64,000 nt of DNA, from the NCBI GenBank assembly GCA_949294195.1, contig CASFGK010000008.1, positions 164,658 through 228,657 of the forward strand. The letters run 5' to 3'. Origin of the DNA: an uncultured Bacteroidales bacterium (lineage in GTDB: Bacteria; Bacteroidota; Bacteroidia; Bacteroidales; UBA932). The position numbers were made by a program, and so were the translations under genes. The notes beneath the pieces were generated by a model. It worked only from the letters and a program-made list of their open reading frames with translations, was not told where the DNA came from and did not search any database. This document shows, piece after piece, positions 1-64,000 of this stretch; position 1 is the stretch's first letter; every line of letters starts with the position of its first letter.

Positions 1-2
1 GT

Positions 3-968
3 TACGGGTTTGTAGTATGGGCGGAAATACCGTTTGTCGGTCCTGGCGGATATGCTGACGAGGGTTTTGTGAATCTGGGGGCCTTCAAGGAAAACGGCAG
101 GCAGCAGCTTGTCGAACTGATTCGCCAGCACTACAACCATCCTTCAATATGCCTCTGGGGTATTTTCAACGAGCTGTCCATGCGTGGCGACAGTCCTGTC
201 CCGTATCTGGAGGAGCTGGATTCCCTTGCCCATAGCGAGGATCCGACAAGGCCTACAACCTCCGCGTCGAATGTGGACGGGGAGCTGAACTTCGTTACGG
301 ACGCCATTGCATGGAACAGATATGACGGCTGGTATGGAGGGACTCCTGCCGATCTGGGCAGATGGCTTGACCGCACCCATCAGGCACATCCGGAGCTGCG
401 TATCGCCATCAGCGAGTACGGAGCAGGCGCCAGCATATATCACCAGCAGGATACAGTCGTGAAGTCGGATCCTGCAAGCTGGTGGCATCCTGAGAACTGG
501 CAGACCGAGTATCATATCGAAAACTGGAAGGAACTTTCTTCACGTCCGTTCGTATGGGGAAGTTTCATTTGGAACATGTTCGATTTCGGTGCCGCGCACA
601 GAAGGGAGGGAGACAGGCCGGGCATCAATGACAAGGGTCTGGTGACATTCGACAGGAAAATCAGGAAAGACGCTTTCTATTTCTATCAGGCCAACTGGCG
701 GGATGACATTCCTGTACTTTATCTGGCAGACAGACGCTGTACTGAGCGCATCCGTGATGTGCAGGATTTCATGGCATTTACCAATTTCCCTGAGGCTGAA
801 CTTTTTGTGAATGGAGAAAGCTGCGGCAAGGTACAGGCTGACAGTCTGAACACCGTCAGGTGGAACGATGTGAAGCTTGTCCCGGGAAGAAACGAGGTGA
901 AAGTGGTGGCCGGCGGGAGAAAAGACCGTCACGAGGATTCCTACACATGTTTCCTTCGGGAGTTCTGA
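3..968 (+). CDS. Glycoside hydrolase family 2 (beta-galactosidase-like), C-terminal part, cut by window edge
   Basis: The reading frame is already open at base 3 (Y-G-F-V-V-W-A-E-I-P before the first GTG at 69), so the gene begins outside the window and the GTG is not its start. The visible part is the end of the GH2 TIM barrel. NHPSICLWGIFNEL carries the expected acid/base Glu (codon 171-173), and RIAISEYGAG carries the expected nucleophile Glu (codon 414-416). After the barrel come WGSFIWNMFDF and a C-terminal beta domain (ELFVNGE...GRNEVKVVA) typical of Bacteroidales GH2 enzymes. Family members hydrolyse terminal beta-galactosides or related sugars in the periplasm or at the surface. Substrate and signal peptide cannot be judged. 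A GH3 gene follows 51 bp downstream on the same strand, so the two probably form the end of one operon. Confidence 0.9.
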   Translation, partial: YGFVVWAEIPFVGPGGYADEGFVNLGAFKENGRQQLVELIRQHYNHPSICLWGIFNELSMRGDSPVPYLEELDSLAHSEDPTRPTTSASNVDGELNFVTDAIAWNRYDGWYGGTPADLGRWLDRTHQAHPELRIAISEYGAGASIYHQQDTVVKSDPASWWHPENWQTEYHIENWKELSSRPFVWGSFIWNMFDFGAAHRREGDRPGINDKGLVTFDRKIRKDAFYFYQANWRDDIPVLYLADRRCTERIRDVQDFMAFTNFPEAELFVNGESCGKVQADSLNTVRWNDVKLVPGRNEVKVVAGGRKDRHEDSYTCFLREF

Positions 969-1019
969 CCGGAACTCTGAGGATATTTTTCAATAAAAAT
1001 TTCTGAATTACGTTGCAAT

Positions 1020-3293
1020 ATGGTATATGGAAAAATTCTGCTGCCGGGTCTGGCTTTGTTTCTGGCAGCCGCAGCACTGCCGGCATCTGCCAGGAATGAC
1101 AGAAGCAGAGCCGCTGCAGTATATATGGACGCTTCGGCTCCGATAGAAGACAGGGTCGAGGACCTGCTTTCCCGCATGACCCTGTCGGAAAAGATATATC
1201 AGCTTAACCAGTATGTGCTTGGGGAAAATGACAATACCAACAATATCGGTGATGTCGTGGAAGAGTGCCCCGGAGAGATAGGCTCGCTTATATATTTCGG
1301 AGAAAGTGCCGTGACACGCAATGCCATGCAGAAGCGGGCCGTTGAACAGACCCGCCTGGGGATTCCCGTCCTTTTCGGATATGATGTAATCCACGGTTTC
1401 AGGACGGTGTATCCAATACCGCTTGCGCAGGCGGCTTCCTGGAATCCGGATCTGGCAGCCAGGGCATGCCGGGTGGCTGCCTGTGAAGCCGCTTCCTCCG
1501 GGATAGACTGGACATTCTCTCCGATGGTGGATATTGCCAGGGACGCCAGGTGGGGCCGTATGGCGGAAGGATACGGTGAGGATCCGCATCTGTGTTCCGT
1601 ATTTGCCGCAGCTGCGGTGAAAGCATATCAGGGCGACAGCCTTGCCGCTGAAAACAGCATAGCTTCATGCCTGAAGCATTTTGTAGGATACGGTGCTTCA
1701 GAGGCCGGACGGGATTATGTCCCTACCGAGATTTCACGCCAGACTTTATGGGACACCTATCTGCCGTCTTTCAAGGCAGGAGTTGATGCCGGAGCTGTAA
1801 CTCTCATGAGTTCTTTCAACAATATCAGCGGGATTCCAGGCTCCGCCAACAGTTACACCATGACGGAAATACTGAAGGGGCGCTGGGGACACAAAGGGTT
1901 TGTGGTGGCAGACTGGAATGCGGTAGAACAGCTTATAAATCAGGGTCTTGCTTCCGACAGGAAAGAAGCTGCGCGTCTTGCTTTCAATGCTGGTCTGGAT
2001 ATGGATATGGTGGACGGCTGCTATCAGGAGCATCTGGCATCCCTGCTTAATGACAACACGGTGTCGGAAGAGCGCCTCGATGATGCCGTGAGGAGAGTGC
2101 TGAGAGTAAAATTCATGCTCGGGCTGTTCGAGAACCCATATACGGAAGAACTTCCTGAAAGCGAACGTTTCCTGCTTCCTTCAAGCCTGGATGTCGCGGA
2201 ACAGCTGGCCCAGGAGACTATGGTTCTGCTTAAAAACGAAGGCGGCGTGCTTCCCGTCGGCGACGATGTCTCCTGCATCGCCCTTGTCGGTCCGCTTGCC
2301 AAAAGCAGGGAAGACCTGCTCGGCTCGTGGTCCGGAAGAGGACGTGCCGAGGATGTCACAAGTATTTTTGACGGACTGTCATCGGCTCTGTCAGGCAGGG
2401 CAGAGCTGCTGTACGCTCAGGGCTGTGATTTTGAAAAAAATGACACGAGCCTGTTTGCAGAGGCGGTATCTGCAGCTTCCCGTGCGGACATGGTGATTCT
2501 GTGTCTTGGGGAAAAACGCTCGTGGAGCGGAGAGAATGCCTCCCGTTCCACCATAGCGCTGCCTCCGGTTCAGGAAAAGCTGCTTGCCGCAGTGAAAAGG
2601 ACTGGAAAACCTGTTGTGGTGCTGCTGTCCAACGGCCGCGCCCTGGATCTGACGCGCATTTCTCCTGCCGCCGATGCCGTTCTGGAAATCTGGCAGCCCG
2701 GTGTCCGAGGAGGGAATGCAGTTGCCGGCATCCTGACCGGGAAATACAATCCTTCAGGAAAACTTCCGGTGACGTTCCCGTACACGACGGGCCAGATTCC
2801 GATATATTACAACAGACGGAGCAGCGGCCGGACTGGCATGCAAGGCAGATATCAGGATATTCCCAGCACTCCGATGTACGGTTTCGGCTTCGGGCTCAGC
2901 TATTCGGATTTCAGCTACGGTACTTTGACCGTATGTGTTGACGGTTCCGGAAACAGGGTTTCTTCCGGAGAGGGTGTCCTGGATTTTACCCTCGGGCAGA
3001 CTCTGACAGCGGAGGTGACGGTAACCAATACCGGAGATACGGACGGCAAGGAGACGGTCCAGTGGTATATCCGTGACCCTTACTGCTCCGTTACCAGGCC
3101 GGTCAGGGAACTGAAGCATTTCGAGAAGCAGATGATTGCTTCCGGAGAAAGCCGGACATTCAGATTCGAGATAGACCCTGTACGGGATCTTGGGTTCGTC
3201 GACAGCGGGGGAAACCCTTTCATTGAGCCGGGCGACTATTTCATAATGGTCGGAGACCAGAAAGTCACCGTACGTCTGGGCAGTCCGGAATAA
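1020..3293 (+). CDS. Glycoside hydrolase family 3, BglX-type beta-glucosidase
   Basis: This is a 757-residue secreted GH3 enzyme. A Sec signal peptide covers about residues 1-24 (hydrophobic core, then ASA-RND). The GH3 N-terminal barrel follows (DRVEDLLSRMTLSEK, then GIPVLFGYDVIHGF). GFVVADWNAV holds the predicted nucleophile Asp298, where many relatives have SDW. The alpha/beta sandwich domain contains SGENASRS, whose Glu505 is the likely acid/base. A fibronectin-III-like domain ends the protein (about 670-745). The order and length match BglX-like exo-beta-glucosidases and xylosidases of Bacteroidales, which release terminal sugars in the periplasm. It follows the GH2 gene closely and is closed by the hairpin at 3329-3364. 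Exact sugar specificity is not readable. Confidence 0.93.
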   Translation: MVYGKILLPGLALFLAAAALPASARNDRSRAAAVYMDASAPIEDRVEDLLSRMTLSEKIYQLNQYVLGENDNTNNIGDVVEECPGEIGSLIYFGESAVTRNAMQKRAVEQTRLGIPVLFGYDVIHGFRTVYPIPLAQAASWNPDLAARACRVAACEAASSGIDWTFSPMVDIARDARWGRMAEGYGEDPHLCSVFAAAAVKAYQGDSLAAENSIASCLKHFVGYGASEAGRDYVPTEISRQTLWDTYLPSFKAGVDAGAVTLMSSFNNISGIPGSANSYTMTEILKGRWGHKGFVVADWNAVEQLINQGLASDRKEAARLAFNAGLDMDMVDGCYQEHLASLLNDNTVSEERLDDAVRRVLRVKFMLGLFENPYTEELPESERFLLPSSLDVAEQLAQETMVLLKNEGGVLPVGDDVSCIALVGPLAKSREDLLGSWSGRGRAEDVTSIFDGLSSALSGRAELLYAQGCDFEKNDTSLFAEAVSAASRADMVILCLGEKRSWSGENASRSTIALPPVQEKLLAAVKRTGKPVVVLLSNGRALDLTRISPAADAVLEIWQPGVRGGNAVAGILTGKYNPSGKLPVTFPYTTGQIPIYYNRRSSGRTGMQGRYQDIPSTPMYGFGFGLSYSDFSYGTLTVCVDGSGNRVSSGEGVLDFTLGQTLTAEVTVTNTGDTDGKETVQWYIRDPYCSVTRPVRELKHFEKQMIASGESRTFRFEIDPVRDLGFVDSGGNPFIEPGDYFIMVGDQKVTVRLGSPE

Positions 3294-3328
3294 ATGTTCC
3301 GATGCAGTTGTATATCATGACTTTTGCC

Positions 3329-3364
3329 AAAAAGAGCGGTGATTTTGCTCTCACCGCTCTTTTT
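3329..3364 (+). terminator. Perfect 14-bp hairpin terminator after the GH3 gene
   Basis: AAAAAGAGCGGTGA (3329-3342) pairs perfectly with TCACCGCTCTTTTT (3351-3364) around an 8-nt loop. A-rich and T-rich ends make it usable in both directions. The loop contains the TTTG that serves as the -33 element for lepA, so terminator and promoter share DNA. Confidence 0.85.
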
Positions 3365-3374
3365 GCTATCTTTG
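3344..3374 (+). promoter_or_regulatory. Bacteroidota-type promoter for lepA
   Basis: TTTG (3344-3347) lies 19 bp before TATCTTTG (3367-3374), an exact match to the Bacteroidales -33/-7 pattern. It places the transcript start only about 15 bp before the lepA ATG at 3396 and so supports that start over the in-frame ATG-like codons farther upstream. Confidence 0.8.
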
Positions 3375-3395
3375 CCGGGTTATAACGTTGACAAG

Positions 3396-5183
3396 ATGAA
3401 ATATACCAGAAACTTTTGTATCATAGCGCATATTGACCACGGTAAAAGTACGCTGGCAGACAGGATGATCGAGCTGACCCATACTCTCAGCAGCAGGGAT
3501 ATGGAGGCTCAGGTACTCGATTCCATGGATCTGGAGAAGGAAAAGGGCATTACGATCAAGAGCCACGCCATCCAGATGGATTACACTTATAAAGGGGAGA
3601 AGTACACCCTCAATCTGATCGATACTCCGGGCCATGTGGATTTTTCATATGAGGTCTCTAGGGCAATCGCCTCCTGTGAAGGTGCCCTTCTGGTCGTGGA
3701 TGCCACCCAGGGCATACAGGCACAGACCATATCGAACCTTTATCTGGCCATAGAACATGATCTTGAGATTATTCCGGTCCTGAACAAGATAGACATGGAT
3801 TCGGCCATGGTCGATGTAGTGACAGACCAGGTGGTGGATCTGCTGGGGTGCAAGCCTGAAGATGTGCTTTGCGCATCCGGCAAGACAGGAGAAGGCGTAC
3901 CTGCTATCATGGATGCCATAGTGGAGCGGATACCTGCTCCTACAGGTGACCCTGATGCTCCCCTCCAGGCCCTTATCTTCGATTCGGTATTCAATTCATT
4001 CAGGGGAATCATAGCCTACTTCAAGGTGGAGAACGGTTCCATACATACCGGTGACAAGGTCAAGTTCTTCAATACGGGCAAGGAATACGAGGCTGACGAA
4101 ATAGGCGTGCTAAAGATGAAGATGGATGCTCGAGACGAGATTCCGTGCGGAAGCGTGGGCTATATCATTTCCGGCATCAAGACAGCTTCAGAGGTGAAGG
4201 TGGGCGATACCATCACGCACGTCGGGAATCCGTGCAGGGAAGCGATTGCCGGTTTCGAGGAAGTCAAGCCTATGCTCTTTGCCGGAGTGTACCCGGTGGA
4301 GACGGACCAGTACGAAGAGCTGAGGTCCTCTATCGAGAAACTTCAGCTGAATGACGCGTCTCTGGTATTCGAGCCCGAGTCCTCGCTGGCCCTCGGCTTC
4401 GGTTTCCGCTGCGGATTCCTGGGTCTTCTGCATCTGGAGATAGTACAGGAAAGACTTTTCCGCGAGTTCGGAATGGATGTCATAACCACGGTGCCCAACG
4501 TATCATACAAGGTATACACCACACAGGGAGCTGTAGTGGATGTGCACAACCCTTCGGGTCTTCCGGCCCCTACTCTTATCGACCGGATAGAAGAGCCGTA
4601 TATCAGGGCACAGGTCATTTCCAAGGCGGAATTCTACGGTCCGATCATGAAGCTCTGCCTTGACAAGAGAGGAACGCTCGTGAACCAGCACTATATAACT
4701 TCCGACAGACTGGAACTGACTTATGAAATGCCTCTTTCGGAGATTGTGTTCGATTTTTACGACAAGCTCAAGTCGATATCCAAGGGATATGCTTCTTTTG
4801 ACTATCACGTAATAGGTTTCCGGCCTGCGAAGCTTGTCAAGCTTGACATCTTGCTTAACGGAGAGCCCGCCGATGCCCTGTCAAGTCTTATACATCAGGA
4901 TCATGCATACGATTTCGGACGCAAGATATGCGAGAAGCTCAAGGAACTGATCCCCCGGCAGCAGTTCGATATCGCGATACAGGCGGCCATAGGAGCAAAG
5001 ATCATAGCGAGGGAGACCGTCAAGGCAGTCCGTAAGGACGTGACGGCAAAGTGTTACGGAGGAGACATTACCCGAAAACGCAAACTGCTCGAAAAACAGA
5101 AGCAGGGAAAGAAGAGGATGCGTCAGATCGGCACAGTGGAGGTCCCGCAAAGCGCCTTCATGGCCGTGTTGAAACTGGATTAG
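3396..5183 (+). CDS. lepA: Elongation factor 4 (LepA), back-translocating GTPase
   Basis: This is a 595-residue translational GTPase, the normal LepA length. It begins [20 protein letters not shown], which contains the G1 P-loop. DTPGH (G3) and NKID (G4) follow. The C-terminal LepA-specific region is intact and ends in the lysine-rich stretch [18 protein letters not shown]. LepA binds ribosomes and remodels stalled or mis-translocated complexes, in the cytosol and at the membrane. The open frame extends 24 codons upstream, but the promoter -7 box at 3367 and family alignment fix the start at 3396. The GT2 gene follows after 24 bp and probably shares the transcript. Confidence 0.97.
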
Positions 5184-5207
5184 CCATTTCATCTGTAATT
5201 CTGCAAT

Positions 5208-6044
5208 ATGGATCAGAAGTCGGTCGCTGTCCTTATGACAGCCTATAACAGAAAAGCAAATACATTGAACTGCCTTTCCCTGCTGTATGAGCAGATAAAT
5301 GCCATGGCAAGAGAAGGCAAATACAATGTTTCCGTATATCTGACGGAAGACGGGTGTACGGACGGGACTGCAGAAGCCGTGGCTTCCCGGTTTCCTGAGG
5401 TGCATATCCTGCATGGGGACGGTACACTTTTCTGGAACAGGGGCATGTGCGCTGCATGGGATGAAGCGGCCAAGTATTCTCCGGACTTCTATCTCTGGCT
5501 GAATGATGATACGAAACTGAAACCGGGCGCCCTCCAGATTCTGCTTGACAACTCCGTGTTTCTCGGCCACAGGGCAATCATCGCAGGCACTGCAGAAGAC
5601 AGTGAAGGAAAGCTTTCGTATGGCGGCAGGACCAGATACGGCAGGATAATCAGACCTGATCCCGTGATCCCGGAGGCATGCGACATTTTCAACGGCAATC
5701 TTGTCCTGGTACCCGCGTATGTATACAGGAAACTGGGTACTCTGGACCGGGTTTATTCGCACGGATTCGGTGATTTTGACTATGGTGTGAGAGCCGCCAG
5801 GGCAAATGTGACAGTTGTGGTCGCTCCCGGCATTCTGGCCGAATGCGACCGCAATCCGGGGCTTCCGGCGTGGAGGAATCCTGAGGTACCTCTGAAAGCC
5901 AGATACGCTGCCATAACGGGACCTAAAGGAAGACCGCTCAAGGAGCAGTTCATATATGATTTCAGGGCTTATGGCCTGTTCCATGCCCTGCTTCATATCA
6001 TTTCCCTCAACTTTAAAGTCCTGTTCCCGATGTTGTACAAATGA
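5208..6044 (+). CDS. Family 2 glycosyltransferase (rhamnosyltransferase-like)
   Basis: This is a 278-residue GT-A fold transferase. The N-terminal nucleotide-sugar motif is VAVLMTAYNR, followed by TEDGCTDGT. The metal-binding acidic motif is LWLNDDTKL. The later FGDFDYGVRA resembles the acceptor-side acidic region of GT2 enzymes. No membrane segment is obvious, so it is probably cytosolic or peripherally attached and makes a cell-surface glycan such as O-antigen or capsule. The sugar donor cannot be read from sequence. It sits 24 bp behind lepA and is closed by the hairpin at 6046. No other polysaccharide-synthesis gene is adjacent, which is unusual for this class. Confidence 0.85.
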   Translation: MDQKSVAVLMTAYNRKANTLNCLSLLYEQINAMAREGKYNVSVYLTEDGCTDGTAEAVASRFPEVHILHGDGTLFWNRGMCAAWDEAAKYSPDFYLWLNDDTKLKPGALQILLDNSVFLGHRAIIAGTAEDSEGKLSYGGRTRYGRIIRPDPVIPEACDIFNGNLVLVPAYVYRKLGTLDRVYSHGFGDFDYGVRAARANVTVVVAPGILAECDRNPGLPAWRNPEVPLKARYAAITGPKGRPLKEQFIYDFRAYGLFHALLHIISLNFKVLFPMLYK

Positions 6045-6045
6045 A

Positions 6046-6077
6046 AAATGGAGCGCCTGTCACAGGAGCTCCATTTC
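6046..6077 (+). terminator. Hairpin terminator after the GT2 gene
   Basis: AAATGGAGC (6046-6054) pairs with GCTCCATTT (6068-6076). Inside, CCTG and CAGG extend the stem around a short loop. It starts two bases after the GT2 stop codon. Confidence 0.75.
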
Positions 6078-6099
6078 TAAAATCCCCTTTCGGGAGATT

Positions 6100-6127
6100 T
6101 TCTACGGATTTTATGCTCTCCGTAGAA
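6100..6127. repeat. 9-bp perfect inverted repeat in the menA leader
   Basis: TTCTACGGA (6100-6108) is followed after 10 bases by its exact complement TCCGTAGAA (6119-6127). A second short stem, CCC/GGG around TTTC (about 6084-6093), sits just upstream. Neither has a T-tract in the right place to be a clear terminator, and no known riboswitch pattern was recognised. It could be an operator or an RNA structure in the menA leader. Confidence 0.5.
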
Positions 6128-6196
6128 AGAGACGAATAAGATTCTTAACCGAAGGCAAAGGTCGTCAGTTTTTCGTCCGGAAAGGTTGTACGGACT

Positions 6197-6225
6197 GTTG
6201 TTTTAGTCGTTGTTTTAGTCGTTGT
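6197..6225 (+). repeat. 12-bp tandem repeat before menA
   Basis: GTTGTTTTAGTC occurs twice without a gap (6197-6208 and 6209-6220), followed by the partial copy GTTGT. It ends 22 bp before the menA ATG. It is too short for a CRISPR or VNTR locus. No consensus promoter is visible in this interval. Confidence 0.7.
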
Positions 6226-6247
6226 AGGTTGTTTGAATGCGTGTTTT

Positions 6248-7159
6248 ATGAATAAATTGTCATCTTGCATAACGGCAATGCGTCTGAGGACGCTTCCCCT
6301 TTCTTTGGCCGGTGTGTCTTTGGGTCTGATGCTGGCGGCATCGGATTATATTATCAGACCATGGGTTGTTTTTTTTACATTGCTCACTACGGTTTTCCTT
6401 CAGATACTGTCGAATGTGTCCAACGAACTTGGAGATTTCCTGAACGGGACAGACAGGAGCGGGGACAGGCAGGGACCCGAATATACCCTCTCGAAGGGTC
6501 TGCTTTCCGAGCATGATTTCAAGATAATGATCTGCGTTTATGTGCTGCTGTGTATTGCCAGCGGTCTGGCCATGATCTGGTTTTCATTCGGAACCTTCTT
6601 CGATTTCGGTGCCGTGATTGTGGCGCTGATGGGAATTGCCGCCATTTCGGGCGCGATGAAGTATACTCTCGGCCGCCGGCCGTACGGTTACAGAGGACTT
6701 GGAGACCTGTATGTATTCCTGTTTTTCGGGATTGTGTCCGTATTGGGGGCGTATTTTGTCGCTACGCATGAAATCAGGACATGGATTCTTGTGCTGCCTG
6801 CCTTTTCTATCGGCTGTTTCAGTACGGGGGTGCTGAATGTGAATAATATAAGGGATATCAGGAGCGATGCCCTTACCAGAAGGACTATTCCGGTAAGGAT
6901 AGGCGAGAAGAAGGCCAAGGTCTATCATACGGTTCTGATTGCTGCCGGATGGATATTCATGCTTGCGTATGCTTCACTGAGGATGTTCGACTGGTGGCAT
7001 TTCGTTTTCGTCCTGACTCTGCCGCTTTTCATATTGCATCTCATCCAGGTGTGGAACCGGACCGGCAAGGCACTGGACCCTCAGCTGCCCCAGCTGGTCA
7101 TTTCATCGTTCCTTTTTGCCGTACTCGCCGGGTTCGGCTTCATTGTCTATCTTTTATAG
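6248..7159 (+). CDS. menA: 1,4-dihydroxy-2-naphthoate polyprenyltransferase (MenA, UbiA family)
   Basis: This 303-residue integral membrane prenyltransferase attaches the isoprenoid tail to 1,4-dihydroxy-2-naphthoate, giving demethylmenaquinone. About eight hydrophobic helices are visible. The first acidic motif is SNELGDFLNGTDRSGD and the second is NNIRDIRSDALT, both typical of MenA-type UbiA proteins. Binding of the polyprenyl diphosphate with Mg2+ takes place there. The frame stays open to a TTG at 6233, but ATG 6248 gives the usual short N-terminus and is preferred. The 3' end overlaps the convergent ubiE gene, which encodes the next step of the pathway, by 13 bp. Confidence 0.92.
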   Translation: MNKLSSCITAMRLRTLPLSLAGVSLGLMLAASDYIIRPWVVFFTLLTTVFLQILSNVSNELGDFLNGTDRSGDRQGPEYTLSKGLLSEHDFKIMICVYVLLCIASGLAMIWFSFGTFFDFGAVIVALMGIAAISGAMKYTLGRRPYGYRGLGDLYVFLFFGIVSVLGAYFVATHEIRTWILVLPAFSIGCFSTGVLNVNNIRDIRSDALTRRTIPVRIGEKKAKVYHTVLIAAGWIFMLAYASLRMFDWWHFVFVLTLPLFILHLIQVWNRTGKALDPQLPQLVISSFLFAVLAGFGFIVYLL

Positions 7160-7851
7160 CCCGAATACATCCTGCATATTCCGAAAGTGAAGGATCTGGA
7201 AGTCACTTCCTTGAATCCGCATCCTTCCATCATTCTTGTGAATGCCTTCGGTTTCGGAAATCTGAGCACAGATGACGGCAGATATCTGTAGGCGGCCTTG
7301 TCGCCTGATACCATGCCTCCTATAGCTGGCAGTATATGCAGAAAATAAAGCTTGTACAGAAACTGCAGGACAGGGTTGCCCGGAACGGACAGTTCCAGAA
7401 TGACTGCCTTGCCTCCCGGTTTGAGGACTCTCAGCATCTCTTTCAGGCCTGTTTCCAGATGCTCGAAATTGCGGACTCCGAAAGCGACGGAAACCCTGTC
7501 GAATGTCCCGTCCGCGAATCTGAGCTGCTCGCAGTCGCCCTGTTCCATGCTGACTTTTCCGTCAAGTCCCGAAGCGGAAACCTTTCTTCTTCCTATTTCC
7601 ATCATCCCCTCGGACAGGTCCACTCCTGTTATGCGGCTGCCGGGCGCGGCTGCCTGCGCTATGGTTATGGCGAAGTCTCCGGTGCCGCATGCCACATCAA
7701 GGACATTAAGTGGTATGCTTGTGTCGGCTATCCCTTTTACGGCCTTTTTCCTCCAGCCTTTGTCTATATCGAGTGAAAGGATATGGTTCAGTTTGTCATA
7801 GTCAGGTGCAATGCTGTCGAACATCGACCTTATTTTCTCTTTCTTCGGCAT
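7147..7851 (-). CDS. ubiE: Demethylmenaquinone methyltransferase (UbiE/MenG)
   Basis: This is a 234-residue class I SAM-dependent methyltransferase that converts demethylmenaquinone to menaquinone, the last pathway step. The SAM motif VLDVACGTGDFA lies near residue 50. The acidic SAM-ribose motif GVDLSEGM and the family signatures RVSVAFGVRNFE and MLRVLKPGGKA are present. The N-terminus IRSMFDSIAPDYDKLNHILS is the standard UbiE start. It lies 19 bp downstream of the DUF3089 lipoprotein gene on the same strand and probably shares its transcript. Its 3' end overlaps menA in convergent orientation, and no terminator is visible between them. Confidence 0.95.
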   Translation of the reverse strand: MPKKEKIRSMFDSIAPDYDKLNHILSLDIDKGWRKKAVKGIADTSIPLNVLDVACGTGDFAITIAQAAAPGSRITGVDLSEGMMEIGRRKVSASGLDGKVSMEQGDCEQLRFADGTFDRVSVAFGVRNFEHLETGLKEMLRVLKPGGKAVILELSVPGNPVLQFLYKLYFLHILPAIGGMVSGDKAAYRYLPSSVLRFPKPKAFTRMMEGCGFKEVTSRSFTFGICRMYSGYKR

Positions 7852-7870
7852 GATTATCTGTTCGCGTATT

Positions 7871-8878
7871 CTATTTTTCTGACGATTTCTTATAGGAGTC
7901 CAGCCGGTCTGCGATATTTTTCTGGAGATTCAGGAAATACAGGTTGATTTCCTGGACATGGTAGTTGCCTTTCGGGAAGATGCTGCCGATGGACGGTATG
8001 AAGTATTCGTCATCATCCAGTCCGTCGATCTGTACGACGTGCTCCTGAGGCAGAAGTCTGGCTCCCACGGTGTTGAAAAGTGTGTCCGACTGTCCTTCCG
8101 TACCGAAGAATACAGATCCCCTGTTTTCGGACGCGGGCGCGTAGGTGCTGTCTGTCTTCCAGTTTACGGGATTGATGCACACCACATTGTCCTTGAATGC
8201 GGGAGAAATGGCTTCGGGAGAGGAAACGCTGTTGTAGCAGACGGTCACGCCGAGATCCCTGGCACCGGAAGCCGGCTTCAGAAGAGGATATGAATCAAGC
8301 TCGTCCCTGCTTATCTCATATCCGAATGCGTAGGCTGCCACCAGACGGGAATATTCCTCTTCGGTAAGGGTTTCCTCAATCAGCCTTATGACGGCTTTTG
8401 CGCCCTGGCTGTGTCCTGCAAGAAAGAAGGGCCGGCCTCCGTTGATGTTTTCCATGTAGTATCGGAATGCGTTCACCACATCACGGTGAGCCTCAGCGTA
8501 TCTTCTTTCGATTTCCTCGTCTGTCCCGAACCAGCACTCCATCGTAATCTGCCTGTAATATGGGGAAAAGAAATTGCAGCTTTTGCGGAAAAGTTCATGT
8601 CCGAGCATGGCGGATGCATCTGTGGCAGCCCTCTGCTGAGAGTTTTCCACATCCATATAGTATATGGTGTTTCCGGCACTGTCCTGCCAGCTCCATACGC
8701 AGGTCGGCGTCACATAAAAAACATCTGCCTCCTTGTCCGGTGTCATCCCGTCAGTCATGTACCACATGTCATTCCGGCTGTAGTCCGGCTCTTCCGGGAG
8801 TATATCGGCATTCCTGTCCCTGGAACCGCATCCTGCAGCTGTGAGCGCAGCCAGAACAATCCATATCGTCTTTTTCAT
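7871..8878 (-). CDS. DUF3089 lipoprotein, alpha/beta-hydrolase-like
   Basis: This is a 335-residue predicted lipoprotein. MKKTIWIVLAALTAAGC ends in a lipobox with Cys17. The mature part matches the DUF3089 family. ADVFYVTPT is the family's opening motif, and FLAGHSQGAKAV holds the GxSxG nucleophile elbow of an alpha/beta hydrolase (esterase or lipase fold). No substrate is known to me for this family. It lies downstream of yidD (87-bp gap) and 19 bp upstream of ubiE. No consensus promoter is visible in the gap, so it may be read from the yidD transcript. Membrane location follows from the lipobox. Catalysis is inferred. Confidence 0.82.
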   Translation of the reverse strand: MKKTIWIVLAALTAAGCGSRDRNADILPEEPDYSRNDMWYMTDGMTPDKEADVFYVTPTCVWSWQDSAGNTIYYMDVENSQQRAATDASAMLGHELFRKSCNFFSPYYRQITMECWFGTDEEIERRYAEAHRDVVNAFRYYMENINGGRPFFLAGHSQGAKAVIRLIEETLTEEEYSRLVAAYAFGYEISRDELDSYPLLKPASGARDLGVTVCYNSVSSPEAISPAFKDNVVCINPVNWKTDSTYAPASENRGSVFFGTEGQSDTLFNTVGARLLPQEHVVQIDGLDDDEYFIPSIGSIFPKGNYHVQEINLYFLNLQKNIADRLDSYKKSSEK

Positions 8879-8965
8879 ATCCGTATCGTTTCGATTAAAA
8901 AACTTCGCGCTTCCTTTTTCCGGTGTATCCGTTGCCGTTTATACGGACAGGTGACCGGATGTGCA

Positions 8966-9208
8966 TCAAGGCACAGGGTCATACCCGCTGCCTCCCCACG
9001 GATGACATCTGAGCAGCCTCCTTACTGTCAGATACAGTCCTTTTACCGGCCCGTGTTTCCGGAAGGCCTCCATTGCATACTGCGAACATGTCGGAGTAAA
9101 CCTGCATGAGGGAGTCTTGTACGGAGATATGCATACCTGATAGAAGCGTATCAGCATGATGAACGGGAATATGGACGCCCTTTTCAGGAATTCAGGCAGC
9201 CTTTTCAT
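8966..9208 (-). CDS. yidD: Membrane protein insertion efficiency factor YidD
   Basis: This 80-residue protein has the full YidD signature: an amphipathic N-terminal helix, then [21 protein letters not shown], and [12 protein letters not shown] at the C-terminus. YidD assists YidC-dependent insertion of inner-membrane proteins and lies on the cytoplasmic face. Its start overlaps the rnpA stop by 4 bp (ATGA), so the two are translationally coupled. The rnpA-yidD order is widely conserved in bacteria. Confidence 0.97.
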
Positions 9209-9564
9209 TTCTGAATCTTTTCAAGTATTTGTCCGACAAGAATATAAAGATCCTTGAAAGGAAGTGTTTCCTTGGTGTTGTATACAAACATCAGGTCTGT
9301 ACCTTCGCTGCATGTCAGCAGGTGTTTCTGGAGTCTGTAGCTTTCCCTCAGACGTCTCTTGAGCAGATTCCTCTTTACGGCCCTTTTGAATAGCCTCTTC
9401 GGCACAGAGACCATTATCCGGGTATAAGGAAGTCCGTTACCGGATCTGAAACAGTATTTCAGAGATCCGGCAACACCGAATTTGCCTTCTGCAAACAGCC
9501 TTGAAATGTCATTCCGGCCGTGCAGTCTTTCATCTTTTGACAGAGTATGTCGCAAGGGGCCCAT
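9205..9564 (-). CDS. rnpA: Ribonuclease P protein component (RnpA)
   Basis: This 119-residue basic protein is the RNase P protein subunit that helps the catalytic RNA mature tRNA 5' ends. The start [17 protein letters not shown] and the hallmark RNR-type helix [18 protein letters not shown] are present. The C-terminus DLMFVYN...PFKDLYILV completes the fold. Its start codon shares one base with the hemD stop codon, and its end overlaps yidD by 4 bp, so translation through the three genes is probably coupled. Confidence 0.96.
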
Positions 9565-10307
9565 CAGCCCTTGTTGTTTTCAAGATAGATTTCAAGAGCC
9601 TTGGCTACTGACGGAGCTTCCGGAGTAGGGGCCGACACGGTGACTTTCAGTCCTGCTTCATCCATGGCCTTGAGCACGGACTTTCCGTATGCGACGAATC
9701 TGATGTCTCCCGGATTGAACTCCGGAAAGTTCTCGTAGAGGGATTTCACATCGGAAGGGTTGTAGAGCACGACCATATCGTATTTTGTGAAGTCCAGGCT
9801 TTTCAGGTCGCTGGAGACAGACTTTACAAACACGGCACTTTCGGACTTGAATCCGTTATCCTGAAATGCCTTGGCTATGTCATTCCCTGCAAGATCAGAG
9901 GTCGCTATCAGGAACATTTCGTCCTTGTGCTTGCTTCCGATAAGGGAAATCACGGAAGATGTGCTTCCGTCTCCGTAGAATATTTTCCTTTTCCTGTAAA
10001 CGATATGTTTCTGCAGATACATTGCTACCGCTTCAGTTGTACAGAAGTACTTCATCGTTTCCGGGATTTTCACCCTGAGCTCCTCGCACAGGCGGAAGAA
10101 GGCGTCTATGGTGGAACGTGCCGAGAACACTATTGCCGTATGGTCAAGTATGTTTATTCTCTGTGCCCTGAATTCTCTTGAAGAGAGCGGTTCTATGGTG
10201 AAAAAAGGAATGAAATCGAAGTTGACGCCGTATTTTTCAGCTATCGTGGTATACGGGGAGGCAGCTTTGGGCGGCTGCTGGGATATCAGAATATTCTTAA
10301 CAGTCAT
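9564..10307 (-). CDS. hemD: Uroporphyrinogen-III synthase (HemD)
   Basis: This 247-residue protein matches HemD, which cyclises hydroxymethylbilane with inversion of ring D in haem and sirohaem synthesis. The N-terminal KNILISQQPP, the central segment DHTAIVFSARSTIDAF and the late segment DMVVLYNPSDVKSL...FVAYGKSV follow the bilobed HemD pattern. HemD is poorly conserved in general, so the identification also leans on the Bacteroidales gene order DUF4271-hemD-rnpA-yidD, which is reproduced here. It is cytosolic. Confidence 0.92.
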   Translation of the reverse strand: MTVKNILISQQPPKAASPYTTIAEKYGVNFDFIPFFTIEPLSSREFRAQRINILDHTAIVFSARSTIDAFFRLCEELRVKIPETMKYFCTTEAVAMYLQKHIVYRKRKIFYGDGSTSSVISLIGSKHKDEMFLIATSDLAGNDIAKAFQDNGFKSESAVFVKSVSSDLKSLDFTKYDMVVLYNPSDVKSLYENFPEFNPGDIRFVAYGKSVLKAMDEAGLKVTVSAPTPEAPSVAKALEIYLENNKG

Positions 10308-10313
10308 GTCGTT

Positions 10314-11063
10314 TTATAAAACAAGTGCAGTTGCAACCAAAATACCTGTAGGTAAAAATTCCAGGGCGCAAAGATAGTAAATAGATGTGAATACGGAGCA
10401 GGAGTTGATAAAAATTTGTGTTTTGCGCAGCAGGAAGAGGCCGTAGGACAGTGCCGCTTCATAAAGCAGTATGTCTCTGGAAAGGTCTTCTCCGGCGCCT
10501 GTCGCCTTCAGTATGCCGGATGTTGCCAGCATGACCGCTGTCATGATTATGAAGAACGTCCGGAAGGAGTGTGTCGCCGCCGTGTAGATTCTGATGTTCA
10601 TTTTCCGGCCGCGGAATAACCGCGAAAAGAGTGCCCGGATCCCCAGATATACGGTGAATGCCGCTGTGACGCATAGAAAATAAAGTACGGGCGGAAGCGT
10701 CTGGAGCAGGGCCGGCCTGTATATGCCGTAGCTTGCCGCAAGGATGCAGAAAGGTACGGCGAGCGTGTAGAAAATACGGTCTCTGGCGATGCGTAGCATG
10801 ACGCTGTTCTCAAGATTGATGTTCTCTTTCCATCTGACTATGCATCCGGCAAAGGACGGTGTCAGGTTTATGAAAGATCTGATGTCGGCCAGACAGACAA
10901 GCGTGCATATTATGATCAGTACGGTCATCGGCACAGTTCCGGTAAGGGTTACCGCTTCGGCCTGACGGCCTGCATGGAGAAAGGGAATGAAGTCCCCGGA
11001 CAGGGGGGTCATCTCAAGTCTTCCTCCGGTAAAAGCACTGTCTATGGGCTGTATGTCGGTCAT
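10314..11063 (-). CDS. DUF4271 integral membrane protein
   Basis: This 249-residue protein has a non-hydrophobic N-terminal 50 residues and then about seven hydrophobic helices (for example VPMTVLIIICTLVCLA and LPPVLYFLCVTAAFTVYLG). It fits DUF4271, a membrane family largely confined to Bacteroidota and often next to hemD. Its function is unknown. It starts 1 bp after the SUI1-type gene and ends 6 bp before hemD, so it belongs to the same transcript. Confidence 0.8.
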   Translation of the reverse strand: MTDIQPIDSAFTGGRLEMTPLSGDFIPFLHAGRQAEAVTLTGTVPMTVLIIICTLVCLADIRSFINLTPSFAGCIVRWKENINLENSVMLRIARDRIFYTLAVPFCILAASYGIYRPALLQTLPPVLYFLCVTAAFTVYLGIRALFSRLFRGRKMNIRIYTAATHSFRTFFIIMTAVMLATSGILKATGAGEDLSRDILLYEAALSYGLFLLRKTQIFINSCSVFTSIYYLCALEFLPTGILVATALVL

Positions 11064-11064
11064 T

Positions 11065-11409
11065 TCAGTTTCCTCTTCTGGCTTTGTATCCCATGCTGTT
11101 AAGCAGGTCGGTGACTTTTTCCCTGAAATCCCCCTGTATGGTGATTTCTCCGTTTTTGGCTGTTCCTCCGACTCCGCACTTCACTTTCAGAGTCTTGCCC
11201 AAGGCGGCAAGGTCTTCGTCCGTTCCGACAAATCCTGTCACAAGTGTGACCTGTTTGCCGCCTCTGTTCCTTCGGTCGATTGCCACCAGAAGCTTCTGCC
11301 GCTCCGGAGGCAGGGTTTCTTCCTGTTCCAGGGGTTCTTCTTCATATCTGAAGTCGGGGTTTGTGGAATACACTACTCCGAGTCTCTTTTTCCAGTCGTT
11401 GTCTGCCAT
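11065..11409 (-). CDS. SUI1/YciH-family translation initiation factor
   Basis: This 114-residue protein has a charged, variable N-terminal half followed by the SUI1 (eIF1-like) domain. Key stretches are RRNRGGKQVTLVTGF, LGKTLKVKCGVGGTAKNGEI and IQGDFREKVTDLL. Bacterial YciH-type proteins bind the small ribosomal subunit and influence start-site fidelity. It is the first gene of the minus-strand run and has its own promoter (11429-11459). Confidence 0.93.
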   Translation of the reverse strand: MADNDWKKRLGVVYSTNPDFRYEEEPLEQEETLPPERQKLLVAIDRRNRGGKQVTLVTGFVGTDEDLAALGKTLKVKCGVGGTAKNGEITIQGDFREKVTDLLNSMGYKARRGN

Positions 11410-11428
11410 GTCCTTACATAAATTTCTG

Positions 11429-11459
11429 CAAAGATACTAAGAAGCCCCGGCACAGCAAA
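11429..11459 (-). promoter_or_regulatory. Minus-strand promoter for the SUI1-hemD-rnpA operon
   Basis: Read on the minus strand, TTTG (11459-11456) is followed after 19 bp by TATCTTTG (11436-11429). This is an exact Bacteroidales consensus pair, placed 20 bp before the start codon. Confidence 0.8.
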
Positions 11460-11485
11460 TAAATTTGCTCTGCTCTCGGCTTCTT
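11439..11485. repeat. Nested palindrome holding both -33 boxes of a divergent promoter pair
   Basis: AGCAAAT/ATTTGCT (11454-11460 and 11463-11469) is nested in AAGAAGCC/GGCTTCTT (11439-11446 and 11478-11485), all centred near 11462. The two oppositely facing TTTG elements lie in the inner arms and the two TATCTTTG boxes lie symmetrically outside. Confidence 0.75.
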
Positions 11486-11495
11486 CATATCTTTG
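11464..11495 (+). promoter_or_regulatory. Plus-strand promoter for the GT117-type gene
   Basis: TTTG (11464-11467) is followed after 20 bp by TATCTTTG (11488-11495), 25 bp before the ATG at 11521. Confidence 0.8.
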
Positions 11496-11520
11496 CCATT
11501 TTGTTGTACACACGAAAAAT

Positions 11521-14500
11521 ATGGATAATAGGAAATTCAATCTGTGGAGCAGAGTCACTGCTGCTGCGGTATTTGTAATCTCTGCTGTCACTTATCTTCT
11601 GACAATAGAGCCGTCCGCATCGTTCTGGGATTGCGGTGAATTTATAGCGTCTTCATATAGACTTGAGGTGGGCCATCCGCCTGGAAACCCTGTGTTCCAG
11701 CTGATTGCCAGATTCTTTACGATTTTTACGGATGGAGAGCACGCGGCGATAGCCGTCAATGCTATGAGTGCATTGTGTTCTGCCCTGACGATATTCCTCC
11801 TTTATCTCACCATTGTCTTTCTTGCAAAGAGAGCCGTCCGGCCTTCTGCTGACGGGACATATCCTGTTTCCCGTGCCATAGCCATATACGGGGCCGGTGC
11901 TGTGGGGGCCCTGGCATATTGCTTTTCCGACACGTTCTGGTTTTCTGCTGTCGAAGGCGAGGTCTATGCCATGTCATCTCTGTTTACTGCACTGGTTTTC
12001 TGGGCGATGACCAAATGGTACGAGCAGGCAGGCACGCCGTATGCCAACAGATGGATTGTCCTGATTTCGTTCCTGATGGGGCTGTCAATAGGAGTACATC
12101 TGCTGAATCTTCTGACCATTCCTTGCCTGGTGTTCCTGTTCTATTACAAAAAGAGGGAAGACGGGCACTATTCTTTCTGGGAGTACGTGAAGATTTTCCT
12201 CATTTCGTGCGTGATTCTGGCACTGGTGCTTTTCGGCATCATACCGTATCTGCCGAAACTGGCCGCATATACGGACCTGTTCTTCGTGAACAAGCTCGGC
12301 CTTCCTTTCAATTCCGGTGCAGTCGTATTCATGGTGCTCCTCCTAGCCCTGTGCTTCTGGGGCCTTTTCGCTACCATGAAAAGGGGAAAGGTGTTCTGGA
12401 ATACGGTCCTGCTGTGCTTCACGACGGTGGTCATCGGTTTTTCGGTCTTTTCCATAGTGATTATCCGCTCTTCCGTAAAGACTCCGACAAACGAGTACCA
12501 GCCTGACAATCCTTTCACCCTTATCAGGTATCTCTCCAGAGAGCAGTACGGTTCCACGCCTCTTCTGTACGGGCAGTATTTCGGCGCGCCGCTTGAAGCT
12601 ATCGACCAGTCAAAATACTGGACTCCGATGGGAGACAAGTATATCCATGCGGACGGACAGCCGGTTCCCGTGTATGTAAAGGAAGGCAAGATGCTTTTCC
12701 CGAGAATGTGGGCTACAAGTCCTGACGGACGTTACGAGGAATTCTACAATTCGTATATCAAGACAGGCAAGCCGGTCCCGGGTGCTGATTACAGAAAGCC
12801 GGCATTCGGGGACAACATGCGCTTCTTCTTCGACTATCAGCTCAACTGGATGTACTGGAGGTATTTCATGTGGAACTTCGCCGGAAGACAGAACGAGATA
12901 CACAGTCCGGCTCCGGGAGACATTTTCCTGGGGAACTGGGAGTCCGGAATCGGTTTTATTGACAAGGCCCGGCTCGGTGACCAAAGCAATGCTCCGTCAT
13001 ATCTGAAGGACAACAAAGGCAAGAACCACTACTATATGCTTCCTCTCCTGCTCGGTATCATAGGCATATTCTTCCAGTTTGCAAGGGACAAGCGGGGTTC
13101 GTGGCTTACTTTCCTGCTTTTCTTCATGACAGGCATTGCGATAGTGCTGTATCTTAACCAGCCTCCTTATCAGGTAAGGGAAAGGGATTATGCCTATGCG
13201 GGATCATTCTATGCCTTTTCGATATGGATAGGATTCGCTGTCCTGGCCATATACTCGTGGATAGAAGACCTGATTTCGTCCGGATACGCTTCATCCGCAG
13301 GCAATGCATCTCATTCTAAAGTATATGCGGCTGCGGCATCTGCGGTCTCTCTCCTGTGTCTCGGCGTACCTGCCCTCATGGCGCAGCAGAACTGGGACGA
13401 TCACGACAGAAGCCACAGGAAGACTGCTGTGGAGATGGCAAGGAATTATCTGAATTCAGTAGGGCCGAACGGTATTCTGGTCACTCACGGTGACAACGAT
13501 ACTTTCCCTCTGTGGTACGCCCAGGAGGTGGAAGGCGTAAGGCCTGACGTGAGGATATGCAATACATCCCTTCTCGGAACAGACTGGCATATTGACCAGA
13601 TGAAGTATGCGGTGAACGATTCCAGACCGCTTGACCTCAAGGTCGGACAGGAACAGTACCTGTACGGCACGAACGAGTGGCCTCCTATCTATGATACCAG
13701 GGATCAGGTCATTCCGCTTTCGGTAGTGATGGAAGTGTTCAGACATCCGGATGCCAAGCTTGTTCTGGAGAATGGAATGACTATGGACTACATAATGTCC
13801 AGAAAGTTCTCTATCCCCGTAAACAAGGAAAATGTCATCAGGTACGGAATCCTTGACGCCAAATATGCGGATATGATTCCGGATGAGATAGTACTTACCA
13901 TCCCGAAAGACAAGGACCGCATCACCAAGCCTGAGCTGTTCATGCTTGACCTCCTGTCCAACTATCAGTGGGACAGGCCAATCAATCTGCTGAGCATGGG
14001 CGGTGACATCAATATCGGCATGAAGGAATATCTGATGTATGAAGGTTTCTCCTACAAGTTTGTCCCTGTCAGGAACAAGATGAGCTCTACCGAAATAGGA
14101 TTTGCGGATCCGGAAGATCTTTACCACAAGATGAAAGAAGTCTTCAGCTGGGACGCCCTCAAGAGAACGGACTATTTTGTGGACTATCAGAACCTCTATA
14201 CATTCTGCGGAGTGCTGCCTCAGAGACTCATCTTCCTGAACGTTGCAAAGGAAATGGAAAAAGCCGGGTGGACCGAAAAGGCCGTCGAACTTCTGGATAT
14301 GTGTCAGGAATGCGTGCCTGAGGCCGATTATCCTCTGGATATCAGCTATCTCGGATTTTCCAACGAGTCTGTGGTCATATGGATTATAGAGGAATATCTG
14401 AAACTCGGTCAGATGGAAAAGGGCTGCGACATGGCGGCCAGAATGGCGGACAGGCTTCTTGTATCGTTCGATTTCTTCGCATCGTTCTATGAGTATGCTC

Positions 14501-14637
14501 CATCCGATATGGAAAGGAGCTGGCACTTTCTGAATCTGCTGAAGGAAGTGCTCTCGTTCTACGGGCAGAATGAACTGGCCGGAGATATAGGCAGCCGTCT
14601 GGATACGGTGATGAAGAAGTATACAGGCGAAGCCTAG
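11521..14637 (+). CDS. DUF2723 (GT117-type) polytopic membrane glycosyltransferase
   Basis: This is a 1038-residue protein. The N-terminal half has many membrane helices and the DUF2723 signature PSASFWDCGEFIASSYRLEV, with GHPPGNPVFQL after it. The acidic residues there resemble the luminal catalytic Asp/Glu of GT-C enzymes. More helices lie near residues 500-625, then a soluble C-terminal part with helical pairs that look TPR-like (EKAVELLDMCQEC and EKGCDMAARMADRLL). CAZy places DUF2723 proteins in GT117. Members are linked to lipid-donor glycosyl transfer onto exported proteins in Bacteroidota, but this role is inferred here. It has its own promoter and a strong terminator, so it is a single-gene unit. 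Confidence 0.85.
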   Translation: MDNRKFNLWSRVTAAAVFVISAVTYLLTIEPSASFWDCGEFIASSYRLEVGHPPGNPVFQLIARFFTIFTDGEHAAIAVNAMSALCSALTIFLLYLTIVFLAKRAVRPSADGTYPVSRAIAIYGAGAVGALAYCFSDTFWFSAVEGEVYAMSSLFTALVFWAMTKWYEQAGTPYANRWIVLISFLMGLSIGVHLLNLLTIPCLVFLFYYKKREDGHYSFWEYVKIFLISCVILALVLFGIIPYLPKLAAYTDLFFVNKLGLPFNSGAVVFMVLLLALCFWGLFATMKRGKVFWNTVLLCFTTVVIGFSVFSIVIIRSSVKTPTNEYQPDNPFTLIRYLSREQYGSTPLLYGQYFGAPLEAIDQSKYWTPMGDKYIHADGQPVPVYVKEGKMLFPRMWATSPDGRYEEFYNSYIKTGKPVPGADYRKPAFGDNMRFFFDYQLNWMYWRYFMWNFAGRQNEIHSPAPGDIFLGNWESGIGFIDKARLGDQSNAPSYLKDNKGKNHYYMLPLLLGIIGIFFQFARDKRGSWLTFLLFFMTGIAIVLYLNQPPYQVRERDYAYAGSFYAFSIWIGFAVLAIYSWIEDLISSGYASSAGNASHSKVYAAAASAVSLLCLGVPALMAQQNWDDHDRSHRKTAVEMARNYLNSVGPNGILVTHGDNDTFPLWYAQEVEGVRPDVRICNTSLLGTDWHIDQMKYAVNDSRPLDLKVGQEQYLYGTNEWPPIYDTRDQVIPLSVVMEVFRHPDAKLVLENGMTMDYIMSRKFSIPVNKENVIRYGILDAKYADMIPDEIVLTIPKDKDRITKPELFMLDLLSNYQWDRPINLLSMGGDINIGMKEYLMYEGFSYKFVPVRNKMSSTEIGFADPEDLYHKMKEVFSWDALKRTDYFVDYQNLYTFCGVLPQRLIFLNVAKEMEKAGWTEKAVELLDMCQECVPEADYPLDISYLGFSNESVVIWIIEEYLKLGQMEKGCDMAARMADRLLVSFDFFASFYEYAPSDMERSWHFLNLLKEVLSFYGQNELAGDIGSRLDTVMKKYTGEA

Positions 14638-14651
14638 TGGCGGAATTCAAG

Positions 14652-14696
14652 GATAGACAGAAGCGGGACCCCGAAAAGGTCCCGCTTCTGTCTATC
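14652..14696. terminator. 19-bp bidirectional hairpin terminator
   Basis: The arm 14652-14670 (GATAGACAG...GGGACC) is the exact complement of 14678-14696, with a 7-nt loop. It serves the plus-strand GT117-type gene and the convergent methyltransferase gene, whose stop codon (14692-14694) lies inside the right arm. Confidence 0.9.
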
Positions 14697-15651
14697 TGCT
14701 CATCCTGACAAATATGCTCAGAGGAAGGTTCTTTCCGAAACTGTCCCGGAGGACAAGTTCTCCGCAGTCTATGACCGTGCCCTCATGTGCGGTGCTTCCG
14801 CTTTCCGGAGCGGGTCCCATTCCGAAAGCCTGCCGTACTGTTGTTTCTCCCAATACTGCCGAATATCCGTTCGAGTAAAGGTTCAGGACCATATAGCTGT
14901 CCCTGGGAGCGAGGATGGATGCAACACATTTCAGGATGTCAAACAGGCATTCGTCCAGCTTCCATTTCTCTCCGTCCGGTCCGTGTCCGTAGGCGGGTGG
15001 ATCCAGGATTATACCTTGGTAGACATTGCCCCTTCTGGCTTCCCTTCTGGCGAATTTCAACGCATCCTCCACGACCCAGCGTATATTGTCAAGATGACTC
15101 AGCTCCATGTTTTCCCTGGCCCAGGTAACGACCTGGCGTACGGAATCCAGATGCGTCACATCTGCTCCGGCCGCCTTGGCTGCAAGTGATGCGGCTCCTG
15201 TATATGCGAAAAGGTTCAGGACTTTGGGGCCTGGCTTTCCCTCGGCGGCTGCCTTTTCTGAGAGAGCCTTGGTCTGGCGGTAGATATATTCCCAGTTGCT
15301 TGACTGCTCCGGAAACACGCCGACATGCTTGAAAGACGTAAGGCCGAGTCTCAGCCTGAAATCCAGGCCGGGCTGCGGAGAGGAGTATCTGATTGTCCAC
15401 TGGTCGTTCATCTTCTTCTTTTTCTCCCATGTGCCGCTGTCTTCTTTTCCGGCTTTCCCGAATCCGGCTCCTGTCCTGAATCTGGTATGTATCGCCCTGT
15501 CCCAGTCAGAGTCGCTCATGCTTTTGTCCCACAGGGCCTTCGGTTCCGGACGGGCCATGACATACTGCCCGAATCTTTCCAGCTTCTCGAAATTGCCGGA
15601 GTCTATCAGCTCATAGTCTTTCCAGAATTTTCCGGGGGATTCTATTGTCAT
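14692..15651 (-). CDS. Class I SAM-dependent methyltransferase, RlmI/RlmK-like
   Basis: This 319-residue protein has SAM-binding motif I as VLNLFAYTGAASLAA, the acidic motif VTHLDSVRQ and the catalytic IILDPPAYGHG. That last motif resembles the DPPxF/Y loop of RlmI/RlmK-type 23S rRNA cytosine/guanine methyltransferases (COG1092-like). The RlmI N-terminal PUA domain is absent. Instead there is a beta-rich region (TIRYSSPQPGLDFRLRLG) like that in the shorter Bacteroidota homologues. The likely role is rRNA base methylation in the cytosol, with the target unknown. It is convergent with the preceding gene and divergent from pgk. Confidence 0.8.
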   Translation of the reverse strand: MTIESPGKFWKDYELIDSGNFEKLERFGQYVMARPEPKALWDKSMSDSDWDRAIHTRFRTGAGFGKAGKEDSGTWEKKKKMNDQWTIRYSSPQPGLDFRLRLGLTSFKHVGVFPEQSSNWEYIYRQTKALSEKAAAEGKPGPKVLNLFAYTGAASLAAKAAGADVTHLDSVRQVVTWARENMELSHLDNIRWVVEDALKFARREARRGNVYQGIILDPPAYGHGPDGEKWKLDECLFDILKCVASILAPRDSYMVLNLYSNGYSAVLGETTVRQAFGMGPAPESGSTAHEGTVIDCGELVLRDSFGKNLPLSIFVRMSR

Positions 15652-15679
15652 ATCCTTATAGTGTTTGGTCTTGAAAGCG

Positions 15680-15687
15680 CAAAGATA
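15680..15687 (-). promoter_or_regulatory. -7 box for the methyltransferase gene
   Basis: Minus-strand TATCTTTG sits 28 bp before the start codon. I see no convincing TTTG at the normal distance. Confidence 0.6.
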
Positions 15688-15728
15688 ATGAATTTACAAT
15701 CAAGCGTCTTCATATTGAATATTTTTAG

Positions 15729-15736
15729 TAACTTTG
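15729..15736 (+). promoter_or_regulatory. -7 box for pgk
   Basis: TAACTTTG matches TAnnTTTG and lies 70 bp before the pgk ATG. The -33 element is not a clear match. Its position shows that an in-frame ATG at 15738 would fall at or before the transcript start. Confidence 0.65.
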
Positions 15737-15806
15737 CATGATGTGCCGCGAAAGCACGGACTGGGCCCGGCACAGGGAGAAAAGAAAACTTTTAATAACA
15801 TACATT

Positions 15807-17060
15807 ATGCAGCAGAGTATTGATACTTACGATTTTTCTGGCAAGAAAGCTCTTGTCAGAGTTGACTTCAACGTTCCTCTTAACGAGAAGTTCGAAATTA
15901 CAGATGATACCCGTATCAGGGCAGCTGTCCCTACACTCAAGAAGATTCTTGAGAAAGGCGGATCAGTCATCGTCATGTCTCATCTCGGCCGTCCGAAGGG
16001 AGTAACTGAGAAATTCTCTCTCAAGCATATCCTCGGCCGTGTCCAGGAGCTTCTCGGTGTCCCTGTAAAGTTTGCCGATGACTGCATGAAGGCAGACGAG
16101 CAGGTTGCTGCTCTCAAGCCGGGTGAAGTGCTCGTGCTTGAAAACCTCCGTTTCTACGCAGAAGAGGAGGGCAAGCCAAGAGGTCTTGCAGAGGATGTAA
16201 CGGACGAGGAGAAGAAAGCTGCCAAGGCTGCTGTGAAGGAGAGCCAGAAGAAATTCGTCGCGAAGCTCGCTTCATACGGTGACTGCTATGTAAACGACGC
16301 ATTCGGTACTGCGCACCGTGCACATGCTTCCACTGCGCTTATCGCCAAGTATTTCCCTGATGACAAGATGTTCGGCTACCTGATGGAAGGCGAAATCAAG
16401 GCACTTGAAAGAGTCGTGAACAACCCTGAGCGTCCTGTAACCGCCATCATCGGAGGAGCAAAGGTTTCATCAAAGATCGGAATCATCGAGCATCTTTTCG
16501 ATGTTGTCGACAACATGATCATCGGAGGCGGCATGGTCTACACTTTCATCAAGGCACAGGGCGGAAAGATCGGAAATTCACTCTGTGAGGATGACCAGCA
16601 GCAGCTTGCTCTCGACACACTGAAGAAGGCAGAAGAGAAAGGCGTGAAGCTGTACCTGTCAAAAGAAGTGGTTATCGCCGATGCATTTGCAGAAGGTGCA
16701 AATACCAAGATCTGCAGCAACTCGGAAATTCCTGACGGATGGGAGGGTGTCGATGCGGCTCCTAGCACACTTGCGGCATGGGAGGATGTCATCATGAAAT
16801 CGAAGACCATCCTTTGGAACGGCCCTGTCGGCGTATTTGAAATCCCTTCATTCGCAAAAGGAACCAACCGGGTGGCTGAAATGCTTGCAAAAGCTACAGA
16901 GAACGGTGCGTTTACCCTCATCGGCGGAGGCGATTCAGTGGCAGCTGTAACACAGATGGGTTACGCCAAGAAGGTAAGCTATGTTTCTACCGGCGGCGGT
17001 GCAATGCTCGAGTACCTTGAGGGCAAGGAGCTTCCAGGTATTGCGGCTATCCGTGAGTAA
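15807..17060 (+). CDS. pgk: Phosphoglycerate kinase
   Basis: This is a 417-residue glycolytic kinase that transfers phosphate from 1,3-bisphosphoglycerate to ADP. Key motifs are [11 protein letters not shown] and MSHLGRPKG (substrate site), then [10 protein letters not shown], and the C-terminal nucleotide motif GGGDSVAAV. The frame is open 23 codons upstream to 15738, but family length and the -7 box at 15729 place the start at ATG 15807. The codon choice looks strongly biased, as expected for a highly expressed gene. It is monocistronic and is closed by the long hairpin at 17101. Confidence 0.98.
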
Positions 17061-17100
17061 TCGCTGAACGGATTCCTGTACAGGCGGTTGCAGCCTGATG

Positions 17101-17153
17101 AAAAAAAGGAGGATGACATCCAAGTCTCAGACTTGATGTCATCCTCCTTTTTT
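17101..17153. terminator. Long bidirectional terminator between pgk and the DPP IV gene
   Basis: An A-run plus GGAGGATGACATC (from about 17102) pairs with GATGTCATCCTCC plus a T-run (to 17153). AAGTC/GACTT extends the stem around a 3-nt loop, with one unpaired base on the left arm. It serves both convergent genes. Confidence 0.9.
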
Positions 17154-17166
17154 CCATATGCGGGAA

Positions 17167-19587
17167 TCAGTCGTTGTTCAACTGTACGATATCAGCCTGA
17201 TCTCTCCGGCTTTCCCCCAGCAGATATTCGCTGAAGTAGTCCGCCATCCTCCAGAAGAAATATTCGTTCATGTCACCGAATCCGTGACGCTGCCCCGGGA
17301 GGAGAAGCATGTCGAAACGCTTGTTGGCGCGGATGAGTGCATTCACCACGCGTATTGTGTTGGCCGGATGGACATTGTTGTCGATATCTCCGTGTACCAG
17401 CAGCAGATGTCCTTTAAGGTTCTTTGCTATCTGAGGGTTTGTGTCTATCTTGTAGACAAAGGAAGTGTCGCCTTTCTCGCTTACTTTCTCCAGGATGCCG
17501 TGGTGCTGCTCGCTCCACCAGCGGTTGTAGATGCTGTTGTCGTGGTTTCCGGCACACGAAACTGCCACCTTGTAGAAATCAGGATATGTGAGAATGGCTG
17601 CAGTAGACATGAATCCTCCGCCGGAATGACCGTGAATACCTACACGTGTGCCGTCAATCCATGGATATTTGGCGGCAAGTCTCTGTACCGCTGTCTTCTG
17701 GTCCTCAAGGCCGTAGTCCCGCAGGTTGCCGTAGCCGTAGTTGTGATACCATTTGGACCTGTTCGGATGTCCTCCACGGTTTCCTACCGTGATTACTATG
17801 AAGCCCATCTGGGCAAGCCTGTCGGTGCGGGTCATGTTCTGGCTCCAGGAAATGTTGTTGGCTTCGATCTGAGGTCCCGGGTAGACGTATTCTATTATAG
17901 GATATACCTTGGTGGAATCGAAATCGAACGGCTTGTATATGGCTCCGTACAGGTCTGTAACCCCGTCAGCGGCCTTGACAGTGAATCTCTCGGGGAACTT
18001 GTAGCCAGCTGCGAACAGCTGGGAAAGGTCCGCCTTTTCCAGGTCTGCCAGCCGGACGCCCGTAGCGGAATACAATGCTGAAGCAGGGGCGGCATCTACA
18101 CGCGAGTAGTTGAGAATGAGGTATTTTCCGTTGTCATCGGCGGAAGCGGAAACATCCATGTCCTTCATGTCCAGCTGCTTGAGTCCCGTTCCGTCGAAAT
18201 TCACCCGGAAAGTGTGCATCTGGTAAGGGTTCTCGTCCTTGTCATATCCGCAGGCACTGAAGATGATGTAGTCTTCGGCGTCATTGACCGCCAGTACATT
18301 CTCGATATGGAACGGGCCTTCCGTTATGGTGTTGGCAAGAGATCCGTCTGCATTGTACATGTAAAGGTTTGCCCAGCCGTTGCGTTCTGACCAGTGGATC
18401 ATCTGTTTTCCGCCGTTCACAAGATGCAGCGGTCTGTATTCTACATAAGTGTTCATCCTTTCCGAAATGACCGTCTTTGTTGAGTCGCTGTCCAGGTCTA
18501 CCCGGCAGATGTCCATGCGTTTGAGATCCCGGCTCAGACGCATAAGGTAGAACCCTTCGTTGTCACCGAGCCATTTGCGTGAATAGAAATCCGTATATCT
18601 GTCTTCCTTTGTGGAAGGGGCAGTTTCGAAATCCATAGCCTGGTCCTTGAAGGCGACTGTCTTTATATACTTGCTGCTCATGTCGTCCGTAGAGAATACG
18701 TAAAGCAGTTCTTTAGGTCCCGGCTCTCCTGGCATCTGGTACTTGTATGTCTCGAGAGTCGGGCGAGGGTTGCTCAGAGAGTTGATTACCCACAGCTCCT
18801 TGATGTCGCTCATGTCGTACTTGACTGTTGCGAAGTGTTTTGAGTCCGGTGACCACACAAGATTCCACGGCATGATCCGTTTGGTCGTATCCGTTTCGGT
18901 CCATCCCATGTAACTGTCTGCACCCCATCCGAATTCTCGGGTGCCGTCGGTGGTTATCCTGTGTTCTACAAGAGTGCTGTCCTTGTCGTCCCTTGCTGCC
19001 TTTGCCATATTTTCGGCATCCATCCAGTACAGATTTGCGTTCTTGGCGAAGACGCCGATTTTCCCGTCAGGAGAAACGTTCGCCCATGAAGGATATTTCC
19101 TTTCCTCTTCCTGTCCTGTGATGTCAGTCAGCTTTTTCGAAGCGATGTCGTACGAGAAGCTGAACACTTTCTTCTTGCCCCGGCGCTCGATGCGGAGAGA
19201 GTCCTTTTCCTCGACGCTGCTTGTTATTTCGAACGTGAATGCCTTGTCATCCTTCAGTTTGAGAGCTCTTATGGGAAGATGCTGTGCGTCAAAAGGATCC
19301 TTTACGATTTCCGTAATCTGCATCGCAAGCTTGTCCATGTCGAAAACAGGGGTTTTCCGGCCGCTCTTCGCATCTACTATATAATACTGTGTCCCGTCGG
19401 AATCCTCCCATTTGTACCAGAACCTGTCGGAGTTGCGGAACCAGTTCGGCGATACTTTGGTCGAGTGTACCATCTGGGATACCTTCTTGGCCGAAAACCG
19501 TTCGGCCAGCTCATAGTTCGGTGCCTGCTGCGCAGACAATGTGACTGCCGCTGCAGCGGCAATCAAAACACTAAAAGTCCGTTTCAT
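17167..19587 (-). CDS. Prolyl dipeptidyl peptidase IV-type S9 serine peptidase
   Basis: This is an 806-residue secreted peptidase. A signal peptide ending ...VTLSA-QQ is followed by a beta-propeller domain (about 80-540) and the S9 alpha/beta-hydrolase domain (about 570-800). The catalytic triad is visible: Ser655 in GIHGHSGGGFM, Asp736 in HGDIDNNVHP and His768 in GQRHGFGDM. DPP IV-type enzymes remove Xaa-Pro or Xaa-Ala dipeptides from peptide N-termini in the periplasm and contribute to amino-acid supply. The gene lies 44 bp downstream of the RsiV-like lipoprotein gene in the same direction and may share its promoter. Confidence 0.93.
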   Translation of the reverse strand: MKRTFSVLIAAAAAVTLSAQQAPNYELAERFSAKKVSQMVHSTKVSPNWFRNSDRFWYKWEDSDGTQYYIVDAKSGRKTPVFDMDKLAMQITEIVKDPFDAQHLPIRALKLKDDKAFTFEITSSVEEKDSLRIERRGKKKVFSFSYDIASKKLTDITGQEEERKYPSWANVSPDGKIGVFAKNANLYWMDAENMAKAARDDKDSTLVEHRITTDGTREFGWGADSYMGWTETDTTKRIMPWNLVWSPDSKHFATVKYDMSDIKELWVINSLSNPRPTLETYKYQMPGEPGPKELLYVFSTDDMSSKYIKTVAFKDQAMDFETAPSTKEDRYTDFYSRKWLGDNEGFYLMRLSRDLKRMDICRVDLDSDSTKTVISERMNTYVEYRPLHLVNGGKQMIHWSERNGWANLYMYNADGSLANTITEGPFHIENVLAVNDAEDYIIFSACGYDKDENPYQMHTFRVNFDGTGLKQLDMKDMDVSASADDNGKYLILNYSRVDAAPASALYSATGVRLADLEKADLSQLFAAGYKFPERFTVKAADGVTDLYGAIYKPFDFDSTKVYPIIEYVYPGPQIEANNISWSQNMTRTDRLAQMGFIVITVGNRGGHPNRSKWYHNYGYGNLRDYGLEDQKTAVQRLAAKYPWIDGTRVGIHGHSGGGFMSTAAILTYPDFYKVAVSCAGNHDNSIYNRWWSEQHHGILEKVSEKGDTSFVYKIDTNPQIAKNLKGHLLLVHGDIDNNVHPANTIRVVNALIRANKRFDMLLLPGQRHGFGDMNEYFFWRMADYFSEYLLGESRRDQADIVQLNND

Positions 19588-19631
19588 CAGATATTGCTTA
19601 AAATTTGATTACAGTTCAGTATCCTGCATCC

Positions 19632-20402
19632 CTATCGGATCTGCCAGTACAGGCCTTCCAGCTCATCCCATGGAACAGTCACGCGGATAATACCCATGGC
19701 ATAGGGTCCTATTTCATACTGGTTGTATATATAGGTGACTCCATCTTCGGAAATGCTGAAATTCCCGTTAGGCCCGATTTCCCGGGTGAACAGCATCGAA
19801 GTGTCTGCCGGATTCGCGATGGAGGAGGCAAGGCGGGAAGACAGTATTTCCGGGAGAGCATCTTTGTATCCTTCCTTGAAAAAGTCCTCTTCTGTCAGGA
19901 GATTTCCTGTCTTCATGTGGAAGTTCATGGCTTTTTCCTCCGTCATGCCGTGTGCCCCGCCGGTAAAGGCATATCTGGTTACTGTGTATGACATTATGCC
20001 GCCGTGGACGCCTGTCACCTTTCCGGAAACATGGTCGGACCAGCCGGCGGAGGCAGGAGCGGAGCCGTTTTCCGATTCTGCCAGAGGAAGATTCAGTTCC
20101 CTGTATTCCTCAACCTTGTCGTTCTTGTATGCTTCTATGGCTTCTTCTATTCCGAGAGAGGAATATTTTTCACAGAAAAGGCCTGAAGTAATGGCTTCCC
20201 TTATGTTTTCGGCAGCTTCCGCTTTCAGCCCGCCTGAGGGGTATTCTGCGCCAATCTCGATTTCCAGGGCCGCCCCGCTTCCTTCAGAAAGAGGGAAAGA
20301 CTCCGTTGAACCATAGTCCCGGGTGCTGAAGCCTCCGTTGCAGGACAAGACCCCGGCCAGGGCGCACAAGCCGGCCAGGCTTCTGTAAAATGCCTTCTTC
20401 AT
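19632..20402 (-). CDS. RsiV-like lipoprotein (DUF3298/DUF4163)
   Basis: This is a 256-residue lipoprotein with the lipobox AGVLSC (Cys21). The first half fits DUF4163. The second half has the DUF3298 signature TRYAFTGGAHGMTEEKAMNF, known from the extracellular part of the B. subtilis anti-sigma factor RsiV, which binds lysozyme. No membrane-spanning or cytosolic anti-sigma part is present, so it is not an anti-sigma factor itself. It may bind a ligand or an enzyme at the envelope, but its function is unknown. Upstream of it is a promoter at 20431-20462. Confidence 0.8.
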   Translation of the reverse strand: MKKAFYRSLAGLCALAGVLSCNGGFSTRDYGSTESFPLSEGSGAALEIEIGAEYPSGGLKAEAAENIREAITSGLFCEKYSSLGIEEAIEAYKNDKVEEYRELNLPLAESENGSAPASAGWSDHVSGKVTGVHGGIMSYTVTRYAFTGGAHGMTEEKAMNFHMKTGNLLTEEDFFKEGYKDALPEILSSRLASSIANPADTSMLFTREIGPNGNFSISEDGVTYIYNQYEIGPYAMGIIRVTVPWDELEGLYWQIR

Positions 20403-20430
20403 GATAGTGTATTTTTGATTAAAACAGTCC

Positions 20431-20462
20431 TAAAAGTAAGACATTATTTTGTTTTTGCCAAA
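20431..20462 (-). promoter_or_regulatory. Minus-strand promoter for the RsiV-like gene
   Basis: On the minus strand TTTG (20462-20459) is followed after 20 bp by TACTTTTA (20438-20431), one base off the -7 consensus. Confidence 0.55.
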
Positions 20463-20539
20463 TATGGGTCCGCATTCTGCCGGCAATTGTGCCGAATGAC
20501 GGGAAAAACCGTGTTTCATGCACATATGGGGGCTGCCAG

Positions 20540-20594
20540 TATACCTTTTTGGTACGATTGTATACTTTTAAAATGTCCCCATACGATAATTTTG
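20540..20594 (+). promoter_or_regulatory. PUL promoter A: tandem 21-bp-period operator plus -7 box
   Basis: TATACCTTTTT (20540) and TATACTTTTAA (20561) are direct repeats with a 21-bp period. The second starts 26 bp before the -7 box TAATTTTG (20587-20594). There is no normal -33 TTTG, which suits an activator-dependent promoter. The same layout recurs at 43096-43150 and, on the minus strand, at 38970-38916. The likely activator is the hybrid two-component regulator at 38979-43019. This appears to be the only promoter for 20630-36826. Confidence 0.75.
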
Positions 20595-20629
20595 TACCGC
20601 TTAAAAACGACTAGTAACCGAATCAAGTA

Positions 20630-22804
20630 ATGACCGCCATCACCAAAACGGCTGCAGTTGCATTCGCTGCAGTTCTCATGTTTCTTTTGTCACAGCCTGT
20701 ACCGGCAGCTTCAGAAAGAGCCGGAGAGAAGGAATATGCCGCAATTGTAAATACATTGATCGGAACCGAAGGTACGGGGCTGAAATCGGGATATCTTTAC
20801 CCCGGAGCTACATACCCTTTCGGCATGGTACAGTTCACACCGACGTATTTTGCCAGACGCGGCGGGTTTGTCATAAACCAGTTGAGTGGAGCAGGATGCA
20901 GGCACATGGGCAATTTCCCTACTCTTCCCTTGGCAGGCGGACTGGATGAGTCTCCTGTCGGCCTGTTCGGCAACAGGGTCGGGATCACCGGCGAGAAAGG
21001 TCACGCCGGATATTATGAGGCAGTAGTGGACGGAAGTGTCAAAGCCGCTCTTTCCGTCACGCCCAGGACCGGCATGGCAAGATATGAGTTCCCGGAAGGG
21101 GATTCCGGTACAGTGATAATAGGTGCAGGTCATGCCGCCACTCCTATTACGCTGGCGGCAATAGCCGTTACAGGACCTTCGGGCTGTGAAGGCTATGCGG
21201 AAGGCGGCAATTTCTGCGGCATCAGGACCCCTTACAGAGTGTATTTTGTCGCGGAGTTCGACATGGAGGCCTACGAAACCGGAATATGGAAAGGCGACAA
21301 GCTGACCAGAGGCGGACGTTTTGCGGAAGGGGAGAAATCCGGAGTGTATTTCACTTTCGATTTGAAAGAAGGCAGAACCCTGCAGTACAAGATAGGTGTG
21401 TCATACGTGTCTGTGGAAAACGCACGGGAAAATCTCAGGACGGAAAACCCCGGATGGTCTTTCACTTCTGTAAAAGAAGCGGCGGAGGCTGCATGGAACG
21501 GCTGTCTCGGAAAGATAGAAGTCAAGGGCACAGATCCTCTCAGGGAAATGCAGTTCTATACACATCTGTACCGATCCCTGGTTCATCCGAACATCTGCAG
21601 CGATGTCAACGGGGAGTATATGGGAGCCGATAACAAAGTCCATAAGAGCAGCGACGTGCATTATACTTCGTTCAGCAACTGGGATACCTACAGGACACAG
21701 ATACAGCTGCTTGCCATGCTTGAACCGGATGTCGCGTCAGCGGTGGTAAGGTCGCACCGGGATTTTGCCCTGGAGGCCGGGGGAGCTTTCCCGCGCTGGG
21801 TAATGGCAAATGTAGAGACCGGAGTAATGCAGGGAGACCCTACGCCTGTCCTGATATCCAACGCATGGGCTTTCGGGGCCAGGGATTATGATCCGCTACC
21901 TGTATTCGAACTGATGAAGAACAACGCTGAAATACCGGGTCTTGAATGTCAGGGAATAGAAGCAAGGCCAGGCTTGCGGCAGTATAAGGAAAAAGGATGG
22001 TGGAATGCATCCGAGCATCTGGAATACAGCACATCGGATTTTGCCATAGCCAAGTTTGCCCTGTATGCCTGCGGAGACGAATTTTCCGACTGGTATTATT
22101 CGTCCAGGGCGCAGTGGTGGAAGAACCTGTTCAACCCTGAGACAGGGTGGCTCCAGTCCAGAAATGCCGACGGCTCGTGGAAACCGTTGGGTGAAGACTG
22201 GCGGGAGTCCACATATACAAATTATTTCTGGATGGTTCCTTTCAACCTCGGCGGGCTGATAGAAAAGGCCGGAGGACCCGGTGCCGCGGAAGACAGACTC
22301 GACAGTCTCTTTACACGGCTGGACGCAAACTATGTCCAGACCTGGTATGCCTGCGGCAACGAACCCAGCTTCCAGATACCGTGGGTCTACAATTGGGTCG
22401 GACGTCCGGACAAGGCCTCGTCGGTCATAAACAGAGTGCTCAACGACCATTATTCGGCTGCTCCAGACGGACTTCCGGGCAATGACGACCTCGGGACGAT
22501 GGGAGCATGGTATGTATTCGCCTGCATGGGCATGTATCCTATGATTCCCGGTATCGGAGGTTTTGCCTTGAACACACCGGTGTTCGAGAACATTGTAATC
22601 CATCTGGGGAACGGCGATCTTGTGATTTCCGGAGGATCTGAAACAAGGATCTATACCAAGTCGCTGGAAATCGACGGAAAACGTCATGATGCGGCATGGG
22701 TGTACTGGAAAGACATCTGTGACGGAGCCGTGATGCAGTACACTGCGACGGAAAGACCTTCCGGGAAATGGGGGAAGGAGATACTTCCTCCGTCTTTTGA
22801 ATAA
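20630..22804 (+). CDS. Glycoside hydrolase family 92 alpha-mannosidase
   Basis: This 724-residue secreted enzyme has a signal peptide of about 26 residues (MLMFLLSQPVPAA-type core). The GH92 beta-sandwich opens with NTLIGTEGTG...YPGATYPFGMVQ and includes INQLSGAGCRHMGN. The catalytic (alpha/alpha)6 domain carries FSNWDTYRTQ and GNDDLGTMGAWYVFACMGMYP, where GH92 enzymes have their Ca2+- and acid/base-bearing loops. GH92 enzymes are Ca2+-dependent exo-alpha-mannosidases acting on alpha-1,2, -1,3, -1,4 or -1,6 linkages. It is the first gene of the nine-gene PUL operon under promoter A. GVVN/ANPFIGT-type openings vary in this family, so linkage specificity cannot be given. Confidence 0.93.
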   Translation: MTAITKTAAVAFAAVLMFLLSQPVPAASERAGEKEYAAIVNTLIGTEGTGLKSGYLYPGATYPFGMVQFTPTYFARRGGFVINQLSGAGCRHMGNFPTLPLAGGLDESPVGLFGNRVGITGEKGHAGYYEAVVDGSVKAALSVTPRTGMARYEFPEGDSGTVIIGAGHAATPITLAAIAVTGPSGCEGYAEGGNFCGIRTPYRVYFVAEFDMEAYETGIWKGDKLTRGGRFAEGEKSGVYFTFDLKEGRTLQYKIGVSYVSVENARENLRTENPGWSFTSVKEAAEAAWNGCLGKIEVKGTDPLREMQFYTHLYRSLVHPNICSDVNGEYMGADNKVHKSSDVHYTSFSNWDTYRTQIQLLAMLEPDVASAVVRSHRDFALEAGGAFPRWVMANVETGVMQGDPTPVLISNAWAFGARDYDPLPVFELMKNNAEIPGLECQGIEARPGLRQYKEKGWWNASEHLEYSTSDFAIAKFALYACGDEFSDWYYSSRAQWWKNLFNPETGWLQSRNADGSWKPLGEDWRESTYTNYFWMVPFNLGGLIEKAGGPGAAEDRLDSLFTRLDANYVQTWYACGNEPSFQIPWVYNWVGRPDKASSVINRVLNDHYSAAPDGLPGNDDLGTMGAWYVFACMGMYPMIPGIGGFALNTPVFENIVIHLGNGDLVISGGSETRIYTKSLEIDGKRHDAAWVYWKDICDGAVMQYTATERPSGKWGKEILPPSFE

Positions 22805-22824
22805 CAGATGAAATCCTAATAATC

Positions 22825-24213
22825 ATGAAATATATGAAACGGCTTACTTTATTTCTCATTTCCCTTGTTTCCTGTGTTGCGGTATCTGCCCAGACCGCGG
22901 TGCAGTTCAAGGATGGCGACCGTGCTGTGTTCGTAGGTAACAGCATTACTGACGGAGGTCATTACCATTCCTACATATGGCTCTATTACATGACCAGATT
23001 CCCGTATATGGATCTGAACGTGTCTAATGCAGGGATCGGCGGCAATACGGCGGCGGACATTTACGAGAGACTCGACGGGGATGTCTTCAGCAGGAAACCT
23101 ACCTATCTTACTCTCACTTTCGGAATGAATGATACCGGTTATTTTGAATACAACCAGGAAGGTGCCGACAAGTTTGGTGAGAAGAAATACAAGGAGTGCA
23201 TCGCCAATTTCGACAAGATAGAAAAACGTCTTCTGGCTCTCGACGGTGTCCATATCGTCATGATCGGCGGGTCTCCTTACGATGAGACAGCCAAAATCAG
23301 AGACAATGTCCCTTTCAAAGGCAAGAATGCCGTAATGGACAGGGTAGTAGCATATCAGAAGGCTGCTGCCGGGAGAAACGGATGGGATTTTGTCGATTTC
23401 AGCAAACCGATGCTTGAAATCGGGCAGAAATTACAGGAGTCGGATTCTACTTTCTCTCTTTCAATGGGAGACCGTATCCATCCTGACAATGACGGGCACA
23501 TGGTGATGGCTTACCTGTTTCTGAAGGCTCAGGGGCTTGCCGGGAAGAAAGTAGCGGATATCGAGCTGGATGCAATGACGGCAAGTGTCGTAAAATCAGA
23601 GAATTGCGCTATATCTGACGTGCAGAAGGACCGCAAGGGGATATCCTTCGATTATCTGGCGGAGTCTCTTCCGTACCCTCTTGATACGGTTGCCAGAGGA
23701 TTCGGGTCGCACAGGGCACAGGCGGGAGCTTTGAAAATGGTCCCTTTCATGGAGGAGATGAACCAGGAGGTTCTGAAAGTCACCGGGCTTGAGGGCGACT
23801 ACAGTCTCTATATCGACGGACAGCTTATGGGGACATGGAGCGGCGACGAGTTTGCCGAAGGTCTCAACATGGCTGAAATGACATGGGCGCCGCAGTACCA
23901 GCAGGCACTGCAGGTGATGTATCTCAACGAGTGGAGATGGGAGATAGAAAGGAATTTCAGGGATTTCGCATGGATGCAGTACGGATTCATGAAGCCGAAA
24001 GGCCTTTTGGATGCCAATGACCGCAAGGCCGTGGAAGCCATTGACAAATACAAGACACAGGATATCTGGGCCGGTATCCACAGGGATACCTACGCAAAGC
24101 TCATGCTTAAGGACGTCAGGGAGACCCGCTTGCAGGAAATGGATATGCTTACTGATAGGATATATCAGATAAACAAGCCTGTAACCCACAGGATTTCAAT
24201 CAGGAAGAAATAA
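22825..24213 (+). CDS. SGNH/GDSL-family hydrolase (probable carbohydrate esterase)
   Basis: This 462-residue secreted protein has a signal peptide ending VSA-QT. It has all SGNH blocks: Ser40 in VFVGNSITDGG, Gly in NAGIGGNTAAD, Asn in TFGMNDTG, and Asp216/His219 in GDRIHPDNDGH. The C-terminal 200 residues form an extra domain (IDGQLMGTWSGDEF) seen in PUL-associated GDSL enzymes. Such enzymes usually remove acetyl or other esters from glycans. It lies 20 bp behind GH92 and 3 bp before the GH38-like gene, in the same operon. The first codon could also be the Met at residue 4. Confidence 0.88.
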   Translation: MKYMKRLTLFLISLVSCVAVSAQTAVQFKDGDRAVFVGNSITDGGHYHSYIWLYYMTRFPYMDLNVSNAGIGGNTAADIYERLDGDVFSRKPTYLTLTFGMNDTGYFEYNQEGADKFGEKKYKECIANFDKIEKRLLALDGVHIVMIGGSPYDETAKIRDNVPFKGKNAVMDRVVAYQKAAAGRNGWDFVDFSKPMLEIGQKLQESDSTFSLSMGDRIHPDNDGHMVMAYLFLKAQGLAGKKVADIELDAMTASVVKSENCAISDVQKDRKGISFDYLAESLPYPLDTVARGFGSHRAQAGALKMVPFMEEMNQEVLKVTGLEGDYSLYIDGQLMGTWSGDEFAEGLNMAEMTWAPQYQQALQVMYLNEWRWEIERNFRDFAWMQYGFMKPKGLLDANDRKAVEAIDKYKTQDIWAGIHRDTYAKLMLKDVRETRLQEMDMLTDRIYQINKPVTHRISIRKK

Positions 24214-24216
24214 ATT

Positions 24217-26757
24217 ATGCACGGAAGGTTCATCATATCGGTTTTGACGGCCGGACTGCTGTGCACAAGTATTTCAGCACAGGAGAACATTTATTTCGTG
24301 GACGGTTTCCACGGCGGTGTTTACGGACACTATCCGATGAAGACATATACCGACTATATGTCCGGCCTGCTTGAGAAATATCCCCAGTGGAGCATGTGTC
24401 TGGAGATTGAACCGGAGACATGGGACACAGTGAAGGTAAAGACCCCCGAAGCATACAGAAGATTCAGCGCATGGACTTCAACCGACAGAGTGGAATTTAC
24501 GAATCCGGCTTATGCCCAGCCTTATATGTACAATATTTCCGGAGAAAGCATCATCCGGCAGCTGGGCTACGGCATGAAGAAAATCAACAGTCATTTCCCT
24601 GATGTGGAGTTCTGTACTTATGCAGTCGAGGAGCCTTGCTTTACAAGCGCCCTGCCTCAGATTCTCAGGCAGTTCGGTTTCAGCTATGCATCGCTCAAAT
24701 GCCCTAACACCTGCTGGGGAGGATATTCGGCTCCGTACGGAGGCCAGATAGTGGACTGGATCGGTCCTGACGGTACTCCGATACGGACTTCCCCCCGCTA
24801 TGAGTGCGAGGCCCTGCAGCCTGGCAGTGTATGGCAGACGACAGCCTGGGGCAACCGGGATGACTATATCGCCGCGTGCCGTAAGGCGGGGATAAAGGAT
24901 ATTGCGGGTATGTGCTATCAGGATGCGGGCTGGACTTACGGACCTTGGATAGGTTACGGGGATAAGGTCAGGAACAATTCCGAGTATGTCACCTGGAGGG
25001 AATATTTTGAAAAGACGGCCGGAGAGCCGGCGGAAGACTATGTGTTTTCGCAGGAGGATGTAAGGCCGGCGCTCATGTGGGGAAGCCAGGTGCTGCAGAC
25101 AATCGCCAGACAGGTGCGTCATACGGAAAATACGATAGTCCAGACAGAGAAGGCGGGCGTGATTGCCTCTCTGGAGAACGGCTACAGGTATGACCGGTCG
25201 CTTGTCGACGAGGCATGGCGCACCCTTATGCTTGCGCAGCACCATGATTCCTGGATAGTTCCGTACAACCGGCTCAACGAGAAGGGGACATGGGCGGACA
25301 ATATCGCATTGTGGACAAAATCATCGGATGCCATTTGCGGCAATATCCTCGATGGAATATATACGTCTTTTTCAAAGTCTCCGGAACGTGGAAACAGGAC
25401 TTCGGTTAAAGTGTTCAATACTTCCGGAACCGCCAGAACCGAATTCGTAAGCATCGTGCTTCCTGATGAATATATGGAATGCGGCGCTGTCACTGTCACG
25501 GGATCCGACAGGGGAAAGTGCCAGTCTGTCCTGGACAGGGCTGACGGCGTCCCTGTACTGACTTTCAAAGTCAGCGTGCCGGCATTCGGATACACTACCT
25601 GCAGCATAGAGAAGGTTTTTGATGGAAGAGAGGTCCCGGTCAGCTCTGAAGTGTATGAAAAAGGAGATGTGACCGTGGAGAACGGACTTTACAGGCTTGT
25701 TTTCGATGCATCCAGAGGCGGGGTGATAAAGAGCCTTGTTGTAAAGGATCAGGATTCACGCGAATATATCGACAGAAAGAGCCGTGTGGCATTCAATGAA
25801 CTCCGCGGCTTTTTCTATGACGAGGGACGTTTCCGCTCTTCGGCCGACAACCCTGCTGCAGTCGAGGTCAGGGACAACGGTCCGGTCAAGACTGTCACAA
25901 TCCGCGGTGAAATAGCATCTGTGCCGTTCACTCAGACAGTCACACTGCGTGACGGTGACAGGAAAATCGACTGCAGCCTGAAAATCATGTGGGAGGATAA
26001 TGTCCATATAGGACAATACGCCCAGGAGAACGGGTTTGCCAGCATGAGAAGGGCGTGCTATGATGACCGCTACAAGCTGAATGTGCTTTTCCCGGTGGCT
26101 CTGGACAGACCGCAGCTATACAAGGACGCGCCTTTTGACGTGTGCCGGAGCCGTCTGGAAGATACTTTCTTTGAAACATGGGACGATATCAAGCACAATG
26201 TCATCCTGCATTGGGTGGACCTTGCAGGGGCGGAAGACGGAAGCTCTCTGGCCCTGCTGTCGGATCACACTACTTCGTATTCGTACGGTTCAGGCTTCCC
26301 TCTGGGACTTACCGTACAGTATTCCGGCGGAGGATTGTGGGGAAGAGACTACAGAATAGGATATCCGACAGAAGTACACTATGCCCTGATCCCTCATACC
26401 GGGGAATGGGACAGTGCCGGAATCCATGAAGAAAGCGTGGCGTGGAACGAGCCTCTGCTGTGCTGTCTCTCCGATAGCAGGAAAGGCTCTGTCTCTCTGG
26501 TGGATCTGACAGGAACAGGGTATGAACTTTCAGCTGCATATATGACAGATGAGGGATTGGTGGTCAGACTGTTCAACGCATCCGGAGATGACTCTCCCGC
26601 TAAAGTCAGGTTTGGCTTTGACGTAGAGTCTGCAGAGGAAACCGACCTCAGAGGCAATGCCATAAGGACTCTGCCGGCAGTCCGGAGGAAAGGTGCTGCA
26701 GAAATGGAGGTATCGATGCCGAGGTTCGGTATCAGGACATACCGTATCGAATTGTAA
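24217..26757 (+). CDS. Divergent GH38-like alpha-mannosidase
   Basis: This 846-residue secreted protein has a signal peptide ending ISA-QE. It shows the GH38 layout: N-terminal catalytic domain, a three-helix region with LAQHHDSWIVP (His342/His343, like the metal-binding HHD of GH38), and the beta-rich C-terminal domain (VFNTSGTARTEFV, then ENGLYRLVFD). The usual N-terminal HxD metal motif is replaced by VDGFHGGVYGHYP (residues 28-40). In an ungapped reading Gly34 sits where the metal-binding Asp belongs. The usual nucleophile loop may be AVEEPCF (Glu138/Glu139), also altered. It is therefore assigned to the fold with confidence but to alpha-mannosidase activity only tentatively. It lies between the SGNH and second GH92 genes. 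Confidence 0.72.
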   Translation: MHGRFIISVLTAGLLCTSISAQENIYFVDGFHGGVYGHYPMKTYTDYMSGLLEKYPQWSMCLEIEPETWDTVKVKTPEAYRRFSAWTSTDRVEFTNPAYAQPYMYNISGESIIRQLGYGMKKINSHFPDVEFCTYAVEEPCFTSALPQILRQFGFSYASLKCPNTCWGGYSAPYGGQIVDWIGPDGTPIRTSPRYECEALQPGSVWQTTAWGNRDDYIAACRKAGIKDIAGMCYQDAGWTYGPWIGYGDKVRNNSEYVTWREYFEKTAGEPAEDYVFSQEDVRPALMWGSQVLQTIARQVRHTENTIVQTEKAGVIASLENGYRYDRSLVDEAWRTLMLAQHHDSWIVPYNRLNEKGTWADNIALWTKSSDAICGNILDGIYTSFSKSPERGNRTSVKVFNTSGTARTEFVSIVLPDEYMECGAVTVTGSDRGKCQSVLDRADGVPVLTFKVSVPAFGYTTCSIEKVFDGREVPVSSEVYEKGDVTVENGLYRLVFDASRGGVIKSLVVKDQDSREYIDRKSRVAFNELRGFFYDEGRFRSSADNPAAVEVRDNGPVKTVTIRGEIASVPFTQTVTLRDGDRKIDCSLKIMWEDNVHIGQYAQENGFASMRRACYDDRYKLNVLFPVALDRPQLYKDAPFDVCRSRLEDTFFETWDDIKHNVILHWVDLAGAEDGSSLALLSDHTTSYSYGSGFPLGLTVQYSGGGLWGRDYRIGYPTEVHYALIPHTGEWDSAGIHEESVAWNEPLLCCLSDSRKGSVSLVDLTGTGYELSAAYMTDEGLVVRLFNASGDDSPAKVRFGFDVESAEETDLRGNAIRTLPAVRRKGAAEMEVSMPRFGIRTYRIEL

Positions 26758-26810
26758 CTTGATATTATTAATCCTGAGCGTAGAGAAGGAATTGTATAAA
26801 TCAGAAAACA

Positions 26811-29141
26811 ATGAAAATTACCAGATTGATTATCCTATCCATGGCCGTTCTTGCCGCTGCGGGGTGCTCGGGGCAGGCAACTGACGGATTTTCTCCGGCA
26901 TCGTATGTCAATCCGTTCATAGGAGCAAGCACCAGTGTCGGTGATGCCGGTGTCTATCACGGACTCGGGAAGACTTTTCCCGGTGCAACGGTTCCGTACG
27001 GTATGGTGCAGGTGAGCCCGAATACCATCACGGGCGGCGACAATGCGAGCGGCTACAGTTACGAGCACAAGACAATAGAAGGTTTTGCGTTTACCCAGAT
27101 GAGCGGAGTCGGCTGGTTCGGTGATCTCGGGAATTTCCTTGTCATGCCTACGACCGGCAAGCTGAAGACGGTTGCCGGGAAAGAAGACGGCAGCATATCC
27201 GGCTGGCGTTCGGCGTATGACAAGAACACGGAGACTGCCAGAGCAGGATACTATATGGCCGAACTGACTGATTACGGTATAAAGGTGGAAAGTTCCGCGA
27301 CTCCTCACTGCGGGATTCTCCGGATGACTTATCCTGAAAACAGTTGTTCAAGGATACAGATCGACCTGGCAAGAAGAGTCGGCGGAACATCGGAGTCCCA
27401 GTATGTCAAAGTACTTGATGACAGGACCATTACCGGATGGATGAAATGTACCCCGGAAACAGGAGGATGGGGCAACGGTGACGGCAATGCCCGGTATACG
27501 GTGTATTTTTATGCCGAGTTCAGCCGTCCTCTTGACGACTACGGCTTCTGGAGTGCCGATATTCCTTCCGACTGGGTACGTAAAAAGGACGAAGTCGTGA
27601 GCCTGCCTTACCTGCGGCGCGTAAGCCAGTCCGAAATAATAAGGAATGTCCCTGAAATGCAGGGGAAGCACATAGGCTTTTTCACGGAATTTCCGACTGA
27701 AGAAAACGAACAGGTGACACTCAAGGTCGGAATTTCGTTTGTGGACATGGACGGAGCAAGGAAAAATTTCGAAGCGGAAATCAGAGACAGGGATTTCGAT
27801 CAGGTCTGTCAGGATGCTTTCGGAATGTGGAATGAGGAGTTGGGCCGGATAAAGGTTTCCGGAGGTTCGGAGCAGGACAGGACAGTCTTCTATACAGCCC
27901 TTTACCACTCTCTGATAGATCCGAGAATCTATACGGATACGGACGGAAGATATGTCGGCGGAGACTACAGGATCCATCAGACGGACGGGACGTTTGTCAA
28001 GAGGACGATTTTCAGCGGATGGGACACTTTCCGCAGCCTGATGCCTCTCCAGACCATTATCAATCCTGATGTGGTGAACGATCTTGTGAATTCTCTTGTC
28101 ACTATGGCAGACCAGAGCGGAAGGGAATATTTCGAGAGATGGGAATTCCTCAATTCGTATTCCGGATGCATGATCGGCAATCCGGCGCTGTCAGTCCTTG
28201 CCGATGCTTATGTAAAGGGTATAAGGGGATATGATGTGCAGAAAGCGTATGAATATGCTGTCAACAGTTCAGGAAAGTTCGGCAACTGGCCTCTGGGATG
28301 GACTCCTGGCGGACTGTGCATTTCCCAGACTCTGGAATACGGCTACTTCGACTGGTGTGTGGCGGTGCTTGCGGAGCAGCTCGGCAAAACAAGTGATGCA
28401 GAACGCTTCAGGCAGCAGGGCCAGGCATACAGGAACATATTCGATGCGGGGAAAGGATGGTTCAGGCCGCGTAATGAAGACGGCAGCTGGGCGGAATGGC
28501 CTGAAAATGCCAGAACTACCGAGTGGTATGGCTGTATCGAGTGCAATCCTTACCAGCAGGGATGGTTCGTGCCTCATGATGTAGACGGGATGGTGGAGCT
28601 GATGGGCGGCAGGGAAAAAGTGTTGGCTGATCTGGACAGCTTGTTTGAAAAGACTCCGTCAGACATGATGTGGAACCAGTATTACAACCATGCAAACGAG
28701 CCGGTACACTTCGTGCCGTTCCTTTTCAACCGTCTCGGAGAGCCGTGGAAGACACAGAAATGGACGCGTTTCATCTGTTCGCATGCCTATGCTGACGGAG
28801 TGAACGGCCTTGTGGGAAATGACGATGCCGGCCAGATGTCTGCCTGGTATGTTCTGGCCGCTTCCGGCATCCATCCGTCCTGTCCCGGTGATACAAGGAT
28901 GGAGATAACAAGTCCTGTGTTCGACAGGGTGGAGTTCGCTCTTGACGGGAATTATGCGTCAGGAAAGAAATTTACCGTCATAGCGCATGACAACAGTCCG
29001 GAAAACATCTACATCCGCAAGGCTCTTCTGGACGGAGAACCGCTGGATGTGCCGTATATAGATTTTGAAGACATAAAGGCTGGGAAAACCCTTGAACTGT
29101 ATATGGGAAACGCTCCTGTACGGTTTTCGGAAATGAAATAA
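26811..29141 (+). CDS. Glycoside hydrolase family 92 lipoprotein
   Basis: This is a 776-residue GH92 with the lipobox LAAAGC (Cys19), so it is membrane-anchored, unlike the first GH92 of the operon. The opening ASYVNPFIGASTSVGD...FPGATVPYGMVQVSP is classic, as are GFAFTQMSGVGWFGDLGN, FSGWDTFRSLMPLQ and GNDDAGQMSAWYVLA. The intact family signatures indicate an active Ca2+-dependent exo-alpha-mannosidase. The two GH92 enzymes differ clearly in sequence, which suggests different linkages or positions in the glycan. It sits 44 bp before susC. Confidence 0.93.
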   Translation: MKITRLIILSMAVLAAAGCSGQATDGFSPASYVNPFIGASTSVGDAGVYHGLGKTFPGATVPYGMVQVSPNTITGGDNASGYSYEHKTIEGFAFTQMSGVGWFGDLGNFLVMPTTGKLKTVAGKEDGSISGWRSAYDKNTETARAGYYMAELTDYGIKVESSATPHCGILRMTYPENSCSRIQIDLARRVGGTSESQYVKVLDDRTITGWMKCTPETGGWGNGDGNARYTVYFYAEFSRPLDDYGFWSADIPSDWVRKKDEVVSLPYLRRVSQSEIIRNVPEMQGKHIGFFTEFPTEENEQVTLKVGISFVDMDGARKNFEAEIRDRDFDQVCQDAFGMWNEELGRIKVSGGSEQDRTVFYTALYHSLIDPRIYTDTDGRYVGGDYRIHQTDGTFVKRTIFSGWDTFRSLMPLQTIINPDVVNDLVNSLVTMADQSGREYFERWEFLNSYSGCMIGNPALSVLADAYVKGIRGYDVQKAYEYAVNSSGKFGNWPLGWTPGGLCISQTLEYGYFDWCVAVLAEQLGKTSDAERFRQQGQAYRNIFDAGKGWFRPRNEDGSWAEWPENARTTEWYGCIECNPYQQGWFVPHDVDGMVELMGGREKVLADLDSLFEKTPSDMMWNQYYNHANEPVHFVPFLFNRLGEPWKTQKWTRFICSHAYADGVNGLVGNDDAGQMSAWYVLAASGIHPSCPGDTRMEITSPVFDRVEFALDGNYASGKKFTVIAHDNSPENIYIRKALLDGEPLDVPYIDFEDIKAGKTLELYMGNAPVRFSEMK

Positions 29142-29185
29142 ACGAGCGACTTAACGCCAATCATTAATAACTTACTAATTATCAG

Positions 29186-32100
29186 ATGAAACTATCAGGT
29201 TTAAAGAAACTGTCAGGCCTTTTGGCGGCGGCATTGCTGCTGGCTGCGCCTGTGTTTGATCTGTCTGCCCAGGAGTCGGGAAGGGTCTCAGGATCCGTGA
29301 CCGACGAGACGGGCGGACCGCTTCCGGGAGTGGTCGTCATGGTAAAAGGGACGACCAACGGTACTACAACTGACCAGAACGGTGAATTCTCCTTCAGCAT
29401 CCCGCAGGGGGGGGCAGATACTGTTCTTGAATTTTCATGCTTGGGAATGGAGACAGTCGAAATACCTGTCGGCCAAAGGACTATTTTCAATGTCACCATG
29501 TACACATCATCTATCGGACTTGATGAAGCAGTCGCGATAGGTTACGGTACAATGCTGCGGAGGGACATATCTTCTGCGGTGTCTTCCGTAGAAAGCGATG
29601 CCTTGAACGAAAGGGCTACTTCTCTGAATATCATGCAGAGTCTTGCCGGCAAGGTAGCCGGTGTGCGAAGCGCTTCATTCTCAGGACGTCCTGGAGGTAC
29701 TACATCTATCCAGATCCGAGGTATGGGCTCTATCAACGCAGGGGCGGACCCTATCTATGTGATGGACGGCATCGTGGACATCGACCCGTCTCTGATCAAT
29801 CCTGCGGATATCGAATCCATCGAGGTGTTGAAGGATGCGGCGGCTACCGCAATGTACGGAGCGAAAGGTGCGAACGGTGTCATCCTCGTCACCACCAAGG
29901 CCGGAAAGAAAGGGCAGGGGACAGTCTCTTATGACGGAAGCGTCGGAGTCAGCATGCTGAACCGAAGGCTTGACCTTCTTGATGCGAACGGCTATATGGA
30001 ACTCCAGAGGCGCGCCTATGCCTACAGCGGAGCCACCATGCCCCATCTTACAACTCCGATGGAGAACTTGTTCTACTATCAGAAAGACGCATCCGGCAAC
30101 TATGCCTATGATGACAACGGTCTTCTCATCGCCTCTCCGAAATACAACACCGACTGGCAGAAGGTCATGACTCAGAATGCACTTGTTAATGACCACTCCC
30201 TGTCATTCACTTCAGGCGGAGAAAAGACATCCATTTACGCCAGCATTTCATATCAGGATGTGGAAGGTCTTCTCAGAGGGACATACTCAAACCGTCTCAA
30301 CGGGACCATCAACGTCAAGTCCCAGATTACGGACTGGCTTGATATTCAGGCTGTAGCTACAGGCGGCTCCACATCGGCAAATAACTCCGACAGCGAGAAC
30401 GGCATGGGCCAGGGCGCTCTCCGAAACATGATGGAAATGCCGCCTATCGTGCCTGTAAAATATGAGGACGGGACATGGGGAAGAAAACATGATTACCCTC
30501 TCGGTGAAGAGGCCGAGAACCCTCTCAGACTTATGGAGAATGTATTCAATATCCAGAAGAACAACTACTTCGTGATGAGCCTTACTGCCAACATGAAGCT
30601 TTACAAGGACCTTACCCTCACAGTCAAGGGCGACTACCAGATGAACAACGGCAAGAATATCAGCTATGCGATGGAGAAGGATATGGTCCAGACTACCGAA
30701 TCCAACAACGGTTATGCAACCATCGGATATTCAGATACAAAGAACTGGTCGAACGAGGACTATATCACATGGTCTCCTACATTCTTCGACGGCAAGCTGA
30801 GGTCTTCTTTCGTGTTGGGAGCCAGCTGGTACTATGAGCACAGCGAGAGTGCCACGGCAGGAGCGGAAGATTTCTTTGACGGTTCGTTCGACTATCACAA
30901 CCTCGGAGCCGGATCAAAGGTCCAGAATCCTAGCTCGGGCATGAGTCAGGTAACCATGAATTCATACTATTTCAGGATGAACCATACATTCATGGACAGG
31001 TATATGCTCGGATTCACATTCCGTGCTGACGGGTCATCCAACTTCGGAGCCAACAACAAATTCGGTTTCTTCCCTTCAGGTTCTGCAGCATGGCTCATTT
31101 CCGAAGAGCCTTTCTTCGAGCCGGCAAAAAGGTATTTGAGCAATCTTAAACTCCGTGTCAGCTACGGTTCGGTAGGTAATGCTTCCATTCCTACGTATCA
31201 GACCATGTCCCAATATGCTACGGGGACAAACTATTTTGCAGGCCAGCCGAATACGTATGTGGTTCTGAATACCATGGGTAACGCGGATCTGAAATGGGAG
31301 ACATCCACGCAGTTGAATGTCGGTCTGGACATTGCCCTGTTTAATGACCGTATCGAACTGATGGCGGATTACTACAACAAGGTAACTACTGACCTTCTGT
31401 TCCAGAAACAGGTTCCTTATACTACAGGTTATTCCATGACATGGACCAATCTCGGTAAGATCAGGAATACCGGAGTCGAACTCACATTGACTTCCCACAA
31501 TATCAACAACAGGAACTTCCAGTGGGATACCGACCTCATTTTCGCGACCAACAAGATAATCGTTGTCGATATCAACGGCGAGACTATCGATCTTGGCAAC
31601 AACTGCCGTGCAGTGGAAGGCATGCCATGGGGTTCGTACTTCGTTCTGAACCGTCTCGGAACCTGGGGCCTTGACGAAGTGGAAGAAGCTGCCAAATACG
31701 GCAAGAAGCCGGGCGACCTGAAATTCGAGGATGTGAACCATGACTATGTCATTGATGACAACGACCGTCAGTACATGGGCTCCGGTACCCCTAAGGGCGA
31801 GATTTCCATGGTGAACACCCTTTCATGGAAGGGATTCACTTTCATGCTTGACCTCAACTGCCAGTACGGCGCTACCGTGATGAATATCACCACTACCATG
31901 ATGGAGAACCGCCAGCTCTACGCGAATTCCCCTACATCGGTACTCGATGCGTGGACTCCGGAAAACCAGAACTCCATGATAGCTGCTGTCCGCAGGCCTT
32001 CGGATACATTCTGGGGAGAGAACGAGAAGGACTCAAGGATGCTGTACAACGGTACTTTCCTGCGTATCCGCAACATCATGCTTTCGTATGACTTCAAGCA

Positions 32101-32299
32101 TTCAGTGCTGAAAAACAGCAAGTTCGTCAAAGGTCTGAGCCTCGGGGTGACAGTCGAGAACCCTTATATTTTCACCTCTTATCCCGGATATGACCCTGAA
32201 GTGGGAGCATTCGGAAACGTGAAGACAGGTTCAGGTATCGACTACTATTCATATCCGAGACCTACTACCGTTTCGGCAAAAGTTAAAGTTACATTCTAA
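29186..32299 (+). CDS. SusC-family TonB-dependent outer-membrane transporter
   Basis: This 1037-residue receptor has a signal peptide ending LSA-QE. A carboxypeptidase-D-like regulatory domain follows (about 32-105, GSVTDETGGPLPGVVVMVKG), then the plug (about 115-225, IQIRGMGSIN...PIYVMDGI, IEVLKDAAATAMYGAKGANG) and the 22-strand barrel ending in ...TVSAKVKVTF. SusC proteins import oligosaccharides across the outer membrane with TonB energy and are lidded by SusD. Its SusD partner starts 6 bp downstream. A run of eight G bases lies in codons 74-76 and could make the gene prone to slippage. Confidence 0.97.
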   Translation: MKLSGLKKLSGLLAAALLLAAPVFDLSAQESGRVSGSVTDETGGPLPGVVVMVKGTTNGTTTDQNGEFSFSIPQGGADTVLEFSCLGMETVEIPVGQRTIFNVTMYTSSIGLDEAVAIGYGTMLRRDISSAVSSVESDALNERATSLNIMQSLAGKVAGVRSASFSGRPGGTTSIQIRGMGSINAGADPIYVMDGIVDIDPSLINPADIESIEVLKDAAATAMYGAKGANGVILVTTKAGKKGQGTVSYDGSVGVSMLNRRLDLLDANGYMELQRRAYAYSGATMPHLTTPMENLFYYQKDASGNYAYDDNGLLIASPKYNTDWQKVMTQNALVNDHSLSFTSGGEKTSIYASISYQDVEGLLRGTYSNRLNGTINVKSQITDWLDIQAVATGGSTSANNSDSENGMGQGALRNMMEMPPIVPVKYEDGTWGRKHDYPLGEEAENPLRLMENVFNIQKNNYFVMSLTANMKLYKDLTLTVKGDYQMNNGKNISYAMEKDMVQTTESNNGYATIGYSDTKNWSNEDYITWSPTFFDGKLRSSFVLGASWYYEHSESATAGAEDFFDGSFDYHNLGAGSKVQNPSSGMSQVTMNSYYFRMNHTFMDRYMLGFTFRADGSSNFGANNKFGFFPSGSAAWLISEEPFFEPAKRYLSNLKLRVSYGSVGNASIPTYQTMSQYATGTNYFAGQPNTYVVLNTMGNADLKWETSTQLNVGLDIALFNDRIELMADYYNKVTTDLLFQKQVPYTTGYSMTWTNLGKIRNTGVELTLTSHNINNRNFQWDTDLIFATNKIIVVDINGETIDLGNNCRAVEGMPWGSYFVLNRLGTWGLDEVEEAAKYGKKPGDLKFEDVNHDYVIDDNDRQYMGSGTPKGEISMVNTLSWKGFTFMLDLNCQYGATVMNITTTMMENRQLYANSPTSVLDAWTPENQNSMIAAVRRPSDTFWGENEKDSRMLYNGTFLRIRNIMLSYDFKHSVLKNSKFVKGLSLGVTVENPYIFTSYPGYDPEVGAFGNVKTGSGIDYYSYPRPTTVSAKVKVTF
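29407..29414 (+). repeat. G8 homopolymer in the susC coding region
   Basis: Eight consecutive G residues lie within codons Gln74-Gly75-Gly76-Ala77, in the regulatory domain before the plug. The length seen keeps the frame open. Loss or gain of one base would end the protein before the barrel. Confidence 0.9.
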
Positions 32300-32305
32300 T
32301 CGGAG

Positions 32306-33829
32306 ATGAAAGAAATGAGAAAGACAATATTGACAATATTCAGTGCGGCGGCAGCCCTGACTGCTACTTCATGCATGGATTTTCTGAAAGAAGATCCGAA
32401 GACATTCCTTTCACCGGATACATATTTCACGACCGAGGCCCAGATGACAGCAGCGGTTACCGGACTGTACGCGTACCTTGACGATATTTTTGACGGAGAC
32501 GTCGAAGTCGGTACCCAAAGGTTCATTTTCATGGAATACATGACCGGATATGGGGAGAGGAAAAGATCTGCGGGCGGCATATATACTGTAGACCAGCCCA
32601 AGCTTCTTACTGTTACCGAAGAAAACACCAACCTGGAAGCTCTTTGGAAAACGGCTTATACAGCCATTGAAAATGCCAATGTGGCAATTGCCGGCATAAC
32701 ATCATCCAAAGCGAAAGTCAGCGAGAATACAAGGAACAATCTTCTCGGCCAGTCCTATTTCATGAGAGCGTACCACTATTTCAATCTGGTGAGACTCTGG
32801 GGAGAAGTGCCTTTGAAGACCGAACCTACTACGGATATGTCCAATACGGCCATTCCTCTGACATCGATTCAGGGAGTATATGACCAGATCGTGTCCGACC
32901 TTACTGCAGCTGAAAGCCTCATCGGCTCCACATGGACGAGCTCTGAAGGATATGTAGCTCTGGCTGCAGTGAAATCCCTGCTTGCAAAAGTCTATATTAC
33001 CATGGCCGGATATCCGCTCCAGCTCGGAACGGAGTACTATACTCTTGCCTACAACAAGGCCAAGGAAGTATATGACGGAGCGGGAATTTCCCTCTACGGC
33101 TCCTATGAGGAGATGAGGAATGCCGGATATGCCTGCGGAGGAGAAAATATCCTTACCATAGAGAGGGAGGCGGACAAGGCCAGCTCTCCTGTACACAGTG
33201 CATTGCTCCCGTATCCGGAGCTTGCGAACATATCGCAGAATTCAGCCTACGGCGGAGCTATTGCGCCTACGCTTGAGTTCTACAATTCATATTCTGATGA
33301 AGATCTGAGAAAGGCCGACTTCGGATATTATACGCAGAACTACAATGCTCTTGACGGAAGCGGGGCCCTGGTGGCAGCTGATGCTCCATATATCTACAAA
33401 TACTGGGATCAGTCCGCAGCCAACAATGCAGGAAAGTCAGCTATGGGGTATCCTCTTATCAGGTATGCGGACGTGCTCCTGCTTATGGCCGAAGCCAAAG
33501 TCCGGGCTGACGGCGGCAGCACTTCGGATGCGGCAGCAATAGATGCCTACACCAAAGTACGTTCACGTGCCGTTCCGGGAGAAGCTGCTCCGGCAAGCCT
33601 TGATTTCAATACCGTTTACAAGGAGCGTATCTGGGAACTCTGCTTCGAGACGCAGACATGGTATGACATGCTGCGTACTCGCAAAGCTCTCAATACCGCC
33701 AACGGACAGGTCGTGGACCTCATCGGGTACCAGACTCCGGGACATGAGGCTCCGTTCGAGGAGAGCGATCTGCTGTTCCCTTATCCGCTTCGTGACAAGA
33801 GGCTCAACCCTAACCTTGTTAGAAATTAG
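32306..33829 (+). CDS. SusD/RagB-family surface glycan-binding lipoprotein
   Basis: This 507-residue lipoprotein (lipobox LTATSC, then MDFLKEDP) has the SusD layout. An N-terminal TPR-like part includes YFTTEAQMTAAVTGLYAYLDD and LLGQSYFMRAYHYFNLVRLWGEVPL. The C-terminal RagB domain includes YPLIRYADVLLLMAEAKVRA and the ending FPYPLRDKRLNPNLVRN. SusD lipoproteins form a hinged lid on SusC and present the glycan. Either Met1 or Met4 could be the start. It is directly behind susC, as expected. Confidence 0.97.
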   Translation: MKEMRKTILTIFSAAAALTATSCMDFLKEDPKTFLSPDTYFTTEAQMTAAVTGLYAYLDDIFDGDVEVGTQRFIFMEYMTGYGERKRSAGGIYTVDQPKLLTVTEENTNLEALWKTAYTAIENANVAIAGITSSKAKVSENTRNNLLGQSYFMRAYHYFNLVRLWGEVPLKTEPTTDMSNTAIPLTSIQGVYDQIVSDLTAAESLIGSTWTSSEGYVALAAVKSLLAKVYITMAGYPLQLGTEYYTLAYNKAKEVYDGAGISLYGSYEEMRNAGYACGGENILTIEREADKASSPVHSALLPYPELANISQNSAYGGAIAPTLEFYNSYSDEDLRKADFGYYTQNYNALDGSGALVAADAPYIYKYWDQSAANNAGKSAMGYPLIRYADVLLLMAEAKVRADGGSTSDAAAIDAYTKVRSRAVPGEAAPASLDFNTVYKERIWELCFETQTWYDMLRTRKALNTANGQVVDLIGYQTPGHEAPFEESDLLFPYPLRDKRLNPNLVRN

Positions 33830-33859
33830 GCTGATTATATGACCATAATTCAGAATATC

Positions 33860-35302
33860 ATGAACAGAAAGCTCTCTCTGCTGTGCATGCCTGCTCTGGC
33901 TTCTGTGGCTGTGCAGTCATGCTCGGGAGCCTCGGATACTGGCAAACTGGACAATCCGTTCGGGGAAGAAACCGGCAAGCCTGCCGTTGAGGCGGAGTAT
34001 ACTTCATGTGCGGATACGGTTTTCCTTTCCTGGAAACTGGTGGAAGATGTCGATTTCGACAGCTATGCCATTTCTGACCAGTACGGGAAGAACAGTCTGG
34101 CTCTGCCGAAAGACAGGACGGAATGTTTCCTTACCCATATTCCGTACAATGAACGGGTGAACATTGCCGTTTCCCTTCTTTCCGGGGATGAAGTCGTAAA
34201 CACCACTTCGGTCCCTGTACAGATCGATGGTCTTGACCCTGTCATCGCATCGGAGATAATCCCGGACAAGGGAAGCGTAGTGGAGGGAGACGGAATGTAC
34301 TCGATAGATCTCGGTGACGGCCGGAGCATTTTCCTGATGGGGGATTCCTATATAGGGGAAGTTTCAGGTAACAGGAGAGTCAGCGGTGACCACATGTACA
34401 GGAACACATATTCCGTATACGATCACAAGTCGCGGACATCGCGTGCAATCGCGGAGGTGAACGGTCCGAACACATCGGCGGCAGTTCCTCCGGGCGTGAC
34501 TGACGAAGGTAGCCGCTGGTACTGGCCGGGACACGGATTTACAGTCGGGGACAACCTGTATGTTTTCCAGCAGGTGATGTTTTCCGGTGACGGTCCTTCC
34601 GGATGGAATTTCTATTATGACGAAACCCATATCCTGCAGTACAGTCTTCCGGATATTCCCGTGAAGCCGGTCAGGACAGGTCCGATACCGTTTAGCGACA
34701 ACCCTCCTCTGACTCCGTCTCCGGAGACACCTCTCATCCATTTCGGTGCCGCAGCGCTGAACGATCTTGACGGAACAGGGTATCTGTATATTTATGCCCA
34801 GACCGACCTGGTGAATGATCTTGCTCCGGTGACTGAGGTGTACATCGCCAGAACCACCGAGGAAAATCTTTTCACATTCTGGGAATACTTCAACGGCAAC
34901 ACATGGAGTGCAGACCAGAATTCCGTGAAAGCGCTCGGCGGCCTGAGTTCGGTGCCGGTATCTTCACAGTTCAACGTGTTCAAACTTGACGGACAGTATG
35001 TCCTGATTGCGCAGAACAAGGCATGGAACAGCGGCGAGATCTATACCTTTACCTCAAGCACTCCTTGGGGACCGTGGGGGAACAGGAAGCTGATCTACAA
35101 GATTCCTGCACTTGAAGACCCGGACTGGTATACATACAACGCCATGGCTCATCCGCAGATAGAGAAGGACGGTATGATCCTCGTATCATACAACGTGAAT
35201 ACCAACCCATCTGACGGGAGCGGTCTCACGGAGCAGAAGAACAATGTCTACTGTTACCGTCCGAGATTCTTCTGGGTGGAGAAGGACATGATACTGAATT
35301 GA
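33860..35302 (+). CDS. Surface lipoprotein with DUF4185/DUF5005-like beta-propeller
   Basis: This 480-residue lipoprotein has the lipobox VAVQSC. A fibronectin-like segment follows (about 25-130, FLSWKLVEDVDFDSYAI). The rest is a five-bladed-propeller-like region (GDGRSIFLMGDSYIG, FHFGAAALNDLDGTGYLYIYA and SQFNVFKLDGQYVLIAQ), similar to DUF4185/DUF5005 proteins found in PULs. The fold resembles glycosidases of the GH43/GH130 type, but I cannot point to catalytic residues. It could be a surface glycan-binding protein or an uncharacterised hydrolase. The start was taken at ATG 33860, which puts a proper signal peptide first; the frame is open from 33839. Confidence 0.65.
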   Translation: MNRKLSLLCMPALASVAVQSCSGASDTGKLDNPFGEETGKPAVEAEYTSCADTVFLSWKLVEDVDFDSYAISDQYGKNSLALPKDRTECFLTHIPYNERVNIAVSLLSGDEVVNTTSVPVQIDGLDPVIASEIIPDKGSVVEGDGMYSIDLGDGRSIFLMGDSYIGEVSGNRRVSGDHMYRNTYSVYDHKSRTSRAIAEVNGPNTSAAVPPGVTDEGSRWYWPGHGFTVGDNLYVFQQVMFSGDGPSGWNFYYDETHILQYSLPDIPVKPVRTGPIPFSDNPPLTPSPETPLIHFGAAALNDLDGTGYLYIYAQTDLVNDLAPVTEVYIARTTEENLFTFWEYFNGNTWSADQNSVKALGGLSSVPVSSQFNVFKLDGQYVLIAQNKAWNSGEIYTFTSSTPWGPWGNRKLIYKIPALEDPDWYTYNAMAHPQIEKDGMILVSYNVNTNPSDGSGLTEQKNNVYCYRPRFFWVEKDMILN

Positions 35303-35325
35303 AAACCATAAAAGAAAAAAGTAAA

Positions 35326-35790
35326 ATGAAAAAATATCTATTGCTGCTGTTTGCAGCGTGCAGTCTTTCCATGATGTGGTCATGCAAGGAGGTTTCGAAC
35401 CAGATGGATCCGGACTATCCTGCAGACTATGATGTCAACTATGCCCTCAGGGAAGTACTTGAGGTGGATCCCGTCAATGTCAACGGTATTGACGTCTGCC
35501 CGTATTTCGACTTCTTCGATTCGTTCCGTTTTACAATACATTACAGGGAAGGCAGGATAGCCTCCTGTGAAGTGACAAACGGCGACATACCGTTCTCTCC
35601 GTTCTCTTTCGCTGTCCCTGAAGGTGAAGTGGAGTGCTATTTCGATACGGAGAGGCTTCCGAACGCCATCCGTCTTAAAAGCACCGATGAGGTCATTGCA
35701 TATTATTCGACAGGAGAGTTCCATATGTCTTTCCAGCTCGACTGCAAGGACATAACCTACGAGTACTATTTCAAGGAAATTGCAGAATAG
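35326..35790 (+). CDS. Small PUL lipoprotein of unknown function
   Basis: This 154-residue lipoprotein has a signal peptide and lipobox ...SMMWSC. The mature part is acidic and rich in aromatic residues (DFFDSFRFTIHYREG, ITYEYYFKEI) with alternating hydrophobic residues that suggest a beta-sandwich. I do not recognise a family. It lies between the propeller lipoprotein and the DUF4961-like lipoprotein, the usual place of surface glycan-binding accessory proteins in PULs. An upstream in-frame ATG at 35299 would overlap the previous gene and spoil the signal peptide, so 35326 is preferred. Confidence 0.7.
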   Translation: MKKYLLLLFAACSLSMMWSCKEVSNQMDPDYPADYDVNYALREVLEVDPVNVNGIDVCPYFDFFDSFRFTIHYREGRIASCEVTNGDIPFSPFSFAVPEGEVECYFDTERLPNAIRLKSTDEVIAYYSTGEFHMSFQLDCKDITYEYYFKEIAE

Positions 35791-35827
35791 TCGCTTGATA
35801 CTGTAATAAATTAAAGGACATTAAGAT

Positions 35828-36826
35828 ATGAAACTACTGAAAAAATACAAGATAGCCGGAATTCTGGCCGCTGCGGCAGCTGTCATCATAGCGGCTTGCG
35901 AGATGGTCATCGAGGAGATTAATTTTCCTGAAGACGCGAAGGTCAATTCCGAGATAACCTTTACTGTAAAGCTCAAGCTTGTGACGGAGACAGATGACAA
36001 CTCGAATATGGTGTTCGCCCTTCTTGCCCCTAAGTCATGGGATATCAAGAACAATGCAAAGCTTACCCTTACCACTGAGGGCTATGCTGCCCAGGGATAT
36101 GCCGAAGTTGTGGACGAGCCGATGTCTCTCATCCCTGATTCAGAAACGGAGAAATCCACAGCGCTTTCCTATCCTGCTGCATATCAGAGCAAGATAGGGG
36201 TGATGGGGAACACAGGTCCTGTAGAGTGGACTGTTTTCAAATCCGCTTCTGTCTTCCATATCAATGACAAGGTAAGTACCGCTCCGATTTACGGTACGGT
36301 AACCATTACCCTGACTACAGGTCCGGATCCTATCAAGTTCTTCCTCGGCTGCGGATTCTGCGGTACAACATGGGGTCTTGATTCAGAGAGCGGCGAAGGC
36401 CGTTATACTCCTAACGAGACGGCAAAGATCGTTACTGTATATGGAGAAGAGGGGCAGCCTGTGCTTGACTATACTACTGTAGCTGCCGTTTCCACCACTC
36501 CGTCTACATTCAGATACGGTGATATATTTTCTGTCAACTACGAGACAGCCGGGACCGGACTTGAAGGAGAAAAGACCGTGTATATGTGCGGCAAGGCTGT
36601 ACTTGCCGACGGGACAGAAAAAGTGATGGAAGAGAAGACAGACAAGGCTCTTATGGAATATTCCGGAGAGACTACTTGCTTCAGGTATATCTACCCTAGG
36701 GACTTTTTCGGACTTCCTGCTGATGCTGAGATTTCGGAAATCTATGTATGGTTTACCAATGCAGACGGTTCGGTGGTCTCCAAAGCGGGAGAAGACGGCA
36801 CTTTGCTCAGCCAGGCTGCCGAATAG
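35828..36826 (+). CDS. DUF4961-like PUL lipoprotein
   Basis: This 332-residue lipoprotein has the lipobox AVIIAAC. Its beta-rich mature region opens EEINFPEDAKVNSEITFTV and includes FALLAPKSWDI and FFLGCGFCGTTWG. This resembles DUF4961 proteins that occur behind SusC/SusD pairs; the family name is recalled rather than tested. It is probably a surface-exposed glycan-binding or accessory protein. It is the last gene of the operon and is followed by the hairpin at 36872. Confidence 0.65.
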   Translation: MKLLKKYKIAGILAAAAAVIIAACEMVIEEINFPEDAKVNSEITFTVKLKLVTETDDNSNMVFALLAPKSWDIKNNAKLTLTTEGYAAQGYAEVVDEPMSLIPDSETEKSTALSYPAAYQSKIGVMGNTGPVEWTVFKSASVFHINDKVSTAPIYGTVTITLTTGPDPIKFFLGCGFCGTTWGLDSESGEGRYTPNETAKIVTVYGEEGQPVLDYTTVAAVSTTPSTFRYGDIFSVNYETAGTGLEGEKTVYMCGKAVLADGTEKVMEEKTDKALMEYSGETTCFRYIYPRDFFGLPADAEISEIYVWFTNADGSVVSKAGEDGTLLSQAAE

Positions 36827-36839
36827 TACCGGTGAAGAC

Positions 36840-37568
36840 TTAAACAGTGTCACTTGTAACCTTGACGGAAAGAGGGTGGTCCGGTTTTTTCCGGGCCACC
36901 CTCTGATTTTGCAGTCTGGACAATTCAGTTTCTTTTTTACTTGTCTTTCTTTGAAAGCGAGAAGGGAGCCATCCGCACTGCTGCCGGGCGTCGAGCAGGG
37001 CTGCCATGTAATGTCCCTGCATGGTCGGATGAAGGATGCAGGTGAGAGGGAACTGGGATCGGAATGTATCCCAGAAGCCGTTGTCTGTGTACATGTATCC
37101 GTCATGTATTTTCCCGTCATACGGACTGTAGTAGTACGGTTCTCCGTTTTCCTTTATTTCGTAGAATTTGCGTGAGAAAAGATTGGCTCTGAACAGGCAT
37201 GAGTAGAATGTCCGCATCTGCTCTTCCGTGCCGCCTTCCACCAGTACTCTGTTCAGAAGTGTGTTCCAGGTCCGGAGGCCGCGTTCTTTGGTGTCTTCAA
37301 GTTTCTTGTCTTTACCCAGTTCGCGGTTGAGTGTCAGAACTGCCTGTTCCTTGCTGATATATGAGGACGCCGCTTTTGCCTGAACTTTCACTCCTGACTT
37401 GAATTTTATGTATGCTCCGTATCCTTCTCCCTCTCCTGAAGTTTCTCCCGGCATAAGTGAGTCGTTCCTGTTTTCCCACAGACCGTATTCCTCGAACGGC
37501 TTGTCGAACTGTATCACGAACCGGCAGCGGAAGCTTTCCGGCCGGTTCAGGAATTTTCCGGTTTTCAT
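36840..37568 (-). pseudogene. GH92 remnant, truncated at both ends
   Basis: The frame encodes 242 residues, of which about 203 (37568 to 36963) are recognisably GH92: FVIQFDKPFEEYGLW, a piece of the beta-sandwich, then FWDTFRSQFPLTCILHPTMQGHYMAALLDARQQCGWLP. The signal peptide, roughly the first 180-200 residues of the family and the catalytic C-terminal 370 or so residues are missing. After GWLP the frame runs into unrelated sequence, including the terminator hairpin, for another 39 codons. It lies 32 bp behind the MFS gene in the same direction. It looks like the residue of a third alpha-mannosidase gene and cannot be an active enzyme. Confidence 0.85.
36872..36903. terminator. Hairpin terminator closing the main PUL operon
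   Basis: GAGGGTGGTCCGG (36872-36884) pairs with CCGGGCCACCCTC (36891-36903), with one G-T pair, around a T6 loop. TGATTTT follows on the plus strand. It also lies in the tail of the convergent GH92 remnant and may stop that transcript too. Confidence 0.8.
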
Positions 37569-37600
37569 TACGGGTTATTGGTTTTGTCGTGAGAATTAAT

Positions 37601-38887
37601 TTATTCCCCGGTATTGTCGAGGTGGCGGGTGATGTTGTTGGCAACGGCGATGGAAAGAAGCTGTATGACGCCTATTATCAGGATTGTATACCTGAGGGCG
37701 GCGACATCGGATATGAGAAGTGTTATCACTATGAACAGTCCGCATCCGAAGAACCTTCCTGCATACAGGCCCAGCTCATGGATGAAGATATATGTGTACG
37801 AACTCCGCTTTTCCTTGTTGCTTACATAGTCTATGACCCTCATCTGGATAGGGAAGTATCCCATATCCATCAGCGGTCTGGCGAGCACAAGGCAAAGCAT
37901 GAATGCGATGACTCCTGTTGCAGAGTAAAGCACGGTGTTGAATGCCCCTCCAAGAGCGAAAAGTACCAGGCCTGCCGAGAATATCCATATACGGTGCTTC
38001 GGGGCGGTGAACCTTCCCAGAAGATAAAGGACGACGGCGGATACTATCGCGCTTATGGACTGCAGTACGCCGAGAGTGGATTCATTGCCTACAAATGTCA
38101 TGACGAACATTGAAGGTGCGGTTACTATATATCCCTGGGCTATGCCTTTGAGTCCGGCAAGCCCCATCATTTTATTCCATACCCTGTTAAACTTCAGATA
38201 CAGGAATCTCCGGTTTTCCGGCTTGGGGAATGCTCCTTTGAAAAGAACGCATGAAGCCATGACGGTGAGAGCGAACACGCAAACTGTCACTATCTTGTAT
38301 GCCAGGTCGATATTTCCTCCGAGCATGCCCTTGTTCGCCGCCGCTCCCAGAAATATGCCGATTGCATAGGGGACAATCACGCCGGCCATGGTGTTGAAGA
38401 AGCTTTCAAGGCCGTAGTAGTAGTTCCTGTTGCTGTCATCCGTGGAGTTGAGGGCAAGGAAGTCCCTGTTGGCCCAGAAGAATCCGTATGACATTCCCAT
38501 TATCAGCCCGGCCAGGATTATTCCCTGAAGGCTGAGCGTTTCCAGAGACATCATTACTGCCATCGATATACCGCTGAGTATCATGCCGAAAGCATACAGA
38601 TACGTAATCCTGAGCCTTTTCATCAGGAAGCCGTTGACAAGAAAGGTCAGCGGAATTCCTGAATAGACGGCAAGCTGGTAGCCGATGACATAGGCCATTT
38701 CGGAACTGTTGCGTATTATGTATGTTCCCACGAAAAGCTCGACTACGGGGAGGACGAAAGCGTAGATCATATTGGTTATGAGCAGGACTTTCATGTTCCT
38801 CGGATGGGAACGGAAGAACCGGATTTCGGAAAAGGCTTTGCTGAACAGGCCTGTACTTGTCCTGTCTGAATTCGTAATAGCGTTCAT
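37601..38887 (-). CDS. MFS sugar transporter of the PUL
   Basis: This 428-residue inner-membrane protein has about twelve hydrophobic helices in two halves with a basic loop between them (FPKPENRRFLYLKFNRVWNK). It fits the major facilitator superfamily, in the group of sugar carriers common in Bacteroidales PULs. It probably imports released mono- or disaccharides into the cytoplasm for the GH130 enzyme. Its promoter (38916-38970, minus strand) has the same tandem operator as the main PUL operon, so it should be induced with it. The GH92 remnant follows. Confidence 0.85.
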   Translation of the reverse strand: MNAITNSDRTSTGLFSKAFSEIRFFRSHPRNMKVLLITNMIYAFVLPVVELFVGTYIIRNSSEMAYVIGYQLAVYSGIPLTFLVNGFLMKRLRITYLYAFGMILSGISMAVMMSLETLSLQGIILAGLIMGMSYGFFWANRDFLALNSTDDSNRNYYYGLESFFNTMAGVIVPYAIGIFLGAAANKGMLGGNIDLAYKIVTVCVFALTVMASCVLFKGAFPKPENRRFLYLKFNRVWNKMMGLAGLKGIAQGYIVTAPSMFVMTFVGNESTLGVLQSISAIVSAVVLYLLGRFTAPKHRIWIFSAGLVLFALGGAFNTVLYSATGVIAFMLCLVLARPLMDMGYFPIQMRVIDYVSNKEKRSSYTYIFIHELGLYAGRFFGCGLFIVITLLISDVAALRYTILIIGVIQLLSIAVANNITRHLDNTGE

Positions 38888-38915
38888 GTATTATATGGCA
38901 GATTTGTCGTTGCTG

Positions 38916-38970
38916 CAAAAGTAACTCCGGCAGACCTGCTTATGGTATCCTATTTTTTCAAATAGGTCTA
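38916..38970 (-). promoter_or_regulatory. PUL promoter C: tandem operator plus -7 box for the MFS gene
   Basis: On the minus strand TAGACCTATTT begins at 38970 and GATACCATAAG at 38949, a 21-bp period. The -7 box TACTTTTG begins at 38923, 26 bp after the second repeat. Periods and spacing are identical to promoters A and B. The repeats match the A/B motif less closely, but A-C at motif positions 4-5 is kept. Confidence 0.65.
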
Positions 38971-38978
38971 CACCGCTG

Positions 38979-41900
38979 TCAGGAATCCTGATTGCTGTCT
39001 TTTCTGAACTCTTTAGGGGACATTTTGAACTTTTCAGCGAATTCCCGGTAGAAATACGACTTGTTGTTGAATCCCGATGCGAACATCACTTCCTGGACGG
39101 TCATCCTTGTGGTCTTGAGAAGATGGGCCGCATGCTCCAGCTTGATGGAACGGATGAATTCGCTCGGAGTCTGTCCCGTAAGGCCCTTCAGCTTGCGGTA
39201 GAACTGCATTTTGCTTATGGACAGCTGTTCGCACAGCCAGTTCTGTGAAAGGTTGTCATCCGTGATGTTCCCCTCTATTGCGGAGGTGACCTTCATGAGG
39301 AATTTCTTGTCCTCCGAGTCTACTGCGGCACCTTCATAGATGTCTGTGGATGAGAGAGCCGAGTTGTAGTAGTCTTTCAGTACTGACCTGCTGTCCAGTA
39401 TGCTGTGGACGACTGCCTTGAGATGTTTCGGATGGAATGGCTTCGGAATGAATACTTCGCTTCCCATCTCGTATGTTTCGATTTCGGCTGCGATATCGGT
39501 CTTGAATGCGAGGAAGATGACAGGGATGAATTTGGTCAGCGGATTTGCCTTCAGCCACTTGAGAAGCTCGACTCCGTTCATTTCAGGCATGTTCAGGTCT
39601 GATATGATGAGGTCCGGCAGCCCGAATCTCAGTTTGTCGACGGCTATTTTCCCGTTTCCGGCAGTGATGATGTTGTATTCGTTCCCGAGAATGTCCGTTA
39701 CCAGATCCCGTATCTGGGCTTCGTCATCTATTATCATTACATTCTTCTTGTTGGCCGCAACTGTCTCCTGTACCTGGGCTTCGGTAATTTCCCGGTCTTC
39801 TCCGTTTTCCTTGTCCTCCGGCATTTCCCAGCACCGGGCGTTTTCTGCCCCGGACCTGTCTATCCTGTCTTCGCTTACAGGAGGGAAGACAAGGGTGAAC
39901 ATGGTGAACTTGCCCTGTTCGCTCTCTACCTTTATGGTGCCGGAGAGCATCTTCACCAGGCTGTTGACCAGTGCCATGCCTATTCCGTTCCTGTATATCC
40001 TTCCCTTACTTGCCTGGTATTCGTAGTTGTCCAGAATCATGAACCTGTCGAACACAAGGTCTATATGCTCAGGCTTGATTCCTTTTCCTGAATTCTTGAC
40101 GGAAATGACAAGTCCCTGCCGGCCGTTTTCCGCACTGACATGTATCCATCCCCCGTCAGGAGTGTATTTGTACGCGTTGGAAACAAGGTTGTAGAAAATC
40201 TTTTCCATTGCACCCTGGTCGGTTACTACAGTCATGTCAGGGGCGATTTCCGATTCTATGCTTATCTGCTTTTCTTCGTTCAGTTCACAGAAATTGGAAA
40301 TGATGGTATTCAGCAGGGCGGAAATGTCCACTTTCCCGAATACCGGCTTTTCGTTTCCGGTATCCGCTTTCCGGAAATCGATAAGTTCCTGGATGAGACG
40401 CAGCATCCTTTCGGCGTTGCTGAGTATTATCTGATGGTATTTCTCCACCTTTGCCGGCAGGTGGAATTCATTCCGTATCTGTTCTATCGGCCCGCAGATA
40501 AGGGTAAGAGGGGTGGTGAATTCATGTGCTATGTTGGTGAAGAACCGCAGTTTGGCCTCGTATGTATCTGAAAGCTGCTTGCGCCGGAGCTCCTCCAGTT
40601 CCAGCTTGTGCTTCTGACGCATTCGGAAACTGATCATGAACTGGACTGAAAGTACGGCCATGCAGACAAGCAGCGAGTATGCAATGTATGCCCATACCGA
40701 TTTCCACCACGGCGGCGTGATTCTGATTCCGAGCTCTGTCGTATTGTCTTTCCATACCTTGTCTCCGTTCGTGCTTCTTACCTGGAACAGATATCTGCCA
40801 GGAGGGACGTTTGTGAATGACGCCGTGTGGTCCGTCTCCACATTTACCCAGCCGTTGTTGAAGCCTTTCAGACGGTATGAATATTCACAGTTGCTGTTGT
40901 TGATGTATTCAAGGGCAGTAAAGTGGACATTGAAGAAATTCTCATTGTATCTGAGGGTGATTTCTTCATTGCTGTTCAGAAGGTCAATGTCCGGAGCCTG
41001 ACTGAGTGTCACTCTGCTTATCAGGACTTCAGGAGAGAAATCCCTTGCCCGTATGTCTGCGGGGTCGAACCAGTTGAATCCGTCTATCCCTCCGAAGTAG
41101 ATGTAGCCGTCCTTGTCCTTGTAGCCTGCACCGTCGGAGTATTCGTTGTTCTGGAGTTTGCTGTCATTGTAGAAGTTGGTCACTTCCCCTGTTCCCGTGT
41201 TGAAGAATGACAGCCCGTGGCTTGTGCTGAGCCACAGATTCCCGTCATCGTCTTCCTCTATTCCGTGGATAGTATTGTTGTGCAGCACATCCTTTGTCGT
41301 ATAGGATATGAAACTGTATTTCCCGTCCGGATTGCGGACAAGTCTGTTGAGACCGTAGCCTGTCCCTATCCACAGAGTTGAGTCACTGCCGATATGGAGA
41401 GACAGTATCTCGTTGCTGCTCAGAGGGTTGTCTGATGTTGTGGTAAAACATGCAATGGAGTCTGTCCGGATGTCGAGCCGGTTGAGTCCTCCCCTTGTCC
41501 CTATCCACAGGATACTGTCTCCTTCCATGACCAGAGGCTGGACCATGTTGTTCGAGATGGAAGTGGAGTCACCGGCGCTTCTTTTGTAGAAACGGATATC
41601 CTTTATTTCGTATTGTCCTTCATGCGTCTTTTCCGTCTGGAGTCTGACCAGCCCGTATCCGAATGTGCCTATCCATATGCAGCCGTTTGCCTTGTCCGGG
41701 AGGAAACTGTAAACGGATCCGAACATCTTGCCCTCGGGCGGCACCAAATGCATTGCGGTTCCTGAATCCCCACTGATTATGTCAAAACCTTTCCCGTCAT
41801 GACCTACAAGAATGTCACCGTTTTCCATGGCATCGAGGGCAAATACGGAAGGGCTGCCGAGCTCATTCAGATATTGCTTTGCGGTATGTCCGTTTCTGAT

Positions 41901-43019
41901 TTTGAAGATTCCTTCTCCTTTGGTCCCGACGTACAGATCGTCACCGCTTTTGCAGAATGCCCGGACCGGATAGCGTGTCCTGCTGTCCGAAATCTGGCTG
42001 TATGTCATTTTCTCCATGTGGAAGGGATCGTCATACATTGCCCATAGGCCTTGTCCGTCAGTGCCTGCCCATAGAATGTCCTGTGTCCCGTAGTACAGAT
42101 ACAATATATTGGCGTCAGAGACACCCATGTCCCGGAATATCCATCCTGTTTCCGGATCCAGGAACCGTATCCCGCTGGAAAGGAATCCGATGGCTACAGT
42201 CCCGTTCCCGGTTTCCGCCAGAGCGGTAACTTTGTCTTTGACAGGAATGTCAGCCAGATAGGACAGGGATGCGGTCGTTTCATCATAGCGGTACAGTCTG
42301 TTGCCGGATGATACGATATACAGGCAGCGGCCGCATTTGTATGAAGAGGATATCCGTTCGGTATAGTCCAGTCTTTTCGTGCCTGTGATGTCGATCTGGC
42401 CGTTTCCGGAAAAGGTATAGCTTGCCGTATAGGCCGTCCCGTCCTGTGAGATGAGAAGCAGCCTGCTGTCCCCCAGACAGTGCAGACCTGAGATTCCGGA
42501 TGTGTTGAACCCGGGGATGTTCACCGCCTGCATCATTGAAGTGCTTTCGTTGAAATATGCTATACCCCAGTCGCGCGCGGAGCAGAAAATCCTGCCGGAT
42601 CCGGAAACGGATATGCTGAATGTCTTTTCATCCGAAGGTACTTTGTGTTCATAACCGAGGTAGAAACGGTCGATTCGGGCTGTTTTGGCATCGAGCCTGT
42701 TTATTCCGTAGTCCGTGGCAATCCACATTATGCCGTCCTTCTGCTCGATTATGGACCGTATGGTGTTGTTGGATATGGAATTGCTGTCGGCCGGGTCATG
42801 CATCCACACCCAGAATTCGTTGGAATCGTATACGTTGAGTCCGTCCCAGGTCCCGACCCACAGGCGTCCGAGGGAGTCCTGGCTTATGCAGGTGATGCTG
42901 CTGCTTGACAGACCGTCCATATTGGTCTTTATATAGGTGCTGGAAGAAGCACGGGAATCATGTGAGGGGAAAAGTATGCAGCAGGCAGTCAGTATGGCGG
43001 ATAATATCAGGTGTCGCAT
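38979..43019 (-). CDS. Hybrid two-component system regulator (HTCS)
   Basis: This is a 1346-residue one-protein signalling system. In order: signal peptide (about 1-24); periplasmic two-component propeller repeats (to about 660, many DSLGRLWVGT-type units); Y_Y_Y domain (to about 755); membrane helix (about 768-790); HisKA with His832 in FFTNIAHEFTTPL; HATPase (NLVSNAYKYTPDGG, RNGIGMALV); receiver domain with phospho-acceptor Asp1141 in IISDLNMPEMNG; and an AraC-type helix-turn-helix at the C-terminus. In the receiver, the usual switch Thr is Ala1171 (FLAFK instead of LLTAK). Such regulators sense a glycan fragment in the periplasm and activate PUL promoters, here most likely A, B and C. Confidence 0.95.
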   Translation of the reverse strand: MRHLILSAILTACCILFPSHDSRASSSTYIKTNMDGLSSSSITCISQDSLGRLWVGTWDGLNVYDSNEFWVWMHDPADSNSISNNTIRSIIEQKDGIMWIATDYGINRLDAKTARIDRFYLGYEHKVPSDEKTFSISVSGSGRIFCSARDWGIAYFNESTSMMQAVNIPGFNTSGISGLHCLGDSRLLLISQDGTAYTASYTFSGNGQIDITGTKRLDYTERISSSYKCGRCLYIVSSGNRLYRYDETTASLSYLADIPVKDKVTALAETGNGTVAIGFLSSGIRFLDPETGWIFRDMGVSDANILYLYYGTQDILWAGTDGQGLWAMYDDPFHMEKMTYSQISDSRTRYPVRAFCKSGDDLYVGTKGEGIFKIRNGHTAKQYLNELGSPSVFALDAMENGDILVGHDGKGFDIISGDSGTAMHLVPPEGKMFGSVYSFLPDKANGCIWIGTFGYGLVRLQTEKTHEGQYEIKDIRFYKRSAGDSTSISNNMVQPLVMEGDSILWIGTRGGLNRLDIRTDSIACFTTTSDNPLSSNEILSLHIGSDSTLWIGTGYGLNRLVRNPDGKYSFISYTTKDVLHNNTIHGIEEDDDGNLWLSTSHGLSFFNTGTGEVTNFYNDSKLQNNEYSDGAGYKDKDGYIYFGGIDGFNWFDPADIRARDFSPEVLISRVTLSQAPDIDLLNSNEEITLRYNENFFNVHFTALEYINNSNCEYSYRLKGFNNGWVNVETDHTASFTNVPPGRYLFQVRSTNGDKVWKDNTTELGIRITPPWWKSVWAYIAYSLLVCMAVLSVQFMISFRMRQKHKLELEELRRKQLSDTYEAKLRFFTNIAHEFTTPLTLICGPIEQIRNEFHLPAKVEKYHQIILSNAERMLRLIQELIDFRKADTGNEKPVFGKVDISALLNTIISNFCELNEEKQISIESEIAPDMTVVTDQGAMEKIFYNLVSNAYKYTPDGGWIHVSAENGRQGLVISVKNSGKGIKPEHIDLVFDRFMILDNYEYQASKGRIYRNGIGMALVNSLVKMLSGTIKVESEQGKFTMFTLVFPPVSEDRIDRSGAENARCWEMPEDKENGEDREITEAQVQETVAANKKNVMIIDDEAQIRDLVTDILGNEYNIITAGNGKIAVDKLRFGLPDLIISDLNMPEMNGVELLKWLKANPLTKFIPVIFLAFKTDIAAEIETYEMGSEVFIPKPFHPKHLKAVVHSILDSRSVLKDYYNSALSSTDIYEGAAVDSEDKKFLMKVTSAIEGNITDDNLSQNWLCEQLSISKMQFYRKLKGLTGQTPSEFIRSIKLEHAAHLLKTTRMTVQEVMFASGFNNKSYFYREFAEKFKMSPKEFRKDSNQDS

Positions 43020-43036
43020 GTGGCCGAATTTTTTTG

Positions 43037-43044
43037 CAAAAGTA
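43037..43044 (-). promoter_or_regulatory. -7 box for the HTCS gene
   Basis: Minus-strand TACTTTTG lies 18 bp before the HTCS ATG. With two preceding bases it reads TATACTTTTG, which also matches one operator half-site. No second half-site is found 21 bp on either side. TTTTGG upstream is 24 bp away, too far for a normal -33. Confidence 0.5.
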
Positions 43045-43095
43045 TATCAAATATTTCCATTGTAAGGCCAAAATCATTCATGATTGACACAGTAC

Positions 43096-43150
43096 TGTAC
43101 TTTTTTGAAAGGATAGTATACTGTTTCGCGACATTCCGGGATTACTTTTG
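43096..43150 (+). promoter_or_regulatory. PUL promoter B: tandem operator plus -7 box
   Basis: TGTACTTTTTT (43096) and TATACTGTTTC (43117) are 21 bp apart, and the -7 box TACTTTTG starts at 43143, 26 bp after the second repeat. There is no good -33. The box lies 56 bp before the ATG at 43206 and supports that start. Confidence 0.75.
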
Positions 43151-43205
43151 CACCCGGTTGAAACCGTCTTGGAACGTTAATGATAAACTGATAACCGTCA
43201 AATTT

Positions 43206-44873
43206 ATGAAACTTCTGAAACTTGTCACCGGCATTGTGCCGGCAGCCGTATCGCTTCTTGTGATTCCGTGCTGCAGCAACGGGACTGACATAAGGAGCGG
43301 CATTTCCGACATCAGCCTTGAAAACCGTCTGTATCCTACAAATCCTGTCGCTACGGAGTCGCTCGTTGTGGTGGACCTTATAAATGACAATATAGAAGGC
43401 CAGATCGCAGCTATAGGTCTTCAGGGAATAATAAACAGGTCACAGACGCAGAAAATATATGTCATGAACAGCCGCTGCAAGGACAACCGCGGAGGCTGGA
43501 CTGTCCGATACGGCACCATGGCCCAGATGGGACAGTTCTGGCTGGACAACGTTTTTCAGGATATCCCTAAAAGAGTCCTTCCTCCTGACAGTTCTGCCGG
43601 CAACCCCGCATTCAAGGCAATGCTTGCGGAGTACAGTGACTTTGTCAAAGGCGTGGTCATCTACGACCCTGAACTCGAGCAGGCTACCATAGAGGCGGCT
43701 ACGACTATTGCGGGGCAGACAGACGCTCTCATTCTTTCCCCCGGCCTTTATGATGAAGTCAGGGATTACGGCTTTCCAGTCATTGAAGATCTAAGAGGAA
43801 AGTTCAAGTCAAATATCGAATGTGTGGACTGGCTGCTTGCCAACTGGTTTGACGGAGCCTGCCATGACGTGGCTTTCACATGGTCCCATATGAATCTGGA
43901 TTTCGAGCAGAGCTGGGGAGCGGCCAACAAGGACTATGTCGTGGCCAACAGGCTTTTCACTTTCTTCCTTGACATCACTGTTCCGGAAGAGTGCCACTAT
44001 AACGAGACTGTGATCAAGAGATATCCTGCCGGAACTCCTGTCGTGGGCTGGACGGACGAACTCTGGGCCGACAAGCTTTTTGCAGACTACGGATATGTTA
44101 TGGTCCCTCTCATTTCAGTAGAGAACATGACCGTAATGTCATCTTTCCCTGACGTGGAAGGCAAGCCTATTGAGCCCGAGGCATACGAAGTGGACGGAAA
44201 TACGGTGGTGATTGCATTCCTCATTTCAGACGGGGACAACCTTCTGCACACAATGGTCTATATGCCTTATACCATCGCAAATTCACCGAATTTCGGCGCG
44301 GTTCCTGTGACCTGGATCATCAATCCGGCTATCACCGACCTTGCTCCGAGGGTATTCAGATGGTATGAGGAAAAATTTGCGGAGACAGGACAGGAAATGG
44401 GGGCGATGATGGGAGACGGGTCTCCGATACCGGAAAGGTATGAAGGATTTTCGTTCTATTGCGCATTTGCCAAGCATTATCTCGAAAAAGCCGGCATGCG
44501 TACCATCAAGCAGATGATAAGCGGGGAGGACGTCGCATGGAACGTACAGCCTTATGTCGTCCAGAGCGGCTATGCCGGAACGGACTGGAGAGGTATCGGA
44601 CCTTATGAATACCACATGGACGGGAACTGCTTCCATGTGGGGACGACCAACTCCGAGCCGGAATATCTGGATGCCGTCCTTGACAACGCTCCTGAAGGCG
44701 AACCCTTGTTCCTGTCTGTCATGATCGGTACGGCAGCCACCGACTGTCTTACTTACGCAGCCGAACTCAAGGAGAAGATAGAAGCCCGCAATGACGGAAA
44801 GAACTATCTGTTCGTCCGTACTGCTGATCTTGCCGCGACCTACCGTGCGTACAAGGGGCTTCCTGTAGAATGA
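43206..44873 (+). CDS. GxGYxYP-family (PF14323-like) putative glycoside hydrolase lipoprotein
   Basis: This 555-residue lipoprotein has the lipobox VIPCC. It resembles the GxGYxYP putative glycoside hydrolase family: an N-terminal domain (VVVDLINDNIEGQIAAIGLQG, INRSQTQKIYVM) and the C-terminal domain opening VIAFLISDGDNLLHTM. The family has no activity I can cite. The frame is open to 43011, but the -7 box at 43143 and the signal peptide fix the start at 43206. The stop overlaps the GH130 start by 4 bp (ATGA), so the two products are made together and probably act in one route. It is transcribed away from the HTCS gene under promoter B. Confidence 0.72.
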   Translation: MKLLKLVTGIVPAAVSLLVIPCCSNGTDIRSGISDISLENRLYPTNPVATESLVVVDLINDNIEGQIAAIGLQGIINRSQTQKIYVMNSRCKDNRGGWTVRYGTMAQMGQFWLDNVFQDIPKRVLPPDSSAGNPAFKAMLAEYSDFVKGVVIYDPELEQATIEAATTIAGQTDALILSPGLYDEVRDYGFPVIEDLRGKFKSNIECVDWLLANWFDGACHDVAFTWSHMNLDFEQSWGAANKDYVVANRLFTFFLDITVPEECHYNETVIKRYPAGTPVVGWTDELWADKLFADYGYVMVPLISVENMTVMSSFPDVEGKPIEPEAYEVDGNTVVIAFLISDGDNLLHTMVYMPYTIANSPNFGAVPVTWIINPAITDLAPRVFRWYEEKFAETGQEMGAMMGDGSPIPERYEGFSFYCAFAKHYLEKAGMRTIKQMISGEDVAWNVQPYVVQSGYAGTDWRGIGPYEYHMDGNCFHVGTTNSEPEYLDAVLDNAPEGEPLFLSVMIGTAATDCLTYAAELKEKIEARNDGKNYLFVRTADLAATYRAYKGLPVE

Positions 44874-45943
44874 TTGTGAATGGTAAGGAGGAGCTTGTTA
44901 TGGACATTGCAAGAAGATTCGAAGCGAATCCGCTTCTGTCTACTGGTTCTCTTTCTCCTGCTATAGAAGGGATGGAGATTGCCTGCATTCTCAATCCGGG
45001 AGTATTCAGATTTGACGGCAAGACATGGCTCGTACTGAGAGTCGCTGAACGTCCTGTCCAGAAAGAAGATACCGTAAGTTTTCCTGTTTATGATGAAAAC
45101 GGAAGGATAAAGGTGATGTCTTTTTCAAAGGACAACCCTGATCTGGACATGTCTGACCCCAGGGTGATAAGTTACAAAGGGCAGAACTACTTGACAACAT
45201 TATCATATTTCCGGCTGGTTTCCAGTACGGACGGAGTGCATTTCTCGGAGGACCCTGCATTTCCCCCCGTTTTCGGGCAGGGCCCTCTGGAGAGCTTCGG
45301 AATCGAGGACTGCCGGGTGGCGGCGATGCCTGACGGTTACTGGCTGACTTTCACGGAAGTGTCTCCTGTCGCAGTAGGGGTTGGCCTTATGCATACTTCC
45401 GACTGGAAGCGTTTCGACAGATACGGGATGATTTTCCCTCCGCACAACAAGGACTGCGCTCTTTTTGAAGAGCGGATAAACGGGAAGTATTATGCATTCC
45501 ATCGTCCGAGCAGTCCTGAACTTGGCGGTAACTACATATGGCTTGCAGAGTCTCCGGACAGGTTTCACTGGGGCGGGCACAAGTGTGTCGCCACTACCAG
45601 ACCGGGCAGATGGGACTCTGTAAGAGTAGGGGCCGGAGCCCCTCCGGTACGAACCGATGCCGGGTGGCTGGAGATATACCACGGTGCTGATGAAACCAAC
45701 AGATACTGTCTCGGAGCGTTGCTGCTGGATCCGGATGATCCGTCCGAGGTGATTGCCAGAAGCGAAGAGCCTGTAATGGAGCCGACGGCCCCTTACGAGC
45801 AGGAAGGTTTTTTCGGCAATGTCGTATTTTCCAGCGGCCAGGTTGTTGACGGGGATGAACTGACCATCTACTACGGAGCCAGCGACCAGGTCATCTGCGG
45901 TGCCGGGTTTTCCATAAGGGAAATATTGGATACTCTGCTGTGA
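44870..45943 (+). CDS. GH130 beta-mannoside phosphorylase or hydrolase
   Basis: This 357-residue protein has no signal peptide and is predicted to be cytoplasmic. It has the five-bladed propeller features of GH130: ILNPGVFRFDGKTWLVLRV, MSDPRVISYKG, GIEDCRVAAM, PPHNKDCALFEERINGKYYAFHRP and GWLEIYHGAD. GH130 enzymes either phosphorolyse beta-mannosides, giving mannose 1-phosphate, or hydrolyse beta-1,2-mannosides. The cytosolic location suits a phosphorylase, but I cannot decide the subfamily from sequence alone. It is translationally coupled to the GxGYxYP gene, and the MFS carrier could supply its substrate. Confidence 0.88.
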   Translation: MIVNGKEELVMDIARRFEANPLLSTGSLSPAIEGMEIACILNPGVFRFDGKTWLVLRVAERPVQKEDTVSFPVYDENGRIKVMSFSKDNPDLDMSDPRVISYKGQNYLTTLSYFRLVSSTDGVHFSEDPAFPPVFGQGPLESFGIEDCRVAAMPDGYWLTFTEVSPVAVGVGLMHTSDWKRFDRYGMIFPPHNKDCALFEERINGKYYAFHRPSSPELGGNYIWLAESPDRFHWGGHKCVATTRPGRWDSVRVGAGAPPVRTDAGWLEIYHGADETNRYCLGALLLDPDDPSEVIARSEEPVMEPTAPYEQEGFFGNVVFSSGQVVDGDELTIYYGASDQVICGAGFSIREILDTLL

Positions 45944-45991
45944 TTGTATTGATTTTTAGCGTATTGTACTTAACAAATTTTCATATGTGAC

Positions 45992-46032
45992 GGCCCTGAA
46001 GTAAGCAGACCTTTTGCCTTCGGGCCTTTTTT
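45992..46032 (+). terminator. Terminator after the GH130 gene
   Basis: GGCCCTGAAG (45992-46001) pairs with CTTCGGGCC (46018-46026), with one bulged T, followed directly by T6. Confidence 0.8.
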
Positions 46033-46093
46033 ATAATATATGGCTGTATTGTCAGGTGCACGGAAAAGCTGTATTTATCTTGTCTGAAAAGAT

Positions 46094-48400
46094 ATGACTA
46101 TGAAACACATTATCCTGCCGGTACTTCTTGCTTTCTTCCTTTTTCCCGGGACAGTATCGGGAGACGGTATTTTTCCCGGTGCCTCCGGTGCCGAGTGGAT
46201 AGGCGCCGGAGAGGACCCGTATCCGGATTCCGCATGGACAGCTCCGGCTCCTTATTTCAGGAAGGAATTCACGGTCTGCGGGCAGGTCCGGAAGGCGACT
46301 GCATATATATGCGGACTCGGATTCTATGAAATGTATTTGAATGGAGGCAAGGTCGGAGACCAGGTACTAGCTCCGGCTGTTACCAATTATGACAGGCGCA
46401 GGCTCCGGAACATGCTGTATCCTTTTGATGACAACTCTTCCTGCAGAGTATTGTATAATGTTTTCGATGTCACTCCACTTGTCGTCCGGGGAAGGAATGC
46501 CGCCGGCGTGATTCTCGGGAACGGATGGTACAACCAGAGGGACCGTACGGTAGAAGGGAAAATGTGGTATGATACCCCGCGCATGATATGTCTGATAGAG
46601 ATAGAGTATGCAGACGGGGAAAAGGATGAAGTCATATCCGGGCCAGGCTGGAAGGTATCTTCAGGAGCGATACTTCATGACGGCATTTTCACGGGAGAAG
46701 TCTATGACGCCCGTCTGGAACCTGAGGGATGGGATATGGCCGGATTTGATGACTCTTCATGGGCAGATGCGGTGTCTGTACGGGCTCCGTCCGGCAAGAT
46801 GGTGCGGCAGACAGCGCCGTTCGACAGGGTTACAGAACGTTTCTTCCCGGAATCCTTTGAAAGGAAAGATGATTCCACTTATGTATATGCTTTCCCGGAA
46901 ATGCTGTCGGGATGGGTGCGTCTTTCCGTTGAGGGTGAGGCAGGTGATAAAGTCCGCCTGAGGTTTATAGGGGAGGAAGCGGAGGATTACGGGCAGCAGG
47001 ATGTCTATATATTGCGCGGAGGAAAACAGGAGACATGGGCCCCGCGTTTTACATGGCATGCCTTCCGGTATGTAGAGGCGGTATCTCCGGATGCCGTTCT
47101 CGATAAGGGAAGTCTGATGGCGGAGTCTGTGCATACTGATGTGGACATGGCCGGGGAGTTCGTCTGCTCCAACAGCTTTTTCAACACTATAAACGAAGCG
47201 TACATACGTACCCAGAAGAACAACATGCACGGGAGTGTAAGCAGCGACTGCCCTCATCGTGAACGTCTTGCCTATACCGGGGACGCACAGGTCACGGTAG
47301 AAAGCTCGATATACACTTTCGATATGAGGGAATTCTACCGGAAATGGTTTGATGACATGTCTGACGCCCAGAACGGCGAGAGCGGTTTTGTCCCGCATTC
47401 CGCTCCTTTCGGAGGTGGCGGAGGCGGTCCTGCATGGGGCTCGGCCTATGTGGTCATGCCGTGGGTATATTATTGCTACTACGGAGATCCGTCTGTACTG
47501 TCGGACCATTATGACGGTATGAAGCGGTGGGTGGAATATCTCGGGACCAGGACCGACGGGAGAGGCATCATTGTCAGAGAGGAGCCTGGAGGATGGTGTC
47601 TCGGTGACTGGTGTACGCCTGAGGATGTCGGGATACCGGCAGGGCTTGTAAACACTGCATATTATTACAGGGTGACGTTCCTTATGTCGGAAATAGCGTC
47701 CGTGCTCGGGAAAAAAGCCGATGCCGAATATTTCAGAGATCTGTGCGATACTGTAAGGAAAGATTTCAACGAGGTGTTTTTCGATAGCGAGTCAGGACGT
47801 TACTGGGAAGGAAGGCAGGGGGCCGATGTTTTCCCTTTGGCGTTCGGCATCGTGCCGGAAGGCAGGGAGGATGATGTGCTGAATTCGCTGTTGGGACATC
47901 TTGAAGACATCGGATACCATTTTGATACAGGAATACTTGCAACTCCTCTCATGCTTGAAGTTCTCAGTGCTTCGGGGCATACTGATATGGCATACAGACT
48001 TATGGACCAGAGGTCAGGAGTAGGGTTCGGATATCTTCTGGATTCGCGGAATACCTGTCTTTGGGAGAGATGGAACGGGTGGGAGTCACACTGTCATCCC
48101 ATGTTCGGGAGCGTAGTCGCGTGGTTTTACCGTTATATAGGCGGTATAAGATACGACGCGACCCGGCCCGGGATGAAGCATGTGATTATAGCTCCCGAGC
48201 CGGTCGGGGAAATGACATCATGCCGGTGTTCATACAGGACAATCTGCGGGACCGTGTCATCATCATGGAGTACGGACGGTAACGATTTCTTTCTGACTGT
48301 TTCAGTTCCCGAAGGGGTCACGGCTACTGTGATTCTTCCTGACGGAAGCAGACATCATGTCGGATCAGGCGAAAATTTTTTCAAAACCATATTATCATGA
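46094..48400 (+). CDS. Glycoside hydrolase family 78 alpha-L-rhamnosidase
   Basis: This 768-residue secreted enzyme has a signal peptide ending TVSG-DG. The bacterial rhamnosidase N-terminal domain follows (AEWIGAGEDP, ATAYICGLGFYEMYLNG, ILGNGWYNQ), then a beta domain, the (alpha/alpha)6 catalytic domain and a C-terminal beta domain (CSYRTICGTVSSSW). Catalytic acids are expected in SSDCPHRERLAYTGDAQ and in LWERWNGWESHCHP. The Gly-rich loop FGGGGGGPAW is typical. It releases terminal alpha-L-rhamnose. It lies behind a terminator and lacks the tandem operator, so it may be regulated separately from the rest of the PUL. Met3 is an alternative start. Confidence 0.92.
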   Translation: MTMKHIILPVLLAFFLFPGTVSGDGIFPGASGAEWIGAGEDPYPDSAWTAPAPYFRKEFTVCGQVRKATAYICGLGFYEMYLNGGKVGDQVLAPAVTNYDRRRLRNMLYPFDDNSSCRVLYNVFDVTPLVVRGRNAAGVILGNGWYNQRDRTVEGKMWYDTPRMICLIEIEYADGEKDEVISGPGWKVSSGAILHDGIFTGEVYDARLEPEGWDMAGFDDSSWADAVSVRAPSGKMVRQTAPFDRVTERFFPESFERKDDSTYVYAFPEMLSGWVRLSVEGEAGDKVRLRFIGEEAEDYGQQDVYILRGGKQETWAPRFTWHAFRYVEAVSPDAVLDKGSLMAESVHTDVDMAGEFVCSNSFFNTINEAYIRTQKNNMHGSVSSDCPHRERLAYTGDAQVTVESSIYTFDMREFYRKWFDDMSDAQNGESGFVPHSAPFGGGGGGPAWGSAYVVMPWVYYCYYGDPSVLSDHYDGMKRWVEYLGTRTDGRGIIVREEPGGWCLGDWCTPEDVGIPAGLVNTAYYYRVTFLMSEIASVLGKKADAEYFRDLCDTVRKDFNEVFFDSESGRYWEGRQGADVFPLAFGIVPEGREDDVLNSLLGHLEDIGYHFDTGILATPLMLEVLSASGHTDMAYRLMDQRSGVGFGYLLDSRNTCLWERWNGWESHCHPMFGSVVAWFYRYIGGIRYDATRPGMKHVIIAPEPVGEMTSCRCSYRTICGTVSSSWSTDGNDFFLTVSVPEGVTATVILPDGSRHHVGSGENFFKTILS

Positions 48401-50370
48401 AATATCTGAAATTTGTGGCGGCTGTGCTGGTTGCCGGTGCGGCTTCTGTGCAGATGTCGGCAAAAGTGACTCTGCATCCGATTTTTACAGACAACATGGT
48501 TCTGCAGCAGCAGAGTCAGGTCAATATTTGGGGAACAGCCTCCCCGGATAAGACAGTACGTATCACTACATCATGGAACAATGCCATGTATGAGGTGACA
48601 TCAGACGCTGACGGAGCATGGTCGGCAGTGGTTTCCACGCCGTGTGCGGGCGGACCTTATACGGTGACAGTCTCCGACGGCAGGAAACCAGAAGTCCTTG
48701 ACAATGTGTTGATTGGTGAAGTATGGATATGTTCGGGCCAGTCCAATATGGAAATGAAAATCGGGGACAAGGTAACGGGAATGGAGCAGGAAATGGCGGA
48801 TGCCGGAAAGTACAGGAACATACGCCTGCTCCATATAGAGAACCGGACGAGTCCTGTCCCGAATGAGGATGTGGAGATACGCTACGGAGGCTGGCAGACC
48901 TGCTCTGGCGAGAATATCTATGACTTTTCAGCCGCAGGGTATTTCTTCGGGAAGCACCTCGCTGACAGTCTTGATGTTCCGGTAGGGCTGATAGAGACTT
49001 GCTGGGGAGGCACTTATGCAGAGTCCTGGACCAGCGCGGAAGGTCTTTCACAGATGCCTTACTTCCATGAAAGGCTGGAAAAAATGAAGGTCCTTCCGCA
49101 GACAAGGGAAGGCAGGGAACAGCTTTTCAGAGACGAAATGGAACAGTGGCGTACGGATATGAAGAGTGTGGATAAAGGCTATGATGACGGCACGGCAGTA
49201 TGGGCAATGTCCGGATATGACGATTCTTCATGGACGGATGCCCGGGTGCCGGATTTCCTGCAGGATCAGGGATTCGGCAGCACAAGCGGTTTCTTCTGGC
49301 TCAGGAAGACGGTGGATATACCTGCCGACTGGGCCGGGCATGAACTCAGACTTGAACTCGGTGTGGTGGATGACAATGATTTCACCTATTTCAACGGAGT
49401 GGAGCTCGGACATACTGAGGGCTGCCTTTCATGGAGGACATATACTGTGCCTGCTGAATTGGTGAAAGCAGGCAGGGCGGCTGTTGCCGTAAGAGTTATG
49501 GATACCGGCGGTAAAGGAGGAATTGTCGGTGACGCGCAGAATATAGCCCTTTACAAGTCCGATACAGAGAAGATCGTCATTTCCGGAGACTGGAAATACA
49601 GGTTCTCCGTCGGGTTCGCGGAAACCCCGGAAATACCGGTGAATACTGCTACGGAGCCGAACTATCCTGCTTTCCTTTACAATGCGATGATCAACCCTCT
49701 TGTGAAGTTCCGTATCCGCGGGGCTATATGGTATCAGGGAGAGGCCAACGTCGCCCGGGCTGACCAGTACGGAGACCTTCTCCCTCTGATGATCAACGAC
49801 TGGAGGTCCAAATGGGGATATGATTTCCCGTTCTATATCGCCCAGCTTGCGAACTTCATGACAGTGCAGACCGGACCGGAGGAGTCAGAATGGGCTGAAC
49901 TCCGTGAGGCTCAGGTACATGCTCTCCACCTGGAAAATACAGGTCTGGCTGTCCTTATCGATATAGGTGAAGCAGGGGACATCCATCCCAAAAACAAGTC
50001 GGAGGTCGGCCGCCGTCTGGCTCTCAACGCGCTGGCTCTCACATACGGCAGGCATATCGCGTATTCCGGTCCTATGTACAGGTCGTATTCCATCGAAGAC
50101 GGCAGGATCCGGCTGTCGTTTGATCATGCCGGCAGCGGGCTGGAGGCACGTGGCGGAGAGCTGGCCGGATTCTATATTGCAGGAGCCGACAGGGTGTTCC
50201 ATAAGGCTGACGCAAAAATTGAAGGGAATACCGTGGTGGTTTCTTCCCCGGAAGTAAGTTTCCCTGTTTCTGTGAGATACGGCTGGGCCAACAACCCTGT
50301 CTGCAACCTTTACAACGGAGCCGGACTTCCGGCTTCCCCTTTCCGCACGGATCACTGGAGCGCCAAGTAG
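48397..50370 (+). CDS. Sialate O-acetylesterase-like (SASA) esterase with inserted carbohydrate-binding-like domain
   Basis: This 657-residue secreted protein starts inside the GH78 stop codon (4-bp overlap). It has a signal peptide and a beta domain that opens TLHPIFTDNMVLQQ. The SASA/SGNH core contains the nucleophile Ser in VWICSGQSNMEM, then GAIWYQGEANV, and the Asp-His pair in GDIHPKNKSEVG. A galactose-binding-like domain interrupts the core (about 265-390, YDDSSWTDARVPDF, RKTVDIP). Homologues remove O-acetyl groups from sialic acid or from plant and microbial glycans. With GH78 it probably acts on an acetylated rhamnose-bearing glycan. Confidence 0.9.
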   Translation: MKYLKFVAAVLVAGAASVQMSAKVTLHPIFTDNMVLQQQSQVNIWGTASPDKTVRITTSWNNAMYEVTSDADGAWSAVVSTPCAGGPYTVTVSDGRKPEVLDNVLIGEVWICSGQSNMEMKIGDKVTGMEQEMADAGKYRNIRLLHIENRTSPVPNEDVEIRYGGWQTCSGENIYDFSAAGYFFGKHLADSLDVPVGLIETCWGGTYAESWTSAEGLSQMPYFHERLEKMKVLPQTREGREQLFRDEMEQWRTDMKSVDKGYDDGTAVWAMSGYDDSSWTDARVPDFLQDQGFGSTSGFFWLRKTVDIPADWAGHELRLELGVVDDNDFTYFNGVELGHTEGCLSWRTYTVPAELVKAGRAAVAVRVMDTGGKGGIVGDAQNIALYKSDTEKIVISGDWKYRFSVGFAETPEIPVNTATEPNYPAFLYNAMINPLVKFRIRGAIWYQGEANVARADQYGDLLPLMINDWRSKWGYDFPFYIAQLANFMTVQTGPEESEWAELREAQVHALHLENTGLAVLIDIGEAGDIHPKNKSEVGRRLALNALALTYGRHIAYSGPMYRSYSIEDGRIRLSFDHAGSGLEARGGELAGFYIAGADRVFHKADAKIEGNTVVVSSPEVSFPVSVRYGWANNPVCNLYNGAGLPASPFRTDHWSAK

Positions 50371-50396
50371 AATATATGTGTACAAACCTGAATTTC

Positions 50397-50438
50397 AAGG
50401 TCATTCCGGAGATATTCGGAGTGACCTTATTGTTTTTT
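50397..50438 (+). terminator. Terminator after the esterase gene
   Basis: AAGGTCATTCCG (50397-50408) pairs with CGGAGTGACCTT (50417-50428), allowing one G-T pair, and is followed by ATTG and a T7 run. The TTG of that tail also serves as the rpsL -33. Confidence 0.8.
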
Positions 50439-50459
50439 TAAATATTATCACTATCTTTG
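50430..50459 (+). promoter_or_regulatory. Promoter for rpsL-rpsG-fusA-rpsJ
   Basis: TTG (50430-50432) is followed after 19 bp by TATCTTTG (50452-50459). About 45 bases of leader precede the rpsL ATG at 50511. Confidence 0.8.
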
Positions 50460-50510
50460 CACGCCCAAAATAGTGGGACTTAAACATAAATTTAAGATTT
50501 ACAATCATTT

Positions 50511-50900
50511 ATGCCAACAATTCAACAATTAGTTCGCAAAGGACGCGAGGTTATCGTCGAGAAGAGTAAATCTCGCGCGTTGGATGCTTGCCCTCAGAGA
50601 AGGGGCGTGTGCGTGCGTGTGTATACAACCACACCTAAGAAACCTAACTCAGCAATGCGTAAGGTTGCCCGTGTACGTCTTACCAACTCGAAAGAGGTCA
50701 ACGCGTACATCCCTGGCGAAGGACACAACCTTCAGGAACACTCAATCGTACTCGTGAGAGGCGGCCGTGTGAAGGACCTTCCTGGTGTACGTTACCACAT
50801 CCTTAGGGGCGCTTTGGATACGGCAGGAGTCGAGGGAAGGACCCAGTCCCGTTCTCTCTACGGAGCCAAGAGGCCGAAGAAGACAGCCGCTAAGAAGTAA
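50511..50900 (+). CDS. rpsL: 30S ribosomal protein S12
   Basis: This 129-residue protein of the decoding centre contains the family core [18 protein letters not shown] and [18 protein letters not shown]. The lysines at the two positions where streptomycin-resistance changes usually fall (in TPKKPNS and GGRVKDL) are the wild-type residues. It is the first gene of the str-type operon. Confidence 0.98.
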
Positions 50901-50936
50901 TTCATTTTATTTATCACCTTTAATTTTTCAGTAAAA

Positions 50937-51413
50937 ATGAGAAAATCGAAGCCTAAGAAGAGGATTCTACTTCCTGATCCCAAGTTTCATGATGTAATGG
51001 TTACACGTTTCGTGAATAACCTTATGCTCCAGGGAAAGAAGAGTATCGCGTATTCTATTTTTTACGATGCCATCGACATGGTAGGCGAGAAGATGAAAGA
51101 TTCTGACAAGGCTCCTCTAGATATATGGAGGAAGGCTCTTGAGAATGTCACGCCTCAGGTCGAGGTAAAGAGCCGCAGGGTCGGCGGAGCCAACTTCCAG
51201 GTGCCTACCGAGGTGCGTCCGGAGAGAAAGATTTCACTTTCCATGAAGAACCTTATCAACTTCGCGCGCAAGCGTTCCGGCCACTCAATGGCAGAAAAAC
51301 TTTGTGCAGAGATCATCGCCGCATACAACTGCGAAGGTGCTGCATTCAAGAGAAAAGAAGATATGCACAGAATGGCAGAGGCCAACAAGGCATTTGCGCA
51401 TTTCCGTTTCTAA
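50937..51413 (+). CDS. rpsG: 30S ribosomal protein S7
   Basis: This 158-residue protein initiates assembly of the 30S head. Diagnostic segments are [22 protein letters not shown], broken here as RFVNNLML and KKSIAYSIF, then [19 protein letters not shown] and [16 protein letters not shown] at the end. It lies 36 bp behind rpsL and 18 bp before fusA in the conserved order. Confidence 0.98.
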
Positions 51414-51431
51414 TCCCCAAGGAGATAAACA

Positions 51432-53546
51432 ATGGCAAGAGATCTTAAATACACCAGAAACATCGGTATCATGGCTCACATCGATGCCGGCAAGACAACA
51501 ACTTCAGAGCGTATCCTTTACTATACAGGTAAGACCCATAAGATCGGAGAGGTTCATGAAGGTGCTGCCACAATGGACTGGATGGTCCAGGAGCAGGAGC
51601 GCGGTATCACTATCACTTCGGCCGCAACTACTGCATTCTGGCACTACAAGGGGGATACTTATCAGATTAACTTGATCGATACTCCGGGTCACGTGGACTT
51701 CACTGTCGAGGTGGAGCGTTCTCTGCGTGTGCTTGACGGTACCGTTGCTACTTTCTGTGCAGTGGGCAGGGTACAGCCTCAGTCTGAGACAGTATGGCGT
51801 CAGGCTGACAAATACGGAGTTCCTAAAATCGCATATGTCAACAAGATGGACCGTGTAGGAGCAGACTTCCTCGCCGTTGTGGACGAGATTAAGGAGAAGC
51901 TCGGTGCGCGTGCTGTTCCGATCTGCCTCCCTATAGGGGCGGAGGACAAGTTCCAGGGTATTGTTGACCTTATCGCAAACAAGGCTATCATTTACGATGG
52001 TGGAGAAGAGCTCGTAAACTACAAGGTGACCGACGTTCCTGCAGAGATGGCTGATGAAGTGGCTACATGGAGGGAGAAGCTTATCGAGGCTGCTGCCGAG
52101 TATGACGAGTCTCTTATGGAGAAGTTCTTTGAGGATCCTGATTCCATTTCGGAAGACGAGATCATCACTGCTCTCAGAAAAGCCACTATCGACATGTCTA
52201 TAGTTCCTGCATGCTGCGGTTCTTCATTCAAGAACAAGGGAGTACAGTTCCTTCTTGATGCAGTCATGCGTTATCTTCCTTCTCCGCTCGACAAGGGCGC
52301 TGTCAAGGGTACAAATCCTAAGACAGGCGAGGAAGAGGAGCGCAAGCCGGAGGCTAAGGAACCGTTCTGCGCACTTGTCTTCAAGATTGCGACAGATCCG
52401 TTCGTAGGCCGTCTGGCATTCATGAGGGCTTATTCTGGCCGTCTTGATGCAGGTTCTTATGTACTTAATACCCGCTCTGACAAGAAGGAGCGTGTTGCGC
52501 GTCTTTATCAGATGCACTCCAACAAGCAGAACCCTATCGAGTTCGTCGAGGCTGGAGATATCTGTGCTGCAGTAGGTTTCAAGGATCTCCGTACCGGAGA
52601 TACCATCTGCGTGGACAGCCACCCTATCACTCTCGAGTCTATGGAGTTCCCGGATCCGGTTATCGGACTTGCAGTGGAGCCTAAGACACAGAAGGATCTT
52701 GACAAGCTCGGTATCGCTCTTGCAAAGCTTGCTGAAGAGGACCCTACATTCACTGTCAAGACAGATCACGAGACCGGCCAGACAGTCATCAGCGGTATGG
52801 GCGAGCTTCACCTTGACATTATCGTGGACCGTCTCCGCCGCGAGTTCGGCGTGGAGATCAACCAGGGTGCACCTCAGGTCAACTACAAGGAAGCCATCAC
52901 TGCTACAGTACAGCACCGTGAGGTCTTCAAGAAGCAGACCGGAGGCCGTGGTAAGTTCGCTGATATCATCGTTGAAATCGGACCTGCTGACGAGGGTGTT
53001 ACAGGACTTCAGTTCGTTGACGAGGTCAAGGGCGGAAACGTTCCTAAGGAGTTCATCCCTTCAGTGGAGAAAGGTTTCAAGTCGGCTATGGCAAACGGTG
53101 TCCTTGCCGGTTACGAAGTCCAGTCTCTTAAGGTGACTTTGAAGGATGGTTCATTCCACCCTGTCGATTCAGACCAGCTTTCATTTGAAATCTGTGCGCG
53201 TCAGGCGTTCCGCCATGCCTGCCCTAAGGCAAAACCGGTTCTTCTCGAGCCTATCATGTCACTCGAGGTCGTAACGCCGGAAGACTACATGGGAGATATC
53301 GTGGGTGACCTGAACCGTCGCAGAGGCCAGATCAACGCGATGGATGCCACCACAGGTGGAGCAAGAATCGTCAAGGCTTTCGTTCCGCTTGCAGAGCAGT
53401 TCGGTTATGTAACTATCCTCAGAACGATTTCTTCCGGACGTGCTACCAGCACAATGACATTCGATCACTATGCGGAAGTCCCTGCGAATATCGCCAAGGA
53501 AGTTATCGAGAAGAGCGGTTACAAGAACGTTGACGAGGACGAATAA
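51432..53546 (+). CDS. fusA: Elongation factor G
   Basis: This 704-residue translocation GTPase has the P-loop [21 protein letters not shown], and [10 protein letters not shown]. Domains II to V are complete and end ...[18 protein letters not shown] moves tRNAs and mRNA after peptide bond formation and acts in recycling. The gene lies in the normal rpsG-fusA-rpsJ order with short gaps. No second EF-G gene is in the window. Confidence 0.98.
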
Positions 53547-53572
53547 TTTAAGTACAAGTAATTTGAATTGAT

Positions 53573-53878
53573 ATGAGCCAGAAAATAAGAATAAAACTCA
53601 AATCATTCGATCATATGCTGGTGGACAAGTCAGCAAAGAAGATCGTTGATACAGTATCTTCTACAGGAGCTCGCGTGAATGGTCCCATTCCGCTTCCTAC
53701 CGACAAGAAGATTTTCACTGTGAACCGCTCTACATTCGTGAACAAGAAATCACGCGAGCAGTTCGAGCTTAACTCTTACTGCCGTCTCCTTGACATTTAC
53801 GAGTCAACCCAGAAGACCGTAGATGCTCTCATGAAGCTTGAGCTTCCGAGCGGTGTAGAAGTTGAGATCAAAGTCTGA
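53573..53878 (+). CDS. rpsJ: 30S ribosomal protein S10
   Basis: This 101-residue protein has the S10 core [32 protein letters not shown] and [10 protein letters not shown]10 belongs to the 30S head and is also the NusE antitermination factor. In most Bacteroidales rplC and the rest of the S10 operon follow directly. Here a tRNA with its own -7 box comes next, so the ribosomal cluster stops at rpsJ. Confidence 0.98.
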
Positions 53879-53939
53879 GCGTTGCTCTGACAGTTTTTCG
53901 GAATCTGAAAAAATATTTTACAGATCGGAAAAATGTTAC

Positions 53940-53947
53940 TATATTTG
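53940..53947 (+). promoter_or_regulatory. -7 box for the tRNA gene
   Basis: TATATTTG matches TAnnTTTG and lies 51 bp before the tRNA. A TTTT run 20 bp upstream is the nearest -33 candidate. Confidence 0.55.
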
Positions 53948-53997
53948 CAGACCTGTCCGGTTCCTGCCTGACAGGTCTACAATTTAGCTCTTAAAAA

Positions 53998-54072
53998 GGT
54001 CCCATAGCTCAGTTGGTTAGTAGCACCTGACTCATAATCAGGGGGTCACAGGTTCAAGCCCTGTTGGGACCA
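53998..54072 (+). tRNA. tRNA with CAT anticodon (elongator Met or Ile2)
   Basis: The acceptor arms GGTCCCA/TGGGACC, anticodon arm CCTGA-CTCATAA-TCAGG (anticodon CAT) and T arm ACAGG-TTCAAGC-CCTGT all pair perfectly. The paired first base argues against initiator tRNA. The CTCATAA loop and surroundings resemble elongator tRNA-Met, but a lysidine-modified tRNA-Ile2 cannot be excluded. The D arm has one extra base: GCTC...GTAGC instead of GCTC...GAGC. CCA is not encoded (CGG follows the discriminator A). Confidence 0.88.
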
Positions 54073-54103
54073 CGGAAAGCGGCTTTCAAAAGCCTTTATG
54101 ATT

Positions 54104-54134
54104 AAGCACTTGCATGAAAATGCGAGTGCTTTTC
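54104..54134 (+). terminator. Terminator after the tRNA gene
   Basis: AAGCACTTGCAT (54104-54115) pairs with ATGCGAGTGCTT (54120-54131), allowing one mismatch-type pair, around GAAA, then T-rich sequence. Confidence 0.8.
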
Positions 54135-54135
54135 C

Positions 54136-54143
54136 TATATTTG
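54136..54143 (+). promoter_or_regulatory. First -7 box upstream of the RND unit
   Basis: TATATTTG directly follows the terminator stem. No clear -33 is seen. Together with the box at 54223 it suggests two starts for the efflux unit. Confidence 0.45.
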
Positions 54144-54222
54144 CCCGGGAAAGAAAGAAAAACCGAAATCCGGAAAAAGGTATTTTACTTGCAGCAACCC
54201 GTGGTCAAAAAGAAATAATCCC

Positions 54223-54230
54223 TATATTTG
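54223..54230 (+). promoter_or_regulatory. Second -7 box upstream of the RND unit
   Basis: TATATTTG lies 18 bp before the ATG at 54249 and is the more likely start for the efflux adaptor gene. The interval 54144-54222 holds nothing else that I recognise. Confidence 0.5.
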
Positions 54231-54248
54231 CCAGTTAAAATATAAAAC

Positions 54249-55457
54249 ATGAAAGGCTCGAGAATTCTTAAAGAGACTTACACAAGCCTTGGGAAAGGCT
54301 CACAGTATTTCGTATTCAAGGTAAAGAAGCTCAGTTGGAAGCAATGGCTTTCATTGGCTGTCATTGTTGCAGTGGTAATTGCAGCGGCTATATGGTTCTC
54401 AAGGCCGGAGCCCGTAGAAGAGGTTCTTCCGGTCGTCAGCACAGAGACTGTCACAACACAGGATGTGAGAATTTACGGGGAATATCCGGGAAATGTACGT
54501 GCCCAGCAGTTTGTCGAGGTCAGGGCGAGAGTGGAAGGCTATCTGGAGCAGATGCTGTTTGAAGAAGGTACATATGTAAAGAAAAATCAGGTGCTGTTCA
54601 TCATTGACCCGCGTCAGTATGAAGCTCAGGTCGAACGGGCAAAGGCCGTGCTGGGAAAAAACAAGGCGCTGGCGACAAAGGCAAAGCGTGATTACGACCG
54701 TATAAAACCGCTTTATGACCAGAAAGCTGCCAGCCAGCTTGATCGGGACAACGCCCTGGCCGCATACGAAAGCGCTGTGGCGGAGGTGCAGATGAGCGAA
54801 GCCGATCTCACGCAGGACGAGCTTGCTCTCAGCTATACCATAGTGAGGTCGCCTATCAGCGGATATATCGGAGAGCGCTATGTGGATATCGGTACTCTGG
54901 TAGGTCCCGGAGGCCAGTCTCTGCTTGCTACTGTTGTAAAAAGCGATACCGTTACCGTCGAATTCAAGATGACTGACCTTGATTACCAGAAAAGCAAGGC
55001 AAGAAATGTGAATATCGGACAGAAGGATTCACTGCGCAACTGGGATCCGTATGTGAGAATTACACTGGCAGACAAGTCAATTTACAAATACAGAGGGCTT
55101 GTGGATTTTGCCGATCCCCAGGTAGACTCCAAATCCGGAACCTTTACCGTGCGGGCTGACATCCCTAATCCTGACCGGGAACTTCTCCCGGGCCAGTTTA
55201 CCAATGTGACTCTTTTGCTTGACGTGCGCGAAAATGCTGTTGCCGTCCCTTCAAAGGCTTTGATGATTGAGAAAGGCGGTACATATATATTCGTGCTCAG
55301 AAACGACGGCGTCGCCGAAAAGCGTTTTGTGGAGACCGGACCTGAAGTGGGCAACAAGACTGTCATAGAAAGAGGTCTTCTGCCTGGTGAGCAGATTGTC
55401 GTGGAAGGATACCACAAGCTTGCACACGGACAGAAAGCGGTACGCGCCAACTCGTAA
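54249..55457 (+). CDS. RND efflux periplasmic adaptor (AcrA/MexA family)
   Basis: This 402-residue membrane-fusion protein bridges the inner-membrane pump and outer-membrane channel. It has a basic N-terminus of about 32 residues and one membrane helix (WLSLAVIVAVVIAAAIWF) in place of the lipobox of many relatives. Then come the barrel-sandwich half-motif FVEVRARVEGYLEQ...FEEGTYVKKNQVLFIIDP, a coiled-coil hairpin (QVERAKAVLGKN to LTQDELALSYT), the second half-motif IVRSPISGYIG, and a C-terminal beta-barrel (VEFKMTD, LLPGQFTNVTL). It is the first gene of the unit, 55 bp before the pump gene. Confidence 0.92.
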   Translation: MKGSRILKETYTSLGKGSQYFVFKVKKLSWKQWLSLAVIVAVVIAAAIWFSRPEPVEEVLPVVSTETVTTQDVRIYGEYPGNVRAQQFVEVRARVEGYLEQMLFEEGTYVKKNQVLFIIDPRQYEAQVERAKAVLGKNKALATKAKRDYDRIKPLYDQKAASQLDRDNALAAYESAVAEVQMSEADLTQDELALSYTIVRSPISGYIGERYVDIGTLVGPGGQSLLATVVKSDTVTVEFKMTDLDYQKSKARNVNIGQKDSLRNWDPYVRITLADKSIYKYRGLVDFADPQVDSKSGTFTVRADIPNPDRELLPGQFTNVTLLLDVRENAVAVPSKALMIEKGGTYIFVLRNDGVAEKRFVETGPEVGNKTVIERGLLPGEQIVVEGYHKLAHGQKAVRANS

Positions 55458-55512
55458 TCATGGATGATCACTCTGATCTTCCTGTTTTCAAGAAACTGAA
55501 CAGAGAATTAGT

Positions 55513-58500
55513 ATGAAATCCGATTTCTTTATTGACAGGCCCGTGTTTTCGACGGTCATTTCCGTCATCATCGTGCTTGTCGGCCTTATAGGACTGGTAA
55601 TGCTGCCGGTGGACCAGTATCCTCCGATCGTACCTCCGGTAGTCAAAGTTTCGGCATCTTATCCGGGAGCGAGCGCGCAGACTGTCGCCCAGGCAGTGGC
55701 GACTCCGATTGAACAGGAGCTGAACGGTACGCCCGGAATGCTTTACATGGAGTCTACCAATACCAACTCCGGAAGCTTTTCCGCGACTATAACATTTGAT
55801 ATTAACAGCAACCCCGATCTTGCGGCTGTCGAGGTGCAGAACAGAGTCAAACTGGCTGAATCCAGACTCCCTGCCGAGGTGGTGCAGAACGGTATTTCCG
55901 TCGAAAAGGAGTCTGCCAGCAGGCTCATGACAATCACTGTCCTGTCGGATGATCCGAAATTCGACGAGATATATTTGAGCAACTATACGACACTCAATGT
56001 CCTGGACATGCTCCGCAGGGTTCCGGGAGTAGGAGGCGTATCCAACGTCGGAAGCCGGTACTATGCGATGCAGATATGGGTACAGCCTGACAAGCTTGCA
56101 AGTTTCGGCCTGACTGTAAAGGATCTTCAGAATGCCCTGCGGGACCAGAACAGGGAATCTGCCGCCGGAGTCCTCGGACAGCAGCCTATCAGTGATGTGG
56201 ATGTCACTATTCCGATTACCGCCACAGGCAGGCTGTCTTCGGTAGGGGAGTTTGAGAATATCGTGGTGCGAGCCGGACAGGACGGGTCCATCATAAGGAT
56301 AAAGGATGTCGCCAGAGTGTCTCTTGAGGCGCAGTCATATAACACGGAGAGCGGAATCAACGGCGGAAATGCCGCTGTCATGAATGTCTATCTCCTCCCG
56401 GGTGCGAATGCCATGGAGGTGGCAAAGAGAATCAGGGATACTATGGAGGAAATCAGCAAGGGATTTCCGGAAGGAATGTCATATGACATTCCGTTTGATG
56501 TCACGACTTATATTTCCGAGTCCATCCATCATGTATACAAGACGCTTTTCGAAGCGCTTTTCCTGGTCATTCTGGTAGTGTTCCTGTCTCTACAGAGCTG
56601 GAGGGCTACACTTATTCCTGCCATTGCCGTACCGATATCCCTTGTCGGAACGTTCGGCATAATGCTCATATTCGGGTTTTCCCTGAATATGATGACGCTT
56701 CTGGGACTTATACTTGCGATAGGTATTGTGGTGGATGACGCCATAGTGGTGGTGGAGAATGTAGACAGGATAATGGAGGAAGAACACCTTTCTCCGTATG
56801 AGGCTACAAAGAAGGCGATGAGCGGTATAGGCGGAGCCCTGATCGCGATGTCCCTGGTCCTGTGTGCGGTCTTCGTGCCTGTAAGTTTTCTTTCGGGAAT
56901 AACCGGTCAGCTTTTCAGGCAGTTTACCGTAACCATCGCCGTGTCGGTGATCATTTCCACGATAGTGGCTCTTACGCTGAGCCCTGTCATGTGCTCCCTT
57001 TTCCTGAAGCCTCACGATCCGAACAGGAAAAAGAACATCATCTTCCGTAAAATAAACGAGGGTCTTGCAAAAGGGAATTCCTTCTATGAAAAGATGATAA
57101 GGGCGAGTCTCAGACACGGACGCAGGATGTTTGTCTTTTTCGGAATCACTGTAATAGGTATCTGGCTGATGGGCAAACTTGTGCCGACGAGCTTCATACC
57201 GAAGGAAGACCAGGGCTATTTTACAGTCGAGCTGGAACTTCCGGTAGGCGCCACTCTTGAACGTACAAGGGAAGTGACTGACCGGGCCATGGCTTTCCTT
57301 CTCAGGCAGCATGACATACAGTATGTGCTGAATGTCACCGGATCGAGTCCACGTCTCGGGACTACGCAGGGCAACAGCACCCTTACAGTCATCATGAAAC
57401 CTTGGGAAGAAAGGAAAGAGACAAATATCGAAAAGACCATGCAACTCATAAGGGATTCCCTTTCAATGTATCCCGAGAGCAAAGTCTATATAAGCACTCC
57501 GGCGGTCATCCCGGGTCTCGGTACGACGGGAGGATTTTCCATGGTGCTTGAAACCAGGGGAGACGCCACTTACGAGCAGCTGCAGGCAGCCTCCGATACA
57601 TTGCTTTATTATGCGTCCCAGAGAAAGGAACTTACAGGGCTTTCTTCAGGTCTTCAGAGGGATATTCCGCAGCTGTTCTTCGATGCCGACAGGGATAAGA
57701 TACAGTTGCTCGGAGTACCTCTTTCAGATGTTTTCTCCACATTGAAGACATTTACCGGAGCCCAGTATGTCAACGACTTCAACATGTTCAACCGTGTTTA
57801 CAGGGTATATGTCCAGGCCGAGCAGCCATACAGGGCGCATCAGGACAACCTGGGGCTGTTCTTCGTGAGAAGTTCCGGCGGCACGATGGTTCCCGTAACA
57901 TCCCTGGGTACTACCGAGTATACTACAGGGCCCGGGACTATCAAGAGGTTCAATATGTACTATTCTGCCACAATCAACGGCGAACCGGCTCACGGTACAA
58001 GTTCAGGTCAGGCTATGGAAATCCTGGAAGAGATTGTAGACGAGCACCTTCCTGAAAATATCGGAGTCGAGTGGAGCGGCCTGTCGTATCAGGAAAAGAA
58101 GGAAGGCGGCCAGACTGGCCTTGTCCTCGGACTGGCACTTCTGTTTGTCTTTCTGTTCCTTGCCGCGCAGTATGAAAGCTGGTCAGTGCCTGTCGCTGTG
58201 ATCCTTTCACTGCCGATAGCCATTTTCGGCGCATATCTGGGCGTCTGGGTTCTCGGAATGGAAAGTAACGTTTATTTCCAGATCGGCCTGGTGATGCTTG
58301 TCGGACTTGTCGCAAAGAACGCTATCTTGATAGTCGAATTTGCAAAAGAGGAAGTGGAGAAGGGAAAGAGCCTGCAGGAGGCAGCCGTAACGGCAGCGCA
58401 TCTGAGATTCAGACCTATAGTGATGACTTCTCTTGCATTTATCCTCGGTATGCTTCCGCTGGTCTTTGCAACAGGCCCTGGCTCTGAAAGCCGTCAGAAT

Positions 58501-60012
58501 ATCGGTACGGGAGTATTTTTCGGAATGATAGTGGCCATAAGCGCAGGTATAGTGTTCGTTCCGTTTTTCTTTGTCTGGATTTACAAGATGAAAAGAAAAT
58601 TTGCTTCAAGGAGACGCAAGAAAATGAATATTACGGGGACAGGAGCGGCTGTCATGGCTCTGGTCCTGCTTTCAGGAGTTTCAATGACGTCATGTTCGCC
58701 GGCAAAACACTGTTCAAGGCCTGAACTTGAACTTCCTGCCCGGTATACGGAAGACAGCGGCATCGACTCGGCTACCGTGGCCGATGTGGAATGGTGGAGA
58801 GTATATGCGGACACCACTCTGCAGAAACTCATTTCCGATGCTCTGGAATATAATAAGGATATGCTGATTGCCGCAGAACGTGTGCGCGAGCTGGAATACA
58901 GATACAGAATAGAAAAGTCATCTCTATGGCCTTCCGTCTCGGCAGAAGCTTATGCGGACAACGAATATAACAATTATGGCGGAGACGAAGCCGAACCGGA
59001 TGATCCGGAACTGGGACCGAAACTGTCGCTCAGTTGGGAGATTGACCTTTGGGGGCATCTCAGGTGGGCAACCAGGGAAAAGCTGGCGGAATACCTGTCC
59101 AGTGTCGAAGCCCGCAGGGCTTTGAAGATGACTCTGGTGGCTGATGTCGCAAGAGCATATTTCGAACTTCTTGCCCTTGACAATGAGCTGAATATTGTCA
59201 GGAGGACACTAGGTACAAGACAGGACGGGGTGAATAAGGCAAAGCTGAGGTTTGACGGAGGACTTACATCCGAGGTGCCTTATCAGCAGTCTCTTGTCGA
59301 ACTGGCTTCAACGGCGTCCCTTGTCCCTGATCTGGAAAGACAGGTGGCAATGAAGGAAAGCGAGCTGGCTTTCCTTACGGGGTCTTATCCGAAAACAGTG
59401 GAAAGAGGCCGTGCCCTGCTTGAACTTTCCTACAACAAGGACGTCCCTCTCGGCGTTCCGTCCCGGCTTCTTGAGCGCAGGCCGGACATCAGGGCCGCTT
59501 ATCAGGATCTTCTTGCCGCACAGGCTGCAGTGGGTGTGGCCCAGGCGGAAAGATTCCCGACGTTTACTATCAGTCTTTCCGGAGGACTGGAAAGCAACTC
59601 TTTCCTGAATGTGCTGAAGTCCCCGTTCTACTATGCGGCTGCGTCCTTTGCCGGCCCTGTCTTTGAATTCGGGAAAAGGAAAGCAGGATTCAAGGCGGCG
59701 ATAGCCCGGTACAATCAGGCAAAGTACGAGTACGAGAAAACTGTCATGCAGGCATTCCGCGAAGTGTACGACGCATCTGTGAATTTCACTTCGGCCAGGA
59801 AGAATTCGAGTCTGAAGTTCGATCTACAGGAAGCTACCCGCAAGTATGTGAGCCTGACTCTCAGCCAGTATATAAACGGTACCATCAACTATCTGGACCT
59901 TCTGGATGCCCAGCGTTCATATTTTGACGCCCAGGTCGAGCTCAGCAACGCCATCATGAACGAACATATGGCTCTGGTCGACTTGTACAAGGCATTGGGT
60001 GGAGGCTGGTAG
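55513..60012 (+). CDS. Fused RND efflux pump (AcrB/HAE1 type) and outer-membrane factor (OprM/TolC type)
   Basis: One open frame of 1499 codons joins two normally separate proteins. Residues 1-1037 are a complete HAE1 pump: FFIDRPVFSTVISV at the start, the proton-relay pair Asp408/Asp409 in GIVVDDAIVVVENV, Lys935 in VAKNAILIVEF, and the last helix followed by the basic tail KMKRKFASRRRKK. Residues 1038-1499 are a complete outer-membrane factor with its own signal peptide and lipobox-like SMTSC (Cys1061), then two repeats of the long helical barrel (WEIDLWGHLRWATREK, LLERRPDIRAAYQ, INYLDLLDAQRSYFDAQ). ATG 58624 has AAGGAG 10 bases upstream and could start the second part separately. The adaptor gene precedes it, which makes the unit a full tripartite system. 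Confidence 0.88.
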   Translation: MKSDFFIDRPVFSTVISVIIVLVGLIGLVMLPVDQYPPIVPPVVKVSASYPGASAQTVAQAVATPIEQELNGTPGMLYMESTNTNSGSFSATITFDINSNPDLAAVEVQNRVKLAESRLPAEVVQNGISVEKESASRLMTITVLSDDPKFDEIYLSNYTTLNVLDMLRRVPGVGGVSNVGSRYYAMQIWVQPDKLASFGLTVKDLQNALRDQNRESAAGVLGQQPISDVDVTIPITATGRLSSVGEFENIVVRAGQDGSIIRIKDVARVSLEAQSYNTESGINGGNAAVMNVYLLPGANAMEVAKRIRDTMEEISKGFPEGMSYDIPFDVTTYISESIHHVYKTLFEALFLVILVVFLSLQSWRATLIPAIAVPISLVGTFGIMLIFGFSLNMMTLLGLILAIGIVVDDAIVVVENVDRIMEEEHLSPYEATKKAMSGIGGALIAMSLVLCAVFVPVSFLSGITGQLFRQFTVTIAVSVIISTIVALTLSPVMCSLFLKPHDPNRKKNIIFRKINEGLAKGNSFYEKMIRASLRHGRRMFVFFGITVIGIWLMGKLVPTSFIPKEDQGYFTVELELPVGATLERTREVTDRAMAFLLRQHDIQYVLNVTGSSPRLGTTQGNSTLTVIMKPWEERKETNIEKTMQLIRDSLSMYPESKVYISTPAVIPGLGTTGGFSMVLETRGDATYEQLQAASDTLLYYASQRKELTGLSSGLQRDIPQLFFDADRDKIQLLGVPLSDVFSTLKTFTGAQYVNDFNMFNRVYRVYVQAEQPYRAHQDNLGLFFVRSSGGTMVPVTSLGTTEYTTGPGTIKRFNMYYSATINGEPAHGTSSGQAMEILEEIVDEHLPENIGVEWSGLSYQEKKEGGQTGLVLGLALLFVFLFLAAQYESWSVPVAVILSLPIAIFGAYLGVWVLGMESNVYFQIGLVMLVGLVAKNAILIVEFAKEEVEKGKSLQEAAVTAAHLRFRPIVMTSLAFILGMLPLVFATGPGSESRQNIGTGVFFGMIVAISAGIVFVPFFFVWIYKMKRKFASRRRKKMNITGTGAAVMALVLLSGVSMTSCSPAKHCSRPELELPARYTEDSGIDSATVADVEWWRVYADTTLQKLISDALEYNKDMLIAAERVRELEYRYRIEKSSLWPSVSAEAYADNEYNNYGGDEAEPDDPELGPKLSLSWEIDLWGHLRWATREKLAEYLSSVEARRALKMTLVADVARAYFELLALDNELNIVRRTLGTRQDGVNKAKLRFDGGLTSEVPYQQSLVELASTASLVPDLERQVAMKESELAFLTGSYPKTVERGRALLELSYNKDVPLGVPSRLLERRPDIRAAYQDLLAAQAAVGVAQAERFPTFTISLSGGLESNSFLNVLKSPFYYAAASFAGPVFEFGKRKAGFKAAIARYNQAKYEYEKTVMQAFREVYDASVNFTSARKNSSLKFDLQEATRKYVSLTLSQYINGTINYLDLLDAQRSYFDAQVELSNAIMNEHMALVDLYKALGGGW
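58608..58626 (+). promoter_or_regulatory. Possible internal ribosome-binding site and start for the outer-membrane factor
   Basis: AAGGAG (58608-58613) lies 10 bases before an in-frame ATG (58624-58626) that begins a perfect lipoprotein signal peptide. It would give a 462-residue OprM-like protein. ATGA at this point, with TGA in the neighbouring frame, recalls the 4-bp overlaps used elsewhere in the window. Confidence 0.5.
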
Positions 60013-60101
60013 CGGCAGCATTTGGAGCGTACTGAAGAAAAGGCCGATAAAATTCACATCATAACCAAATAATGAGTAGATTTAACGAAAAATTCTAAAC
60101 T

Positions 60102-60725
60102 ATGGACTTCAGCACTACTCATAAAGCGCATCCGTGGCATGGAATCAATCTTGGGAAAGATGCTCCGGATGAAGTTACGGCATTTATTGAAATAGTACCG
60201 ACAGATACTGTCAAGTATGAAGTGGACAAGGAGTCGGGCTATCTTTCGCTTGACCGTCCCCAGAAATTTTCCAATATTGTACCTTCATTGTACGGATTCC
60301 TTCCCCGGACATACTGCAGCACCAAAATGGCGGAACTGACCAACAAGGTACTTGCAAGATATGATGTGGAAGGAGACGGAGATCCTCTTGACATCTGTGT
60401 GCTCACGGAAAAGGATGTCACTCATGGGGACATAATAGTAAAGGCGCATCCGATAGGAGGGTTGCGTCTGCTGGATCACAATCAGGCCGATGACAAGATC
60501 ATAGCAGTACTGAAAAACGATGCCGTATATGGTGCATATACTGACATTGACCAGCTTCCAAAGGACATCATCCGCCGGCTTGTGCATTACTTTACTACGT
60601 ATAAGGACATTCCGGGAGACAATACCAAGAGAATGGTCTTCATTAACATATACGGTCCGGATGAGGCCAAGGACGTGATACGTAGGTCAATGGCTGACTA
60701 TCAGGACTATATCGCCACTCATTGA
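60102..60725 (+). CDS. ppa: Inorganic pyrophosphatase, family I
   Basis: This 207-residue soluble enzyme hydrolyses pyrophosphate and so drives biosynthetic reactions. The signature DGDPLDICVL has the three metal-binding aspartates (Asp92, Asp94, Asp97). YGFLPRTYC and HFFxxYKDIPG-type sequence (HYFTTYKDIPGD) agree with the Bacteroidota form, which has a longer N-terminus than E. coli PPase. It is convergent with the YidE-type gene, 6 bp apart, with no visible terminator between. No clear promoter consensus was found in 60013-60101. Confidence 0.95.
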   Translation: MDFSTTHKAHPWHGINLGKDAPDEVTAFIEIVPTDTVKYEVDKESGYLSLDRPQKFSNIVPSLYGFLPRTYCSTKMAELTNKVLARYDVEGDGDPLDICVLTEKDVTHGDIIVKAHPIGGLRLLDHNQADDKIIAVLKNDAVYGAYTDIDQLPKDIIRRLVHYFTTYKDIPGDNTKRMVFINIYGPDEAKDVIRRSMADYQDYIATH

Positions 60726-60731
60726 CAGGGA

Positions 60732-62402
60732 TCAGGAGAAGAGTATAAGGACAAGCTGGGCAGTTATCACTCTGACGAATATTGCAAGGGGATAGACCGT
60801 AGCATATGCTACAGAAGGTTCATCCCCTTTTACTGTACTGTTTGCATAGTTCAGCGCCATGGGATTGGCCATGCTTCCGCATAGCATGCCTGCGTTTCTT
60901 GCGTAATCTACCTTGAAGAATCTTCCGGCTATTATCCCGACGGCAAGCACCGGAATCAGTGCCAGAGCAAGTCCCAGTACGATCCACAGAAGTCCTTCCA
61001 TACAGAACACGGTCTCGAAGAAATGTTCTCCCGAAGCAAGTCCGAGTCCTGCCAGATATGTCGTGATGCCGAACTGCCGGAGCATGAGATTGGCGCTTTG
61101 GGTAGTATATGTCGTAAGGTGGAATCTTGAACCGAATGCTCCCATGAGGATGCCTACTATTATCGGACCGCCGGCAAGGCCGAGCTTTATAGGCATGCTC
61201 ATGCCCGGAATCATGAATGGAACCGAACCCAGAAGAAGTCCGAGCACCAGACCTATGAAAATGGCTATAAGGTTCGGATTATTGAGCTCTTTCGCTTCAT
61301 TCCCAAGGATTTTACTGCAGTTGTCAATGGCTTTGGTCTCACCTACGATCGTGAGCTTGTCCCCTGTCTGCAGCCTGAGAGAAGGTGAGGCGACCAGATT
61401 TATGCCGGCCCTGTTTACCCTTGTGATATTGATGCCATAGGCGTTGCGTAGCCTCAGGGAGCCCAGCTTGATACCGTCCATTTTACTGTTTGTGACGAGT
61501 ACATGCCTGGATACAAGCAGACTGTCGATTGCATTCCAGTCTATGTCCGGTCTGTTCCAGTCGGTTTCGTCCTGCTCCCCGAAGATGGTCTTTATGCTGT
61601 CGACCTCCCCTTTTCCTGAAATTATGAGCAGATGGTCGTTCTTCTGGATTTTCGTATCCGACGCAGGAATCGAGACTCTTCCGTCATGCCATACTCTGGA
61701 AATGACGAAATGCATGTCCAAAGGCATCATTATGTCCTTGATGGTCTTTCCGTACACTGCAGGATTGCTCACGTGGTATTCTCCCACGTATGTCTTGTCT
61801 TCCAGATTCCTGAGATTCTTTCCGGCATCCTTGTCAAACATCTTCCGGAGAATTATGATGGCGATTATTACCCCGATTACTCCCAACGGGTATGCCACGG
61901 CACAGGCCAGGGCCATCCTGGCGACTCCTTCACTGTCGTCCGGGCTGATCTGCAGCATAGCCTGCTGGGCGGCCCCGAGCATCGGGGTATTGGTTACGGA
62001 GCCGGAAAGAAGGCCCATCATATCAGACAGGGAAATGCCCGTAGTCCAGCTCAGAACCAATGTAAAAACCAGTCCGATGGCGACCAGGGCCATAGACAGG
62101 AGGTTTAGTTTTACTCCGCCTTTCTTCAATGAAGAAAAGAATCCCGGACCTACCTGCAGTCCGAGAGTATATACAAAGATTATAAGTCCGAAATTCTGCG
62201 CGAAATCCAGCATGTCGCTGTTGATTTTCAGACCGAAATGTCCTGCAAGAATCCCTATGAAGAACACAAACGTGACTCCAAGTGATATCCCACGGAATTT
62301 TATCCTTCCCAGGTACAGGCCGATAGCGCATACCAGAGAAAGTACTATGACAGCTTGAATGACAGAAGGTTCGAAAAATATTTCCTGTATGTAGTCCATC
62401 AC
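60732..62402 (-). CDS. AspT/YidE/YbjL-family transporter with two RCK_C domains
   Basis: This 556-residue inner-membrane protein has two blocks of about five or six helices (YidE/YbjL duplication): LGLQVGPGFFSSLKKGG in the first, and IVGILMGAFGSRFHLTTYTTQSANLMLRQFG, seen as ILMGAFGSRFH and LMLRQFGI, in the second. Two cytosolic TrkA-C (RCK_C) domains lie between them (KNDHLLIISGKGEVDS and TGDKLTIVGETKAID). AspT of this family exchanges aspartate and alanine, but most YidE-type proteins have no assigned substrate. It lies 22 bp downstream of the chromate-transporter-like genes and may be co-transcribed. Confidence 0.9.
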   Translation of the reverse strand: MMDYIQEIFFEPSVIQAVIVLSLVCAIGLYLGRIKFRGISLGVTFVFFIGILAGHFGLKINSDMLDFAQNFGLIIFVYTLGLQVGPGFFSSLKKGGVKLNLLSMALVAIGLVFTLVLSWTTGISLSDMMGLLSGSVTNTPMLGAAQQAMLQISPDDSEGVARMALACAVAYPLGVIGVIIAIIILRKMFDKDAGKNLRNLEDKTYVGEYHVSNPAVYGKTIKDIMMPLDMHFVISRVWHDGRVSIPASDTKIQKNDHLLIISGKGEVDSIKTIFGEQDETDWNRPDIDWNAIDSLLVSRHVLVTNSKMDGIKLGSLRLRNAYGINITRVNRAGINLVASPSLRLQTGDKLTIVGETKAIDNCSKILGNEAKELNNPNLIAIFIGLVLGLLLGSVPFMIPGMSMPIKLGLAGGPIIVGILMGAFGSRFHLTTYTTQSANLMLRQFGITTYLAGLGLASGEHFFETVFCMEGLLWIVLGLALALIPVLAVGIIAGRFFKVDYARNAGMLCGSMANPMALNYANSTVKGDEPSVAYATVYPLAIFVRVITAQLVLILFS

Positions 62403-62424
62403 TTGAAAATAGCAGAATGGTTAA

Positions 62425-62973
62425 TCAATATAAAACAAGCCCCAGTACTCCTCCGGCTATAATGGTCAGTATCGGACTGGCTTTCCACCACCACGAGGCT
62501 GCAAATGCGGCTGCGAACAGTATCCAGCTTTTCCAGTCCGGAAAATTGTCCGGAGTGACAAGTATGACTGCCGCCGCCCCTATGAGACCGGCCACTACCG
62601 GCTTCAGTCCTGTCAGGACACTTTCCATAGTGTGGTTGTTCTGGAATTTGTTGTACATTTTGCAGATGCCGAGTACAAGTATGAATGACGGGAGTACAAC
62701 GGCGGCCGAGGCTGTGAATGAGCCGAGTATGCAGACGAATTCCGGAGCGCCTGACTGCTGCAGCACAGTGTAGCCTATATATGTTGCGCTGTTTATCCCG
62801 ATCGGACCGGGCGTCATCTGCGATATTGCGACAATGTCGGTAAATGTCTGTTCGTCAATCCATCCGTGTACGGATACAACCTGTGCCTGAATAAGGGACA
62901 GCATTGCATATCCTCCTCCGATTGTGAAGAGTCCTATTATGAAGAATGTCGTGAAAAGCTGGATGAAGATCAT
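62425..62973 (-). CDS. Half-size chromate transporter family protein (ChrA, second of pair)
   Basis: This 182-residue membrane protein of the CHR family has the signature FTIGGGYAMLSLIQ, followed by GWIDEQTFTDIVAISQMTPGPIGIN and about five helices. Its start overlaps the preceding ChrA stop by 4 bp (ATGA). The frame is open farther upstream, but that part overlaps the previous gene and has no family match. Short ChrA proteins act as heterodimers in which the two halves have opposite membrane orientation. Chromate may not be the natural substrate. Confidence 0.9.
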   Translation of the reverse strand: MIFIQLFTTFFIIGLFTIGGGYAMLSLIQAQVVSVHGWIDEQTFTDIVAISQMTPGPIGINSATYIGYTVLQQSGAPEFVCILGSFTASAAVVLPSFILVLGICKMYNKFQNNHTMESVLTGLKPVVAGLIGAAAVILVTPDNFPDWKSWILFAAAFAASWWWKASPILTIIAGGVLGLVLY

Positions 62974-63524
62974 TTCATATCCTCCCTTTTGCGGCTGTCC
63001 CGGTATTTTGCAAGTGTATATGAAATGACTATCGTGACAATCAGAATATATATCGGAGACACTTTCAGGAAAGCAACCAGCAGTATGGTCGCCACGGACA
63101 TGCCCCACATCCACCATGTCCTGTTTGCCTTCCGGGCCATCTGGAGCATCGGGACAGCGATAAGAGCTACCACAACCGGTCTTATCCCCTGGAATATTCT
63201 GATTACGACAGGATGATCCTGGAAGCCGGAAAATGCCATGGCTATGATCAGTATGATAAGGAACGGGGGCATGACGCTTCCCAGAGTGGCTACGACACTG
63301 CCAGGGGTCCCCTTCAGTTTGTATCCGACAAAAATCGATATGTTCACTGCCAGAAGTCCCGGAGCGGACTGGGAAAGGGCAATGATATCAGGAAATTCGT
63401 CGTCTTCCATCCATCCTTTTTTTACTATCTCGTTTTTGACCAAAGGAATCATAGCATAGCCTCCTCCGATCGTAAATGCTCCGATCTTTGCGAAAGTGCT
63501 GAAAATCTGAAGGTAAGATGCCAT
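62970..63524 (-). CDS. Half-size chromate transporter family protein (ChrA, first of pair)
   Basis: This 184-residue partner has FTIGGGYAMIPLVKNEIV, then GWMEDDEFPDIIALSQSAPGLLAVN, the same signature as the second protein. Several helices follow and a basic C-terminus (KYRDSRKREDMK) ends the protein. The frame stays open to 63566, but ATG 63524 begins right before the first helix. A -7-like CACCTTTG on the minus strand near 63563 would leave the longer start outside the transcript. Family members carry chromate or sulfate-like oxyanions. Confidence 0.9.
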   Translation of the reverse strand: MASYLQIFSTFAKIGAFTIGGGYAMIPLVKNEIVKKGWMEDDEFPDIIALSQSAPGLLAVNISIFVGYKLKGTPGSVVATLGSVMPPFLIILIIAMAFSGFQDHPVVIRIFQGIRPVVVALIAVPMLQMARKANRTWWMWGMSVATILLVAFLKVSPIYILIVTIVISYTLAKYRDSRKREDMK

Positions 63525-63602
63525 TATGCCTGGTAGTGGAATTTTTTCGTCAAGTTTCAGATGCAAAGGTGAGAAAAATATTTTAAAAAAACTTCGAAAA
63601 AA

Positions 63603-63633
63603 TTTGGAGAGTTAAAAAAAGTCCGTATCTTTG
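63603..63633 (+). promoter_or_regulatory. rRNA operon promoter
   Basis: TTTG (63603-63606) is followed after 19 bp by TATCTTTG (63626-63633), an exact consensus pair in A/T-rich surroundings, about 147 bp before 16S. Confidence 0.85.
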
Positions 63634-63780
63634 CAGCCCGTTTGAGAAATAACGGTAGTTGTTTGAAAATATTGAAAGACTAAAACAGTACAATACAACG
63701 CAGTATAGTACCAACAATGAGAGAGCGTAAATTCTTTTGAGAATTCAAGAATCAATAGAAGCTAGGAAAATAACAAATAT
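63634..63780 (+). other. rRNA leader region
   Basis: This is the transcribed leader between the promoter and 16S, A-rich, with no open frame of interest. I see no certain boxA or processing stem; its partner would lie beyond the window. Confidence 0.6.
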
Positions 63781-64000
63781 ACAAAGAAGAGTTTGATCCT
63801 GGCTCAGGATGAACGCTAGCGGCAGGCTTAACACATGCAAGTCGAGGGGCAGCATAGATTGTAGCAATACATTCAGATGGCGACCGGCGGAAGGGTGCGT
63901 AACACGTGAGCGACATGCCCGCATCAGGGGGATAACCGCTGGAAACGGCGACTAATACCCCATGGTTCTGGAGAGATGCATGTTTTTCCAGATAAAGGAG
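63781..64000 (+). rRNA. rrs: 16S ribosomal RNA, 5' part
   Basis: The universal AGAGTTTGATCCTGGCTCAG site begins at 63788. Aligning GAAGAG to E. coli positions 6-11 puts base 1 near 63781. About 220 bases are present, through the V1 region into V2, and the gene runs off the window end. The short V1 loop and the ACATGCAAGTCGAGGGG context look like Bacteroidales. Confidence 0.97.

Follow-up and report, generated by a model that had tools for sequence, protein, structure and literature searches.

The window analysed is a 64,000-nucleotide stretch of DNA carrying one HTCS gene (38979..43019, minus strand), the product of which comprises a Reg_prop propeller, Y_Y_Y, HisKA, HATPase and REC domains, and an AraC-type HTH. 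It was the sole regulator among the 37 window open reading frames searched in Pfam. His832 and Asp1141 of the protein were invariant across 12 aligned HTCSs, including its own. On the plus strand, a nine-gene operon (20630..36826), delineated from Pfam matches and open reading frames, encodes GH92, GDSL lipase-like, GH38, GH92, SusC, SusD and DUF5005 proteins, a small orf (35299-35790, plus strand, outside the Pfam search) and a DUF4961 protein. An MFS transporter gene (37601..38887, minus strand; Pfam MFS_1) and a plus-strand GxGYxYP and GH130 unit (43206..45943; Pfam) are also present. The nearest PDB match of the GH130 protein was the mannoside synthase Uhgb_MS (614.8 bits).

Each of these three units is preceded by a paired element. 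Operator 1 (20539..20571, plus strand), comprised of two half-sites with TATAC cores at 20540 and 20561, lies ahead of the nine-gene GH92-GDSL-GH38-GH92-SusC-SusD-DUF5005-orf-DUF4961 operon and its -7 box, TAATTTTG (20587..20594, plus strand). Operator 2 (38939..38971, minus strand) is found ahead of the MFS gene, 7 bp past the HTCS stop codon, with the -7 box TACTTTTG at 38916..38923 (minus strand). Operator 3 (43095..43127, plus strand) is located in the divergent gap between the HTCS and GxGYxYP genes, and the -7 box of the GxGYxYP-GH130 promoter, TACTTTTG, is at 43143..43150 (plus strand). Direct reading and a scan bore out the element starts given in the preliminary description (20540/20561 and 43096/43117 on the plus strand; 38970/38949 on the minus strand), together with the 21-bp period (3/3), the second copy beginning 26 bp ahead of TAnnTTTG (3/3; boxes at 20587, 38923 and 43143), and A-C at positions 4-5 (6/6 copies). 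The G said to precede the element is present in five of the six copies, with C at 43096. Agreement between copies at five or more positions, as had been described, holds for two sites (8/11 each) but fails at the MFS site (4/11, or 5/12 when the preceding G is counted). The 11-bp element is real but describes the operator incompletely, as the operator is longer, with a consensus of approximately GTATACYWTTTTGAAAgAATAGTATACYnTTT.

The -7 TAnnTTTG box is exact at all three window sites, and the reported lack of a normal -33 element was confirmed, with exact TTTG at the -33 spacing absent from 3/3. A TTTG 18-22 bp from the box was found at 0/3 window sites and 0/20 sites of relatives; the relatives G302 and G561 have a TTTG 14 bp from the box. 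The Sigma-ABfr promoters of Bacteroides are described as having a -7 TAnnTTTG and a -33 TTTG (PMC7366714); the TAnnTTTG box is common to both, but here an operator half-site occupies the -33 place. As the promoter-proximal half-site, 26 bp before the box, coincides with the -33 place, the HTCS probably replaces -33 recognition.

The spaced pattern AC-21-AC-26-TAnnTTTG is present three times in the window, in each case with at most one mismatch from TATAC in both copies. In 100 dinucleotide shuffles of the window, the pattern occurred 0.09 times on average (maximum 1), and never with the TATAC condition. This pattern was chosen post hoc, and the stronger test is a profile that contains no window letters, derived from 18 relatives with 20 sites between them. 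The genome searched was a 2.16-Mb draft, 88.6% complete, and the profile scored 150 of 521 first-look candidates. Operator 3 (33.3 bits, E 6.9e-8 genome-wide), operator 2 (33.1 bits, E 7.8e-8) and operator 1 (27.7 bits, E 4.0e-6) were recovered. No further convincing match was found in the draft genome among the 150 of 521 candidates scored, the next best having 9.6 bits (E 2.1); within that scope, the motif was thus confined to the three sites and did not recur at many unrelated promoters. Across the whole genome, TRKAC-16N-KATAC-21N-TAnnTTTG had three exact matches, all in the window, none with one mismatch and six with two. At three mismatches, this loose pattern gave 43/54 matches compared with 75/77 for a control read backwards, and as the control exceeds the real pattern there, only the rows with 0-2 mismatches are informative. 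A pattern lacking the box was unusable as a test, with six matches at three or fewer mismatches (two of them window sites, the MFS site being missed) compared with 26 for the control.

A 13 x 13 spacing grid was applied to 41 segments from relatives and the window under four settings, and the 21/26 cell ranked top in 4/4. With up to one mismatch in the box and a score of at least 13, 21/26 had 21 hits (other cells: mean 1.6, maximum 9); with an exact box and a score of at least 12, it had 20 (other cells: mean 1.4, maximum 14). The two laxer settings gave 25 hits against a maximum of 22, and 30 against a maximum of 20. When 31 regions upstream of GH130 were searched for trimer pairs, with the motif withheld and the window left out, TTG-11-TAC was present in 15 regions (2.7 expected), GTA-5-TTG in 13 (2.3) and TAC-18-TAC in nine (1.4). 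Other pairs ranked equally high, for example CTG-19-CTG in 10/31 regions; such pairs perhaps reflect closely related sequences.

The 20 training sites came from 19 of the 41 segments (18 genomes); in the other 22 no site was kept, and some segments end near the HTCS. Candidates within genes (G561 31642, G217 31188 and G290 12014), with 25-bp spacing (G333a 37033 and G124 34450) or with 27-bp spacing (G099 10342) were dropped before the profile was built. Training sites were chosen by a window-derived consensus that required AC, so the A-C invariance in the table of 23 sites (20 from relatives and three from the window) is built in; two sites found blind (L204 9861 and L207) have AT in one copy. 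Columns that were not used in choosing sites were also conserved across the 23: G12 in 22/23, A18 in 22/23, T11 in 21/23 and T19 in 20/23. Among 15 sites in named loci, the distance to the box was 26 bp in five, 27 bp in six and 28 bp in one, with three not scorable by script. The distance of 26 bp is thus not strictly kept.

G455, the relative whose HTCS is most similar to that of the window (62-63% identity), carries three sites, and no more, at E <= 0.01, ahead of the same three transcription units as in the window. One of these, the counterpart of operator 1, was found blind, and operators 2 and 3 have the same positions in G455. Elsewhere, sites accompany SusCD, GH130 or MFS units, in keeping with conservation in related loci. 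Ten matches from a search of 30 genomes were viewed in context, and six had a window-like gene downstream; within the available flank, such a gene was not found for G290 C180, G333 C22:45693, G217 C17 or G099 C216. Two relatives with GH130 beside the HTCS (G091 and G124) had no convincing site by a scan without the profile.

In the 30 genomes searched, the site was present in 14/15 chosen for a related HTCS and in 0/15 same-genus genomes without one. Among genomes that contributed no training site, the figures were 6/7 and 0/15 (Fisher p 9e-5). The fifteenth genome, G041, was considered as a true exception and rejected as such, since its SusCD promoter has a weaker 21/26 site (16.5 bits). Across 76 scored loci, sites were present in 13/14 with the most similar HTCS DNA-binding domain and 0/62 others, a cut that was set after the ranking had been seen, at a 101-bit tie, and along which phylogeny and locus content also vary. 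Once the three loci that had supplied profile sites were set aside, the former figure was 10/11.

These data bear on whether the pairs merely reflect a chance likeness of AT-rich promoter DNA. The elements are T-rich, the first pattern was picked after the sites had been seen, and the MFS copies agree poorly; against this stand the genome-wide E values of 4e-6 to 7e-8 from the relatives-only profile, the conservation of unselected columns, the shuffles, and the contrast between genomes with and without a related HTCS. Chance was rejected on the shuffles, the spacing grid, the backwards-read control and the relatives-only profile, and is extremely improbable.

The operators could also be real but read by another AraC-type regulator. 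The genome has 13 AraC-type HTH_18 matches, including, besides that of the window HTCS, one in a second Reg_prop HTCS (contig C16). The window contains none of the 12 matches outside its own HTCS, however, and from genome to genome the site tracks this HTCS clade and the clade's DNA-binding domain. Moreover, the second Reg_prop HTCS has SusC/SusD neighbours of its own, and its contig carries none of the seven matches that the profile gave at E up to 10 (150 of 521 candidates scored). Another regulator is therefore an unlikely reader of these sites.

Similarly low is the probability that each operator is a dyad, in which a symmetric dimer would bind two palindromic GTATAC cores whose A/T-rich arms point inward. 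The GTATAC sequence equals its own reverse complement, conservation is higher in the inner flanks, and the G041 site has a 10.2-bit match on the reverse strand. Yet the means over 23 sites were higher for the direct than the inverted arrangement in the core (4.4 vs 3.7 of 6), left flank (2.2 vs 1.2 of 5) and right flank (3.1 vs 3.0 of 7), a margin that is not wide because the half-site cores are near-palindromic. Published AraC-type HTCS sites are direct repeats (PMC3878776).

The three pairs are thus very probably the operators of the window HTCS: predicted 21-bp direct repeats that would be bound by a dimer, take the place of the -33 element and co-induce the three units. The confinement of the motif to these units, its conservation, and its association with the HTCS DNA-binding domain support this reading. 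The limits previously proposed for the regulon also fit. A terminator-like hairpin with a T run (45992..46034, plus strand) lies between GH130 and GH78 and probably separates the GH78-esterase from the regulon; its z was -1.8, 8/200 shuffles folded equally well, and it was absent from the consensus scan list. The HTCS gene has its own probable -7 box, TACTTTTG (43037..43044, minus strand), with no operator of this type on that strand. No profile match above 5 bits was found upstream of the GH78-esterase or HTCS genes on their own strands. The HTCS may nonetheless be autoregulated, as the divergent gap that holds operator 3 lies upstream of its gene.

For binding, activation, signal and substrate, we infer the following course from the sequence. 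A mannose-containing oligosaccharide would be sensed by the periplasmic propeller/Y_Y_Y sensor, upon which His832 would be phosphorylated, the phosphate passed to Asp1141, and the DNA-binding domain freed. The two AraC-type DNA-binding domains of a phosphorylated dimer would then occupy the two half-sites of each direct repeat, 21 bp (two helical turns) apart and roughly AATAGTATACYWTTTTG. By substituting for -33 recognition, the HTCS would recruit polymerase in a class-II-like activation. The GH92/GH38/SusCD operon, the MFS gene and the GxGYxYP-GH130 unit would be co-induced, with the HTCS expressed from its own promoter. Class II AraC-type activators use a tandem site, the promoter-proximal half of which overlaps the upstream promoter element. 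The tandem, promoter-proximal arrangement is common to both, although the window promoters belong to the Bacteroidetes TAnnTTTG type and the window regulator is a membrane hybrid sensor. Most likely, one sugar-sensing regulator switches on a mannose-polymer utilisation locus through a paired site.

A general HTCS rule was tested with 16 boxes upstream of 53 SusC regions, and then with 179 intergenic boxes in 63/80 loci. With all loci pooled, the mean self-match was highest at period 21 (5.22); in loci without the motif, it was 5.08 at period 21 vs 5.12 at period 23. By eye, and as an anecdotal observation, the SusC promoter of the second Reg_prop HTCS has a TGTCYTTNYTG repeat with a 21-bp period, located 37 bp upstream of the box. 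The HTCS clade itself may have retained, from Bacteroidales through to Flavobacterium, a single operator sequence and a single geometry (21 bp between half-sites; no -33 element; 26-27 bp separating the operator from the -7 box), and the HTCS dimer would therefore be the missing -33 contact, a proposal with somewhat less than an even chance of being correct.

HTCS motifs published for Bacteroides are direct repeats of two conserved sites, 21 bp on average (PMC3878776), so the window operator would be a new case of a known kind. As in Bacteroides thetaiotaomicron, the operators are direct repeats of about 21 bp (3/3 here), the HTCS has an AraC-type DNA-binding domain and lies near susC/susD, and the sites are conserved upstream of orthologous operons, although here not in every relative (G091 and G124) (PMC3878776). 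The HTCS_Man-1/2/3 regulators (BT2628, BT3302 and BT3786) are described with an operator of two 16-bp sites and a 5-bp spacer (thus 21), upstream of alpha-mannan locus genes (PMC3878776). The likeness is one of layout (16+5) and alpha-mannan context; the window locus differs in combining an MFS gene with a GxGYxYP-GH130 unit. No fixed distance to the -7 box was found by term search in the main text of PMC3878776.

Motifs were predicted for 16/36 B. thetaiotaomicron HTCSs (PMC3878776), and many such regulators are therefore without a known operator. For the window HTCS, operator, regulon and promoter geometry are all predicted together, with conservation across several genera. The results suggest that an HTCS is able to stand in for the -33 element, a possibility that may be relevant to the difficulty of finding -33 motifs in the phylum. 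If true, the conserved geometry could be a rule for reading HTCS regulons from sequence.

Direct reading and a pattern scan recovered the three pairs of an 11-bp element that the preliminary description had proposed as the operator of the hybrid two-component system regulator (HTCS; 38979..43019, minus strand), which carries an AraC-type DNA-binding domain. The pairs precede the GH92/GDSL/GH38/SusCD operon (operator 1; 20540/20561, plus strand), the MFS gene (operator 2; 38970/38949, minus strand) and the GxGYxYP-GH130 unit (operator 3; 43096/43117, plus strand). Each has a 21-bp period and 26 bp from the second copy to a TAnnTTTG -7 box (21/26 spacing), and an exact TTTG at the -33 spacing is absent from all three promoters. 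The copies, said to agree at five or more positions, match at 8, 8 and 4 of 11, the MFS site falling short. The spaced pattern occurred three times in the window, whereas dinucleotide shuffling (100 shuffles) gave 0.09 occurrences per shuffle. The combined pattern was also run on the whole draft genome (2,155,684 bases, 31 contigs, 88.57% complete), where its only exact matches were the three window sites; no place matched with one mismatch, and six matched with two. As the patterns had been fitted to the three window sites, independent evidence was sought.

The HTCS (Pfam domains Reg_prop, Y_Y_Y, HisKA, HATPase, REC and HTH_18) was searched for in three overlapping genome samples at family and genus level, with matches in 57/149 genomes of a family sample (E ≤ 1e-100), 30/300 of a genus sample and 39/398 of a second family sample (both E ≤ 1e-150). 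Contig segments around the best matches (n = 41) were scanned for AC-21-AC with the box 25-27 bp further. Twenty sites with 21/26 spacing were retained, from 19 segments, and lie upstream of GH130, GxGYxYP, MFS, GDSL-GH38-SusCD or SusC genes. The other 22 segments gave no retained site; part of these stop close to the HTCS and part do not. In G091 and G124, GH130 adjoins the HTCS, yet the scan found no convincing site. In a spacing grid, 21/26 was the top cell in all four settings; some adjacent cells were raised as well, probably by shifted T runs. A spaced-trimer-pair search of 31 GH130 upstream regions, given no motif, returned parts of the operator (TTG-11-TAC, 15/31; GTA-5-TTG, 13/31; TAC-18-TAC, 9/31) and also other pairs, perhaps owing to close relatedness of some sequences.

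When the 20 relatives' sites were aligned with the three window sites, columns outside the selection criteria were highly conserved (G12 and A18, 22/23 each; T11, 21/23; T19, 20/23; G21, 17/23; G-1, 16/23). The predicted operator is thus longer than the 11-mer and reads about GTATACYWTTTTGAAAgAATAGTATACYnTTT. One direct-repeat half-site of ~16 bp (AATAGTATACYWTTTTG) fits both halves, with the right flank preserved in the left copy and the left flank in the right copy.

A sequence-only profile of the 20 relatives' sites (R1), containing zero window letters, was applied to the window's own genome. The three window sites scored 33.3, 33.1 and 27.7 bits (E 6.9e-8, 7.8e-8 and 4.0e-6), and the next match 9.6 bits (E 2.1; 150 of 521 first-look candidates scored). 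A full-model scan of the window gave 23 matches with the same three on top, the fourth (9.7 bits) lying within GH78. The relative with the most similar HTCS found (G455) has exactly three R1 sites genome-wide at E ≤ 0.01, before GxGYxYP-GH130, MFS and GH92-GDSL-GH38-GH92, the last being outside the training set. Both the genome scan and the comparison of related loci support the preliminary description.

Sites at E ≤ 0.01 were present in 14/15 genomes chosen for a related HTCS versus 0/15 same-genus genomes, the latter being without an HTCS match at 1e-150, though some hold more distant HTCSs. Without the genomes that gave training sites, the counts were 6/7 versus 0/15 (Fisher p 9e-5). Besides the window's own genome, these positives have matches before SusC-like genes (G290, G196, G309) or GH130 (G002, G099). 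No gene like those of the window was found downstream, within the flank examined, of the second matches in G290, G099 and G217 or of the third in G333. In G041, the sole miss among the 15, a GDSL-GH38-GH92-SusCD operon is preceded by a site of 16.5 bits whose spacing is exactly 21/26.

The HTCS is the sole regulator among 37 window ORFs searched in Pfam; in its genome, 13 AraC-type domains occur, including two within Reg_prop HTCSs. Of the best 80 HTCS loci, five of which (L197, L199, L207, L209, L215) apparently coincide with earlier segments, R1 matched 15 (E < 0.01). Among the 76 loci with a scorable DNA-binding domain, 13 of the 14 closest to the window's domain have a match versus 0 of the 62 others, a cut drawn after the ranking was seen and lying at a 101-bit tie. 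The exception, L199, begins past the place of its site; the other two positive loci, L201 and L207, lack a scorable domain. Positive loci include Proteiniphilum, Phocaeicola faecicola, Dysgonomonas and two Flavobacterium species. Their 15 sites include 12 that were scorable, with period 21 in 12/12 and a distance to the box, which has one mismatch in some cases, of 26 (five), 27 (six) or 28 bp (one). As judged from sequence, this ties the operator to the clade of the window's HTCS, though phylogeny and locus content covary with domain similarity. In P. faecicola (L202, 988-1151, plus strand), two R1 matches stand in tandem before GH130, with starts 108 bp apart. At the SusC promoter adjoining the second Reg_prop HTCS of the window's genome (L282, contig C16, ~8800-9120, minus strand), a different repeat, TGTCYTTNYTG, was seen by eye; its copies are 21 bp apart, and it lies a helical turn farther from the box, at ~37 bp.

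Two genes had been placed outside the regulon, and the profile agrees. The gap preceding GH78-esterase has no R1 match, and no box within one mismatch occurs in the 293 bp upstream. A probable -7 box of the HTCS gene itself, TACTTTTG, stands 25 bp upstream of the ATG; upstream on the HTCS strand, R1 matches were limited to one of 5.0 bits at this box and one of 4.3 bits at operator 3 in reverse. In the relatives G576 and G333, the HTCS may be autoregulated, because it lies downstream of GH130 genes on the same strand. A terminator-like hairpin (GGCCC..GGGCC with T6; -17 kcal/mol, z -1.8) follows GH130 and probably separates GH78-esterase from the regulon. The short GH92 piece after the MFS gene (36840-37568, minus strand; 242 aa) is probably a remnant, since G455 has a matching 762-aa ORF at that place. 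The rpsL-rpsG-fusA genes (50511-53546, plus strand) stand immediately at the end of the locus; rpsL and rpsG matches lie beside the G455 locus (segment edge), and all three beside that of G041. A 1499-aa ORF (55513-60012, plus strand) combines an AcrB-type RND pump with an outer-membrane efflux (TolC-like) domain at its C terminus.

This kind of operator is already known: the motifs predicted for 16 B. thetaiotaomicron HTCSs are all direct repeats, at an average distance of 21 bp (PMC3878776). A term search of that article's main text gave no sign of the constant spacing to the -7 box seen here. Among the open-licence PubMed Central papers listed by literature searches, none dealt with an operator for an HTCS of a GH130 locus.

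In the proposed mechanism, the periplasmic sensor would bind ligand, His832 and Asp1141 (invariant in 12/12 aligned HTCSs) would be phosphorylated, and the AraC-type domain would be freed; in Bacteroides HTCSs, loss of an inhibitory REC-DBD contact is described as permitting DNA binding (PMC11253607). The two half-sites, on one helix face, would each be taken by one AraC-type domain. The proximal half-site would stand in for the -33 element, so that no promoter activity is expected when the HTCS is absent. Operator 2 starts 7 bp past the HTCS stop codon, and the MFS gene is therefore predicted to have its own inducible start. The nearest PDB entry to the GH130 is Uhgb_MS (614.8 bits), described as a mixed-linkage mannoside synthase with beta-1,2-mannobiose among its products (PMC8950772). 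This likeness, together with GH92 and GH38, suggests a mannan or mannoprotein substrate.
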